Made by a program: the position numbers and the translations under genes
The notes under the pieces: model-generated
Database searches by the model: none
Told to the model about the DNA's origin: nothing
What the model saw: the letters and a program-made list of their open reading frames with translations, nothing else
NCBI GenBank assembly: GCA_951230915.1
Contig: OX579637.1
Coordinates: 8,618,001-8,682,000, forward strand
DNA from: Antitrichia curtipendula
Taxonomy: Eukaryota > Streptophyta > Bryopsida > Hypnales > Leucodontaceae
Direction of reading: 5' to 3'
DNA length: 64,000 nt
Shown: positions 1 to 64,000 of the stretch, piece by piece
Layout of the letters: every line of letters starts with the position of its first letter
Numbering within the stretch: position 1 is the first letter of the stretch

Positions 1-179
1 CCATAAAACAGCAAATAGCACTAAAACCCACTAAGCGATTACATAAGCCCTCCGTTAAGAGATTGTTTGAATGCCAACGGGTGGAGCGCCCTTCTAATTT
101 TCTCGCACTATACACAAATATGGACAAAATCAATTGATTAGACACGAGGTTCATTGAAGAGTTGCTGACATATATATTT

Positions 180-1041
180 TAGGGTTGCTATTTTGTGAGC
201 CTGCGAGCGTGAGCCTGTGAGCCTGTGAGCATATAAGATTTTAGAGATTTCATTTAAAAAATTTGATCAAAATTTATTATTTTTGATAAATTTTAGTATC
301 TACTACCATGAACTTATTACCATGAACGTATTACCGTGTTTCCTTCAACAACCTTAATGTGCTATTTATTGGACCTTGCTAGATTTTTAGGACAAAAAAA
401 TTGGTTATTAATTGGCATTCATTTGAAATTGACTGAGGTTGTTTCATTGAGATTTTAATTTCTATAATCACTCCCCTCTTAGAATTGGACTCTTCTCGAT
501 GCCAACAGGAGCCCCCTAGCCGTGAGAAGAATAAAACTTTAAATTAAAAAAAAAAGAATAGGAGAATAAAACTTTAAATTAAAAAAAAAAGAATAGGAGA
601 ATAAAACTTTAAATTAAAAAAAAAATTATTAGTGCCCTCCCATCAACCATTCAACTTGAGGGGACCCACATTGCTATAGGAAAGTAATCAATTATTATTC
701 TATATGAACTTATTTCCATCTCCATTCATCTTTCACATCAATTGAGTTCATTATTTTTGTAGCATTTCTAATACTTCTAATATTTTAAACAATAGTGAAA
801 ATTCTAATTTTCATCTGAATTCTACAAAACTACGATAATAGGTTCATGGTAATAGGTCTATAATAATAGATACAAAAATTTACTAAAAATAGAAAAATTT
901 GATCAAAAATTTTAGATGGAATCTATTTTTAGAAAATTCTTAAGTTTTCTAGCTTCTTTAAATTTTTGAGCTCACCGCTCATAGAATCCCTGCTCACCGC
1001 TCATGGGCTCATGCTTGCAGGCTCACAAACTAGCACCGTTG
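180..1041. mobile_element. 862-bp non-autonomous MULE-like transposon
   Basis: Long imperfect terminal inverted repeats of roughly 170-200 bp are visible. The left end reads TAGGGTTGCTATTTTGTGAG, and the right end read on the minus strand begins CAACGGTGCTAGTTTGTGAG. Both continue into GTGAGC-type repeats and then a block containing ATTACCATGAAC. A perfect 10-bp direct repeat ATATATATTT flanks it at 170-179 and 1042-1051, as expected of a Mutator-type target duplication (9-11 bp). No coding capacity is seen; the interior is AT-rich with a 35-bp tandem repeat. The ends match those of the 17.9-kb element at 25,230-43,130, so it is probably a deletion derivative of that family. Confidence 0.85.
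526..632. repeat. 35-bp A-rich tandem repeat, 3 copies
   Basis: Three near-identical units containing GAATAAAACTTTAAATT followed by an A run repeat at a 35-bp period inside the small MULE derivative. This is probably replication slippage and no function is suggested. Confidence 0.85.
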
Positions 1042-1051
1042 ATATATATTT

Positions 1052-2250
1052 ATTTCAAAATAGATTATGATACATCCGGTTAGTTTGTTTTGCTAACCAC
1101 TAGCCAATTTGTACAAATATCAATTACAATCTGTTTGGGTATCTACAATATATTATTTGTACAAAAGCAGAGACTCTCCACTCTCTCCAATCAACCAAAA
1201 TGAATCGACATGAGAGTCTCTCATTAGAAACCGACAGTATAGTGGAATCAAATACAAAACATCTATCATATATCACAGTGTAATCATAAGGGTTTGAAAG
1301 TGGAGGAGAATGTACATGACTAGACCCTAGGTCAAAGTCGTCATTCTTAGGGCCTGGACCATAATCTACGACTTCGTCGTTAATGTCGTCCGGAGGATTC
1401 TGTGATTCAACCACTAACTGGTGTATTAGTGGAGCAATTGCAATGAGTTTAGGGTCTAGAGCAATTGAGTCCTCTTCAATCTATGTCAAGGACTTTGCTT
1501 GAAACTTCCAACTCAAGGAGTAGCCTTATTGCCCTTGGATGGTGTAAAAACATCAACATCATCTGATGAGAGAAGCAAAAGTTTAAGGTTATCTGTGAAC
1601 CACCATATTGATTCACATTTTATAAATTGGGAACAATAAACAATGTTTGTGAATTTACAAGTCCAGAAGTGTTAGTGCTCTGCATTAAATCATAACTACA
1701 AATTATTGAGTTTTTCGTTAGATAGTAATAGGAGCTGATGGAAAATGTTGAATTAGCACATGCATATAAAATGAGAATGCATGGTGAATTACAAGTTGTG
1801 AATTAAAAAATGGTGCCATTTCTAGGGTTTTGTAGATTGAGTTTGTTGCTAGGATTATCTTGTAGGGGTCAAATTTGACCCACTTGGGTGGTTTTTATGG
1901 TAATTTTTAGAGGAATTGGGACCCAAATAGATGGAAGAAAGTAAGGGTGCATGAATTGGGACATGCATTGTGTTTTTAAAATGTTTATAGGTGTAATGGT
2001 GCTGAAATTTAATTTAAAGGACCCAATTTAGCTCATTTTGGACCATAATTGCAAATTTCAAGGAGATTGGGATGTAAGAAGTTGTCCTAATCTTCTTGGA
2101 CACAAATTAGGTGATTTTGGGATCTTAGAAGGTGGTTCTAGTAAATTCAGATGTGTTGCCCTTATTTGGCCTTAGGCTTTAAGAAGGCCTTATTTGTTAA
2201 AATGAGACAATCTACACATTTTGAGACTTCAACCCTAAAATAGTTATAGT
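1052..2250. other. AT-rich stretch, no gene recognised
   Basis: Short open frames occur on both strands, for example a 96-codon one on the minus strand at 1124-1414. None shows a recognisable domain, splice context or repeat homology within the window. Confidence 0.5.
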
Positions 2251-2253
2251 GAT

Positions 2254-4016
2254 TTATCGTTGACTCGACAATAAGACGAGATTGCAACCTTTGGGCAATC
2301 AAAGGATTTTATATATATTAATATATTAAAGTCTTAAATTATTGAATAATCTCAAAATTGAACAATTATAATGATTTATCCTCGAGTCAACAACAAAATT
2401 GAAACTACACTTTGTCCAAATATAACAAATAAGGCCTTTTGGAGCCAAGTTGGAGTGTTTTGAGGTGGAACCCATTGCTTGGAAGGCAATCTAGGTCTAG
2501 GGTCCCATACACTCCCCACCGGCCAACATTATTTTAGACATTTTACATTGAACACAATTTTTGTTGTGTATATCCCATATGAATTGTTTCACTTTTTACC
2601 ACCATACTTATATAAAGATCATCTCTTTTCATCCATGATGCTCATCCGTGCATTTTTTTTTTTTTGCAAAGCATGCCATGTGGTTGCCCTTTGTCTAAAA
2701 TTTTCACATATGGTCAACATTTTACCATAGACTGTAGTAAATTTTACTAACTTATCCATAGGCAAAATTGGTCTATTTGCTGACATGGACTCCTTATGTC
2801 TTCCTGGATGTCAAAAAAACAAGTCTATGTTTTCTTTGACATCACTCACGAAATGCTTGTCATAGTTGATGTTCATGCGTTTTTCGAATAATATGTACAG
2901 ATTCCCCGCAACATCCAACAGAATCTGCATAAAAAAGCCCGTAGACCGACCAATGTTGAGACATCTATACAAACAAGGCATGTTTTTTGCTAGCGCCCCC
3001 CAAAAGCGGATTTCTTATAGTGTTGTGAGGGAACTGATTTCTTCTTTGCTATTACAAAATAGTTCTTTGGTTCTGGGTTTTGTTTATTTGATAAGAGTAG
3101 AGAGTGTTGACCTCAAGAGTGGTGAGTCCCTATCCCTTGAAAAGATCAATAGCGGACCCGCTGAGGGTAAAATAGGGGTATCTAAAACCAGTTACTTGGA
3201 GAGTTGTAGCCGGAATCCAGAAGAGAATGGATTTGGATTAGAATCCGGAAAATACTGGTTTCCGGAAGATAGTAATGGATTGTACGGATTGCTTGGGTGT
3301 TTGGGGAAGTGATATTGGATATCCGAAACTTGGAACACCATACTAGAATTCTCTGGGACAATAACTCGTGTCATCTTACCATGTTTTGGTGTTAAAGATA
3401 CTTACGCCTAGATTACGCGTTCGACAGATTTGACACAGCTCTGCAGAGCTCTTTTAGTGAGATTTCTAGCGTCTGCACATCTCTGCCCAACTCCTGAGGT
3501 AAGCTTTAGTTTCTATTGTGTTCCAAGCTTCAAGTTCATTGGGTTTTTTAAATCTCGACTTACCAATGTTGTACATAACAAGGGGTTTAGGATTTTTCTT
3601 ACAATGATTCTTCAAGTGATCCAAATAGTGTTGATTGCACTATTTTTTTTCTTCCTTCAAGTTCATAAGCTCTCTTCACTACCTTTGCATTCTGCACTCT
3701 CTAGGGTTTTAGGATTTTGGTTGAAAATTGCTTTGTGTAACTTGTATGTGCAGTGCATTTGAGTTTCATACTTTTGTGTAGTACTTGCTGGAAGTAGTGT
3801 GGACAAACATTGCAGGCTGCAAAAGGATTGAATTTCAAGGTTTGTGTTTCCTGTGACCTGCTAGTATTTTTTTCATTGTAGACATGAGCATAAACACATT
3901 TTACAGTATTCAACTGCAATTTAAAACCAATGCTAGTCTAGAATTAGGATTTTAAGCGAAATTAATATTTTTCAACACGCAACGACTGACAATGTTTATC
4001 CTTGAGTTGAGGATAA
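2254..4016. repeat. Dispersed decayed 21-bp palindromes, variant C
   Basis: The half-site TTATCCTCGA, or a C-to-T decayed form of it, followed by one base and its inverted copy is seen at 2254-2274, 2376-2396 (right half poor) and 3996-4016. A weaker trace lies near 4042. The 3996 copy has both central TCGA halves changed to TTGA, as expected of methylated-CpG decay. The architecture is the same as variants A (4.6-5.3 kb) and B (50.5-56.5 kb). No open gene of that family is readable nearby, so this may be the remnant of a third related element. Confidence 0.5.
2990..3426. mobile_element. 3' fragment of the TTCCGGAA-family element
   Basis: This segment aligns by eye with the last ~410 bp of the element at 59,967-63,780. 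Shared blocks include GGTGAGTCCCTATCCC versus GGTGGAGTCCCTGCCCC, an AGCGGACCC block, and CTTACGCCTAGATTACGCG versus CTTACACCTAGATTACGCG. Both end in CGACA, here at 3426. Like the full copy it contains TTCCGGAA (3259-3266) and related CCGGAA words. No 5' end or target duplication was found, so the copy is truncated. Confidence 0.7.
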
Positions 4017-4567
4017 ACTACTAATGGAATACATTAGAAGTCTATCCTTAATTTGACAATAATGATGCTCCTTAATTTCTAAGTCACCTCCACAAGGAAT
4101 TCATTTTGCTCGGTTTAGGAGAGTATGTCTGGAATTGGAATATTTTAAAGATTGATGCTTTCACTTTGGAAGTTTCCACTAACTACATTTTAGTCCAGTT
4201 TTCTGAGGATTCCACTGACTACTTTTTAGTTCAATTTTTTGAAGCTGAAGTCATTTGAAGTTGTTGATATTGATGCCGAGCGCTCCAGTTGTTCCTTCCT
4301 CCGTGCTTGATGGTCTGAGAGTTTTGGATTCAGCAGAAGGCTATAATTTGTTTCACTAATTATGTACATTGCTTGTGGTTGATGCAGGGAACTATTGGTT
4401 TCTTTTTGCTTCCGAACCCTAGGAGCTGAGGAGTTTTCACGGGGTTCCAAAAAACAGGAGAAGATTCTTCAATTATATACAAGTCCAGAGTCCTGCCATG
4501 ACACTAAAAGTGAGCATGAATTCAATCGTTTGCAATTCTAGGTTGGGATCATTTTAGGTCAAAGCCA

Positions 4568-5267
4568 GTTTAGGTCGACTACTCTTTTTTTCATTGTACA
4601 CAAGATTCAAACATGAAAGATCTACTTTGGTCGACTCGAGCTAAATGATAGAATCCAATCTCAAGAACATCAAACTACCCATAAGAAAACTATGTCCACA
4701 ATCAAACATCGAGGGTACCATCACAGTTAGGTCGAGTTGACCTAAATAGTCAATCCCACATAGGCAGAGGGCTTAGAAAAAACAAAACTCTACTAAGGCA
4801 GAGAACAAATGCCAACACCAGGGCACCTTTAGAGTTAGGTCGACTCAGCCTAAATGATCACCCTCATTCAGCCAAAGGGTCTGGAAGAGTAACAACTCTA
4901 TAAAGACACAGGAAAAAAGCCAACACCGAGGGCTTTTGTAGAATTAGGTCGACTTGACCGAAACGGTGACCTTCATCTAACCAGAGAGTATACAAAAGTA
5001 AACCACTTCACTAAGACAAGAAAGAGAAGTGTTAAGAATATTGTCCAACATCTTTAAGGTCGGCTTGAGCTAATTCCACAATATAACCAGATCATACATT
5101 TATGCACAACTTAAAAACTGACATACCATATGCTATATGCAAACTTTAGGTCGACTCGACCTAAATGCATTTACCTCACGTCAAGTACAACTAAAGATGT
5201 CCTAACTCATTCGGTCAGAATTAAAGTAAACCTTGTCGTCTTTGTATTAGGTCGACTTGAGCTAAAC
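4568..5267. repeat. Array of ~8 palindromes (variant A), about 100-bp spacing
   Basis: Palindrome copies start near 4568, 4626, 4727, 4834, 4943, 5054, 5145 and 5246, with spacings of 58, 101, 107, 109, 111, 91 and 101 bp. The 5145-5165 copy is perfect: TTTAGGTCGA, one C, then the exact reverse complement of the half-site. The others keep GTCGAC-type cores with C-to-T changes. The intervening DNA is also a degenerate repeat, with words such as GCCAACACC recurring. The array ends immediately before the ORF starting at 5304, so it occupies that gene's 5' region or promoter. Confidence 0.85.
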
Positions 5268-5303
5268 TATGAATATACTGATATGTTTGTTTGCATTGAT
5301 AAG

Positions 5304-5828
5304 ATGGATGAACAAATACCAAGACTTGAGACATCCTTCAAGCAATGTGAAGTCGCTCGAGACGAGGAGGATGGGGACGGGATTGACAATGATGGAGAAT
5401 ACTGGGAGTTTCTCAATCCCGAGAAGATGGACAATTGGAGCCTCAAGATGATACCATTCAAAAACCTGATATGCTTCTCGTACAAGTACAAAGACAATGA
5501 CACATATTACTCCGTCTCGTTCTACGAGAAAATCAAAGACATTGCCCACGACAAGGGGAGCATAATCAAAATACACTATGTAACAGCGCAAACAATAAAG
5601 AAAAAAGAAGAATCGTGCCATTTCACTCTTGTGTTGGACTTCTCGAAAATTCCATTCAATATCACAGTGTTCCTAGAGACCCTCAAACCTACCGAGTACA
5701 GGACTGAAATTCCCAAATTGGAGAAGAAGACTGACAACAACTTCTTTCGCACTCCAGCCGGGAAGACAATTATTGACAAGACGTTGTGCAATCGACTGAG
5801 GTTACTTTTCGTGATCTTTGAGGTTTGA
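5304..5828 (+). pseudogene. First ORF of palindrome-A element (unknown N-terminal domain)
   Basis: The 174-codon reading frame is preferred from the ATG at 5304 because the protein from there aligns best with the minus-strand ORF beginning at 55,628. Both have an acidic N-terminus, then a K/N-x-x-x-WS motif (DNWSLKMIPF here, SKWSFGLNRF there), then alternating beta-like hydrophobic stretches. The frame stays open upstream to 5130, but that part overlaps the palindrome array. At 5826 it meets a TGA. Related sequence continues in another frame (KAKLESTKRNMAVQTV), so the ORF is the front of a longer broken gene. I do not recognise the domain. It is probably the N-terminal module of the ParB-like/methylase-like protein that follows. 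Confidence 0.6.
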
Positions 5829-7830
5829 AGGCAAAGCTAGAATCCACAAAGAGGAACATGGCCGTGCAAACAGTGTCTCAAGAAATGCCGGCTCAAGGAC
5901 GGGAGGGACAAGCTTCTACGGGAACACCAAGTACACAGAAGAGCCGTGGTGCTAAGAGAAATCAGTAGTCCAGGACACCACCTCCGCCGCCGGCAAGAGG
6001 TAACCTTGCCTCTAGTTCCGAGAGGAAATCAAAGCCTAAGAAGCCTAAAGAACCAATGCTGGGTGAGACTAGTTTTGCATCGACAATTACTAACATCCCA
6101 AAGGCTCACAACCCTCAACGTGAGCACAATTACAAAGTATTTGACGAGGCCTACAAGAACTACTAGGCTACTTGCACAGACGCCTATGTGTTTGCGATCA
6201 ACGAGAAGATGTCAATCTTGATTGACCAACTTATCTCATTGCTAGCGGATATGAACATCCGAAGCCATAAGGATCGGCTTGCTACAGACGTCATGCATTT
6301 TATATGCATATGCCCGACAAGTCCACCAAGCAGACTCTGTGCGTCATGCCCATGAACCAAATTGTGAAACCGACACTTGAATCTTGGGACCAAATCAAAG
6401 AGGGCAACTCTACCTGATTAACAGCCAGCATAGTGTGACGGCCAACAAGATGATGGTGCAAATGAGATTGAATGAGTCCATTCTCAAACATATTAGGGAG
6501 TGAAATTGCTACATTGTCTATTTGAATGACAACAAGAAATTGAGGTCCATATTTGCCTACTGTAACAGGATAAACCATTTTGTCGCCATAAAGCCTTTGT
6601 GGTCAACTAACATTCTTGGTGCACGAAGTGTTTGGGAGAAAATGGGAACCCAAAGGATCCCTCCCCGTTGGGTACGATGTCGAATACAAGGCGTAAAGCC
6701 AAGGACAAGGCCAATCTTGTCAAATTCAAGGTATCATTCTATCAAGTGAATATTCAAGATATCAGAGTCCGAAAACTTGATCCACAAATTCTTCAAGTAG
6801 ATGGGGAACCTCTCCTACGATGACATGAAGAAGCTTGCGACGCACATCTTGAAGCAAACACGGACAAGCGATACATAGAAGCGAACACACAAACATCCAA
6901 AGGTGACGATCAAGGAGGTGGCTTCAGTGCTTCAGAGTTGCTATACTCACAAAGAATAGGTAGAGCGACGCAAGAAGAAGTATCTTGTCAAGAAGGAGTT
7001 GAACCATCTACGCCCGAACTTGGGCCTCATTAACGCATTCAATAAAGTGAATGTGGATAAATAGAGGGAATTCAAGAGGAATTGTTGCATCACCAATGCA
7101 ACAACAAATGTCCTCCTCGAGCAACCAGGAGAGGACTATTTTAGGAAAGCCAAGCAGACCAAGGCCAAGAACAAGAAGGTTGCAGAAATATTGCCCTACT
7201 CTGCAAAAAAATTCAAAGTCTTACTTGAACATCACTCAAATTTTGTAAAGCACATTGCAGTTGCACGCTATAGACCATATAATATAGCTATCGACAAGAA
7301 CTCACCTTAGCCATCAGGAGCATGGACCGAAAAGAAAACATTGGAAATAAAGTTTGGAATCCTTGATTTCTGATATGCTCCACGGGTTTTCAACAAGGGC
7401 AACTGTACGCCACTGAAGCCGTATTTCTTTTCGGCTATGAAGTCCTTCCAGGAGGCCAAGCAACCTCGACTGAAGAAGAACCTAGCGCGGCTCTTTATCT
7501 GCTCCAATTTAGTTGAGCAGAATCAGGCCCTGCACTACATGCAGACAAACGAAGTCCTGAAGGATTTCAAGATGGATTTTGCAGACTATTGGCCCGCAAA
7601 GGTTGAGCGGATGGGAGACTACTCCTCTAACAACAACAAGGCAATGGAGAAGATTTATCTCACAATCTTACAGAACCTCAACAACACCATCATTATGACT
7701 CCAAAACCAACATATCGAGCCCCTAGCACAAACGTTTTTAGGAAGCCCTGGGCTTACAATGAGCTGAAGTACAGGATTCACAACACAAAGCTCCGAATGG
7801 AGTTCTACTTGAATATCTTCATCATCACCG
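5829..7830 (+). pseudogene. Broken ParB-like / methylase-like element gene, 3' truncated
   Basis: Several frames together follow the order of the minus-strand gene at 55,628-52,623. A Lys/Pro-rich linker lies near 6000-6060. A segment reading SWDQIKEG (6388) continues after a frameshift as LINSQHSVTANK (6411-6446), then KHIRE, a stop, NCYIVYL and INHF. Its counterpart in the other gene is SWDDIKKG, IINDQHSVQASK, YIVWTLD and NHL. Near 7770-7815 the text KYRIHNTKLRMEFYLNI matches KWRIYTKELRMELYLQI, which in the other copy leads into a putative SAM-binding FAG motif. Here homology stops at about 7830, where the hAT-derived minus-strand sequence begins. The QHS motif resembles ParB/DGQHR signatures; that assignment is tentative. 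There are many stops and at least three frame changes. Confidence 0.55.
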
Positions 7831-10800
7831 CCTTCACTAGCTCCATGTTCATCTCCTCCATTGTCACCGTCTGTGGTGTAGTGGCCCTCTACTTTGGAGT
7901 TCTCATTTCGAAGCTCCACAGTTATTTCACCATGCCTACGACTACGTTTAAATCTCTTATGTCGTTGAGCTTTAGGTTCCTCCGCATCAGAATTTATAGT
8001 GGGGCCTCCTTGTACTTGAGGAGCAACATACGCTGGAGTAGACAAAGTTGGTCCTGGAACATACGTATTCAAGAATGGCTCTATCACCACGTTTGGGTCT
8101 CTGACCCCAATTCCTAGGAGAGGGCGTTTAGAAGACCTAGACGATAACGCTTCGTTGTTGACTCGTCCACCTCTAATACCATGACCTCTAATCCCAGCAC
8201 CATCTCCGGTCCTTGCACGACCCCTTGCTCCTCCATGGACGGTAGTCCTTCCACGTCCTTATTGATATTCACCCATAGTGTGGTGAACTACGGGTCGAGG
8301 AGCGGTAGGAGGTCTACCACCCCTTATAACATTTGAAATGCTTTGAGGCGTCAATTCAACATTTCCCACTAAACCTAGCCTTTCTTGAGAAGGTTGACGG
8401 TGAATGCTCGAAGTTGCGGGAGAAGAAGGGTTAAGGAAACGTTGCATTGGTGTATTCCGGTCAGAAAGAACAGTACGCACTGCAACCGGTGGGGGTATAC
8501 GGTCTTCATCTTCAGGCCGATCAATAAACGCAAAAATATCACTGGGATCTAAAAGTTCGAGGTCAGAATGCCTTGTTTCCGCTATTGCCCCCCCCCCCCT
8601 TGACATTTTGTGCAATCGGTTGTACCATTCCTATATTTCCAATGTTTTGGCCATGCCGCCCTTCGACAACTTCATTGCAATTGCAACCACCCACTCTTCC
8701 AAGCCCCCTACTACCATCACGATTGCAAACGGATCCTTCAGAATTCTGGGTTGCATTGTTCTTCAGATTTCCACTGCCATTTCCAGGTCCATTTTCTTCT
8801 TTGTTTTTTGGAGGAGGGTCATCGTTGTTGTTGGAGGGACCATTATCATCATCGAGGTCCATCACATCCAAATCATCACTCTCCGAAGGTAGAGGTTGTA
8901 CTTCCGGAAGAATTGGATTTTGAGAACCAAGGGGAGGACTTTGGTGAGGATTGGGTCCCCAAGGGCCCTAGCGACCATGGAGGACTTCTTCTTCCACTTC
9001 ATCATCATCTCCGTAATAATTTCTAGCTTCTTCGCGGTGATCGGCCCCTGCCCTCCACAAATCTAGATTTGGTCGGTACTCTTGGGGTGTTTGGTTTGCT
9101 TCCACATCAGCCTCTTCCTCAGCTACCAATACATCAAATTCATGATTGCGTTCATCTACCGGAATGGGGCCAAGGGCATCTGGGTCAGAATCCTCCGAGT
9201 AGATATTAGCATCGTACCAACGAACCGGATCAGCCCCCGGTCTTTGCTGAAGTACACGGCTATTGGTATAAATATATACCAATGATTTAACCTTCTTAGG
9301 GGCTAACCGATTCCGGACCTTGTTGTAGACAAAAAAATACATACTCCAATTCCTTTCACACGAGCATGTTAAACACGTCAATGCTAGAATACGCATGGCA
9401 ATCTTAGATAGTGCTTGATCTCCAACCCTGTGCCACCACTGGTGGGGAAGCATCTGTGTCAGCCGGATGTCGGGTGTCTCCGCAGCACTATATGGCCCTG
9501 TGCCCTCCTTGAATTCTGTTAATTCCGCCAGCACGTCGTTAAACTATACACCCACTACATTTGCCATTTTGTGGATGACTCGGTACAATGTACGGAGGGC
9601 AACTCCATCAGCCCTAAGCGCCACGTTATCCAAGAGATACGGATTCAGAAGTGCCCCGGCATAGTGAACATCCGTAAAGACCATGTCCCACCTTGTTTGG
9701 AAAGACTCCTCCATGATGGTGGCTATGTCATCTTGTAGGTTGAAGATTGGCTCTCTTAAAGAAAACACATGGCTTCTCAAATTGTGCATTACGAGCCACG
9801 CCCGACTCATAGCTGGTTCTTTGCCATCAAATATGCGCAATGCCTTCAACACGTCTTCAGTCATGTGCACGTAATTCACGCATCGTTGCCAGATGCCCAC
9901 ATCTTCAATATTTGACACCACATTACGTGCAGTCGTAGCTGCTTGCGGTCCATTCTATCTGTTTCGCAGACCATCAAAGTAATTTTGAACGCGTGCATGA
10001 TCTTTCAACCGTAGTAGTACTCCTTGAAGTTTCTCCAGTCGGTGCAACATGAGGAAATTACAAGCAAAGCAGGTTTCGTTTGGCACTACAAGCTGAAGGT
10101 TCGAACTCAACTCTTGAAAAGCAGACATGGTCGCATGATGGTTTCGAATGTACTGGCACAATCTTCTTGCCCTCTCAATTAAATCTTTGAATTTAGGTAC
10201 TTTGGCCCAATCTTCCAACATGAGATCCAAGGCATGTGCCATGCAGCCCTGCTTGAAAATGTGGGGGTACGTGTGAACGATATCATCCAATGCTCTAAGC
10301 ATGTTCCCCTGCATTATCCGTACACACCTGCGTCAGGTGTTTTAAATCCACTTTCTCAATGAATACTTTCATTGGTCCGCTACGTAGCGCATGTCCTTTT
10401 TGTTGCCGGTAGTGTCAATGGACGCCAAAAATACATCACCACTAGGGCACGACATCATTACATTCATTAGGGGTCTCCGGTTCACATCATCCCAACCATC
10501 AGTGCATATCGACACTCCATAATGCTTCATTGCAAAACCAACTTTGGTTCTGATTTGCTTCTCGATTTGCAACCTCCTGGGTTCAATCAACCTAGTCCTG
10601 AATTGATGATAAGAAGGTGGACTGTATTCAAACTTTGCCACTGAGGTTGCCCTCACAGCCTCAATAAAGGCTGGATTCCTTGCCACATTAAATGGCACGT
10701 TTGCCTTGTAAAAAAACGATATCCACTTGTTATCGAACTCCTTCCTCTTTGCAATGCTAAAAACATCCTTCATACATTGCTGAAGTAATTTCCCAGATCT

Positions 10801-11238
10801 TGTGGAATTTGATGCAGCAAGACTTTGGGACCTCTGTATTGGGTCATTCCCATCAGGAAGAGTAACCTCTTCAGCTTGGTCTCCACCGAGGCCCACTCTT
10901 GTCACTTTGTTCTGAGTGGATTGGCTTGAGCTTGCGACTGGAATCACTCTCGATGGACCACCCAAAATTGATTCTTCTTTTTACATGTCCTCGAAGCTCA
11001 ATTGTTGCGGGACAAAGTTTGCACAATTTGCAAATCGATGGCGCACAGCTCGTGGCGCACTAAGACAAATTGACCTCTCGGACTTCGTGCAATATCCAAA
11101 GTGAGCAAATGCACGCTCGCATTTATAGCTGAATGTCGCATTGCAAAAAACACAGCTCACTTTATTCCCATTATCAAAGAAATTATACCATGGTTCCCAT
11201 TCTTTTGTTTGCCTTTGTTGACTTCCCATTGCGTTCAC
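7830..11238 (-). pseudogene. hAT-family transposase with BED finger and DUF659
   Basis: Five open segments (11238-10981, 10965-10369, 10314-9955, 9921-9544, 9534-8968) lie in one frame, separated by stops TAA, TGA, TAG, TAG and TAG, with no frameshift. The first has a BED-type zinc finger (WYNFFDNGNKVSCVFCNATF with later His). The second carries a DUF659-like region (GFAMKHYGVSICTDGWDDV, and GDVFLASIDTTG). The third has QGCMAHALDLMLEDW. The last has the hAT C-terminal dimerisation signature (SCERNWSMYFF then NKVRNRL). Downstream, a low-complexity Asn/Gly/Pro/acid-rich tail continues in other frames to about 7830. The length suits an autonomous hAT transposase (about 750 aa plus tail). It would cut and paste hAT DNA in the nucleus; this copy is dead. 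Terminal repeats and the 8-bp target duplication were not located. Confidence 0.85.
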
Positions 11239-11466
11239 GAGGAATAGAAATGTATTCTTCTAGGACATAGAAGAGGCTATTACACCGAATGAAAAAACAA
11301 AATAACAGTTAGCGCCAATCCACTGCTTGAACTGATTTTTACATCACCTCAGCAGCAAACCAGGGCCATTTGCCACCCAAGTAGACTCACAAAGAACTCA
11401 AACTGAATCGAAGTTCAAAATATGAGGCCAAGATGACAAATGTAGGGAAGTCACAATAGTGGGGTT

Positions 11467-11477
11467 GCCTTTATACC
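11467..11477 (-). promoter_or_regulatory. TATA box of the hAT transposase gene
   Basis: On the minus strand this reads GGTATAAAGGC, about 230 bp before the transposase ATG at 11,238. It sits directly at the edge of the GGACG-rich island. The RING gene at 19.2 kb has the same arrangement (CTATATAAAGG beside an island). Confidence 0.6.
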
Positions 11478-11482
11478 CTGGG

Positions 11483-11775
11483 AGTGCAAGGGCGCGGACG
11501 GATTTTGCTAGGGCGGGGACGTCAGAGAAGGGCAGGTTTGGTGAAAAACGTCATGCTTTTTTCTATCAAGGCGCAAACGTCTGGTTTAAGCGCGGGCGTC
11601 CTAAAGGGGCGTGGATGTCTGGACACAGCGCGGACGTCAAGGCATGGATGTCTAGTCAAGGCGCGGATGCAAGAGCATGGACGTCAGGACACGGCGCGGA
11701 CGTCAGGGTGCGGACTGCAGGACACGACGCGGACGTAGAAGCGCGGACGCCTAGAAAGGGCGCAGACATCCTACT
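11483..11775. repeat. GGACG-rich CpG island (degenerate short repeats)
   Basis: About a dozen imperfect units centred on GCGCGGACGTC recur every 15-30 bp in otherwise AT-rich DNA. It lies immediately upstream of the hAT TATA box, in the same relation as islands at 19.34-19.67, 45.67-45.99 and 58.83-59.16 kb to their genes. It is probably a promoter-proximal repeat. Confidence 0.75.
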
Positions 11776-12230
11776 CCTCAGCCATTGTATGGGAAGAAGT
11801 TGAAATAGAAGTTGAACTTGGTCATGGGATCTTCTTTTCCATGGAGAGGGGGAACCCATTAATGTAGCCAACCTTTAATTTGATTTCAAGGGAATATCTT
11901 CAAGTCAATGGCTGCATTAAGGGGTCCAACTACTTTTTGAGTTCAAAGATCATGTGTGGAAGCATGTTGCTCCCTTCTTGGGCTCGGACCTCTCCTTCAT
12001 GCCTTCACCATGCACTTGCGAACTAGGACTCACCCAAAGAATAATAATTTTGAAAATGAAAATGAACTTCCAAACAAAAAGGATAAAATTTGTGTGAGTA
12101 GAATCCCAAAGGGTTTGGAGTCTTAATGAAAGACAAGGTACATATTTGTATATATTCAAATTTAAGGATTCATTTTTTATTCTTCTAAATAGAACCTATT
12201 TGGGATTTAGGGTTTGGAGTTTACAAATCA
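11766..12230. repeat. Direct repeat copy 1 (with 13,264-13,710)
   Basis: About 275 bp (11,766-12,040) is nearly identical to 13,264-13,535, beginning with CCTACTCCTCAGCCA and including ATGGGAAGAAGTTGAAATAG and CATGTGTGGAAGCATGTTGC. Weaker similarity continues for about 180 bp more. The GGACG island precedes both copies, so roughly 0.7 kb was duplicated at a distance of ~1.5 kb. No ORF is conserved across the repeats. Confidence 0.85.
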
Positions 12231-12399
12231 AATCATAACCAACTTATATTCTTTTGGCTTTTTGTTGAAGGCTTTATTTTGGAAATAAATAGCTACAAGG
12301 TTTTGGATTGAAATTAAATTAAAATTATAATGCATTGAAATGTATTAGAAGGATTTGTTTGTGCAAAAAGAGGCTACAAAGGTATAGGTATAGGTTTGG

Positions 12400-12845
12400 G
12401 ATAGAAAACAAATATCACTTAAGTTATTTTGGAATTCAAGTTCAACGGTATATTTTTGTAATGGGGATACCAAACCAGTTTGGATCTTGTAGATTGAAAT
12501 TAAATACTAGTCATGTTATTTTGGAATTCAATCATTTAACTTGAATATTTAATTTGTGCAATGGGATGATCCTAGAAGGGTTTGGAATAGAAATCAAGTA
12601 CCACTTAAGTTATTTTGGAATTCAAGTTCAACGGTATATTTTTGTATTGAGGATACCAGACCGGTTTGGGTCTTGGGGATTGAAATTAAATACTAGTCAT
12701 GTTATTTTGGAATTTAATCATTCAACTTGAAAATTTAATGTGTGCAATGGGATGATCCTAGAAGGGTTTGGAATAGAAAACAAATACCACTTAAGTTATT
12801 ATGAAATTCAAGTTCAACGGTACTTTTTGGTAATGGGATCGGAAA
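12400..12845. repeat. 186-bp tandem repeat, ~2.4 clear copies
   Basis: CACTTAAGTTATTTTGGAAT recurs with its C at 12,416 and 12,602, and a variant at 12,788, an exact 186-bp period. Units share GGAATTCAAGTTCAACGGTA and ATGGGATGATCCTAGAAGG. More decayed related units seem to continue on both sides (about 12,150-12,400 and 12,845-13,000). This is a local satellite-like array between the two copies of the direct repeat. Confidence 0.85.
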
Positions 12846-13139
12846 TGGCTTTTGCATTGAGATGAAATACTTGTTAAGATTTTCGTGGAATTCACCTTCA
12901 ACATTTTTTTTTGGTAAGGGGCTACTAGAGTGTTTAGGATTGCAATTAAGTACTACTTAAGATATTTTTGTGTTCAAGTTTGTGAGTTTGCGTGTTCAAG
13001 TTTAGCTTGGAGGGAGTTCGAACTTTTCTTGAAGTTAGTTCAACCTTGGCTTGGAGAGAGTTCAAACTTTTCTTGGAGGAAGTTCAAACTTGGCTTGGAG
13101 GGATTTCAGGTCTGTCACTTGGATATGTTTCCTCACATA

Positions 13140-13265
13140 CACCCGGGTCAAGGCGCGGACACAGGGGCGCGGACATCACGGCGCACACGTGTGGACACGG
13201 TGCGGACGTCAGGACACGGAGCGGACGTCCTGGAGGGGCGTAGACGCCTGAAAAGGATGTGGACG
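13140..13265. repeat. GGACG-rich island, second copy
   Basis: Seven or so GCGCGGACNTC-like units precede the second copy of the direct repeat, exactly as at 11,483-11,775. No gene in the right orientation was found next to it, so it is probably a duplicated promoter fragment. Confidence 0.7.
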
Positions 13266-13710
13266 TCCTACTCCTCAGCCACAGTATGGGAAGAAGTTGA
13301 AATAGAAGTTGAACTTTGTCATGGGATCTTATTTTCCATGGAGAGGGGGAACCCATTAATGCAGCCAGCCTTTAATTTGATTACAGGGGAATATCTTCAA
13401 GTCAATGGCTGCATTAAGGGGTCCAACTACTTTTTGAGTTCAAAGATCATGTGTGGAAGCATGTTGCTCCCTTCTTGGGCCCGGACCTCTCCTTCATGCC
13501 TTCACCATGCACTTGCAAAGTAGGACCCACCCCGCAAAAGGAAATTTCAGAAAATGAAAATGGACGTGCTCACTTCAATTAAAATAAATATGAAAATAGA
13601 CGCTAGAGGTTTTTGGATTTATAACAAAAGATAAGGTACATATTTTTTTTTAAATTCAAGTTGAAAGATGCATTTATGAATTCTCCTAATAGGAACTAAA
13701 AGGGTTATGA
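13264..13710. repeat. Direct repeat copy 2 (with 11,766-12,230)
   Basis: The first ~270 bp are nearly identical to copy 1. After about 13,535 the two copies diverge but share scattered blocks such as AAGGTACATATTT. Confidence 0.85.
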
Positions 13711-16700
13711 GTTCAAAAAACAAATCAGACACGTCTCATATTTTGTAGATTCTAATTGAGTGGGTTTATTTTTGGTAATGGAAGCTATAAGGGTTTGGAA
13801 ATAGGAATTCTCATCATTGACGTATTACAATGTATTCAAATATAGTTCAAGAATTTATTTTTGAAAATAGAGGCTACAAGGATTTGGAAAGGAAACAAAA
13901 TGCAAGTTCTAATGGTTTTGAAGTAAGTTCAAGGCTTTAGTCTTGTTACTAGATGCTACAAGGGTTTTGATTTCAAATCATATAGAAAATATGTTTTATT
14001 TAGTTACTGTTGAAGGCTTTATGGTGTTAGTAAATTGTTGTTCTAAGTATTTAAAATTCAAATCAAATACAAGTTAAATGCTATGTGCTTGTACTTCAAG
14101 GGCTTCAAGTTGAAGTACGGGTTAAAAGGATTTGGAAATCCCTTCAAATACAAGTTAATATTTTTGGGTTCTACTTCAAGGGTTCATTTGTGTATGGGAT
14201 GTATTTGAAATTTTTAATAGAAGCGTACCAAAAAGAAGACTATTATGTTTAGAATAGTAAGATGTGTGAAATTCATTATAAAAGATATTGACCGTTGCAT
14301 TTTTAGAGTTTAACAATTATTGGTGCTCAATTATAGAGGCAAAAAATGCAATTTTTGGAGACAAAAAATTATAAGAAGATGGATAGTGCTTTTATCCCCT
14401 AGGGAAAAAATTGTTTTGGAGTCTAAGGCAAATGCAGTATTTCTTTGTTTTTAAAAATGAGAAATAAAAAATTCTCTAGAATTTATACAAGTTTAGAAAC
14501 AGAAGGAATAGAAAGCCAGAATTAAACGAATTGGATTATACCAAAAAAATTTAAATTTATATATACAGTTCTTTTAAAATTTAATAATTGATAGCTGATA
14601 GCATAATGTTTGGAATCGAACAATGGAACATTAGTATAATATTTGGAAGATTCCAAAAGATTTGGAATCAGTCCAATTATTTTTGTGTTCTTAAGTCTTA
14701 ACCCCTAAAGGACCAAACATCGTTTGTTGGCAACATAGTTATTTTGGGCCGCTTACTATGAATGGAATTTTTATTTTTTTTCTTTAAAAGTTTAACAAAA
14801 CATTTTTCCAAGGAGTAGATTTAAGGCCCAACAATTTTCATAACTTTTCACTATACGGTTAAAAAGTTATTGTATAATCTGTAGTTTTTATTGCTCGACG
14901 GGCAACCCGGACATTAAATAAAACTTTTCTTAAAATCACTTTTAAAAAAAATAAAAATTCGAAATTGGTTCTCTAGATTTATATATACATGGGAAGCTTT
15001 GAATTATTCCATTTTGATTTATGAAATGAAAGTTATGAGGAGTTTTAGTTGAAGGTAGTTAGCGGGGAGTTATGTAATCTCCACTTTAAAATAAACTTTG
15101 AAGTCCTTCATTTAACTCAATTTTCAATATTTTTGGAAAAAAATAAAAATTTTAGGTGTAGATAGTTTATTACAACATTACAACCATTGGGATTGGCATT
15201 TTTTCAATTCTATAACTAAATTGCTACCAATTTAGTATTTTGAATCATTCTCTACTTCTTTCTACTTACAAATTTTTTCCTATATGTTGTAGAGTTCAAA
15301 GTGATCTAAATTTTTTGAAGCATGTAGCCAACTTGCCTTGAAGAATGAATCCAAAGAAGCACTACCATTTTGGACATTTTGTCATAATGATTTGACCTTG
15401 TGAAGTACAGCTGCCCGGATTTTTGCATGGAAAAAAAAGGGATTTTTGTCACTTCAGACGCCTATATCTTGCAATCTATAAGGCGGAAATTTCTGAAATT
15501 TTTTCCCCATCTTCTTAAACCAGTTGACTACAAGATCCTATAGTTACATGTGTCCAAAAATGTTTTTTTCTCCAAAACTTGGTACTTGTACTAGAAATGG
15601 CAATTTTGGAGTGTTTTTGTTGAAATCATAGTCAAAAACCTTTACGGGAGAGGGCTCTAAAACAGCCTAGGCATTTTCAACCATCCAATAGGGGCTCTGA
15701 AATGGACATGTGAATTGTGGAAAATGGAAATGTGAATTACAATGGAGGTTATAGAGCTTGATGAGATTTGTTTTAACTTCTTCAATGGATGGTTTAAGAG
15801 CCACATGGGGTTCATTCCTAACTAAGTGGTTAGGTGTCTACTAATTTAATTCAAAATTAGAATTTGTTGTTCAACTACCTTTTTACAAGCATTGAAAAAT
15901 CTGAAATAATGATTAAATCAAGCATTCATTTCAGATTTAGAAAGGGATGCTTTTAGAAACCATTTCAATTGCTTTGTACATGTTGCAATGTTAGTTTTCG
16001 AACAAGGCCTGATTTTTCAAACTATGCATAGATGGGTTTCTGAGGGCCTATGTTTACAAATTGGGACCTATAGCATATTGTGTTCAAAAATTTGTAACTA
16101 ATTCAATAATGCTTCAAAAAATATGAAACAACTTGAGTTAGATTCCTCATTTATTTTTCTTTGGCTGAAAAATAAACTAAAAATACTTCCATCTGAGGAG
16201 ATACATGAAAAAGGCAGATCAGCAGTTAGATGGTTGCTTTTTGAGCCTCTTACCTTAGGGGTTAACTGCACCAAATGGAAGTTTTAATTCAAGAACTTCC
16301 TCAAAATCCAAATTTGAGCTGTAACCACTTTGTTTGTGCGAAATAATTATTAGGGATGTCCAAAAATATATATTTTGCATCCCTACTATTCCGTTCATTT
16401 AAAATAAATTATGTCTGCTTTCTTTTTTCTATTACACTACATTTTGTAGTTTTATTTTAAAATAGTTAAAACACTTCTCACATTGAAATGTTGATAATCA
16501 TAGGGTATAATAAGTTTATAAACTTATCACTCAAGAAGTTCTTGGTCAAGGAGTTATACATGCATCATGCAAAGGAATTCAACAATTCAATAATCATTAA
16601 TCAATATATGTATTTCATATGCATCATGTAGTACAAAACTGGAAAAGCATATAGCTTGTTTTCCATGAGAAAATATGCATATCCACAAGTCTTTGTCTAA

Positions 16701-16980
16701 TACTATTTAAGAAACCAAACTACCGAAGTAGCAATTCTATAAGCATCGGTAATGGTAAGTGCCTAGGTGTATATACAAAATATGATTTGCTACTTAGTAA
16801 TTACCACACTAGAAAATGCACTCAGTCGATGTTCATTGGACTATTTGCAGTGCCACTGGGTCCAGCCTCATTGTCGTAGGTGCCGTGCTGCATGGAAAAA
16901 TCTTCAACGAAGCCTACTTGAAGTCTACAAACCGCAGACCGAGTTCTCCTCACTGGTCCGTCTTCTTCCAAAATGGCCCT
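13711..16980. other. 3.3 kb AT-rich DNA with no supported gene
   Basis: The sequence is dense in stops in all frames and rich in A/T runs, with imperfect recurrences of phrases such as GGGTTTGGAA and AATACAAGTTA near 13.7-14.2 kb that look like decayed tandem repeat. I see no domain, promoter island or terminal repeats. Confidence 0.5.
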
Positions 16981-17006
16981 CATAATTTGCGACTGCTTGA
17001 GGCTCT

Positions 17007-19213
17007 CTAGGGCTCGGCGTGTATCCGGGCTATACTGCTCAAAGAAGAAATCCAGCCCTTCATTTCTGCAAGTTTCCTATTACTCAGATTTCGATAATTG
17101 AGCAAGCTCCGCCTGTTGGGCATGTCAGGGTCCTCCTCAATTCCAACTTCGTTGACATCGGTGACACGGACTCCATCAACGCCCCACAACCAACGCCTCG
17201 GGTGAGGTCCAAATTGAAACTTCTTTCCAACCTCGTCCCAATGTCCATTGAAGCATTGGAAGAAAAAATTCCGTCGTCCTCGACTCTGCCTGTCTTTCAT
17301 TGGAATTAAGTGGTGGCAGACTTGGACAATTTGATCTGGGTCACTCTTCCAACCAATTTCAAATGCGACCTGTGTCTTGTCCAACAATGTCATTTGTAAT
17401 TTCTAGCTCTACACCAAGTCTATTCCCCACATATTATAGTGATCATGGGCAATATTGATGTGGAATTCCCAATGTGGTGGCATGTATTGGATCAAGCCAA
17501 ACAATTCGTACAAGCGCTCGTGGAAAGGAGCCTTGCACAATGCGCATCGACGACAGATAATCATGGAACTAATGAGGCAAAATGGGTGGTACAAGTGGTT
17601 GCACGTGCCCAAGTGCATTCCACCTTTAGGGCCAAATGGATTCATACAAATGAGGCATACGGTCCCATCATGGACAAAACTTGAAGGATTTGGCCACTCC
17701 AACAACGGCTCCCCTTTGTAGTTGAATTTTGACCCAAATTGATTTCTGTAATCCCACCCTTCTTGGGACTAATATATGATTGTTTTTTGACTTTTTTCAC
17801 CATCAACTCCATCAAGCTCGATGGTTTCCATGTTGGAAGTGAAAAGATCATCCACAAGGGCCCATGAAGTTAAGCCAAACACTCTTTCTTGATTGTGTTG
17901 ACTGTAGCTGTGGTCCATTTTCTTGAATTCAGCTACCAATTGTTGGGTTTTGTCGACGGTGAACACACATGCCAGCTTTCATTGGTAGTACTGCTCCACC
18001 AAGGCGTGCAAACAATTTTTTAATTTTTGGTTTTCCGCTCGCAAGTCGTTCAGCTCAGAGCTATTGTCCATAACCATGCCTTCACCTTGAGTTTGCACTG
18101 GTACATTGGCGGTGGTGGGAAGTTTGGGAAAGGCCAATGAATCTTCTTCTGTAGACATGGTAGCAGCATCGTGCACATTTTGCACCGGAATCTGAGAATC
18201 GCGAGGAGGTCCTTCTGCGTGTCCTCGTGGATCTTGACCATCGTTCATCATTTCTGCTGCTTGTAGAGATTGCCGAAGCTCCTCTATCTCACGTGCTTGT
18301 TGAGCAATTACTTCATCTTTGCGCTTGATTTCTTCCCTAAAGTTGCCCACATCTTCATACAAAGCATGCATTCAACACTTGTGTCTTGTAACTACACCCT
18401 CAAGCTCTATATGTCTTCTGCAGCAGTCATGACATCAACAATTCCAATAGTTGGTTCATCAGGCGCTTGGACATGTCCCGCAGGAACTCCAACCACTGGT
18501 TCCTCAGGGCCATAGAATTGCACATGAGCACCTTGCTCCGGAAGTTCTTCATGAATTGCACGCTAAGCCCTCCACCTTTTTGCACGTTGTTCTCCTCTAT
18601 GGGTTAATACCTTTGATTCATGAGTCCCATCAAAGTCATTGTCCATTGTAGAGTCTACTGTCTCATAAGTGTTGGGCGGCTCAATATGTGTGCTGAACCT
18701 ACCCAGCCCTCCTTCAGGATACCTCATAACCCCCCTTGCAATTATTCCATCGCATGGTTTCGGTATTGTAATCTTAGATGGTGTCTTCTTCAAGGTGGAC
18801 CTATCCACCCGCTTGTTCAATTTGACCTCCACATGCATACCTCGTGCAATGAAAAGGTGGACTTCATTCCTTCTTACATTGGGTTTGTTGTACAAGACCT
18901 GATATACTTTGATGCATCGTTGTTTGAAGGCCTCATCGATGCAATATTTCAAGTTGGCTTTATGGAACTGGTGGTGATGGTTGTGCCGCTCTTCCGGGAA
19001 GGCCTTGTCAATGTGGCACCATTTGATGTAAGTGGTGCAAGTCTCAATACTCCATGGGTCAGGTACTTCATTCCAATCCCTAAATGCAAGTTTGTTGGGG
19101 TTTTGTAGTACGTGTAATCTTTTTATATTTATCTTTCCCAGCCTTTCTCTGGGACCGTCTCTTTCTTCTTTGTTAGTACTTGGTGGTGCCGCCATCGTGA
19201 AAAAGGAAGGCAA
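17007..19213 (-). pseudogene. RING-finger protein gene (RING-H2 type), degenerate
   Basis: The gene starts at ATG 19,213 or, in the same frame, 19,195 (MAAPPSTNKEE). The first segment runs to 18,563, followed by a frame change. Four segments to 17,007 (18371-17979, 17966-17769, 17705-17409, 17393-17007) then share one frame and are separated only by stops. Residues EEIKRKDEVIAQQAREIEEL form a coiled coil. At 17,657-17,534 a RING-H2 pattern is complete: CLIC, 14 residues, CNHLYHPFC, then CALC, giving C-C-C-H-H-C-C-C ligands. Such proteins are usually E3 ubiquitin ligases that recruit an E2; this function is inferred from the family only. It is divergent from the kinase-like gene at 19.84 kb, sharing an island promoter. 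Confidence 0.65.
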
Positions 19214-19320
19214 AAACTCGGTATGTCAAAATAAGTCACCTTGCACAACACCAACGACCAGCTCAAGGAAGAGGTGGAAGATCTGGAAAATGCAGGGCAG
19301 GGACAAATGAGGCGGGGATG

Positions 19321-19331
19321 CCTTTATATAG
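19321..19331 (-). promoter_or_regulatory. TATA box for the RING gene
   Basis: Minus-strand CTATATAAAGG lies about 110 bp upstream of the first ATG (19,213), at the left edge of the GC-rich island. Spacing suits a core promoter with a short leader. Confidence 0.7.
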
Positions 19332-19335
19332 TTGG

Positions 19336-19672
19336 GGTAGTCCCCGCCTCTACGCGGACGCGTTTGCGCCTTGGCTCGGAAACGTCCCCGACCGAGCCGG
19401 GGCGCGGACGCGTCCTCGACTGCGTCGACGCGCGAACACAACCGCGCTTTAGCTCGGAGACGCAAACGATGTGGGGCCGGCATACGTCCGCGCAGGGGTG
19501 GAGACGCGTATCGGCCCTCGTGTTGTTCGCATCCCCGAGCTGGGGCGCGGATGGGTCCGCATAGGGGCGGGGACGCGTCCGCTCGCCGACGCGGGGATGC
19601 GAATGACGCGGGGCCGGCAAACGTCCTCCTGAGCTGACGCAGGGACGTCCGCGCCCTATTCTCGCTAGAGCA
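19336..19672. promoter_or_regulatory. Bidirectional GC-rich island (CGCGGACG repeats)
   Basis: Some 340 bp of strikingly CpG-rich DNA made of imperfect GCGCGGACGCGTCC-like units lies between two outward-facing TATA boxes, for the RING gene (left) and the kinase-like gene (right). The flanks are AT-rich. The architecture indicates one shared upstream element driving two divergent genes. Confidence 0.75.
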
Positions 19673-19684
19673 TGGACGTGGGAC

Positions 19685-19691
19685 TATAAAA
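19685..19691 (+). promoter_or_regulatory. TATA box for the kinase-like gene
   Basis: TATAAAA sits just right of the GC-rich island, about 155-180 bp before the candidate ATGs at 19,840 and 19,864. It is a good consensus TATA box at a plausible leader distance. Confidence 0.75.
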
Positions 19692-19839
19692 CCCCACCTA
19701 AACCTCCATTTGTCTTTGCCAAGTCCACGCCCTACGCCTCATATCTTTGTTTGCGAAAGCAACCTTTGGACGTGAGTTTGGTGGGTGATCGGGCTTGGCC
19801 CACATATAGCACCTGGTTTTTTTCATTTTTTCCAAAGTT

Positions 19840-21416
19840 TTGGTGGTTCTAAAAGATTGTACAATGACAACAGAAGGGGGTGAGTCATCGAGTCACCGGT
19901 CGGTATTTGAAGACTTGGATGCAAATTTTGAGGTGGTACATCTACCATTGAACAAATTAGTGGCTTCAGGGTCATCCAATCCTTCATCATCCAGTAGGTC
20001 AAAGCTCAAAAATCAACCTAATTCAGATATACCCCCTTACAAATATGTGCTCGAGGCTAGAGCAATAGCGGTAACCTTTTACAAACAACGAAGCTCTAGA
20101 ATGATGTCCAGAGAATACGTGAACTACAATGAAGAAGGATACCACAACTTGACTAGTGAAGTGCAACGACAGTTGGAAACCATATTTAGAGCATTAGAGT
20201 GATTCAACAATTATCAGGATTACTAGTTGCACTCTGAGTGGTTGGATAAACAAGTGTCGCAGTTGACCACCAATATTGTGGCAAATTGGTGTTATTACAC
20301 AAAGAAGAAGGAGGATGGTAGTGATTGGGACACGCATGAGAAGGAGTTTGCTTTGAGATTGATCTAGATTCAAAAGTTCTCTCAACAATATTCTTCTTCT
20401 CGTAGAAAGAAACAAGCACCATGGAAAGCAACGCTTAAAGACCAAATACAAGCTCATTGCGTTAGCGAAACATTCAAGTGGCTGGAAAGTTACGTGAAAG
20501 TGAATCCCATGCCAAATCAGACCACGATTGGATCATATGGGACTGTGAGGAAGGTGGTGCTGACAAGACTACAAAGCATTCCCAGTTGGATTTGCTTTGC
20601 CGGAAAGACTTTGAAGACCTCAAATGAGAAGGAGAAGCGCCAAGATATTGTGAATGAGGTAGGAGGGGGTGTCTAGTGATACATCTTGGTATCATAAGAC
20701 TTGCGTACATCCATCGCAAAACAATGGAAGGCTACACGCTATGGTGGAATGGAGGCTCTTTAATTTCTTTTTTAGCCAAGTACAACTCAAAAGTAAGCGA
20801 ATCATTGGAGGTGGATGACATCACAAGACAACATGATACAAGTTTGACGCAAGAAGAACTCGGTTGGATTGCAACTTATCGCAGAAATTGCGTGAATTTG
20901 GCTTTATCATTGCTTGTCACAGTGGAAAAATGCCATGAAGCACAATATTTACACAATGACATTACTCCATCCAATGTTTTGCTCCATTTTGATGAATGGA
21001 AAGAGAACACAATGTACATAGGGATTTGCGACTGGGGGCTTTCTGGTCGAGTTGTAGAAAAGGAACCATCAAGGTATGGTTATCGAACCATGGAGGAGCT
21101 CGAACGGGAGAAAAATCAACGAAAACATGCAAACCCCAAATTGTTCTATGTGTACAGAGAGAAAGGGTCAGAGACCTCGCTTGAAGTCATGCAAAAAAAA
21201 AAGGTGTATTCCATGGCTGCTGATGCATATGCAATAGGGTGGATAGCATATCAAATTTGGAAAGAAGAATGGGATTCCAAGTATTTTACGACCAAAAAAC
21301 CAGAGCAGTATCAGAATTTGAGGACTAAGCTGTTGCGCCTCCAGAAAGTAGATGTAGGCAAGAAGGCGTCTGTACCTGACGTTCTAAACACTTTGAGGAA
21401 GGCACCTCACTATTAG
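19840..21416 (+). pseudogene. Protein-kinase-like gene with HND and DWG motifs
   Basis: The reading frame from 19,840 (or MTTEGG at 19,864) runs to 20,676 with four in-frame stops, then shifts and is open to 21,416. The first half is a non-kinase N-terminal region. A glycine-rich loop reads IGSYGTVRKV near 20,525 and a candidate ATP-binding Lys lies in CFAGKTLK. After the frameshift come EGYTLWWNGGSL (hinge region), LHNDITPSNVLL (catalytic loop, HND for HRD, ~20,950), CDWGLSGR (DWG for DFG, 21,030-21,038) and YSMAADAYAIGWIAYQIW (helix F). The catalytic Asp, Asn and metal-binding Asp remain, so the ancestor was probably active. A second copy is split at 24.6-43.8 kb. Substrate is unknown. Confidence 0.8.
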
Positions 21417-22498
21417 ACTATGCCTCATTGTTGTTATCGTATATAGTATATAATTTGTACTTTTTCAGGTTTAATATGTGGCAGTTTTATAGGAAGACCA
21501 TACTTTTGTACTTAGAAGAGTATATGTATTTTGCAATTGCTACATAAAGACACGAATGTATGGTAAAAATTTTGTAATATAGAATTTGGTCTTTCTTCCA
21601 TCATGGCAATTGTATGATTTTTTTGAATTTATGAATGTTGAGTAAGCAAACAATTTTGAATGCAAAAAAGCATGGGCATATGGTGGTGCTGTGGGTACCT
21701 TAAAATTTTGAAAGAATCGTAGCCCGTAGCCCGTAAGATATAGGAAGGAATAACTTTGAAATATATAATACTCTTCAATATGAAAATCAAGTGCATTCCT
21801 AACTGTTTTAATTCACCAAGCTTTTGACAAAAAACAGGTCTGAGTGAGGCAGTGAGTGAGTGAGCAAGCCAACAATGGCCCCTTACCTTTACTTTGAAAT
21901 TCACAATAGAAAAAAAATGGTTTGATTGAACAAGGGCCCCCTTTCAGTCCCAAAAAAATTACTTGAATTTGTGTCTAATTTAAAAAAATGTGGTTTGCGT
22001 AAACAAGGGTCCCCCCTTGTTGGAAGTTATTACTTATTACTTATAAATTCAAAAGGAATTATTATCTTTTTGTCTACAATGGAAAAAAATATGGTTCAAT
22101 TGAACGAGGGCCCCTTTAGTGTTCATTAATGGCGAATGAATTAAATTCATTTGCCTATAAGAAAAAAAAATACGGGTCTACGGAGTAAGGTTTGTCCTCT
22201 TTACTTTTAAATTTACAAAAATTTAGTTTTTCAGTACATTGTGCAATTAGATGTTTTGACTTTGAACATTTTAAACTTTAAATTTTTGCACTAATAAGTT
22301 TTGAGCTTTAAATCTTTACAATGGAAAATTGAATTGAGAGTCTAGCAAAAAAAAAAAAATTCAAAAAAGCTTCATTTTCATTATTAAAAAAAATGTTAAG
22401 TAGAAGTAGGTAGGAGATAGTAAGAAAATCTAAAATATTAATATCTTTTATATGGAATGAAAATGCATTAATTCCAAAGGTGAGATTATTCTAGCAAA
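21417..22498. other. AT-rich spacer, no supported gene
   Basis: This is the 3' flank of the kinase-like gene. Only short frames and A/T runs are seen. The phrase CAAGGGCCCCC or close variants recurs at 21.93, 22.0 and 22.1 kb (spacing roughly 80-100 bp), a small decayed tandem repeat. Confidence 0.45.
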
Positions 22499-22640
22499 AA
22501 ATGTCCGCGCCTTGACTACTTCTGTCCGCACCCTGGCTGACGTCCGGGCCCTGACACAATCTCGTCCCTGCCTTGGCTTCCGTCTGCGCCCCTACCAGTG
22601 ACATCCGCGCCCTGGATCCTTCTTGGCAGCTAGGTGGCGT
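22499..22640. repeat. Short GGACG island in inverted orientation
   Basis: Units such as GTCCGCGCC and ACGTCCGGGCCC are the reverse complement of the GCGCGGACG units at 11.5 and 19.4 kb. No gene start is recognisable beside it. It is possibly the far end or a fragment of the RING/kinase unit. Confidence 0.6.
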
Positions 22641-23934
22641 CAAAGTGGCAGCCACATCACCTGTTTTTTCAATGGTAGAAAGTCAACTTAGTGTTGATCT
22701 TATCGGACAGGCGAGACCTCTATCGGATGGGTGAACCGGATGTCCGTCCACTATGACAACCCTGCATGGAACTAGAACCAATTTCTATATACTTATATAC
22801 TACAGTTGCATCAAAGTCACGATCTTCTAATATATTTGCATGTAAGGTTGTCGTATAGGGTTTAGGATTTAGGGTTCATGTCATTCCTATAAATTTTGCA
22901 AAAGTAGAAGTGTATTTTAAAAATGGTTAGGTGATAATATTTTGATGCATTATTAAAATATCATTTTGGTCATGATAGTATAGATTGATACCTAATTACC
23001 TACTTATAAGAAATTGCTTCATTCAATCCCAAATAATGTTGTCAAAAATCGTTCGGAGTTATATGTTGCGGAGTGCGGGCAATGAAGCTAGAAAATACAT
23101 GTGGAGTTGTCTTATGTTTCTAAAATTTCAAATTCTTTATTCAAAATTGATAACAAAGGATACTAATTGTCTATTAGAATATTTTCCTCATTGGAATTAA
23201 TAATTCTTAAATTCTTCCAAAAGTTAGTAGCGTATTATTTTTCCTAAAATAGTAAAGTATTTTCTACTTGACAATTTAAAAACAATGAATGTGTAGTTTT
23301 TTTTAGTTTAAACATTTTACATTTATTCACAACTCAATTGCCTAAATTTTGGCTAAAAAGCACAAAGTATAAGACGTACGTGAAAATTCCTAAAACGGTT
23401 GAATGACCAAACATCACATTTTAGAAAAGCTAGAGAAGTGAACATTTTTAAGTTGATGCACATTGGTGAATTCTTTGGGGGAGAAATTCATTCTACAATT
23501 GTGGGATAATGATGTTGATGAAGTCACATAAAAAGTCTATAGTTGAATTTATTTAACAAGAAGTATTCACATAAAAAATTAAAAATTGACTTAAAAGTTT
23601 TATTTGCGAACTTATGCATGCTATGAATCCAAGAAACACCTAAATCCAATTAAGAATCCTCAAGCTAAGTCTTTAATTGAAGATGGTACATATATTTCTT
23701 GAGGAACTTAGTTTGGACTTGTTTTGATATTTTAAATTAGTTATGATTTCTTACATTTGTGATTTTAGGATATATGATTTAGGATTTAGATTTTAGGATA
23801 TAGGGTTTAGGATATAGAACTGAAGACCATTGCATTAAAATACCGCTTGAGTTATGTTTAATGATTCAAGTTCTTCAAGTAAGAAAGTAGATCACGATGA
23901 GAATTTCCTCTTTCTCGTCTGCTTGATAATTTGC
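22641..23934. other. AT-rich spacer with degenerate TTTAGG-like words
   Basis: Near 22,858 and 23,765-23,820, short runs of GATTTAGGATTTAG-like sequence resemble degenerate plant telomere repeat but are too irregular and short to call telomeric. Nothing else is supported. Confidence 0.4.
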
Positions 23935-24345
23935 TGGTCGAGGCCATCCAATCATTCAGATGATCCACCTGTCCACCTGATTGGACGGCCTCAAAAAATC
24001 TCCCCGTTTTCTCTGCTCTCCATCGAGGTCATCCGATCGGGCGGAATGCCTCCATTGGAACCGTCTGATGGGTCAGATAGCCCCAATGGACGGGTCGATC
24101 GGACAACTTGTTTTCGGCTATCCGATTAGTCAAACGATTTGGATGTCCGACTAACCGGATAGCCACGATGGCGGTCATCCCATTTATTAGGGCCGTCCAA
24201 TGAATCAAACGGGTGGCGTCCGAATGATTGGACGGTCTCGAGGAGGCAGATGACAATCTGTCCGTTTTGTCAGGGTTGTTTGATGTGGCCATTAGGCAAG
24301 GTTGTCCATATGGTATACGAGGGTCAGACAACCCATTCGATCCTT
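23935..24345. promoter_or_regulatory. Decayed GGACG/GTCCG island upstream of kinase pseudogene 2
   Basis: Repeated CCGTCC, GGACGG, CCGATCGG and CCGATTAG-type words in both orientations precede the second kinase-like gene by ~200 bp. This is the same position as the intact island before the first copy, but with much CpG loss. No convincing TATA box remains; TATATAC near 24,484 is a weak candidate. Confidence 0.5.
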
Positions 24346-24554
24346 ACTTTTGCCTTCCCCCTTGTCCCACGCAAGAAAGAGCGGAGAGCTTGGTGGTTTA
24401 GCCTCCATTGGCTCCTTTCCAAGAGAAGGTAAGAGTGTGATTTGGAGGGCCTACTTGTTGCCTTTTTTTTTTAGCCTTCGTGTATATACATTTGGCAAAT
24501 TGTACTTTGCATTGAGGATTAAAAACTCCAATTTATAATCGTGATTTCATCACA

Positions 24555-25229
24555 ATGCCGAGACCGAAGAAGGTTGCAAAGGACAAACGGGTGGTGCCTG
24601 ACATTAATTCAAGTAGATACATTCCTTCTCATGCTTGCAAAGCATTTCTCATTGAGTGCATTGTCAAATTTTATAAGTCGGAAACCATTGTGTTGCTCAA
24701 TAACAAATATGTGAGGTATCAGGAGGAGTGCCTCGAGAAATTCAAGGGAGATATGGCACAAAAGTTCACGGATGCCTTAAATGTTCCTCAATGGATTCAT
24801 GAAATGGAGAAGAAGGGCTTTCATTAATTTATGAGGAATGGGGTACAAGATGCATTGTAGAATGCAAAGGTGATTTCAAAAAAGGATGAGAAAGAACACT
24901 GTGTAAATGATGGCAGTTTTGAACAGGTCATTCTGAGGGTAGATTTGTTTGTTTGCCGGTGCGCTCCGTTTGCGAAGAGACGGAGTAGGCAAGGTTCAAT
25001 GGGTTGATGGAGTAGCAATGAGGGACTTGTGGAGTTGCAACATAGGCAAAGACTTCTCTTAGCACTTCCGGAAACAACAAGGGTGATTCCATAAGACGAC
25101 AAAATCCTGAGGAGTGGGTACGCAACAATTTGAAAGGTCTGACTTGAAGGATTTTGTGAGATATCCGCATTTTGGGAGTTTGCAGCAACAATATCTCATC
25201 AACAACGCTTACGATCTTAGCTTGCGAGG
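24555..25229 (+). pseudogene. Kinase-like gene copy 2, 5' part (split by transposon)
   Basis: The ATG at 24,555 opens a 90-codon frame. Its SRYIPSHACKAFLIECIVKFYKSETIVLLNNKYVRYQEECLEKF region, described here only by its ends, parallels the KYVLEARAIAVTFYKQRSS and REYVNYNEEGYHNL region of the copy at 19.84 kb. After several stops and frame changes, text such as KVQWVDGVAMRDLWSCN and FVRYPHFGSLQQQYL can be read up to 25,229. There the sequence is cut by the 17.9-kb MULE; the gene resumes at 43,131. The copy is more decayed than the first. Confidence 0.65.
25220..25229. repeat. Target-site duplication, left (GCTTGCGAGG)
   Basis: This 10-mer matches GCTCGAGAGG at 43,131-43,140 at 8 of 10 positions. 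The length equals the perfect duplication of the small family member at 180-1041. Confidence 0.65.
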
Positions 25230-25699
25230 CAAGGTTGCTAATAAGCGAGCCTGTGAGCCTATGAGCCTGTGAGTGGGAAAAAAAAATTGGAAAAAAAAGA
25301 CTTAGGGTCCTATGACCGTGGGTTAAAATTTTTTAAAGTTCCTTAAATGTGAATTTAGTTATCGGATATTTGAGGTGCTTTTATACATTTATCTTCAATG
25401 TTTCTTGCAACAATCAGATGTAAGTGGTTTTGATATAAATTACACAATGCAGAAATGTAAAGGGAATTTAAATGCGTCCATGATATATCCACTAAACGCA
25501 TTTCATGCACTTGCTCAGTCACTCTAAAAATGATATTTGCAACAATGAAGTGGACTTAATTTACATAAAAAGCTCACAATACAACAAATTGAAAGGAAAA
25601 GAAATGAGCCCAAAATATAGCCATAAAACACACAAATCCAATCATAAGAATTATGAATACAAAATAGTTTGACTCATGAGATATTTCGATCTCGTGACT

Positions 25700-28600
25700 C
25701 TAAGACGCAGTAGATTTGGTAGCGGAATCCTTAGTTGGACTAGATGACTCTAAAGAATCTCTACCCTCGGAAGCTGACCGGTCTATAAATTGTAAAACAT
25801 TCAGAGCATATGTATCTCTACATCGTTTTGGTTCAGAGCAACCAAACCCCGTATACCCCAATGCCATGTGCTCGGCATACACTGGAAGATGGAAAGGCTT
25901 CTCTGGACTAAAGAGAAGACTTTGCTTCTTCTTTGCCACCACTTCTGACATTAATCTTCCACAACTGTAGGAAGACAGAATACCATGTTAGACTTAGAAA
26001 AATTAAAATTCACTATTTTAATAAATACTACACAAATAAACAAACTTACTTATTGAATTTTGACTTCTGCGCAAACTTCTTGGGTAGCACTGTCACGGCA
26101 TCCGGATCTTGTGATGTTGCGATTGTCGGTTTACGTTGTGTTGGTGCCACAGACCAAGTAGGCTTCTTTAAGGGTTTTAGGAGGGCTTCAAAAATGGCTT
26201 TGTCCTCTTCTAAAGCCACAATGTGGCGCTCCGTGCCACAACATGCAGTGATTGATGCACCTAAAATCAACAATGCTAAAAATTATTAGATGATTAAACC
26301 ATCTTACTGAAAAGCATTTCAATACTTTCATTACTTTACATTCTAAATTCAATACTCGACTGTAGATGCGTTGCAGTCCAGAACCAAGTCTCCTTCCACG
26401 GTAGTGGCTTCCAAGAGGAGTTGAAAAAATCGTGGATCCTTCTCGCAAGCCCCTCGCTATGGTTTGGAGCCATTCATTGCCATGTCATCTTCCTTGTTGT
26501 AGTTCAACATCATATCGTTCCGTTTGATGTTAATAGCGGCATTCTTCATTGTCATCGTGCGTTTAAATGAGAATTTTGATTTGCCTTTGTCGCCAAGGTC
26601 TTTCACCATAAGGCTGATTCCAAACTTTTGTGTCTATAATCATTCAAAAAACATACACATCAAAAATGAAAAAAAAAATGTTTTATCAAATGACAACCAA
26701 TCATTCTAAAATGCTCACCGTTGTAGCAATGTCTATGGCCGATGTCAAGTGCAAATGGTTCATGCCCATCCATTCCTTGATCTTCAACATCCGATAGTCT
26801 CACACAATCTAGCAACATTATCCTACGAATCGGCTCACCATGAATGGAACACAATCATGCAACCCTTGTCTTGCAGATGCTTCCCTACCATACAAAATGC
26901 CGGTTGAAGAGCCTTGTACTCCTCGTCTGCGTTCCACGCCGGTACTGCATTTGGTGGAGAGGTTACACCCGGCACGAAAAATTCTTCTGGCAATCAAAAA
27001 GAATGAGGTCTATTCCCGCCTTCCAGTTTACCACACCCTTATACATGCAAGGCTTCTCTGTCGACACCTGCAAGTATACAATACCTCTAAAAATAAGCTA
27101 TCAACTCACACAAGCAATGCCAATCACTAAATATACAAATTTGCAAGACAAAATACAAATTAATTACCTCCTTCAAGAATTCTATCACCTCCGTGTACCA
27201 CGTTGATGACGAGGTCTCCATGTTGTCGACGAGGTCCTCAATGGAGATTTTAAGGATTAATTCCTCCGTGTTTGAATCATCGTCGTTGAGTACAATCACT
27301 TGTGTACCCTGGGTGATCTCATCCTCTGTCAAAGGAGACAAAGCCGCCTTTCTCTTTAGTACGCTCTGAGATCCAACTTGCCTTTCAAAGGCTTGGTCCA
27401 CTGTTGAAGAAACTGGAATTGAGCCACTAACCTCATCCTTCTTCTTGCCTTTTGCCTTGGCCTTCTCCTCCTTCTTCTTCTGCTTCTCCATCTCTTTTTC
27501 TGCCAACTTCACCAATCGATCTTTTTTTTTCCTTTGTTGCTAGAATCTCCTTCTCATGAGTTTCTTTCTTCTTATCAATAGCGTCCCTTCTAGCAATTGC
27601 CCTTTTCTTCTATCAATCGGTGAGGCCTACAATTCATCTACTTCCAAGTCAATAGCTCCAAGGCCTTCTAAAGATTTCCGGAGCTCCACCTCTGACGGAG
27701 GAGTGAAGGCGAGAATGAAATCTAGGTACCATCCTCCACCGCTAAAATGAGTTGTTGTAAATGTACGCAATTGATTCGGAATGTACATGCAGTCTATTGA
27801 GCTATGGTCTAGGAAGCTAGACAAGAATGGAGGCAAGTCCCCCTGTGCAATTGCACCTTTAGCTTCAAGCTCAAGTTTGAAGTACCTGTACTCCAATAGC
27901 ACGCGCTCATTAGCAATAGGATTGAAACTATAGAAGCAATAGACATAGACTCTACTATTATACTATACAATAAACAAAGGCAATGAATTATAAAAAGACC
28001 ATATGTACTAGCACAATATCGATAAATACCAAAATCTCTAGGACCCATAAAACATCACTGTAACTCAAAACATAATTAAAAATAAAAGTAGGATCAAATA
28101 TAGGGGGTCTTGATGGTACTAAATCAATTACCGTCGAATCCAACAATAGTTTTGAGGGTACCTTAGGGTACCTCCACTTTTGAGACCGTACACCATTTAA
28201 AGAGAAAACATAAATAAAACAACAATTTGAACTAAAAATCAAACATTACAATAATGAACCATGTCAATAGATTCTGAACGTCAACTTCAAAAAGACAAAT
28301 GAACATACCAAAATAGAACTCTACAAACTGCCTGTTTTGATCCATCAAAATTTGAAAAAGAATCACCCTTTTTTGAAAGAATTTGCTCCTCCAAGAGTAG
28401 AAAGGAATCCTTGATCCCAAATCTTCCTTCTCCATCCCTCAATGTAATCCGCAAGATACTCCGGCTGCTGTGGTACATTCATGTTAATCATGATTTAATC
28501 ATCCCTCACCACCCCCTCAAAGAACTCAACAGCTGCATCTTCAATCTGGAGAAAGACAACAACCATGTGAATATTTAGAATGCTATGACAAAAGTCCAGA

Positions 28601-30702
28601 AAAAAAAATCAATGTGCAATAGTTATGACATATGTGCTAATAGATAATTGTATAAACATAAAAACTTACCTCGGCATACCATACACATCTATTCAAGAAG
28701 GGCCCAAGATGCATTTCAGAAACAGGCTTGGCTGGAAACCTCCTAGCGTCACGAGATGGCATGGAGGAGTTCCACTACTTTAAAATTTTTATCTTGTGGT
28801 ATGCTGTTGTGTTGCAAGTAGCAACCATTTGCAATTTTTCCAGAATCATCTCTGGAACCTCATTACTACTCCAATGTTTCTCAACCTGTAGCAGCAAAAT
28901 AATTTAGTCCTCATCAAGCAATTGCTCTACATTCAAGATGAAATAATGAAACATTTAAAAATACAAGAATTACCTCTTCTAGATAACCAGGACCGTTAGC
29001 AAGGTTAGCCACAGCTAGTATCTTCCCCATCTTCACGCACAATTTAGCAACCTTCTCCTTAGCTCCCAATCTCATGGCATTAGCAACTCCGGGATCAGTC
29101 TTCTCTTCAATTGACGTCACCACATTGTATTTTCTCACCGCAGCATCTGTTGCAACTGCAATTTCTTGCTGCTCGAGTCCAATGGCTCAAAAATTAGTGA
29201 ATTGAAGCTGTGACCAAGTCATGAATATATACATCATAGAAAAAGACTAATGCATATATTGAACTTCTTACCCTGAAGACAAAGGATGTAAATACATCCA
29301 TTGGCATTGAATACCAACGCTTCTTTGCCGCTGGCACACCACATTGTTTCACCTCTAAAGGTCTCAACATGTCCGTTAACTTGTTGGTCGACATTAGCCC
29401 ATACTTTTGAACTCGATATAATGTGTGTACCAGGTTTGTCTTCACATGAGAGTCCTTTGTGGACCTACAATGCAATCAAACCTTCTTTAGATACCTGATA
29501 ATATCAAAGGAAGCTTAGACAACAAAGAACAAGTAATTTCAAATTCACAAGATTGGCATAGGCTCAATACTCACTTGTTAATGTTGTGCATAACTTGTAT
29601 TACCAATTCAATCCTACCCTTTGTATCAAGCACAATGCAGTCAACTGCAAAGTGCCATAGCGGATTTGCCGAATGCAGTCTAGATATATGATTCATCCAC
29701 GCCAACAACCAATGATTTCTAGCGCACACGAAGAACTTTGAGTTCTTCAAGAACTTGGACTCAGCTACAGACTCAATGTGATCATCAAAACTTTTGTTTT
29801 CGCTCTACCGCAACAACCCTCATTTGTTCATCTTGTCCTCCATGAATTCCATGCTTTCACCGGCCTTGTTAGTTGTGGACACATAGAAAACCGCTGCACC
29901 TTCTCGATACCCACGCACAAACTCTTGCTCCAACTTCTTAATATCACAATGAAGGGTTGGTCGTACCATTGACATTAAGACCAATCTGCTTAAAGGAATC
30001 CTTAGTCGAAATAGCTTCTCGGGTTCATTCGTAGCGTGGAAATAGTTGCCACAGAGTCCGCTTTCTGCAAGCAACGTTGTTCGTCTTCTAGCAACTCCTT
30101 CTCTTCATCCTCTTCAATATCTTCTTCAATGAAGTCTTCATCATCCACATATCCAATCTCCGGTTGATTGGTGTCATCAGTTCTTGGAGTCTCCGTAATC
30201 CTCTCGTCCTATGTTAACGTTAGAGATGACTCCTCCATCTGGAAATGAAATTGCAATGTACTTCATGGTTAATAGAAATTTCATAGTAGATGTCAAGAGA
30301 ATCAAAAAATGAAGCTTAATTTGACGATGCCATACAATTAAAAACTTGTGGAGCCATGATGCTAGGCTTGATAAAATGTAATACGGGACACCAACTTTTG
30401 CTATAAAAAAAGCGTACATGAATTATATCAATAACTATGTGAGGATTGGAGCTCCATCCCCAACGACTCAACATCAACACTACAATCTGAGTCAAAGCTC
30501 AGGTGTATAGAAACCACCTCATGCTTCGGTACACTAGCACTACAAGCACAGTCACAGAATTCCTCGAATTGAGGACTACAAACAGAGAGTGAAGACTCTT
30601 TTTCAGAGCTATACTTAGTGCTAGAGCTCTCGGGTGAAAATACGGATTATTTGCGCTTGCGTGTCTTCACGCCACTGAACCAACTGAGGCGTGTTTGTTC
30701 CA
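25700..30702 (-). pseudogene. Intron-rich DNA amino-methyltransferase-like gene, ParB-like N-terminal part
   Basis: Exon-like blocks with GT-AG borders run from MEQTRLSWFSG (30,702) to the stop at 25,700. Near 29,700 the text reads FFVCARNHWLLAWMNHI then FAVDCIVLDTKGR, which resembles a ParB-type NHR-x-x-AW core. Near 29,400 are LVHTLYRVQKYG and CGVPAAKKRWYSM; a Lys/Glu-rich coiled segment lies at 27.45 kb. At 27,070-26,860 (one frameshift) come VNWKAGIDLILFD, a CQK in place of the expected PP, FFVPGVTSPP and GCMIVFHSW. At 26,430-26,230 come DPRFFQLLLEATT, GDLVLDCNAST, a splice junction, GASITAC and RHIVALEEDKAIFEALL. Motif IV before motif I is the beta-class order of N4/N6 methylases. Several stops are present; it was probably functional once. 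Confidence 0.6.
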
Positions 30703-32820
30703 TGTAATTACATGCTCGATCTTAGGCATCTAGAATAGCATCAAGCAGACTTACCAAGTGTGAGCTCCCAATTTGTCACTCGGGACTCGTAGAATTATTT
30801 TTTTGGAAATTTGCAATTTAAAGTTAAGAAAAATATACAAAAAGCCATAAAAAGAGTGTAGAACCAAAAGGGCTGAATCCCACCATGAATGTGGCAATTC
30901 ATGGCTAAGTCGGTCCGAGGGATCCACAACGAGGCCACTAGGTTGGGTCCTAGAGTTAGGTTTAGAAATTTCCCAAACCCCGATTGTTAGTATGCAGGAG
31001 CCACTGACGCAAGACCGGGCCTGTGAAGGAATTTACAGCCCAAGGATGGTGTTCTAGGATAAATCCCATGCCAGGAGTCCAACGACAAAATCAATTCGCT
31101 AAGATTCCTCTATCTGCAAAAGATTCCCGCACCATCGATAAATTCAAGGAGATGGCCAATTCATCTCCACTGACCAATTGTGCCAGGTATGGAAATGCAC
31201 CTGCACATCTTTCATGTGACCCCATGAGAGGTCCTGTGAAAAATCCCGTCATCTTCCGATTTGCAGAAGAACCTTTTGCGGGTGGTCAACCCTAGTAACC
31301 TCCAACGGGAATTTCATGGAAATTACCCAGGTTGCCAGAAAATCTCACTAAAAATTAGACTAGCTTGTTTTATGTTAATAATGCGCTCCGTGAAGTTTCG
31401 CGACATTCCGATAGCAGCAAGTACCCGAACCGGCGAGATTCCTCAAGAATTAATCACGTGGCGGGGTCCCCGACGCGTTGACCGGCATCCCGGGACCAGA
31501 CGATGATGAAACGAAGGCAACCAAGAGTCTTTTCCGACTCCCTCACACCTACCGGAGACCCTAAGCTATTTACATTTCTCAAAATAGGAAACCCCCAAGA
31601 TCTAGGATTTTACCACGGATTAGTTTTTAAACTAAATTAGCCTACAATGGTTTTTTGTCCTCGGTACCGGGGGTAAGGGGGTCTTAGACTAAACACGGCA
31701 ATCTGAAGCCAATGGCGCAATCCGTTTGACGATTGGAGTAAATCTCCAAAAGTTAGGAGGTTGGTCCAGCGTAGATAGGTAAAAGTAGTTTTTTAGGGAT
31801 TAGGATGAAAATCTTTGAAGATGAGGATGAAAATCCAAGTTGATAAGGTTACTTTAGAGCTCTTGAGGGGGAGGTGGGGCCTTGGAAAATTATTTAAGGT
31901 CCCCATTTTTCTCTCTTGAACACCCCCAATTCTTGTTTTAGGTCCGTGGGTCCAACTTATGTTGGGATTTTTGGCGTTTTAGCCAAAAAACCTCTACGGT
32001 GTTTTTCGAGCTCTTTTTGAGCTCCATTGTTGTTGGAATTCAAGCTTTGAAGGTCCTTGGGGGTCCTTCTATCTTGCCTTGTACACACTTTGTGTGTGTT
32101 TGTGTATACTCTTGTTGTTATTCGGAAGTCTTTCTATCTTTGGTGTATCCTTGTGAACTAACTTGTTTGTTGAGAATCTTTTGTCATTGTACTAACCCTA
32201 AAGCAACCCCCCACCATACCTTGGCGATGCCGCTTTGGGGGGCCTTTAGTATGTGAAGCGTTGCCATTAAGTATTCTTACCTTGTTTGTACGATTGCCTT
32301 GGATGTGAGCCCTAACCATAGTTACCTTTTCCATTGTTGTTGTAAGTGGACCCCACCTTCCGAGAGGCGGTGAAGCTTTGAACTCGTAGCTTATCCTAGT
32401 TTTAGAGTGTGTGTCAAAAACAGGCCCTAGACGGCGGAGCTTTGAACCTTGGAACCTCACAAGTCTTAGAGTTGGTGTCAAAGCCAAACTACGGCGAAGC
32501 TTTGAACCCCCGTATATTGTAAGCTTTAAAGTTTAGTTCCCAAGACCTTCTTGGGAAATCCCAAAGTTTAGCCCCCAAGAGTAGCATTAGGTTGTAGAGA
32601 AGTGAAGAAAAGAGCCCGTCACGCATAGTTTTGTTTTAGTGGTGATTAAAGATTCTAGTCCACCCCCGCTACGGCAAAGCTTCGACCTTGAACCATCTGG
32701 TTTAAAAATTGTGTTAAGTGGGTTCCCATACGGGAACCCGAAAAAAATAGATTTTTAGAGAAAACGTCAAAACCAGCCCAAGGGACCAGCCAGTCAAGGA
32801 CCAGCCAGTCGGGACCAGCC

Positions 32821-32990
32821 AGTGATGGCAGCAAGGAGGGTCGCTGGGGGGGTCGCTGAGTGAGTTCAGATCGCTGGGGAGGGTCGCTGAGTGAGTCTAG
32901 GTCGCTGGGGAGGGTCGCTGAGTGAGTCCAGGTCGTTGAGGAGGGTCGTTGAGTGAGTCCAGGGAGCTGGGGGTTGCTGAGTGTGTCCAG
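32821..32990. repeat. 31-bp minisatellite (GTCGCTGAGTGAGT), ~4-5 copies
   Basis: GTCGCTGAGTGAGT or variants begin at 32,852, 32,883, 32,914 and 32,945, an exact 31-bp period. A fifth degenerate copy lies near 32,974. Open frames here are by-products of the repeat. Confidence 0.85.
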
Positions 32991-33855
32991 GGGAGTCGGG
33001 AATCCAGAGAGTCGGGAGTCGGGACCTGGGTGAGTCCAAAGGAGTCGGGAATCTAGGGGAGTCGAGAGAAAAAAAAAAACCTTGGACAAAAGAAAATCAG
33101 GTCCTACAAAAGTCATATGCTAAATGACTTAGAATTAGAGTCCGGGTGGGGAGTAGTGTTCGGTTTTAAACAAGAAACCGGACAAAGTAGCGGTCGAGAG
33201 AAGAAAGGAATAGGAAATGGGGTCTAGTCCTGGCTAAGCTCCATGTGAAAAAAATCATACATACCAAAAACCTGCAAAACCACTCCAAGATGAAAGAAGG
33301 AGGAAAGGGAGGAATGGTTATATGGGCAACTTAGATGAGAGTGACAATAAATAGTGACCTAGGTTTAGCTAAGTAGGTGTTAGGAGGAAAATCTCGAGAA
33401 TTTGTAGTGACCATTAGGAGGCGGATTAGGATGACACAAAGACGAGGTAGTCTAAGAGGGTAGAGAGACATTAAAACCTCCTTGGGGTTTGAATCTATAG
33501 TTGTAAGACATCCATAAAGTTTAGGTAGTGTAGAAAGATAGGAAGGGAAAGAAAAGGAGAGAGAAAAGAGAAGGAAGGAAGAAAGGGAAGAGAAGGTTTA
33601 GATTGTACGAGACCGACTTCTCGAAACATAAGCGGTGGATTTGGGAAAGATTTCTACAATCTAAAGGCCACCATGGAGTATGGAAATATACGCACGGATG
33701 CGGACGAGCATATTTTTGACACCGGTAGTGACGAGGTGAGTTTTTGAATCAATACTTGGTGTTTTCTCCTCATTAGCATTGATTTCCTTAATTAGCCCTT
33801 TTCACGTGAATAGTAAACCACGATAAGGAAAGGAAAGAAAAATTAGAAATAGAGG

Positions 33856-34110
33856 TTAAAAGTTTAGAGTTAAATATTAGGAGTAAAAATTTTCAGTTAA
33901 ATTTAGGAGTTAAATTTAGAGTTAAATTTAAGAGTAAAAATTTAGAGTTAAAAGTTAGGAGTACAAATTTAGAGTTAAATTTAGGAGTAAAAATTTGGAG
34001 TTAAATTTAGGAGTAAATTTTAGAGTTAAAATTAGGAATAAATTTTGGAGTTAAAATTAGGAGTAAATTTTGGAGTTAAAATTAGGGATAAAACTTCGAG
34101 TAAAATTTAG
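33856..34110. repeat. Degenerate GAGTTAAA/GGAGTAAA tandem repeat
   Basis: Alternating TTAGGAGTAAA and TTAGAGTTAAA words recur every 12-25 bp for about 250 bp. This is simple slippage-type repeat. Confidence 0.8.
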
Positions 34111-34554
34111 GAGTAAAAATCTAGAGTTAAATAGTAGGAATGAACATTTAGAATTACTTTGGAATAAAAAACCGAGGGTAAAAGTCAAACCATAGAATCA
34201 AAAGCGGAAGGAAAAGTTAGAGTTAGCATTCGGGAGTCAAAATCTAGAGTTGTATTTAGAAGTTGGAAATTAGAGGAAGAATTAAGCTTAGGATTAACCG
34301 CAGGGTTAAAACTTCCGAGAGAAGTGTCAACCCTCCAAAAATAGTCTTCGACACTCATGGAAGGAACGTAAGGGTTCCCCGCTCACGTAGTTAGGGACGT
34401 TAGAAATGACGCCAACTACCCAGCCAATCCTATACATAGGATAGACAATTAGGGAGTTAGAAATTACCAATCACCTTTGCTCATCACAGTCAGCTTGTTA
34501 GTTACCCATGCATTTCTAGTAATATTCGCTGCCATCCACGACACTCAGAAAACA

Positions 34555-37500
34555 TTAGCACAAAAAAGATCCATTGCTTGGAAGACACAGTGGACCGCGC
34601 TCACGACACCCCCATATATTTAAAAGGTGGATAAAGGCATAGAACCTGGTCGGTGTTCGCCCGATTATCGTGGGTGGGTAATCTTGCGCCCACACCAAGT
34701 CCTCTTTTGCAGCTTTGTCAAGCGATTTCTCATTGGAGATTTCCGTAGTAATTTCTGCTGGAGTCGTTGGATTTGGTGGCCCAACCTTGTCACCTTCAAT
34801 TGTGGTGGCTGCAGCTTGGCCTGAAACATTTCCTTGCAGATGCATCTAAAATGAACCAGGACAACATGTTAACAATCAATTTGGGCATCTAATCAACACT
34901 AAGTAGGGCCATCGCGAATGGTCACGCAAGTCGGGAGTGGTCACGGATCGGGACACGCCACGCATTGTGAGGGCCAACTCCAGGGTGGCTACGACGCTGC
35001 CTAAGGAGGAGAAATTGGACACTAAGCAAAAAATTAAAGTCCTCGCGGGCCGCACGCAACAAGAAGCACCATGCATCCGGACCCGCCACTCAAGTCAGGA
35101 AGCGCCAAGTCGGGATGCGCCACTCAAGTCAAGACGCACCACGCATTGGGACGTGCCAGCAATTCGGGACGTGCCACGCATCCGGACGCGCTACGCATCG
35201 AGAGGGCCAACTCCAGGGTGGCCGCAACGCTGCATAAGGAGGGCAAACCCGGTACTGAGGGAAAAGAAAGTTGTCTTGGGCCTCCCATCTACGATATCGG
35301 AAGACCAAACCAGCGAGCAGCGTGCCTCGCAACTTGATAAGTTGATGGATTACGTGCCACGCATCACGATGCTTGCCCAAGGCGGTGACGTTAGAAGCCC
35401 ATGGCGCTCGCTACGCACCCACAAATGCTGCCTGCTACAGGTGCTGACAAACAAGGTGGTGACGAGGGTCACGGTCGCTGAGTACCAAATATCGGGGGCC
35501 CTTTTGAATTCTATTTGGAGACCTTCTGGTCTGACAGCCCAATCTCTATTTCCAGCTAGACCCCCTTGATTTAGTGCACATACAAAGTTGGAGGCACCGG
35601 GGTCAATCACTACATGCGAGTCATTGGCACCGATTTTGGATTTCCGCCAGTGAAGTGCTTCATCCACAACGACAGAAGTTTATCAAACCCGGGTATAGAT
35701 CAAGAAGTCCTTGGGTGTTGTCACCAAATTCTTTTTTGATATCAGATGGAATTCACGAACTAAGCTAGTGAGGACCATTTACTTTGTAAACTAAACCATT
35801 TGAAAGAACCATCAACCTCAAACACAAAACTTTCAATTGGAGAGGACCATTTTCCAAATGAGAGGACCAATTTCGGGGGTCCCAACCTTGTCAAGAATGG
35901 AACTATTGGATCTGACGCATTAGGAAGTGCAGTCCGCTTGACCCCCATGAACTAGTGCACGCTCGGAACAATCACAAGAAGTGAAGAGGAGATGGATGGA
36001 GAATACCTTGGGGTCCGCGGCTGCTCTTCGCTGCGGGGAGATGGATCGTGGCGACCGCTGGTGCGACTGCCCAACATGCATGCTCCCCTCCCCTCTCGCG
36101 TTGTTCCTAGTCGTCATCTTTATCGGAGGATCGATACCTTCCACTTGTTGGTCCTGACCACGCGCAACTCCAAATCATTCCTTAAGTAATCGAGAAGATA
36201 AGTTTGGAAATCCCATGAAATGAGGACTCGGGCTGCGTCTACGATGGTTTCAAAATTCCCCGCCAAAGGGTGCGGTGATCTCCCTGCCTGGCTATAATTT
36301 CCGCAGCTTTCAAGTTAATCAAGCCAATGTTGCTGCAATCATCGGCGCTCAGTCTAGCACTTTCCTGATAAATTGTAATGCTTAATTTTTAATCCCTGCT
36401 AATAATCAAAATCTGGCCCTACTATGCTCGGAATTCACAACTGGAATTGTTTGTTTTAGAACCTCGGGAATATATTTTCGTATCGGAAAAAATTTGGTCT
36501 TGCATCCGTATTCGCAAGGAATGACTTCAATAAAATTAATCTTCTGAAGTCTCGGAGTTATTTTTTTAACAAAAGAAGAATCAGCCTTCAATTGATTGGA
36601 GAAGGGCTTAACAGACAACATAGAGATTTTTTAACTTGTTGTGCGGAAAATCCCTCGGGTGCGACTTAAATTTGGGACCAAATCTCTCAACATATACTGT
36701 CTATGATTATAACTATGTGAATCTTTTGGATATGGATTCATTAATTTCATATGAGATTCAAAATTATCACTCCCTACATATTGTACCATGAACAAATATA
36801 GGATGACTTGGCTAAATATTCTACCACATAAATAGCATAACCAAGGATTTTTAATTATAGTATTCAAATTTACTACTCATATCAGAACTTTCTAAACCTA
36901 TTCAAATGCATAATGCAAAACTAGGATGACTTGACTACTACTGGACAATTACAGAAAAAGCATTACTTTGAAATAATCATGTCTACTCGAAGTATTCAAG
37001 CTTGGAACTAATGTGTTCCATAAACACACTTGACTCAACTTAGACGTACTTGTGTCGCACTATCAAATAAAGTCTACAAACCCTTTTATATGACTAACAT
37101 CCAAAGCACTGAATTAATTTCAGTTAGAAAAGTGCCTCACAACTAAAAAGACGAACGACTTGCTCTAATGCATAGAACATAGTATTCTGAAGACAACTTG
37201 CCGTTGCCTCTTGCAAAGTTATAAATCATAATTAAATGAAGTGAAAATGCAGTTTAGAGATGCTTACATCAATGTTGATATGGTCGCTTTTTGGAAGTTG
37301 CTTGCATCTCGTGTCATCGGACATTTTTTCTATGGCATCCAAGCTTTGCATGACAAAATCTCCATCTCCGCTGGTACTTCCTGCTTGGCCGATAAATAAG
37401 GACTTCCGGAGGTTGCCAACTGCCTCATTACTTGTCTTAGAAACTAGTTTCCTTCCCTTCATCCTTGCTCTCCTCATTGCCTTCGAAGAAGAAAATAACA

Positions 37501-37618
37501 ACTTAGACCTCCTTCTCCTCTGAGTGTGACTTGAAATAACAACAAGAGAGCTCTGGTTCTCTACGGGCATGAAGTGAAGTAAAACTATGCGGACGCTTCC
37601 TCTCTCAACTACAATCAA
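34555..37618 (-). other. Possible upstream exons of the minus-strand gene
   Basis: Exon-like minus-strand blocks are seen at 37,618-37,265 (basic, RRARMKGRKL; ends HINID before GTAAGC), 36,144-35,990, 35,948-35,760 (MGVKRTALPN, FVFEVDGSFKW), 35,667-35,460 (ANDSHVVIDPGAS) and 34,845-34,700. They have better codon-like continuity than random frames but no recognised domain. They may be 5' exons of the methylase-like gene, separated from it by the insertions at 30.8-34.5 kb, or a different cargo gene. Confidence 0.3.
34920..35230. repeat. GC-rich CCACGCAT/GGGACGCGCC repeats
   Basis: Words such as CGGGACACGCCACGCATT, CGGGATGCGCCACTCAAG and CGGACGCGCTACGCATC recur at irregular 20-40 bp spacing. 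The phrase GAGGGCCAACTCCAGGGTGG occurs twice (34,969 and 35,201), showing a 232-bp duplication. Confidence 0.7.
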
Positions 37619-37768
37619 ACATCCCTAATTCATGTGATACAAATGGCTCTTGGGAGAGGAACTCCACCATTTTGAAAGAGAACAAATCCATCGAGTAATG
37701 ATGAAAAAAAGGTGGATGGATGACATCTATCGCACTCATTAGTGGATGGATGATTTTTGTTGCATTCA

Positions 37769-37901
37769 TTAGTGCGCTGTATTCCTTACATGCTCGTTAG
37801 TGCGCCATTTTCCTTACACGCTCGTTAGTGCGCCGTATTCCTTACACGCTCGTTAGTGTGCCGTATTCCTTATACACTTGTCAATGTGCCGTATTCCTTA
37901 A
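37769..37901. repeat. 28-bp minisatellite, ~5 copies
   Basis: TTAGTGCGCCGTATTCCTTA and variants begin at 37,769, 37,797, 37,825, 37,853 and 37,881, an exact 28-bp period. It lies about 380 bp upstream of the transposase ATG, so it could affect that promoter, but nothing shows this. Confidence 0.9.
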
Positions 37902-38279
37902 TGAGGTAGCATTTGCATAGCTTATAATGACGGTGACGAGTAGACATGTAGTCCTAATTGCTTACAGAGGACAATTCACTCATAATTTAATCAGGGGTAG
38001 AATGTTTCAATTGGCGATATTTCATGAGCTCTTGCTACAACCGCTGCCATCAATTATTACAATCTCAATCGCCATATTCAATAATGATTTGCATGTTCAT
38101 GTTCTAATTATCTAAATAGTTTGAAATTGATACACGTACTTCAAAATTGTTTACTTCATAATTTAAAGAGAAAGGACTAGGAATGTTGTAATACCTCTTA
38201 GGGTGGGTTTCTTCATCATATGATATCACCGCTCCATTCAACTTCATTTTGTACAGATCCATGCGTGTCTTCCTTCATC

Positions 38280-41200
38280 ATGGCTTCAATTCGAGTAGAC
38301 GGGCATGAAGTGCCTCTTGTGTTTCTTGTAGACGCAGCAGGTTGTGCTAGAGTATTCAGTCACCTCCTTCACTTTTGCTTTCAATTTTTAGAATCTTCAC
38401 TCTATATCAAAGAAGAAAGGAGGCCTGAATCAAGGGAATTGTAGGAGTATGTTCCGGTCGTGAAATCATTGGAAGATGAAGTTCACTCTTGGTACCTAGC
38501 TCCCGGGAACTACTGGGCTTATGGGCTTCCATTGTCAATGTTAGCTTTGTCAAGCGAGATAGGAAGTCGCCAGTTAGCTACTTCCACTGTTGATATGCCT
38601 TATGTGCCTCCAATAGTTTCAGCGAGTCCACCTAGAGAAGTCTTTCCAGTCCTCCAATGTAATAAGTTGCTACAAACCGTGAAGCTTGAGAAATTGGATC
38701 CAATTATAGAGCTGTCTAGCAAATCAGAAGGCAACTCTCCAGAGTTGATACTTCAAAATCCAATGTGCTCAGTGAAAATTGTATCAAACAGTAAGACAAT
38801 TGTGAATTCAATATCATGCGCACCATCAATTAGTCTACTACAGTCTTCATTCTCTTCTCCTCCGCAATACCAAGTTCCAGGTGATGAGGTTAGTATAATG
38901 GAGTGCTTGAAGAGACTAGCCAATATGTGTCGTTCTAGAAATGAGTTGTCTAGTATGGATCTTAATAGTGTCAGACACCATCGTGTGCAATTTCTTCCGC
39001 CAATTTTCAATGGTAATGTAATCTTTGAGTTGCCACCTTGACGCTCATCTTCTTCTTCCTCGGCTGCTCGGAACCTGGAAGGAATGGATAAACGACACGA
39101 TGGACATCCATGGTGCAAGTTGGTCAGTACAAACATTTAGAACTCAGATAATCTGAAGTTTCGTAAGTCTTTCTGCATTGGTCATCTTGTTTGTGAATGT
39201 AACATGTGATCATTTGAAGAGAGCTTCTAAAGAAATGAAACAGAGTGGAGTGGTTCTTCTACTTTTCTATTTGCAATTGGAGAGGATCCTCCCAAGGATT
39301 TTACTTTGGTTTGCAAAGTTTGCAAGCAATCCCCTACCTGCATGAACACTTGCAACGCTAGGATGTACTATTCCTATAGTGACAACTCAAAGATGACTAG
39401 GGCTGCAATTCACCTTGGAGATCATGTTCATCCTGTAGTAAAGGGCATGTTCATAGATTCTACAGAGGAAATCTATGGACTTATTGCGACGCAGGTGGCC
39501 AAAACACCAACATTCACAAACTTCGCAATTGCTCTCTCGGCTAGCAAGGACTTTTTGGCAAACTATCTTTTTCACAACGGGGAGGGAGAAAAGGAGATGT
39601 TAAAGGGGGACAAGCTTGAGGAGTTCATAGAATGCTTCTAGTATTTGAGTAGTTCTAATATAAGGAATGTCATTTCTTCATTTCGCTCAACGAACCGAGG
39701 TGGGGTGATTGACAACATCATGACTATGAAGAAGGAGTCGAAGTTTGAATTTGTGCATGACAGTGTCTTCCCTGGCCAAGGCAAGGAGAAGGTGTACGTT
39801 TTCAAGATGCTGACCAAAGGTCCTGGAAGTGGAGTAGACCTGGTGAGGCGCATGCAAATTGGGGGGGATCTGCAAAATGCGTGGATGATGTTCGACCATG
39901 TGAAGCGCGTAAAAGATTGGACCACAATGGCTTGTCACGTGTATAATCCTGGATACAAGAAAGTCATGACCATTTCAACATGCAACATGCAATCCAAAGA
40001 TACTGAGATTCAGGTACAATTTTGGAAATCCTTGAATTCCGTCATGGCACGACATGGGGTAGATCACCCTAGTTTCAAGGGGTTCATGGCTGATAGCGCC
40101 ATGGCCAATTGGAATGTGGTTTGTATTGTGTACGGAAGTGGTTCAACTAATGACAAAATGGAGAATCGTGAGAGAACGTGGCTGTTGCATTGGACTTTTT
40201 CCCTTTTAAAACACACTCAGAAGCACATCAAGGAATCCTTTCAGCAACAACACATTGCTTTATGTAAACAATACAAAGATTCAAAGACTATGGAGGAGGC
40301 AGAAACACGTTACCTTGCGATTCAATCTTGGTGGTTATCATCTAGAGCAGCCAATGCAGACGCACTTCATCATTTGGACCACTGGCTAGCATTCTGGCAT
40401 TTCCGTTACAAGCAATTGGATGGGTTTATTCAAATGGTAAGTGAACAATTCAATTTATTCAATTTATTTTGTGCTTGTAGATTGCTTGAGAAAGGTAACA
40501 GAGTTTTTTCCATGTATGCAGTTGTTAGTATGTACTATTCATTTTTTAATGCAATGACTATAGAATTTATTATAAATCGCTTTAAAATTTCTGGTTGGTA
40601 CCAAATACAGGGGTACTACAGGACACCAAATATAAAGTTGTCGGATCCGACGGCTCTGTAGGTGGTGTTTCCTGGTCCCCCTTTTTTAGGTACCCCAAGA
40701 GAATATAATGGTATTATGAAAGAGCACTAAAAAGTTGCTGGGAGTCATTACCATTACACTAGGCTATACTTATTTTTACTTTTTATAACTAAAGTATTAC
40801 TTTTTTTATAATAGATGTCTATATTTGTCCTTCACTTCATCTATATCTCACTTATTCTCAGTCATTAGAATTTAAAAATATTGAGTGCCAACATATTCAA
40901 TATTCTATTCTGAACTCATAGGTTTCTCTGAATGGACTTGGAGGGATTTAGTTTGGAATAGATGGCGGACATGCCTTCCTGCAACTTGTCTAAAACAGTG
41001 CACAACAAGTAGCTTCAAATGTCCAGAAATCGTGGAAACAACTTGTTTGACGCCACATGCGACAATAGCATGCGTGCTTTTATGCAAATGGCAAACTACT
41101 GGGCGTACTTGAGAGGCCATACTTCTGGCTCTGGTCCATCAAAGGGAGAATTGAAGCTGAGAGCGGCAAGACGTAGTGGAGATCCCAAGAAAATGGCAAA

Positions 41201-42331
41201 GGCGTTGAATACACTACTTGGAGTAGAGGATCTTGGACTCCGAGTACCACATTTGGAGGGAGAAGAAATCTTTGGAAGTACAAAGAGGAAGTTGGATGTA
41301 CCCATTGGTGATGCAGGAGATTCACACCAACCGGATAAAGTCAATTTCTCCCAACCTCGTGTTCGTACAAGGTCTAATATGGCTTCTTTTAATTCTTCTG
41401 AAGGCAAGGCAATATAATCAGAGGCCAACAATTCCTGACACACTTTGATTGCTTTTGAAAGCAATTGCGATATCTCTAAGTGATACATTGCTAGAATTAG
41501 CCATAAGTCAAATAACAAATGTCAAGCCTAACAACGGGCTTCGAACATAAAGTGCACTACCAAAATTGCGAAAGGACCAAGAGGAACCCCTGCTCCCACC
41601 TATTGAGGGAGAAAAGAAGATTATGGAAGCCGACACGAAGTGGTGGCAAGTTTTTGGTTTTGTTGGGATGACATCGAGCAATACGTGAAAGGAACAAAAT
41701 GCAAATGGGTCATTGATTGGCTCGAAGTGCCAGAGATATGGCTTATTCTGGCGGGGACAAATCTTAGTCGGGAAGAAACTATATTGCTACAGCATGCTGG
41801 CTTCCGTTTACAAGAGCAACCCACATTATCGCCTCATCGCCTCTTCAGTATATCAAGGATATTTGAGAGTGTTTTGTATGATCAAGCACCACCCCAAAAT
41901 CCAGATGCATATCCAACAGTTAGGAATAATCGAACCATTCGAAGATTGGAAATGCACCAACTACGAAACAACGGAACAAGTGGGAGAGTGCAGATCATGT
42001 CAAAGGCGAAATTCTGGGAGTGACCTTGCTTCCCTTTCCAGGACTAGGTGCAATAGTGTCACTTGAGACTGGGCTAGAGAACAACAAGAATGTCTATCAA
42101 ATTACAATGGGTATGTTCCCAACATGCACATGCCTAGACTTCATTAATATGGCTATTTCAACTATTGAAGGTCGTCAACAATATGTGAATTGCAAGCACC
42201 TATACTACTTGTACAGGTACTTTTGCAAGATGGATATCCATGATGACAACTTCATTTATGCACCAAGTTATAGTTTCAACGAGTTGAAGCTTCTTCTAGT
42301 CCGAGTAGGGATCATCACTATTCCAGAGTAG
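38280..42331 (+). pseudogene. MULE transposase with SWIM zinc finger
   Basis: The ATG at 38,280 begins MASIRVDGHEVPLVF; a stop follows and the frame continues as the segment to 39,041. A Cys/His cluster lies at 39,160-39,370 (CIGHLVCEC, then VCKVCKQSPTC). Next comes TRAAIHLGDHVHPV, which resembles the N-terminal finger of some MULE proteins. The catalytic region is in the open segment 39,645-40,440, with candidate Asp in MMFDHVKRVKDW and in GFMADSAMANWNVV. A stop separates it from 39,306-39,641. The C-terminus carries a SWIM finger (CTCLDF ... NCKHLYYLY, ~42,125-42,210) ending at 42,331. An intron seems to begin after GFIQM (GTAAGT at 40,437). It would move the element that encloses it; stops make this copy inactive. 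Confidence 0.75.
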
Positions 42332-43130
42332 ATGTGACCACAATTGTCTACGTACTATATTAATTTACAGTTGTTACAAGTGAAATGATATAAAGCTTAT
42401 AGAATGCAAAATTTGTATGCATTCCCAATGTTTGGGAGTATGTCTCAAAAGTCATATTTGCTTAGAATGAACAAGGTGTGAATGGCTTAAAATAATAACT
42501 TTATCGCATAAAATACTATCCCACATCTTGTAAATATATCAGTAAATATTTTCACATCTTTCCTAAGTCATTCCCCAAATATTTTAATTTTTAATTTTTT
42601 TTTTTAATTTTTTCTTATTTTCTCTGTATTTTTTCTCTATATACGACATCTTCTATATTTTGTATTTTATGTTTTTCTGGAAGTATTCAATCCATTAGAT
42701 TGGAGTCCATTTGCTTACTCTATACGAGACAATGATGTGAAGGCTTTGGTTTAAATTCCATGAGAAAATCCATTATGCCGTTGGGCGCAGTTTGCATCTT
42801 AATCTTAATGCTAAAAAAATTTCTAAAGCAGTTATGGTCTAGTCTCAATAGTACCCAACTTTATTTTGATTGTCTATTACCATTCCGAATGACAATTGGC
42901 AGAACGAAATTAAACCCTAAGCAAAATCCACAGTCTAGGGAGAGGGCACGGTCATAGGTCCTAATCTTACTTTAAATAAAAAGTTTTCTTCACTTTTGCA
43001 ATTTTTGGTGGGAATTTATTTTTCCAAACCATAAAATTTTACAAAAACTATTTTTAGGGCTCTAGGCTCACAAGCTCCACGCTCGCAGCTCACAAGCTCA
43101 CCGCTTTAGGCTTGCATACTAGCGTCGTTG
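42332..43130. other. Transposase 3' flank and right terminal repeat of the MULE
   Basis: AT-rich non-coding DNA to about 42,940, then the right terminal inverted repeat with CTCACAAGCTC and GCTCGCAGCTC words, ending TAGCGTCGTTG at 43,130. Confidence 0.7.
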
Positions 43131-43800
43131 GCTCGAGAGGGTGGGTCACCAAAACAAATCAATGGTAGTGAGAATTCCACATGATAAAGTTATACGGTTT
43201 TCTGCTGTTCATACAACGCACAATGAGGAATACTTGTACTGGTGTATGGCGGAACACTGGGGCAAATGTTAAAAATGTTTAAGGATTATCCAAATAACAT
43301 TGACATTCGGTTGGTTTATTCTTGACCAACGCCGGAAAGGGTGACTAAAGCTTTTTTTCTTGGTCGTTGGAGAAAGAAGCACACAGAGCTTGCATGAGCA
43401 TTGGTGCACCTCATAAATGCATTCTATAGCGCTGGACATTTGCACAATGATCTTTCTATGGACAACTTTATGTTTCACTTTCTCGATGATGAGTCACGTG
43501 TTTACATTGGAGTTTGCGATTAGGGCATGACTATTTTACATAATGAACCAATAAAGTCCTTATACATGTTCACCTCTTAGAGTGAGCAGATTGAGACTTT
43601 AAAGAACAAGTGGTGGGTGGACTCTTCTAATTGTATAATTGTATAATTGTATAATTGCATAATTGTATAGAGGAAATGCAGATGTGCAAACGATACCACA
43701 TTTATCACATAAATTGGAAGAATATGCGGTTGGTCAAATAGCTCAAGCCATCAACAATAGTTGTATGTCAGTGGCCTACGTGAGCTTGCATCGGAAAAAT
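43131..43800 (+). pseudogene. Kinase-like gene copy 2, 3' part
   Basis: Right after the target duplication, the frame reads MVVRIPHDKVIRFSAVH and EEYLYW, matching IHLGIIRLAYIH and EGYTLWW of the copy at 20.7 kb. At 43,440 LHNDLSMDNFMFHF is the catalytic loop (HND, Asn kept), followed by VYIGVCD, a TAG at 43,521-43,523 and GM. The other copy has DWG there, so the conserved TGG became TAG. Further frames are too broken to follow past about 43,800. Together with 24,555-25,229 this gives one kinase-like gene cut in two by the MULE. Confidence 0.75.
43623..43668. repeat. 8-bp microsatellite (TTGTATAA)n
   Basis: About five units of TTGTATAA, one with a T-to-C change, inside the decayed kinase-like gene. 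Confidence 0.9.
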
Positions 43801-44499
43801 AAAGGACATATAAGGTTTAGCATGACGATTTGGTAATGGTGTTTCACCTTTACTTGGAGCCCCTTTGTAATTCGGTGATTGATTCTTGAGGTAGCTTGTC
43901 TAAAATCATCCACCGATTTACCAATAATTACAACTGGCCTATTCTGAATAAACACTTCTGTCACTCATATTAGTATCTATGATATAAGCAGACTACATAG
44001 AACTATAAAAGTATTAGGTAACTGTAAAGGCGAGTACGTAAATCAACATGATTGTATGCTAACTATCTAGTATATATATCCACCCTCAATGTATGCCAAT
44101 ATATGTGCACCTTTATATTTGTTATAAAGTTTTGAAATGTTTGTGTATTTTGAAACTTCCAATGTCTAATGTCTACCATCTATTTATGCATTTGTCATAT
44201 GTTTTGCTTGGAATCCTTGGATGAGAAGTGTTATGCAACAATTATTGTTGATGGATGTTGGCTTGGTATGGTTGAGTATAAAATTGTATGACCAATGTTG
44301 TATTCATATAATGATAATAGAATTCTATTGGGCGCTAATATATTTATATTGAAAAACAACACGGTTGATACTTGAATGATACCACTAAGATGATACCAAG
44401 TACCAACCTCCAAATATATTTTAACACAATATACTTATATCAAAGTATATTAGTACGTAAATGCTATTCGTCGAGATGCCAATATTTTTGTACTATGAT

Positions 44500-45660
44500 T
44501 GTCACACTACATAATCCCATGGCAAAAGATTCCAAGGCCCACTCGATTGTGAGACATCGACTAAAATGGTTCTGTCTACTTTACTCGAAATCTGAAGGGA
44601 TGTCATCTCTACGACTTGGTAGTGTGGAACGGGATCCATAAATGCCAAGATGTTGTCTTCCGCCCCAATTGTATCCATAGTCGCTTGGCATAGCTCTTTG
44701 ACTGGGATTTCTACAGTAAAGACCTCCAAAAGGTGGAGGAGGAACTATATTACAATGCTGAGACCTTCCTTGCCTTGGATTGACATGACAAGAGCTTGTG
44801 TGGCGCTCATATGAACCACCCGTAGTGGATCCATGATAGTATTGGAAGCCTCCTTGGCTAGATCCAAAATCATGTCTAGTTCCATGGCTCTTTCTGTGTT
44901 GTAATAGGTATCTCGGGGGTTGTCACTATAGTGCAAGACCCTTTGACCATCTTGTGAGTTAGATGCACTACAGTTGTGTTGGTAGGACCCATCACATCCG
45001 TGCTATTGACCCCGATCTTCCATGCTTCTACGCTTAGCTTCTTGCATTTGTTGATCAAACTTGATGTCTTCCCGAGCTTCTTGACGCTCATGCCTCACTC
45101 CAAATGTCACGGGTGTTGGATTCTCTTCTACATCATTGTCGTCCAACCATTTATCCTCAGCATCCGGCAATACAACCGGCGGAAATCCAAATTGCCTTTG
45201 ATTGGATTACATTTGCATACAATCGCTTGATTGAGTCCAACTTGTATAAATTACAATGTCAATGCAATTCATACTGTCAACATTTTTCCCGTAATTGTAC
45301 GCCGATCTACATCTTTAGGTAGTACAATCTCCACCCAAATCATGGGCATGTTGGAATAATTCATGACATTTGGCTTAGAGTCACGCAGTTGAGCCCACCG
45401 TGTTACTTGTTCATATTGGTGAACAAAGTGTTTACTCTCTCATGTGGAAATTTGTCTTTCCTAGCGCTGAACTTGCACATCTGCTTATTCTTGTGACCAC
45501 ATTTTAGAGAGGTGCGTCATTTTAACATACTTTTTGCACATTGTACAGTCCCAAACCTTCTTGGGCTCTTCTTCCCATCTAGATTGAGCTACACACATCG
45601 GGTTTGCCCAATCTTCCTAGTTAGTAAAGGGCAAATTGTGCAATTAGAAATCGGCGTCTA
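44500..45660 (-). pseudogene. Zinc-knuckle protein of unknown family, copy 2 (uninterrupted)
   Basis: Read on the minus strand, short frames give FGTVQCAKSM (ligand region), YTSWTQSSDC, QFGFPPVVLPDAED, VTFGVRHERQEA and, in 44,936-44,502, YNTERAMELDMILD and AFMDPVPHYQV. The plus-strand gene at 59.4 kb reads VWDCTMCKKYVKMTHLSK, YTSWTQPSDYV, QFGFPQVVLPDAE and, after an insertion, VTFTVGHERQEA. The two are clearly paralogous. The CxxC plus a later CGH suggests a BED- or C2HC-like finger; I do not recognise the rest. This copy keeps GATGCTGAGGATAAATGG at the place where the other has a 3.8-kb insertion. Several stops and frameshifts. Confidence 0.65.
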
Positions 45661-45667
45661 CTGGATT

Positions 45668-45990
45668 GTACGACCACCATCGAGGGACGATTCCACCAAT
45701 GGACAAAGAAAGCGGATGGGAATGTAGACAATCGATTGGCTTGTCGGATGGGCAAGCAGACGCCCGGTCAGACCTTCAGCCCTCCCTTCCGTCCAAGCCC
45801 CTTTCCGCCCAACGGCCCGTCCGCTTGACCCCGTCCGCCGCCCGACTTCCCATTTGTACAATGGCCCATTCGACTGTCCATTGGATAGTAGAAATTCAAA
45901 ATTGTATATGTCAAAAGACGTCCGAGGTCAATGCCTATGTCCGTGGGACACTCGAACGTACGGACGTCCTATCAACCCTAACGACAAAGT
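45668..45990. promoter_or_regulatory. GTCCG/GGACG island upstream of zinc-knuckle copy 2
   Basis: CpG-rich DNA with GCCCGTCCGC, CCCCGTCCGCCGCCC, GACGTCCGAGG and CGGACGTCC lies on the 5' side of the minus-strand gene, as the 58.83-59.16 kb island does for the paralogue. No clear TATA box is left. Confidence 0.6.
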
Positions 45991-46479
45991 GATGGGCATT
46001 TAGCCACTAGTTGGCCTGCAGTTATATTTGCCGTTTGAGTATTGATATCTTGTAAGATAGTGTATTCTTGCTGGCTTCAACTTAAAAGCATATTTTCAAT
46101 CCTATTTTCCTCCTCGGCCATCTGATCAAAATGCGCTTCTCTAATTTTGATCTTTTGCTAATATGTTGCTCGGGGTCTTTCCATAGATGGCCTCTCTTGG
46201 TCATCATGATTTTTGGCTCAAACTTGATCACACTACTATTGCCCACTACCTAAAGGAGGTTAACCTCAGCTAAATTAACTGTGGATGAGGTAGCACCTTT
46301 GTCCAAGTCCGGACAATCACTATTGTAGTGTCCTTTACGAACGACACTGATGATAGATTATGGATTGTACTGATTTTGCTGGATTTGGTCGGTTGTCTCT
46401 GCTTGGGCTTTTTGACCTGTTGTTGCTTTGACTCTGTAATAAGAATAATTTTAAATCTCTCATATCCGTGACAAGCTGT

Positions 46480-47014
46480 GAGATTTCTCGGTCTTTAATC
46501 TATGTCGAAGTCAAATGTTGTCGGTTCTTTCTATGACAAGATTTCTTGAATCGACTTTTTCAACCCACCAATAAAATTCCCAAGAGCTAAAGCATCGACG
46601 CTACGCATGTTGTCGATGGTAGTATCTAGAGGTTTGGAAACATTCTCAGAGTGTGTGCTTGACATTGCATTGAGACTTCGCTGAATTTGAGCTTGAAGTT
46701 CTCGGACCCTTTCACTGAGTTGATTCTCTCTCTTTTGGTTGTTGCCTAATGAAGCTCAAAGTACCCAAGAGGTTTTGATAGCCCTCGTGCTCTTGGATTT
46801 CAAATACCAAACCCGTGGTTAAGCTGAGCCATGATGATTTAGTTGTAGACTGTTTGTCATACCAAAAAGATGCAGTATCATCTAAATGAATTGGCATTAA
46901 CTCGAGCCAACTCTCCTCAGTTCTATCACTATTAGCCATACAAGCTCGTTTGTATTGTTCCAAAAATCTTTCAGGGTCTTCTCTTTCTTTCCTGGTGAAA
47001 ACGGGTATAGACAC
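46480..47014 (-). pseudogene. Ty3/gypsy-type gag fragment
   Basis: The open frame 47,014-46,712 contains EDPERFLEQYKRACMANSD, SWLELMPIHLDDTASFWYD and a Trp-containing SSWLSL, the usual core of plant retrotransposon gag. Downstream, a second frame continues with a coiled region (NQLSERVRELQAQIQRSLN) typical of the gag C-terminal part. No zinc knuckle, protease or reverse transcriptase follows. Confidence 0.75.
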
Positions 47015-47115
47015 TATGTTGATGATAATTGATATTTTATTGTTTAAGTTGATTACAATAGGTTCAATGAATTCACTAGTATAGAGGGGAAAATTTGCTC
47101 ACCATGCGTATAAAA

Positions 47116-47508
47116 CTATTTGTTTTGGGCTGCTTCATCGGCTTTTTGATTCATATCCCTCAAAATATGGCATATTTTTATTGATTCAAAGTCTTGCTTT
47201 AGTCGGGTAATCACCTCGTAATACGGTTGCAGGTTCTCTACACACACCTCCCAATTCCTGGCAACTGGATTGTAGACCAACTTTGAGTCACCCTGCATTT
47301 GTAATCTTTGAATTTTCTTGTTGTTGGCTATCTCCAAACCTGTAATCAATGCCACATACTCTGATTTGTTGCAAGTTAGCTTCTTGCTTAAATCTTGATG
47401 GGAAACTTCTTTCATTTCTGAAGGGCTTTCTAAAACCACTCCAGCATTAGACCTCAAGGCTTTCAAATGAGAACCATTGAAATTTAATTTCCAAGCATGC
47501 ATTGACAA
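47116..47508 (-). pseudogene. Retrotransposon RNase H domain fragment
   Basis: A 130-codon open frame starts WKLNFNGS, then AGVVLESP, SKKLTCNKSEYVALITGLE, LQMQGDSKLVYN and HILRDMNQKADEAA. This is the RNase H fold with D, E and D catalytic positions; the first Asp is Asn here (FNGS for FDGS). It degrades RNA in RNA/DNA hybrids during reverse transcription. It lies 5' of the gag fragment on the same strand, the reverse of normal gag-pol order, so the two come from rearranged or separate insertions. Confidence 0.85.
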
Positions 47509-47519
47509 TTAAGATTATC

Positions 47520-48070
47520 TCTTCTTTTGTGGTAGCTTTGTCGTTCAAATTTCAATTTCAAGGCCTTATTCATTAAATTGAGACAATTTGGCACTTTTGA
47601 GACTTTGGAAATCGGGGTGTGAAGGTTCAGTGTGGTAACATTTGTTGAACACAAAGGTAAATTACCCTAGGCTTACAAAAAACAGAAAAAACAAACAAAC
47701 TATGATCATCCAAATGCCTTCAAGCAATTGAAGAGGGAAAAACATCAATTGATGAAATGATGGGAAACTTTTTTCACTGTTCTATGTCAAAACCAATTGA
47801 GCGGTCAACACAAAGCACCCAAAAACATACTCAGTAAGTTTAATGTTTTCAAAATTTTCAATACACAAAAAGGATGCAACTTTCAGTGATGGTGTCAGCA
47901 GAATAGAATCAATGGTGTAAATGAGTAAATCCATGTGGGCACCGGGGAGGCTTACTGTATGTGAAGCTCCCTAATTTCTGTAATTAATGTTTATCTATAC
48001 TTATTTTTACCATGCTTTTAATAGTAAAGGATGCTCAGAAGCCCATGGCTTCAAAAACTTTTCAGGCTAC
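47520..48070. other. Spacer, no supported gene
   Basis: AT-rich DNA between gypsy debris and the 48-56.5 kb element. No long terminal repeat pair could be recognised. Confidence 0.4.
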
Positions 48071-48071
48071 C

Positions 48072-49102
48072 CTAGACATCGTTATCGCCTGTACAATTAC
48101 TCTTGGTTGCTTCCAACGCTTTCAGCTTTGCCAAGCCCTTGAAAATATCCTCACGTCGAGAACGATAGTGGGGCCCACCTGCCTCGACCATCCCACCAGG
48201 GATGCCCACACTCTGCAAGCCATCTTCTTTTCGCTTCCTATTTCGAATGCTTGGAGAAACCTCGGATGTAGAATGAGATCTAGCCCCCCCACGAGGCGAC
48301 CTCGAAACCATTGTAGCGATATCATTTATGTACGGTAGTCCGGATCCAATTGATTTTGAATCGAGAGAACGACGTTGGTCTTTGATAATCCTCTGACAAA
48401 AAAGCGAATCAGTTGAGGGTGACCGCCGACCGCCTAACCTCCACAGACAGTGAAGGACGAGGACGATTGCCCTCGAGCTGAGGAACAGAATTCGCAATTT
48501 TTGCCCCAACTTCGACACTCCTCGTGTACCCAACTCGAGCAACGGGGGATGTCATCTCATCCATGCACATATGAGAATGTGCGAGGGGGCTCAGATGCAA
48601 ATCCTCGCCTCGAGGATCCGCACTACCGCCTCCGACGGTCAGGTCTAGCTTTCGACTGGTCCCAGACTCATTGCGGGGAGCCGGCAAAAAACAACATCCC
48701 TGAGCTCAAGACAATCGCTTCAGCGGGGACGGAGAGCAGATGGGAGTCCTTTCAGGGCCGCAACTAGGGGAACTGTCAACGGCGCCGTCCTCAACGTCCC
48801 CCTTTGAGAAGTCGATGGCCGTAGACGCTACGTCCTCTGCTGTGCGCATAATGAACGGGCCTGAAAACATAGAGGGCTTCATGCTCCCCCCATCGGAATC
48901 GGATTCGGATTCGGAAATCGACTTCTGGGATCAGGAAAGAAGACTCCTCGTGAGCCCGTGCCGATTGGGCAAGGTTCCAAAAACTGGAGCTTCCACCTGC
49001 ACGAACACAAGAGTAGAGATGTTTTCCAAGCATCAACCCTCCAACAAGAACACGAAGACAAGCATCACAATCCAAATGCACAATGAGACACACAAAAAAC
49101 AT
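48072..49102 (-). pseudogene. Low-complexity Ser/Arg/Pro-rich coding remnant
   Basis: Overlapping minus-strand frames (49,102-48,791; 48,687-48,409; 48,542-48,072) have biased composition (SRSPRGGARSHSTSEVSPS, RNRKRKEDG) and GC content like the ORFs of the adjoining element rather than the AT-rich flank. They probably represent disordered segments of an element protein, 3' of the phosphatase-like gene. No domain is recognised and the frame joins are uncertain. Confidence 0.35.
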
Positions 49103-49196
49103 GATTATGTGAATTCCAAATTGAATTTATTATTTATAAGTGAAATTCCTGTACAATATGTACACACTACAAAATTGTCTTCCGGTCGAGAGAAAT

Positions 49197-50224
49197 CTAC
49201 GTCCTACGCCCGTCGGGCTCTATCACTAAATTAAACGCCGGAAGTTCGAACCGCGAGCCCACATTTTGCGCGGACTCTCTCATCCCCTGGAGGATCCTAC
49301 GGACCTCCTCGAACGAAGAAGCCAGTGGGTCTCCGCCTATCCGATTCACAGACACATATTCCCGGAGGCCACCGGGTTCGCACTCGGATTCTAGACGCAA
49401 AAGTTACAGCGGGAGATCTCCCATGAGGAAGTTGTCCAGTCGTTGCAGGTGGCACCAGGAGCAGAGAAATATGGCATTGCCCTTCTCATTGCAGACACTT
49501 TTCTCGAGAGAGTCATCAATAAGAAGAGTGTTGTCCGCGGTGAAGGACGCATCCCCATCCAACATGGGGAACACCTGCTCCGAGAGCACCTTCAGAAACA
49601 CAGGCTTTGCCCCATCGTGAAGAAACCGCCCCCGCATGGTTTCTATCTGCCGACAATGCTCTTGTCTGAGGACTTCAAAATGGGCCCTGTTCCCCTTGAA
49701 CAGGAATTTTGCCACCATCTCAGAAGTCGAAAGCTTCATCGAGGACCACACCACTACCTTGGCCGTGATCTGCGAGATATCGTGAAGGAATTCCTGCAAA
49801 TTCGGCCTGCCGAAGACCGCTTTGGGACCGACAATGGTGGGATTCATATGACAAAGTATATTTTGTTCGACACTATATGGCTTAAATTTTTTAGCGTACG
49901 ATCTTGACTCGCAGTGGCACAGGATGCCGTTCAGGTCGAACACAATATTCAACCACTTTCCCCTCGGTTCGGGCACTACTGGCGAGACACTTCGCAGCAC
50001 GATCTCTTTGTGTTCCACCGATTCTACCTGATGAAAGCAAGACAACAAAGAAATGGAGTTACCTGTTTGAATGCAGAGTCAGGTGAGCCAGACAACGGGA
50101 CGGAGCATTGAAATCCACTAATTGATTGCTTGCTCCCCTTAGGAAGGGCTTTCACAGGCATCGGCCTGTGCAAACCAACAGAAATTTTTGGCTGAGTAAA
50201 AAAGACAGCGTCAACAGAGTACAA
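49197..50224 (-). pseudogene. FCP1/NIF-type HAD phosphatase-like gene
   Basis: A first block, 50,224 to ~50,063, begins MYSVDAVFFTQPKISVG. A second, from ~50,027, continues in the frame open to 49,404 and, past one in-frame TAA, to 49,197. The core shows KWLNIVFDLNGILCHC (motif I; DLN where FCP1 proteins have DxD), KVVVWSSMK (motif II region) and LLIDDSLEKS (motif III/IV Asp pair), then FLCSWCHLQRLDNFLMGDLP. FCP1-domain enzymes dephosphorylate Ser/Thr, classically the RNA polymerase II tail; the substrate here is unknown. With CAG/GTAACT and CAG borders the gap would be a 35-bp intron, unusually short. It may be cargo of the palindrome-B element, because a palindrome copy lies just upstream (50,501). 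Confidence 0.7.
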
Positions 50225-50500
50225 TTAGATTGACGTGCCTTTCAAAATACACCATGTCCATTTTTATTTACAAGAACAATAATATACATCATCTTATACA
50301 ACGTTGTCATTCGAGAGCGGATTAAATCGCTAGGCACTCCTACGCTATACTTCTCAAGACGGTGATTGCTGGCAGGAGTGTCTTTCAACGCCAATCTACA
50401 CAGGAGGACCCTCCTACCAAACAAAATACGTAAGGTATGAGTGACGCGCACTAGGGAATCCTGGGACCTCCACAACGATCAGATACACCTTGTTCAGTTT

Positions 50501-50520
50501 TTACCTCGACTCGAGCGTAA
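50501..50520. repeat. Palindrome B copy between phosphatase and disordered ORF
   Basis: TTACCTCGACTCGAGCGTAA, a one-base-shortened near-palindrome of the variant B type. Confidence 0.7.
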
Positions 50521-50582
50521 CCCGATACATGTAATTGATGTAAGTGCGTAGTGTCAACGTTAGTGGTTTAGACAGCAACAGC

Positions 50583-52307
50583 TCAGTCCGAACTCAAGAG
50601 GGAGTCATATGGGTCAGAGGATTTTATCTGTTCCAAATTGTCGGGGTTCGGTCCAATCGTTGTTGCAGCCGCCGATGCAGGTGAACCTCCATCGACTTCT
50701 TCCGGGACATTGTCCAGTAGGATGTCCTCGTCGTCCCCGTAATCCACCCGGTCGAGCTTCGGTGATCGCTGAACCAGTTTAGTTCCCTCCCGCACGGATG
50801 GCGGACGGGGAGAGACAGCTACTGCGGCAACCTCAACATTCTCACACGGCGCGGCAGTATCGCCGGTCTTAATGTCAGAGACTGCCGTCTGTGATTTACC
50901 CTCGAGTCGAGGGTAATCGCCAGCAACAATTGTGCTGGATGAAGGAGGTGCATCTGGAGGCCTTGTGTTGCTGACATCACCCGTTACCGCCAGGGCTGCA
51001 GGCGACAGCACGCGGAGTTGGTCGGCCGGCGTGGAGGCCACGATGTCCTCGGCAGCCGGAGAGCCCTTGGTTGGAGTACCCTCGTGTCGAAGATCCGACA
51101 TGCCCGTGACCAAGTCTCGTACCTCCGCCGACAGGTCCGCTGCGGGGCCAGCCTGGGAGGGTACTTAGCATTGCGTGGACTAGGAACGCTGTTGGCTCGG
51201 AACGGACTGTGATTGTGACACGACGAGGGCATGTTGGCTGGCAAAAAGGCTTCCATTTGCCTGGCCATGTTGTCCATCTGCGCTTGCGTTTTTTGGATTT
51301 GTTCCTTCAACTCCTCGCAAATCCGGAGGGCCTAGCAATCTGTTTGTCCTTTGCCGCCAGCTGATCCTTGATTGCCTTATTCCTTGCATCTTTTTTTGCC
51401 CTCCGCTCCATCTTGGCCTTGTGCTACCCGGTCTGGATTTTTTCTGGGGACTGGAGTTGTTCGGGGACAAGGGGGACCTCCTCGACCTCCTCGACTGGCT
51501 CACCCCACTGTTGATGTCGTCGAAGTCCGAGGAGCACAGAAGCGAATCCGTATCGACATTGCTCAAATCTACAGTGGGACACTCAACCTTGGACTTCAAT
51601 TTCGCTCCCTTCCTCGCCGTCTTATGCTAACGTCGTTCCCCGCCTTTGGAGGACTTCCCCGCAGCCTTCCTCTTGTCCCTGCGACTGGCGCGTGCCCACT
51701 CCTTTCGCTGCAGCTCAATGAACTCAAAGTCCGTCTCTATGTCTTCATCCACCATGCTAGGGATCTCCGCTTGGCCACGAGGAACAGCCTCCCATCGCTG
51801 AATGACATCCGTGTTGGTGCCGTACTCGTCGATACCTTCCATTCCCACACCCGGTTCCTTGCAAGCAGAATTAGGTAACAGCTTGACCTCCACCCCGGGC
51901 GCCTGATGAGTACCAGACGATGTCGCGCTGACGGTTGCTTGCCTCGGTGCGGTACCTGGCAGGACGTCCTTCTCCTGTGCACCCTCCTGATCACGCTCAC
52001 GTAATGCTGCGTCTTCACCAGTATTCCTCTCGTTGGATCTTGGAAATCTGGGGTCCCCTTCCGAGTTCCTCTCATGTTGAACGGGAGTTAACTCATCTCC
52101 ATGACTTCTATGATGTGGGTCTTCCGCAACGTCATCGTCATCGCATGAATTGCCCCGAACGGGTGGAGGCAGGTTGTTGTCACTGCCACTGCTCGACGAG
52201 TCCTCTCTATTCGATCCATCTGGACTGCTGGGAGGAGAAAGCAATTCCCCTACTGTTGGGGGGGAGACAGAAACCAACACCGGCGCCTCAACGTAGAGTG
52301 ATCGCAA
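50583..52307 (-). pseudogene. Long disordered acidic/Ser-rich ORF of the palindrome-B element
   Basis: Three segments (52,307-51,627; 51,599-51,180; 51,113-50,583) share one frame and are separated only by stops, so this was one ~570-residue reading frame. Composition is strongly biased: SPPSSPDGSN, EDSSSSGSDNN, SRRSRRSPLSPN, PQKKSRPGSTRPR, DYGDDEDILLDN. No folded domain is evident. It follows the methylase-like ORF after a short gap with splice-like borders, so it is probably the C-terminal tail of that protein. A perfect palindrome B lies inside it (50,896-50,916), read as DYPRLEG. Confidence 0.6.
50896..50916. repeat. Perfect 21-bp palindrome, variant B
   Basis: Half-site TTACCCTCGA, one G, then its exact reverse complement. 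It is in coding sequence of the disordered ORF, unlike most other copies. Confidence 0.9.
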
Positions 52308-52499
52308 GTACTACGCTGAGTATGGCAAATTCAAATGCAGAAAGTCATTCATATCCAAGTACGTACTTGAATATGTGTAAGCCCTATGCCTCGCCGTCAA
52401 TGGATTTTCCACTAGGTCATAGTAGTATGACCCATAGAGCTGCAGGAGTCATAAACAATCAAGTATTAGGCGACAAGCCATACAAAAGGCAAGGCCTCC

Positions 52500-52682
52500 A
52501 GTCGAGGGTAAAAGGGAAACAAGCGTCTCATCCGCCCTGGATACAGATAGGACACTGGTGCAACACATGAACTATTTAGCCTCGACTCGAGGGTAAATGG
52601 TAATCTCATCGGTAACTAACACTCATACGTTCATAGAAGGCGTACAATGAGATGAAGTAAGATATCTTCGTGTCGAGGGTAG
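52500..52682. repeat. Cluster of three palindrome B copies in a putative intron
   Basis: A half-site TCGAGGGTAA lies at 52,502, a full near-palindrome at 52,576-52,596 and a decayed one at 52,662-52,682. They follow a good 5' splice site (AAG then GTATGC, minus strand, at 52,688) that ends the methylase-like ORF. Confidence 0.7.
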
Positions 52683-55628
52683 GCATACCTTGGCAGCCAT
52701 GGCGCTCTTAGCTCCTGCAAAAATGCCCAAGACATTCTCGTTTCGGACTGCAAAGCATTGGAGGATCTGAAGGTAAAGCTCCATCCGCAATTCTTTTGTG
52801 TAGATCCTCCACTTGACCTTGTTGTTGTATTTCGCTTCATTGTAGTACAGAATATCGGCAGGGTGATATTTTGTTTCCACCCTGTCGCAGACAACATCCG
52901 CATGACTATCACCTCTTCTAAAGAGAAATAGTAGACGCACGTCTGGGGCCACTCTCAAGCAATTAGACACGTTGTCTAGACGCTTCGCCCTCGATGGGAC
53001 ATACACAGACTTCACGACGTCGTAGTCCGGCATGTCCACCGTCGCGAAATTCAGTGCGGCTTCAAAGTCCTCGCCACCGCCTAGAATCCAGAGCCAGACG
53101 CTGGCCTCTTTGGCATCTAGCTCTAGGTTGTAGCCATGAACTCGAGAAAAGGCAAAAGACTCAACGCGTTCTCGTGTGTGGCTGGCTTGTCCATTCCGGA
53201 CGTCCAATATGGCAAGTCTGAGGGGACGGTTGACGTATTTGTACATCTGCGTTTCCACTAGCACTCTCGCCTGGGCGTCCAGACCACGAAACTCGTATCC
53301 TCCAGATTGTTCACCAAGTCGGTACTTCGACTTCATAAACCTCTGGAACATTGAGGCCTCGTCCAAGAACTTCTCGCCAAGATCCTTTGCCCTCTTCAAT
53401 TTGGCGTCGTTTGTTAGGCGTTTACTGAAGAACGACGGCTTCGGATAGGAGAGAAGAAAATCCCATGTCGCAGATGAGAAGAGGTGCCTCTTCTTCCAAG
53501 ACCTCCAGACATTTAGGATGGTGTCATTATTATTGTCGCGTAGTTTGAGATCGGGTTTGACTGACATCATCTCCTCGTGGATGATTTTCTTCTTCTTCCT
53601 CCGCTCAACCCAATCCTGTGCCATCTGATTGTCCGGCACAAGAACCCTTGTCTTCCCGACCGACACTTTGGGGTGTGAAAATCGACGGTCTTTGGTCAAA
53701 TTCAGCAGATGCTGGGCGAAAACCTTGAGGTCGTGGTCTGTGAAGTGACCAATATGCTTGAAGAATTCTCTCTTCAACGCAAACGATTTCCGGGTGAAGT
53801 CGTCCATGTCCCGGAAGAGCTGTCACGTGACTGGTTCCACGAGCTCGCCCTCCGGGTACTTGGTGAGGAAATCCTTCCAAAGCTTCCAGATATCATCTCG
53901 CAGCGTGATGATCTTGATCTCGCTCTTGAGGTCCATGGGCGCTTTGATATTCTTTCCTTCTTTCTCAGGGTTGATATTCTGGAACCGCTTCACAACTGCA
54001 TCCATGAAACTCTGCAACACGATAGACACATTTACATTAGAACACCATAAACATACCTTCGTCTCGAAGCTATTCAGGCATCCATTGGAAATGACAAGAG
54101 TCACCGACTTCATACTACGCAGGATATCCATATTACGTTGCCCAAGTGACCCTAGCACTAGTCAGTGAAGTTACCCTCGACACGAGGGTAACTGTCTAGA
54201 GAGGTCATTCACCTTCCACTTGGCCTCGCTGAGGACAGATGCATTCCTCCTCTTCACGGGATCCTCGGCCATGAGAGTCGGTCAAAGGCAGTTGATCCAG
54301 ACGTTCAGGGAGCTAATGACTTGGCTTCCCCACGTTGGCTGAACGTGGTCGAGGTGATTTGTCGAGTTGTAGAATTGGGAGATGTTCACCAACTTCAAAG
54401 CATCCAGGGTCCAAACAATGTAGGCTTCCCACGTTCTGAGTTCCTACCGGCGCTGCTTGCTGTACTTTTCTATCTGGAGATCTTTGGAAGCTTGCACACT
54501 ATGCTGATCGTTGATGATCATGAACTTCCCTTTTTTAATGTCGTCCCAGCTCTGTGGCGGCTCTTTCAGCAGGCGGTTGCGACTGTCCACCGGTGTCAAG
54601 CAAAGCCGTTGTCACTCTCTGATGTGGCCCCGAGCGATCAAGTTGTGCTTCACGGACTCCGTAATCTTGTCCTCCATTCCCCGGATGACGTAATCGTCTC
54701 TTGCTTTTATGCACTGGTTGATGTTTACGAGTTGGGGATCCTCTCCCAGTATGTAGCAAGCCCGGTGCTCCGCCCAGAAGTCGCGCTGAATGAGCCCAAA
54801 CCTGTCTGCCACATCCATTAGCTCCTCGAATTCTGAGGTCTGCGCGACGTTCGTCAGAGCAGATCCCGAACTTCCAGTACCCGTGATAGCCCGCGATTTT
54901 CGACGCTTGTTCATTCCCTCAGCTGCTGAGGCACCGCCCGATTGAGTCTCAACGCGTTTCCGAGAATCGGATCAAACCTGCCCATGTCCGCTTGCGCCGC
55001 TCTCGGACCTTGGCGGCGCTAACAGGCTTCTCTCTGGCCCCGCAAGCTCTTGCTGTTTCTTCCGCTACAATCCGAGTGCTGGGCGAGGCTTTACGGTCTT
55101 TACAGCGTGCCTGTCCAGTGCAGTCCAGATGTGTAGTATTCTTTGGGCCGTCGTCGTGGGCGGGCCTTCCACCCACGGCAAGTATTTTGCCGTCCTGAAT
55201 GTTTGTATCAGGTGGTCAACCTTTGCGTCCTCCAGGAATCTTTCGATCTCCTGCATGTCGAACCTTGCTCCCGCGCTGACTCCGTCTACGACTATGGAGT
55301 GCATGTGATCACCGTCACTACCATCTACATTTACCTCCTGCAGCACGATGACAATGTACCGCTGACGGACGCACTCTATGTGCGACAGCTTCTCCTGTTG
55401 GTGCCATACAAAGAAGTTTTTTGTGGTCATTGTTTGGTACCGGAGGTGGACGAAATCCTGAAACCGGTTTAAGCCAAACGACCACTTAGAGACATTCCCA
55501 CGGAATTGCCACAATTTCCCGCATGATATCTCGTCGTCATCAAGGAACGGCTCCCCCTCATAAGGATTGACGAAAGGTTCCATGAAAAGTTGGGTCATCG
55601 TATAGTCGTAGTTGTCCTCTCCCGCCAT
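52623..55628 (-). pseudogene. ParB-like/methylase-like protein gene of the palindrome-B element
   Basis: From ATG 55,628 (MAGEDNYDYTM) one frame is followed to about 54,213 with several in-frame stops. A 61-bp intron (54,152-54,212) and a 45-bp intron (54,012-54,056) with GT-AG borders then lead to a long open frame 53,807-52,623. Order: an N-terminal domain shared with 5304-5828, a basic linker (MNKRRKSRAI), RLCLTPVDSRNRLLKEPP, SWDDIKKGKFMIINDQHSVQ (ParB/DGQHR-like core), YIVWTLDALKLV, TRKSFALKREFFKHIG, and finally KELRMELYLQILQCFA and NVLGIFAGAKSAMAAK. The last part resembles motif I of N4/N6 DNA methylases (FAGxG). No DPPY-like motif was found. The function as a sequence-specific DNA-binding or methylating protein is inferred. 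Confidence 0.55.
54152..54212 (-). other. 61-bp intron carrying palindrome B at its centre
   Basis: On the minus strand AAGTGGAAG is followed by GTGAATGACC, and the acceptor is GTGCTAG before GTCACTTGGG. The near-perfect palindrome (54,171-54,191) occupies the middle third. The flanking exons continue in frame with the rest of the gene. Confidence 0.6.
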
Positions 55629-55668
55629 CTTGAAGTAGTAGCTCCTGCGAAGCCCGTATATTGTTAGC

Positions 55669-56521
55669 TTACCCTCGACACGAGGCTAGAGTCTACATAT
55701 AATAGCGCTAGATCCTATCATTTGCTCATTCCGAGTGTCGATAGGTAAGATGCTGCTTTCCTTCGACTCGAGGCTATTTTAATTATTTGTAGACACCACG
55801 TTCTTGTACTATGCTTGCGTGACTAACGTCACGCTAGCTGGTTCTGGTGTGCCGTCTGATTATTTATGGGCATTGGTGGTTGTAAAGTTCAAGTTGGCAA
55901 TTTAGTGTCAGTGTTCTAGCATATCTTGATTTCGGTGTGCGGGGTCACGTGTGAGTGTTGGATTTACTAACGCGCTTTTCCACGGTTCTTGAAATTGCTT
56001 AAAATCATTGTTTCTACAGGTTACCTTCGATCCAAGGCTATTTGAGTGATCGCTGTGATAATTGGGATTTCTGCTCATTCGGATATGATTTTTGGTGTAC
56101 ATTGATAAACTACTTTCGACCCAAGGCTAATCTTACTTTGGGGTGCTTTGGCTTTCCTTAGATGTTCTCTCTGTGTGTCGGCCATTGCCTGTGTCTATTG
56201 TTGACCGCCATCGATACATTTAGCCTCGACACGAGGCTAACTGGACAAGTCCTTGGTTCAGGTTACCTTCGACTCGAAACTAGTGGGATGTTTTTCTTGC
56301 TTTCAGGGGATAGTCTTCGTTTAGATTAGGGTTCTTCTCTATATGTCTATATTACCTTCAAGTCGAAGCTAATCTAGATCGTCTGGTCGCTGACTTCTGC
56401 TAGGTATTCAGTAAACTTAGGTCCTTCACGGTGCTCATTTTGCATACGCTCGACAGAATTAGCTTCAGCTTGAGGGTAATTGTCGTTGGGCTGGCGGTAA
56501 TTAGCCTCGAGCCGAAGCTTT
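55669..56521. repeat. Array of nine palindrome B copies upstream of the 55,628 ORF
   Basis: Copies begin at 55,669, 55,758, 56,021, 56,110, 56,220, 56,263, 56,352, 56,459 and 56,501. Recurring spacings are 89 (three times), 107-110 and 42-43 bp. The copy at 56,220-56,240 is near-perfect with half-site TTAGCCTCGA. The array lies 5' of the first ORF, just as array A precedes the ORF at 5304. CpG-to-TpG changes are common. Confidence 0.85.
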
Positions 56522-58044
56522 AGGGTGGATAAAACTTGTATCCATACGGGATTTCTAGTGCATAAACCCTAAGGCTTAAACCCTGAACCCCAGAGTATGG
56601 TCTGTAGAATTAAATACCTCCAAATTCAATTTTTCAATGTCCCTAGAAAGGCTCTGAATTCAACTTGAAGGTGGAGATTGAGACCTACAATCATAGGAAA
56701 ACAACGTTATTGCTTTTTAAAAGACACCTTCATAAATGAATGAGGAGATTGAACGAAGAAAACCTAACATCAAAATACTAATCTTGCAGTGCTACAAATG
56801 TGCCCAAGATTCCTTAAACCCTGTTCTCATTGTCAATCCAAATCGAATTCAAAGTCACTGATCCAAAACAGTGTTCAAAATATGAATCAAGAACTACAAC
56901 TGAAAGCAATGCAAAAAACAATGTTGAGAATTTGTGAGAAAAGCGCCCTGAAATCCTACATTGAAGACAATACCTGCGCGTTCCAATTTAGAGTACAACT
57001 GCCAACTGAAGAAAACACCAAATTTGAACGAACTTGTAGGAGCACCGCAAGTGCACCAACTGAAGGAATCAACGTACCTGCACGAGCTTGCAGCAGCATT
57101 GATACTTGAACTAAAACACGGAACACGAATCCCCGCAATGCGACTCTCTGACGCTCACGCCGCCACGCACAACGGAAGGTCTCACTCTCACACTGACATG
57201 CTCACAATGAAAACGGAAGAGAACGACACTGCAACCTCAACCGCCACAAAAGAACTCTCACGGAGAAACGCAAACTCTCCACTCTCAAGCACAACCAAAG
57301 CGCTCCACTCTCACAAATCACGCAACACGCTCGCACTCGGAAGCACAACGAGGAAAACAAAATAAGGAAGAACACGCACGCACGCACGCACAACGAAGAA
57401 ACAATACAATTCTGCACTACAAATGAACGGAACGGAAAACACACGGCGCGGAACATGTTGAGGCGCAGCGGAAAAACAAAACAACAAAGCAAAAATGAAA
57501 TGGTAGGGCACAGCGCGGGGAGGGAGATGACCTCCCGAACCCGACCCGAGCCGCCAAACTTGCTTTGGGGCAGGTGCGTCAGTTCCGAATCTGAAACAGA
57601 CCCCCCCGAGCCTCTAAATCTGCCTCGGCACAGCCGGACCTCTTCTTTCGGTCCTAGACTTTGCCGAACCAAACTCAAGCCTCCAAAAGTGCCTTGTGCC
57701 CCTCCCAACCTAGTGCTTTGGTCCCAAACCTCCAAGAAACCTCCTCGAAGGCTATATTAAAGTAAAAAAATTTAGAAAAACAAAGTGTGAATGAAAATAA
57801 TTGTTTTCATTCAATTCCATTGTCAAACTCTCGGTATCTTCGTGGTCAAAGTTTGTGAAGCTGCTTATATATATTCTTATACTGGTGTAGATAAAACAAA
57901 TTTCTATAATTTGTTAATATATTGAAGCAAAAAATTATAAAGTTTCTTGCTTTTTTACAATGAAGAAGCTAATGTAGGTGAGTTTTGAGGGAATAAAAGT
58001 TTAAATAATACTATTCAATGCATAGAACTAAATACAAAAAACAA
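56522..58044. other. Region without supported gene; biased CACTCTCAC tract
   Basis: 57,140-57,370 is rich in ACTCTCAC/CACAAC words and contains a short (GCAC)n run near 57,372. 57,520-57,740 is GC-richer with CCNAACCTNGCTTTGG-like recurrences. The frames here look like composition by-products. Confidence 0.4.
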
Positions 58045-58812
58045 AAGTCATAGAATTTGAAGTCAAAGAAATTAATTTTGAAAGCAACTTCAATACAATA
58101 AAATCTGGAAGTGGGATATATCTTTAAGTATGTAAATGAAAACAACAAATTAGTTAGTAGGTAATTTAATCCACCCTCATGTAATGAAAAATAAATGGAT
58201 TAATAAAAGCGATCATGTAATTTAATGGTGTCAAAGATCAAATGTCATGGAATTCTAATTTGAAAGCGACTTCAACCAAATTGTGCAAGTTGGAAATACC
58301 CTCAAGTATTTGAATGCTCACAAATATTAATTGCAAGTATAATTCCTATCAGACAACCTACACGTGAATAAATATAAATTGAAATAATATCGGACCTGTA
58401 CTTTAAGGGTGTCAAAAATCAAATGTCATAGAATTCTAACTTGAAAGCGACTTCAACCAAATCGTGCAAGTTGGAAATACGCTCATGTATTTGAATGTCC
58501 ACAAATATTAATTGCATGTATAACAGCAATCCACTCGCACGTGAATCCAAAAAAAATATAGAATATTGTTGGACCTGTATTTTTATGGTGTCAAAAATTA
58601 AATGTCATAGAATTCTAATTTGAAAGCGACTTCAACCAAATCGTGCAAGTTGGGAATACCCTCAAGTGTTTGAATGCTCACAAATATTAATTGCATGTAT
58701 AATTCCTATCAACCTACACGTGAATAAATATAAATTGAAATAATACCGGACCTGTACTTTTATGGTGTCAAAAATCAAATGTCATAGAATTCAAATTTGA
58801 AAGCGACTTCAA
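58045..58812. repeat. ~180-bp satellite-like tandem repeat, ~4 copies
   Basis: GGTGTCAAANATNAAATGTC begins at 58,227, 58,408, 58,587 and 58,764 (periods 181, 179, 177). A more diverged unit lies before the first. Each unit includes GAAAGCGACTTCAACCAAAT and CACAAATATTAATTGCA. The array ends exactly where the GGACG island starts. Confidence 0.9.
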
Positions 58813-58827
58813 CCAGGGTTGACAAGA

Positions 58828-59160
58828 CGTCTGGACGTTCGGACGTTCGCCCGGATGTCCGGCGGACGTGGGCGCTGACCCTCGGATGTCTTTTGACATC
58901 CCTGGACGGGCCATCCGCGCGGTCGGGCCGTCCGATCGATCGGATCGTCCGCGCGGTCGGGGGACTCGCGGACAGTTCCACGGACAGGCCCTTGGACGGA
59001 CAGGGCGTCGGACTCGCGGACACGGTCGCGCAGACGAATCATGCGGGCAGATCGTGCGGACAGGCACGTGCGGATGGGACGTCCGCACGATCTGCCCGTC
59101 CGATTCTGGGCCGTCCGATTCACACGTACGCGTCCGCATTGCCTGGTCCGCCTTCGGACG
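58828..59160. promoter_or_regulatory. GGACG-rich CpG island before zinc-knuckle copy 1
   Basis: Dense GGACG/CGTCC words in both orientations (GGACGTTCGGACGTTCG, GGACGTCCGCACG, GGCCGTCCGAT), many able to form hairpins. It ends at a TATA-like CATAAATAG, about 280 bp before the ATG at 59,445. Confidence 0.75.
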
Positions 59161-59170
59161 CCATAAATAG
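59161..59170 (+). promoter_or_regulatory. TATA-like box for zinc-knuckle copy 1
   Basis: CCATAAATAG at the right edge of the island, the same layout as the TATA boxes beside the islands at 11.5 and 19.3/19.7 kb. Confidence 0.5.
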
Positions 59171-59444
59171 CGCGGCGGACGGCTTATTCTTCACAATCGT
59201 TTCCTTTGCGGAGTGGGTGATCCAGTGCCTCTCAGTGGCTCTGCGCGCCCCTTTCGTTTTGGTGCGTGAACGATTGTGCTCGGATACTGAATTGCACCAA
59301 ATTATTTTGGTGATTACTTGGTTTTGAAGGCCTTGTTAACAACTTCACCCCGTTTCATTGGCAAGTGTCAAACATTTTGTTCAATTGTTCTAAAGATTCA
59401 TGTGAACTTTGTCATCAAATCATTTCATTTTAATCAAGGTTATC

Positions 59445-59966
59445 ATGCCTTGCAATAGTAGTTCAAGGTCCAGTAACAAAGGCAAATCCTAGGACATGAA
59501 CTGGGGAGATTGGGCAAATCCAATGTGTGTAGTTGAACCTGAATGGGAAGAAGAGCCCAAGAAGGTTTGGGACTGCACAATGTGCAAAAAATACGTCAAA
59601 ATGACGCACCTCTCCAAAATGTGGTCACAAGAAAGAGCAGACAAGCAAGTTTGACGCTGGGAAGGACAAATTTCCACGTGCGAGAGCCAACACTTTGTGC
59701 ACCGATACGAGGAAGTAACGCGGTGCGCTGAGCTGCCTGACTCCAAACCAAATGTTATGAATTATTCCAACATGGCCATGGTTTGGGCAGAGATTGTACT
59801 CCACAAAGATGTAGACTGGCGCACAATTTACGGGAAAAATGTTGACAATATGAAGTGCACTAACACTGTTGTTTATACGAGTTGGACTCAACCGAGCGAT
59901 TATGTGCGAATGTGGTCCAATCGAGGGCAATTTGGATTTCCGCAGGTTGTATTGCCGGATGCTGAG
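59445..59966 (+). pseudogene. Zinc-knuckle protein of unknown family, copy 1, 5' part
   Basis: From MPCNSSSRSSNKGKS the frame gives NWGDWANPMCVVEP, then VWDCTMCKKYVKMTHLSK and a CGH in a neighbouring frame. A later frame (to 59,966) reads MNYSNMAMVWAEIVLHKDVDW, YTSWTQPSDYV and QFGFPQVVLPDAE. The gene is interrupted after codon GAG by the 3.8-kb element and resumes at 63,781 as DEWSDDDDVED. Paralogue at 44.5-45.66 kb. Two or more stops/frameshifts. CxxC and C-H spacing suggests a zinc finger; function unknown. Confidence 0.6.
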
Positions 59967-60410
59967 TGTCACAATACGGAAACCTAATTTCCGTATAGAT
60001 AGAGTAGAATAGATGGAATAGATAGAGATTTTTAAATTTTTTCGGTTAAGAAATGGTAGATATCTTCCGGAAGAGCTTACGTTTGGAATAAGCCTTCATC
60101 CGGAAATTAGTTTCCGATCCGACCAGGTTAGGGTTTTCGGAAATGAACCGGAGCGCCGCCACCTACGGACTAGGGATCCGGCCTACAAGGCTAGAAGACG
60201 CGCCTCGGGAACGGAAACCTAATCCAGTTCCAATCCGAGAACTCGTGGCGCTGTTTTGGCTATTTAAAGGCCACCACCCGCCTTTCTCTCTCCATCTTTT
60301 GAGTTTCCAAACTCGTCCGCGCGTAGCTAGTTGAGTGAAAGTCTGGTGAGAGTTCGATTACGGATAGAGAGAGGTGAGGCCGGATCAGGGTTTGCTTTGT
60401 CGGTGCAGCG

Positions 60411-62358
60411 ATGGCGGAAACTAGTGCGCCGCGATCCGCAAAATCGTCGGTGGTTGCCCGGATGGTGAGTCCGTCCATACCGACAGACCCCACCGCTCGG
60501 CAGGAGTTGGAGCAGGACCTCCAGAGATTAGGGTGTGCTGGATTTATAGACCGGCCGTGGAATCTGAGAGGGGAGGAGTTGATTCAGGAGCTGATCAACA
60601 GGACTTCGAACCAGTACGAGCTGACGGTGCGAGGGCAGCCCAAAAGGTGGACGGAGGACGTGTAGGCGGAAGTCTACTCTTTCCGGAAGTTCGGAGATGG
60701 GTTTGCCTCTTGGGCGGATAAGTACGCCACCGGGAAGTTCCGGAATCCTCCTCACGCGAAGGAAGGATACGTGATCAGCGACTGTGTGGACGAACGCCAC
60801 AAGAGGGTGTTGAATTTCCTCATCTCGATACTGTATCCGAAAAAACCTACCCGGGTTACGGTTACGATGGCCAACACGATTTTTGGAGCAATGGAGGAGA
60901 GAGTAGTGCACTGGGGACGGATCATAGCTCAGGTGGTGTCAAAGCTTGCGGACCACGTGTCCAAAAGCCGGTACAGCCCAATCAGCCCCTACCTTTTCCA
61001 CATCTACCACCATGGAGACGTATTGATGTCGGATGAGATGCTGGTGTACAACACCGGGTTGGAGTTGCTCAAGTATGACCTTACGGATGAGCTAGAGAAG
61101 GACGAGCCAATGGAGGAGGAGGAAGATGATCCGGAAGAGGGAGCCTTGGAGCGGAAGAAGCCCAGGCGGAAGTCGACGGATCCGAGTTCACGGGGGAAGC
61201 AATCTGAGACGGAACCACGGGAACCAAGCCCGGTTCCGGAAGAGGAGAAGCCACCTCTAAGGGAGTTCTTCGACATCGGGTTTGATTGGATGCATTAGGC
61301 CCGGAACCTACACCACAAGGCCATCCAGTTCATGGAGGAGGTGGCGACGGAGCTGAACGTGCCACCTGCGGAGATCATTGAAGAAATTAGGCGGAGGCCA
61401 AATCCGGAAGTCATCCGTCAAAAGGACGAGCAGATCCGGGTCCTGGAGAGAAGCCGGGAGGAGGCAGAAAGCCGGAGGAACTGGGCACAAGGAGAGTGCG
61501 AGGCAGCACAGAAGAATGAGAGGGACGCCATGCAGATGGTCCGGAACCTCCAAGCCTTGATCGAACAACCGGCGGAGGTGGTGAATAAGGCGAGGCTCTA
61601 TGACGCCCAATTAGTGGCAGGGGGACATGTGGCCGGATCCAAGGTCGTAATGATCCTTATGGATTTCGAGGCCCGGATGCAGAAGGTACTTCAAGAAATA
61701 CACTCTGGTGTCTCGAGTCGATCCGGATAGGGCGATGGACTTCTCGACTTTTCCGGAAGCAGATCTCACCACCAATCTGTATCTCTAGACTTTGCCAAAG
61801 CCAGTCGTAGGGATTCCGGTTTTGTCGCAACCAGGGGGACTACAGTCTCTCCTGAAGCCATTTGTGCAGCGCGAATGGTTGGCTCAGAGGACATACTCTC
61901 CGGGACAGAGTCAGAGGGAGGGGCAGAGCATTCCGGAACAAGGCGGAACTTCCACGCCGGCTCAGACTCAGACACCGGAAGAAGGGACGCAGACCCGGGG
62001 TAATCTGCTCAACCGGATTGGAGCAGTAGAGAATCCGGCCAAGTCACATCCGAATGACTTTGTCCACATGCGGGAGGAAACACCAGAGAAGCCATTGTCC
62101 CCGGAGGCTGTCAATGAACCGATCAACTTGGATTCACCGATCCGGGAAATGGAGATTCTCGAATCCGAGAAGGAGGACTTCGAGACGGAATCTGCGACGG
62201 AAACGGATGATGAAGAAGATTCACCGCCGAAGAAGCAGCAGATCCAGACACGGGCGGCCGGAAAACTCACACCACTGCCAAAGACTAGGGCGAGGACATC
62301 ACTGGTGCAGTCGGGAAGCAGCTCGAAGAAGCCGAAGAAAGTAGGGTTTAGAAGTTAG
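60411..62358 (+). pseudogene. Gene of the TTCCGGAA element (plant transposon protein-like)
   Basis: From MAETSAPRSAKSSVV one frame runs to 61,730 with TAG stops at 60,663, 61,296 and 61,728. A shifted frame covers 61,792-62,358. The first 280 residues contain GCAGFIDRPWNLRGEELIQE, YELTVRGQPKRWTEDV, AEVYSFRKF and PTRVTVTMANTIFGAMEER, which resemble the 'putative plant transposon protein' (Transposase_32-like) region; this is from memory and tentative. Then follow an acidic/basic tail (EEEEDDPEEGALERKKPRRK), a coiled coil (61,420-61,590, EQIRVLERSREEAESRRN) and a Ser/Pro-rich end. No reverse transcriptase, integrase or DDE core is visible, so the copy is probably non-autonomous or uses an unrecognised enzyme. 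Confidence 0.55.
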
Positions 62359-62774
62359 ATTTTTGACTTTAGGGTTTTCCGGAACGGATTTTCCATATGT
62401 GGACCCGTTTCCGGAATTCTAGGGATAAACTTACATTAGCATTCCGGATATCTTGGATGTTTCTGTGGTTGGTTAGCTTGATTTTTGGGTGCCTTTTTCC
62501 TTTTTGTTTTGGTTTTTAAACGGTGAGCAGGTCTGTTGCTCATTCATTCCATCCTTATGCAATTTGAAGTTTCATTTCAATTTCCTTATTTCAATCTAAG
62601 ACACTAAGTGGACTTTCCATGTTTTAAAGTATTCTTGGAGGACTTGGGCGGTGTGTTTTTTGTGTTTTGAGAGTTGTGAGGAACTGGGAAGGAGGAATCC
62701 GGATTCCATGATTGTTTGGAGTGAGACAGTAAGGGAGAATCTGTGGCGAAGCTAGGACGGATCTGTAGGACTTA

Positions 62775-63103
62775 ACACGATATTCGTTATTTTGGGAGTT
62801 TCCCTATCTCCCAATTTAGGTCGGTTTGCGCTGATCTGAATCATAGATTGGAAAACTGGAATTTTTGAATGGGCATAACTTACTCAAGTCTTGTCCGAAC
62901 TGGGCATATGAGGTGTTTTTTGACATCTACAGATTCCGTAGATGTCAAAAAACACCTCATATGCCCAGTTCGGACAAGATTTGAGTAAGTTATGGCCATT
63001 CAAAAATTCCAGTTTTCCAATCTGTGGTGCAGATCAGCGCGAACCCCGCTGAACTGCATACTCCCAAAATCAAGGAATTCTCCCAAAATAACGAATATCG
63101 TGT
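62775..63103. mobile_element. 329-bp foldback MITE with TA duplication
   Basis: Two inverted arms of ~160 bp (62,775-62,930 and 62,938-63,103) face each other across a 7-bp loop. The outer ends are ACACGATATTCGTTATTTTG and its complement, and the centre is TGACATCTAC facing GTAGATGTCA. TA flanks both ends (62,773-62,774 and 63,104-63,105), as for Tc1/mariner-derived Stowaway-type MITEs. It is nested in the 3.8-kb element; the arms are not perfect, so it is not brand new. Confidence 0.85.
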
Positions 63104-63780
63104 TACTTGTGCATTTAGAGTCTTTAAACTACCGGAACGGTAATCTGATTGGAGTGATTGGAGTGTTGAGGGTGAGGTTCCGGAACTAGAAGCGGTTCCG
63201 TGCGGAGTTAAGCAGCCGCCAAGGGGAAAACCCCTACTTCCCGGAAGATCTGCCAACTGCAGTATCACCTACTTTCTCTTAGAATTTCTCTTGTGTTAAA
63301 CCCGGATAGTTATGTATCTGCCGTTGTAGTGGAGAGGAGAGACCGGATTCTATGTGACCTGCTTTCTGGATAGACCATTCGGAAAGTTGTGAGGAGACAG
63401 AAACTACTTTATTACAATATTTAGACCTGTCGAGTGTCTTGGGTTGTTTTGTAGATGTTAGAATGTGTGACTGATAAGTGGTGGAGTCCCTGCCCCTTTA
63501 AAGTGTAAAAGCGGACCCCTTGAAGGTAAAACAGAGGTATTACAAATCGAAGAGTTACTATATCCAGATTCCGGAAGAGGACGGATCCGAATTAGAAATT
63601 GAAAAGAAGTAAGTTCCGGAAGAGCGAAAGAGAGGTTTTGGGTTCCCTTGGGGTGTTTTAGAGATAATCCGATTAAATCCAAATTCATAGCAGCATAGTA
63701 GAGTCCCTGGGACGATTTTCCGTGTCATTTAATCACAATTGTGTGTTAAAGGTGCTTACACCTAGATTACGCGTACGACA

Positions 63781-64000
63781 CTGAGGATGAATGGTCGGAC
63801 GACGATGATGTAGAAGACAATCTAGCACCCGTAACATTTACAGTGGGACATGAGCGTCAAGAAGCTTGGGAAGACATCGAGTTTTAATCAACAAATGCAA
63901 GAAGCTATGCTTAGAAGCATGGAGGATCAGAGTCAACAACACGGGCATGACAGGTCCTACCAACATGATCGTACTGCATCTGCTTCACAAGATGGTCAAA
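63781..64000 (+). pseudogene. Zinc-knuckle protein copy 1, 3' part (runs off the window)
   Basis: After the duplicated CTGAG the frame reads DEWSDDDDVEDNLAPVTF, VGHERQEAWEDIEF and a stop. A shifted frame gives QQMQEAMLRSMEDQSQQHG. Both match the minus-strand copy (DKWLDDNDVEENPTPVTF, HERQEAREDIKF, QQMQEAKRRSMEDRGQ). The gene continues past the window end. Confidence 0.65.

Follow-up and report, generated by a model that had tools for sequence, protein, structure and literature searches.

Family-specific palindrome arrays in large DNA transposons of Antitrichia curtipendula and a putative element-encoded reader

Element B and the methyltransferase-like genes

The window is the whole stretch of DNA under study, 64 kb long (C5:8618001-8682000, in a genome of 400 Mb in 303 contigs), and positions without the prefix C5 are counted from its first letter. 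Its right-hand part (47560..64000) lies in element B, which runs from 47560 to C5:8701222 (83222 on the window scale) and measures about 35.7 kb, any insertions included. The element is bounded by 30-bp inverted repeats at C5:8665560 and C5:8701222, which are identical at 28 of 30 positions and score 50, compared with 31 for the best of 200 shuffles. The left repeat occupies 47560..47589 on the plus strand and reads AAGGCCTTATTCATTAAATTGAGACAATTT. By eye, TTTC flanks the element on both sides. Terminal inverted repeats and a target-site duplication, the hallmarks of DNA transposons, are thereby present in element B, the one full element. It contains a DUF7869 gene, a divergent pseudo-methyltransferase gene and, as the third gene, an open reading frame for a NIF-like (FCP1-type) phosphatase (49407..50078, minus strand; PF03031, E 1.1e-11).

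The longest open frame in the B stretch encodes 399 aa (52626-53822, minus strand). No Pfam domain matches it, and its relatives number 59 in the protein database and 240 by profile (the best 120 of 240 being listed). The frame belongs to gene B, whose introns were placed from splice signals and, for intron 3, also from the frame. The N-terminal part of the gene (54213..55628, minus strand) comprises a conserved N-terminal region and an IINGQHS-like region, contains stops, and aligns with P0136 at 38% over 434 columns (E 2e-95). The probable intron 2 (54012..54212, minus strand) is followed by exon 3 (52689..54011, minus strand), which encodes a degenerate beta-class amino-methyltransferase domain with one stop at about 53823, and by intron 3 (52440..52688, minus strand; GTATGC...CTGCAG). 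The remains of gene A span 5304..7820 on the plus strand, where tblastn with family proteins recovered an N-terminal, an IINxQHS-like and a methyltransferase-like region, with stops and frame breaks. The B frame matches 6765-7820 of this strand with 21% identity (E 3e-16). With family protein queries, the best tblastn E-value was 2e-29 for the methyltransferase-like region (6753-7820) and 5e-12 (6402-6635) for the IINxQHS-like region (about 6402-6647), and only 0.056 for the N-terminal piece.

Residues 173-381 of the protein are predicted to adopt a fold like that of beta-class amino-methyltransferases and MT-A70 proteins, with the motif order IV...X-I by our own reading. The structure model has a pLDDT of 76 and a pTM of 0.59, and Foldseek TM-scores by query were low (0.21-0.32 among the matches listed). 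The catalytic motif [DNSE]PP[YFWH] occurs in none of 126 exon-3 homologues, 48 of which are at least 380 aa long. The place of DPPY reads DxR in 34 of the 37 readable members of alignment A1, and FxGxG is mostly replaced by [FY]xGxK in the alignment. Judged from these two replacements, methyltransferase activity appears doubtful. The exon-2 region, modelled by AlphaFold2 with a pLDDT of 40, had initially been likened to ParB/DGQHR domains for its IINGQHSxxAS motif. This name was dropped, as neither Pfam nor hhalign against Spo0J and three ParB proteins (from the metagenome-assembled genome, MAG, that holds contig L002, described below) gave support. Sequence searches of the PDB and a tblastn search of P0136 against phages returned nothing significant, and phrogs and ncbifam nothing useful.

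To the left of gene A lies a non-autonomous element of about 255 bp (2184..2438) with the terminal inverted repeat AAGGCCTTATTTGTTA. Its 16-bp ends are identical and start like those of element B, the repeat start being common to position 47560. No duplicated flanks were found around the window copy. A second copy with 81% identity (C5:8565438-8565691) is inserted in the DUF7869 gene of another element, E1.

Palindromes and their half-sites

The window contains 22 palindromes of 21 bp (10-1-10) with at most 4 mismatches in 20 to an A, B or C consensus, compared with 0 in 20 dinucleotide shuffles in 2-kb blocks. Five more sites have 5 mismatches (5054, 48599, 52662, 54053 and 56110; null mean 0.5). 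At 6 mismatches, seven sites, including 4042, stand against 5.75 in the null, so that these sites are at chance level. The exact core TTNNNNTCGANTCGANNNNAA occurs four times in the window (5145, 50500, 50896 and 52576). The preliminary description had reported perfect 10-1-10 palindromes at 5145 and 50896, both of which the exact-core search confirmed; its copy numbers (about 8 for A, about 15 for B, 3-4 for C) are close to those found here, and the variants lie in the stretches that it named.

The A-type array (4625..5266; half-site TTTAGGTCGA) stands directly 5' of gene A. Its six sites with at most 4 mismatches (4625, 4726, 4834, 4943, 5145 and 5246) and the weaker site 5054 are spaced by 91-111 bp, in part as a 108-bp tandem repeat. 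The 13 B sites with at most 4 mismatches are found in three places. Two lie near the 3' end of gene B (50500-50520 and 50896-50916), where both the mismatch scan and the exact-core search detected them, the second being inside an open but unconfirmed frame. Three lie in introns: 54171 in intron 2, accompanied by 54053, and 52491 and 52576 in intron 3, which together with 52662 are 85-86 bp apart. The other eight (55669, 55757, 56021, 56220, 56263, 56352, 56459 and 56501) form with 56110 the array 5' of gene B (55669..56521). Across element B, each of the two divergent genes has palindromes on its 5' side, and others are intronic. The three C sites with at most 4 mismatches are 2254 (2254-2274) and 2376 (2376-2396), both in the 255-bp element, and the decayed palindrome 3996-4016, which has 2 mismatches to the TTATCC consensus. 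The latter lies in other decayed DNA together with the weak palindrome 4042-4062 (6 mismatches to TTATCC, i.e., chance level). The proposal that each variant is confined to its own element thus holds for A and B, and C is a mixture.

A palindrome array is located immediately 5' of the gene in both A and B. Since the genes are homologous and each has its 5' array, A and B are diverged relatives with different half-sites, TTTAGG in A and TTACCC or TTAGCC in B, as had been suspected. The B half-sites form a pool (TTACCC, TTAGCC and TTACCT) rather than a single one. It had also been stated that only half-site positions 3-6 differ, which proved too narrow: nearby elements vary at position 1 (ATCAGC, ATTAGC) and at position 7, where TTTAGCGCGA replaces TCGA.

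Half-sites and element families along the chromosome

With 100 kb added on each side of the window, 264 kb were analysed. This region contains eight copies of the methyltransferase-like gene, A and B included, and 36 palindromes scoring at least 5.5, compared with 0.2 in shuffles. An unbiased search of the same 264 kb yielded 61 near-perfect 10-1-10 palindromes, 37 of which, including seven of the nine perfect ones, were judged to be of this palindrome family. Neither gene copies nor family palindromes were detected in two 40-kb control stretches (on C1 and C2; 80 kb in total, not matched for transposon content). Additional half-sites in the 264 kb are ATCAGC, ATTAGC, TTCAGG, TTTAGCG (with the inner letters GCGA) and TTACCT. 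Among stringent palindromes, 49 of 75 lie within 1 kb of an element gene, compared with 25% of random positions, and three fall in merged coding intervals, with intron 2 as the true location of two.

With blocks that are 65-97% identical, E5 and E8 represent two copies of a single element. They also contain a divergent second gene whose product has a DUF7869 domain (PF25273; E 1.6e-36 in E8, 4.3e-15 and 2e-10 in the E5 pieces). Relatives of this gene were found by tblastn opposite the methyltransferase-like gene in E1 and B, and no DUF7869 partner is in view within the 264 kb for A, E7, E10 and E11. A literature search under the name DUF7869 found nothing. In E1, B and E8, the methyltransferase-like gene is followed downstream by the NIF-like phosphatase; three further phosphatase remnants are located at C5 8614.1, 8617.4 and 8717.8 kb.

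Both genes are in view in four elements, and in each of these the two promoters have the same half-site. On C5, the arrays lie at 8555.8-8555.9 and 8564.1-8564.3 kb in E1 (half-site ATCAGC), at 8673.7-8674.5 and 8696.8-8697.7 kb in B, at 8592.3-8593.1 and 8584.2-8584.3 kb in E5, and at 8744.0-8745.2 and 8751.9-8752.4 kb in E8. As E5 and E8 are one family, promoter sharing is based on three independent families. The half-site profile distance averages 0.229 within elements (20 pairs) and 0.480 between them (133 pairs), with a permutation p of 5e-5 for 18 units that were drawn by hand after the sites had been seen. These units hold 79 of the 118 palindromes, and one of them, E83, contains one junk site; the 39 palindromes left out are mostly chance-like, some being of C type or adjoining a unit. 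E11 combines TTCAGG with ATTAGC, and E10 likewise contains more than one half-site; this mixing and the missing DUF7869 partners weigh against an element-specific code. Among the eight gene copies, protein relatedness correlates with half-site similarity (identity versus half-site distance, rho -0.65, permutation p 0.048), half-sites being read by eye and pairs with fewer than 60 aligned residues dropped. The preliminary description had suggested a co-evolving recognition system on the precedent of VANDAL transposons and their VANC proteins. The within-versus-between comparison, promoter sharing and the protein correlation all agree that the variants track element families; membership in the VANDAL MULEs was not upheld, the transposase-like gene being DUF7869 and no MULE domain having been found in the parts scanned.

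Pattern searches of genome contigs retrieved two candidates. L001 was rejected as a chance match inside a bacterial gene, and L002 is a stray contig of eukaryotic origin (4.2 kb) within a cyanobacterial MAG. The L002 sequence covers the gene as far as a portion of exon 3 and matches P0075 at 94% and both P0130 and P0136 at about 40%. It has five palindromes with TATCC beside the core, four of them 5' of the gene (2310, 2499, 2572 and 2681). The fifth, at 820, begins 21 bases into the intron and so corresponds in place to 54171 of the window, which starts 22 bases after its 5' splice site. L002 represents a distant relative in another organism that keeps the palindrome layout with its own half-site. 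No related loci were found in genome contigs by alignment, or in viral contigs by protein, alignment and pattern queries.

Some database homologues appear to read past a splice site into an intron, so that a palindrome is spelled in amino acids. The patterns Y-x-R-[VLIF]-[DE]-D (9 cases) and [IL]-[FLIV]-[DE]-S-x-[IM] (4 cases) occur 13 times in 149 proteins, compared with about 0.5 in shuffles, a contrast that is partly after the fact since both patterns were written after some tails had been seen. All 13 lie within the first 26 or the last 55 or so residues, and a third pattern, for the remaining reading frame, gave none. P0003 has two imperfect translated palindromes, one of which is counted among the 13. 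With a broader back-translation score, three matches reached the top score, five shuffled sets together giving two (0.4 per set); at lower scores, matches were no more frequent than in shuffles. The implied half-site is TATCG in P0002, P0007 and P0008, which fall within one clade of five (support 99) in a quick-search tree of 71 rows, where the placement of win_A is unreliable because long branches meet. Others are TATCC (P0010, P0024, P0043 and P0071) and TATCT (P0039 and P0071), among further half-sites.

A possible recognition code and comparison with known systems

The palindromes probably constitute a recognition code that is specific to each element and read by one of its proteins, as in VANDAL/VANC but in unrelated transposons. 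The best explanation, which we hold to be reasonably probable, is that a single group of large DNA transposons includes A and B as separate families, with a self-encoded reader, gene activation and co-divergence of site and reader. A full element comprises the transposase-like DUF7869 gene, the divergent gene with the degenerate methyltransferase fold and the NIF-like phosphatase gene, and the palindromes would be putative binding sites for the element's own protein. The most likely reader is the pseudo-methyltransferase, bound as a symmetric dimer to the 10-1-10 site; it is favoured because of its DNA-binding fold and because its gene constantly accompanies the arrays, and the DUF7869 protein or the phosphatase could be the reader instead. 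Once bound, the reader may maintain the activity of the element genes or protect them from silencing. Family specificity resides in the outer letters of the half-site, and site and reader would diverge together, so that an element might control itself and its own non-autonomous copies and not its cousins. That the gene-less 255-bp element keeps its sites fits such help in trans.

Transcription control without anti-silencing, or transposase binding, is also possible. If the palindromes were sites of the DUF7869 transposase, comparable to the subterminal repeats of CACTA and Mutator elements, they would serve transposition and not gene control. In the 255-bp element, the palindromes do lie 40-70 bp from the ends and are kept in the absence of genes, and palindromes also occur 5' of the DUF7869 gene. 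However, the palindromes of element B are not subterminal: the distance from the ends to the nearest good sites is about 2.9 kb and 3.5 kb, with a 5-mismatch site (48599) lying about 1 kb inside the left end, and they cluster 5' of genes and within introns. We consider this explanation unlikely. It is improbable, too, that they are hitch-hiking transcription-factor sites of the host or the element, a promoter version being inherited by each family with no co-evolution with an element protein. Related elements such as E5 and E8 would share sites by descent anyway, and tandem duplication can spread one variant through an array. Yet both half-sites change jointly while the 21-bp layout is kept among proteins only 24-59% identical (E5/E8 apart) and in another organism, and the half-site is constant between two separate arrays of a single element that lie about 7 to 22 kb from each other. 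Finally, the palindromes would fold back as RNA, and several are intronic, some just past a 5' splice site (including that of L002), as expected if they were hairpins in introns or 5' leaders whose paired changes reflect base pairing and not protein recognition. Pairing alone, however, needs no constancy of the inner CGA/TCG, which is conserved as sequence, and the gene-less element keeps its sites; there is very little likelihood of this origin.

Returning to an element-encoded reader, a more specific scenario is tentatively proposed. A bacterial-type methyltransferase on a eukaryotic transposon may have given up catalysis and turned into a dimer that evolves fast and reads a modular palindrome, whose outer letters would be an address changed in each family. 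One genome could then host many parallel self-recognition systems that do not cross-react, an independent invention of VANC function, with the phosphatase possibly a third partner acting on RNA polymerase II. If so, element-specific anti-silencing arose twice, in unrelated transposons and proteins and with a different motif design. As the palindrome is modular, with constant inner and variable outer letters, there would be many natural protein-site pairs in one genome, which would make the evolution of DNA-binding specificity directly testable and could provide programmable readers. Transposons with a DUF7869 gene also gain an anatomy of ends, three genes and control sites. The evidence comes from a single chromosome region in a single genome, together with a stray contig and fragments from databases; literature searches, with most subscription journals outside their coverage, found no description of this system.

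Among known systems, the CACTA element En/Spm encodes TnpA, which binds motifs repeated in the element and acts against methylation; these motifs are subterminal and not palindromic, and TnpA is not known to be related to the proteins described here. The elements described here resemble En/Spm in having an element protein, putatively, on repeated element motifs, and differ in that the motifs are palindromic. The candidate reader shares its predicted fold and motif order with beta-class amino-methyltransferases (M1.HpyAVI, M.BceJIV, CcrM and RsrI) and MT-A70 proteins (MTA1 and METTL3/14). Unlike these enzymes, it has lost DPPY and mostly has [FY]xGxK for FxGxG. METTL14 and MTA9 are partner subunits likewise of doubtful activity.

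VANDALs are MULEs. Pfam scans that covered B at 47.5-57 kb of the window (six frames), A (1-9 kb, three forward frames) and single ORFs brought up no MULE domain. Neither DUF1985 nor DUF287 was matched among 39 members of the alignment, 7 exon-2 homologues and the ORFs that were scanned. With DUF7869 as the transposase-like gene in E5 and E8, VANDAL MULE membership was not supported. Arabidopsis VANDALs have family-specific short repeated motifs, often in tandem, mostly in upstream regions and introns, and VANC proteins (DUF1985 and DUF287) recognize motifs of 8-9 bp that are not palindromic (YAGTATTAY, AGTTGTCC); motif binding and hypomethylation by VANC were demonstrated experimentally (PMC5735166). 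By this analogy, the effect here would be anti-silencing. The two systems share family-specific repeated motifs, which occur here as arrays in non-coding element parts, a difference in motif between related elements, and a reader that is an element protein, here presumed. They differ in that the present elements have a DUF7869 gene, a 21-bp palindrome and a candidate reader with a methyltransferase fold.

Variation in the palindrome core

The inner TCGA of the 21-bp palindrome is replaced by GCGA (TTTAGCGCGA) in the family of E5 and E8, two copies of one element on C5 (C5:8584.2–8752.4 kb), so the constant core of the palindrome is not quite constant. The arrays of this family contain up to ~10 copies, with a spacing of 58 or 101 bp in parts.

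Among the family A palindromes lying 5′ of the methyltransferase-like gene (window 4625–5266), TTGA is frequent in place of TCGA in the right-hand cores. This substitution is the sign expected if methylated CpG decays. Possibly, it is instead an ancestral change shared by the copies via tandem duplication.

Other candidate coding stretches in the window

By-eye reading of the minus-strand frames revealed open frames resembling hAT transposase (window 8971–11259) and frames resembling Ty3-type retrotransposon gag and RNase H (window 46715–47508). The latter putative frames adjoin the left end of element B (window 47560) but lie outside it. A protein-kinase fragment is located on the plus strand (window 20676–21416; PF00069, E = 5e-9).

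Matches in prokaryotic records

The pattern search matched two contigs. On L001, a near-perfect palindrome with the 21-bp family layout (L001:4150–4170) lies inside a bacterial coding frame; it is a chance occurrence and calls for caution in searches by pattern. On L002 (CADCWO010000074.1) lies a eukaryotic transposon gene with an intron. This contig is assigned to the MAG of an uncultured Synechococcales cyanobacterium, where it is probably a stray. Similarly, P0144, one of the database proteins, is filed under a Nitrosocosmicus MAG.
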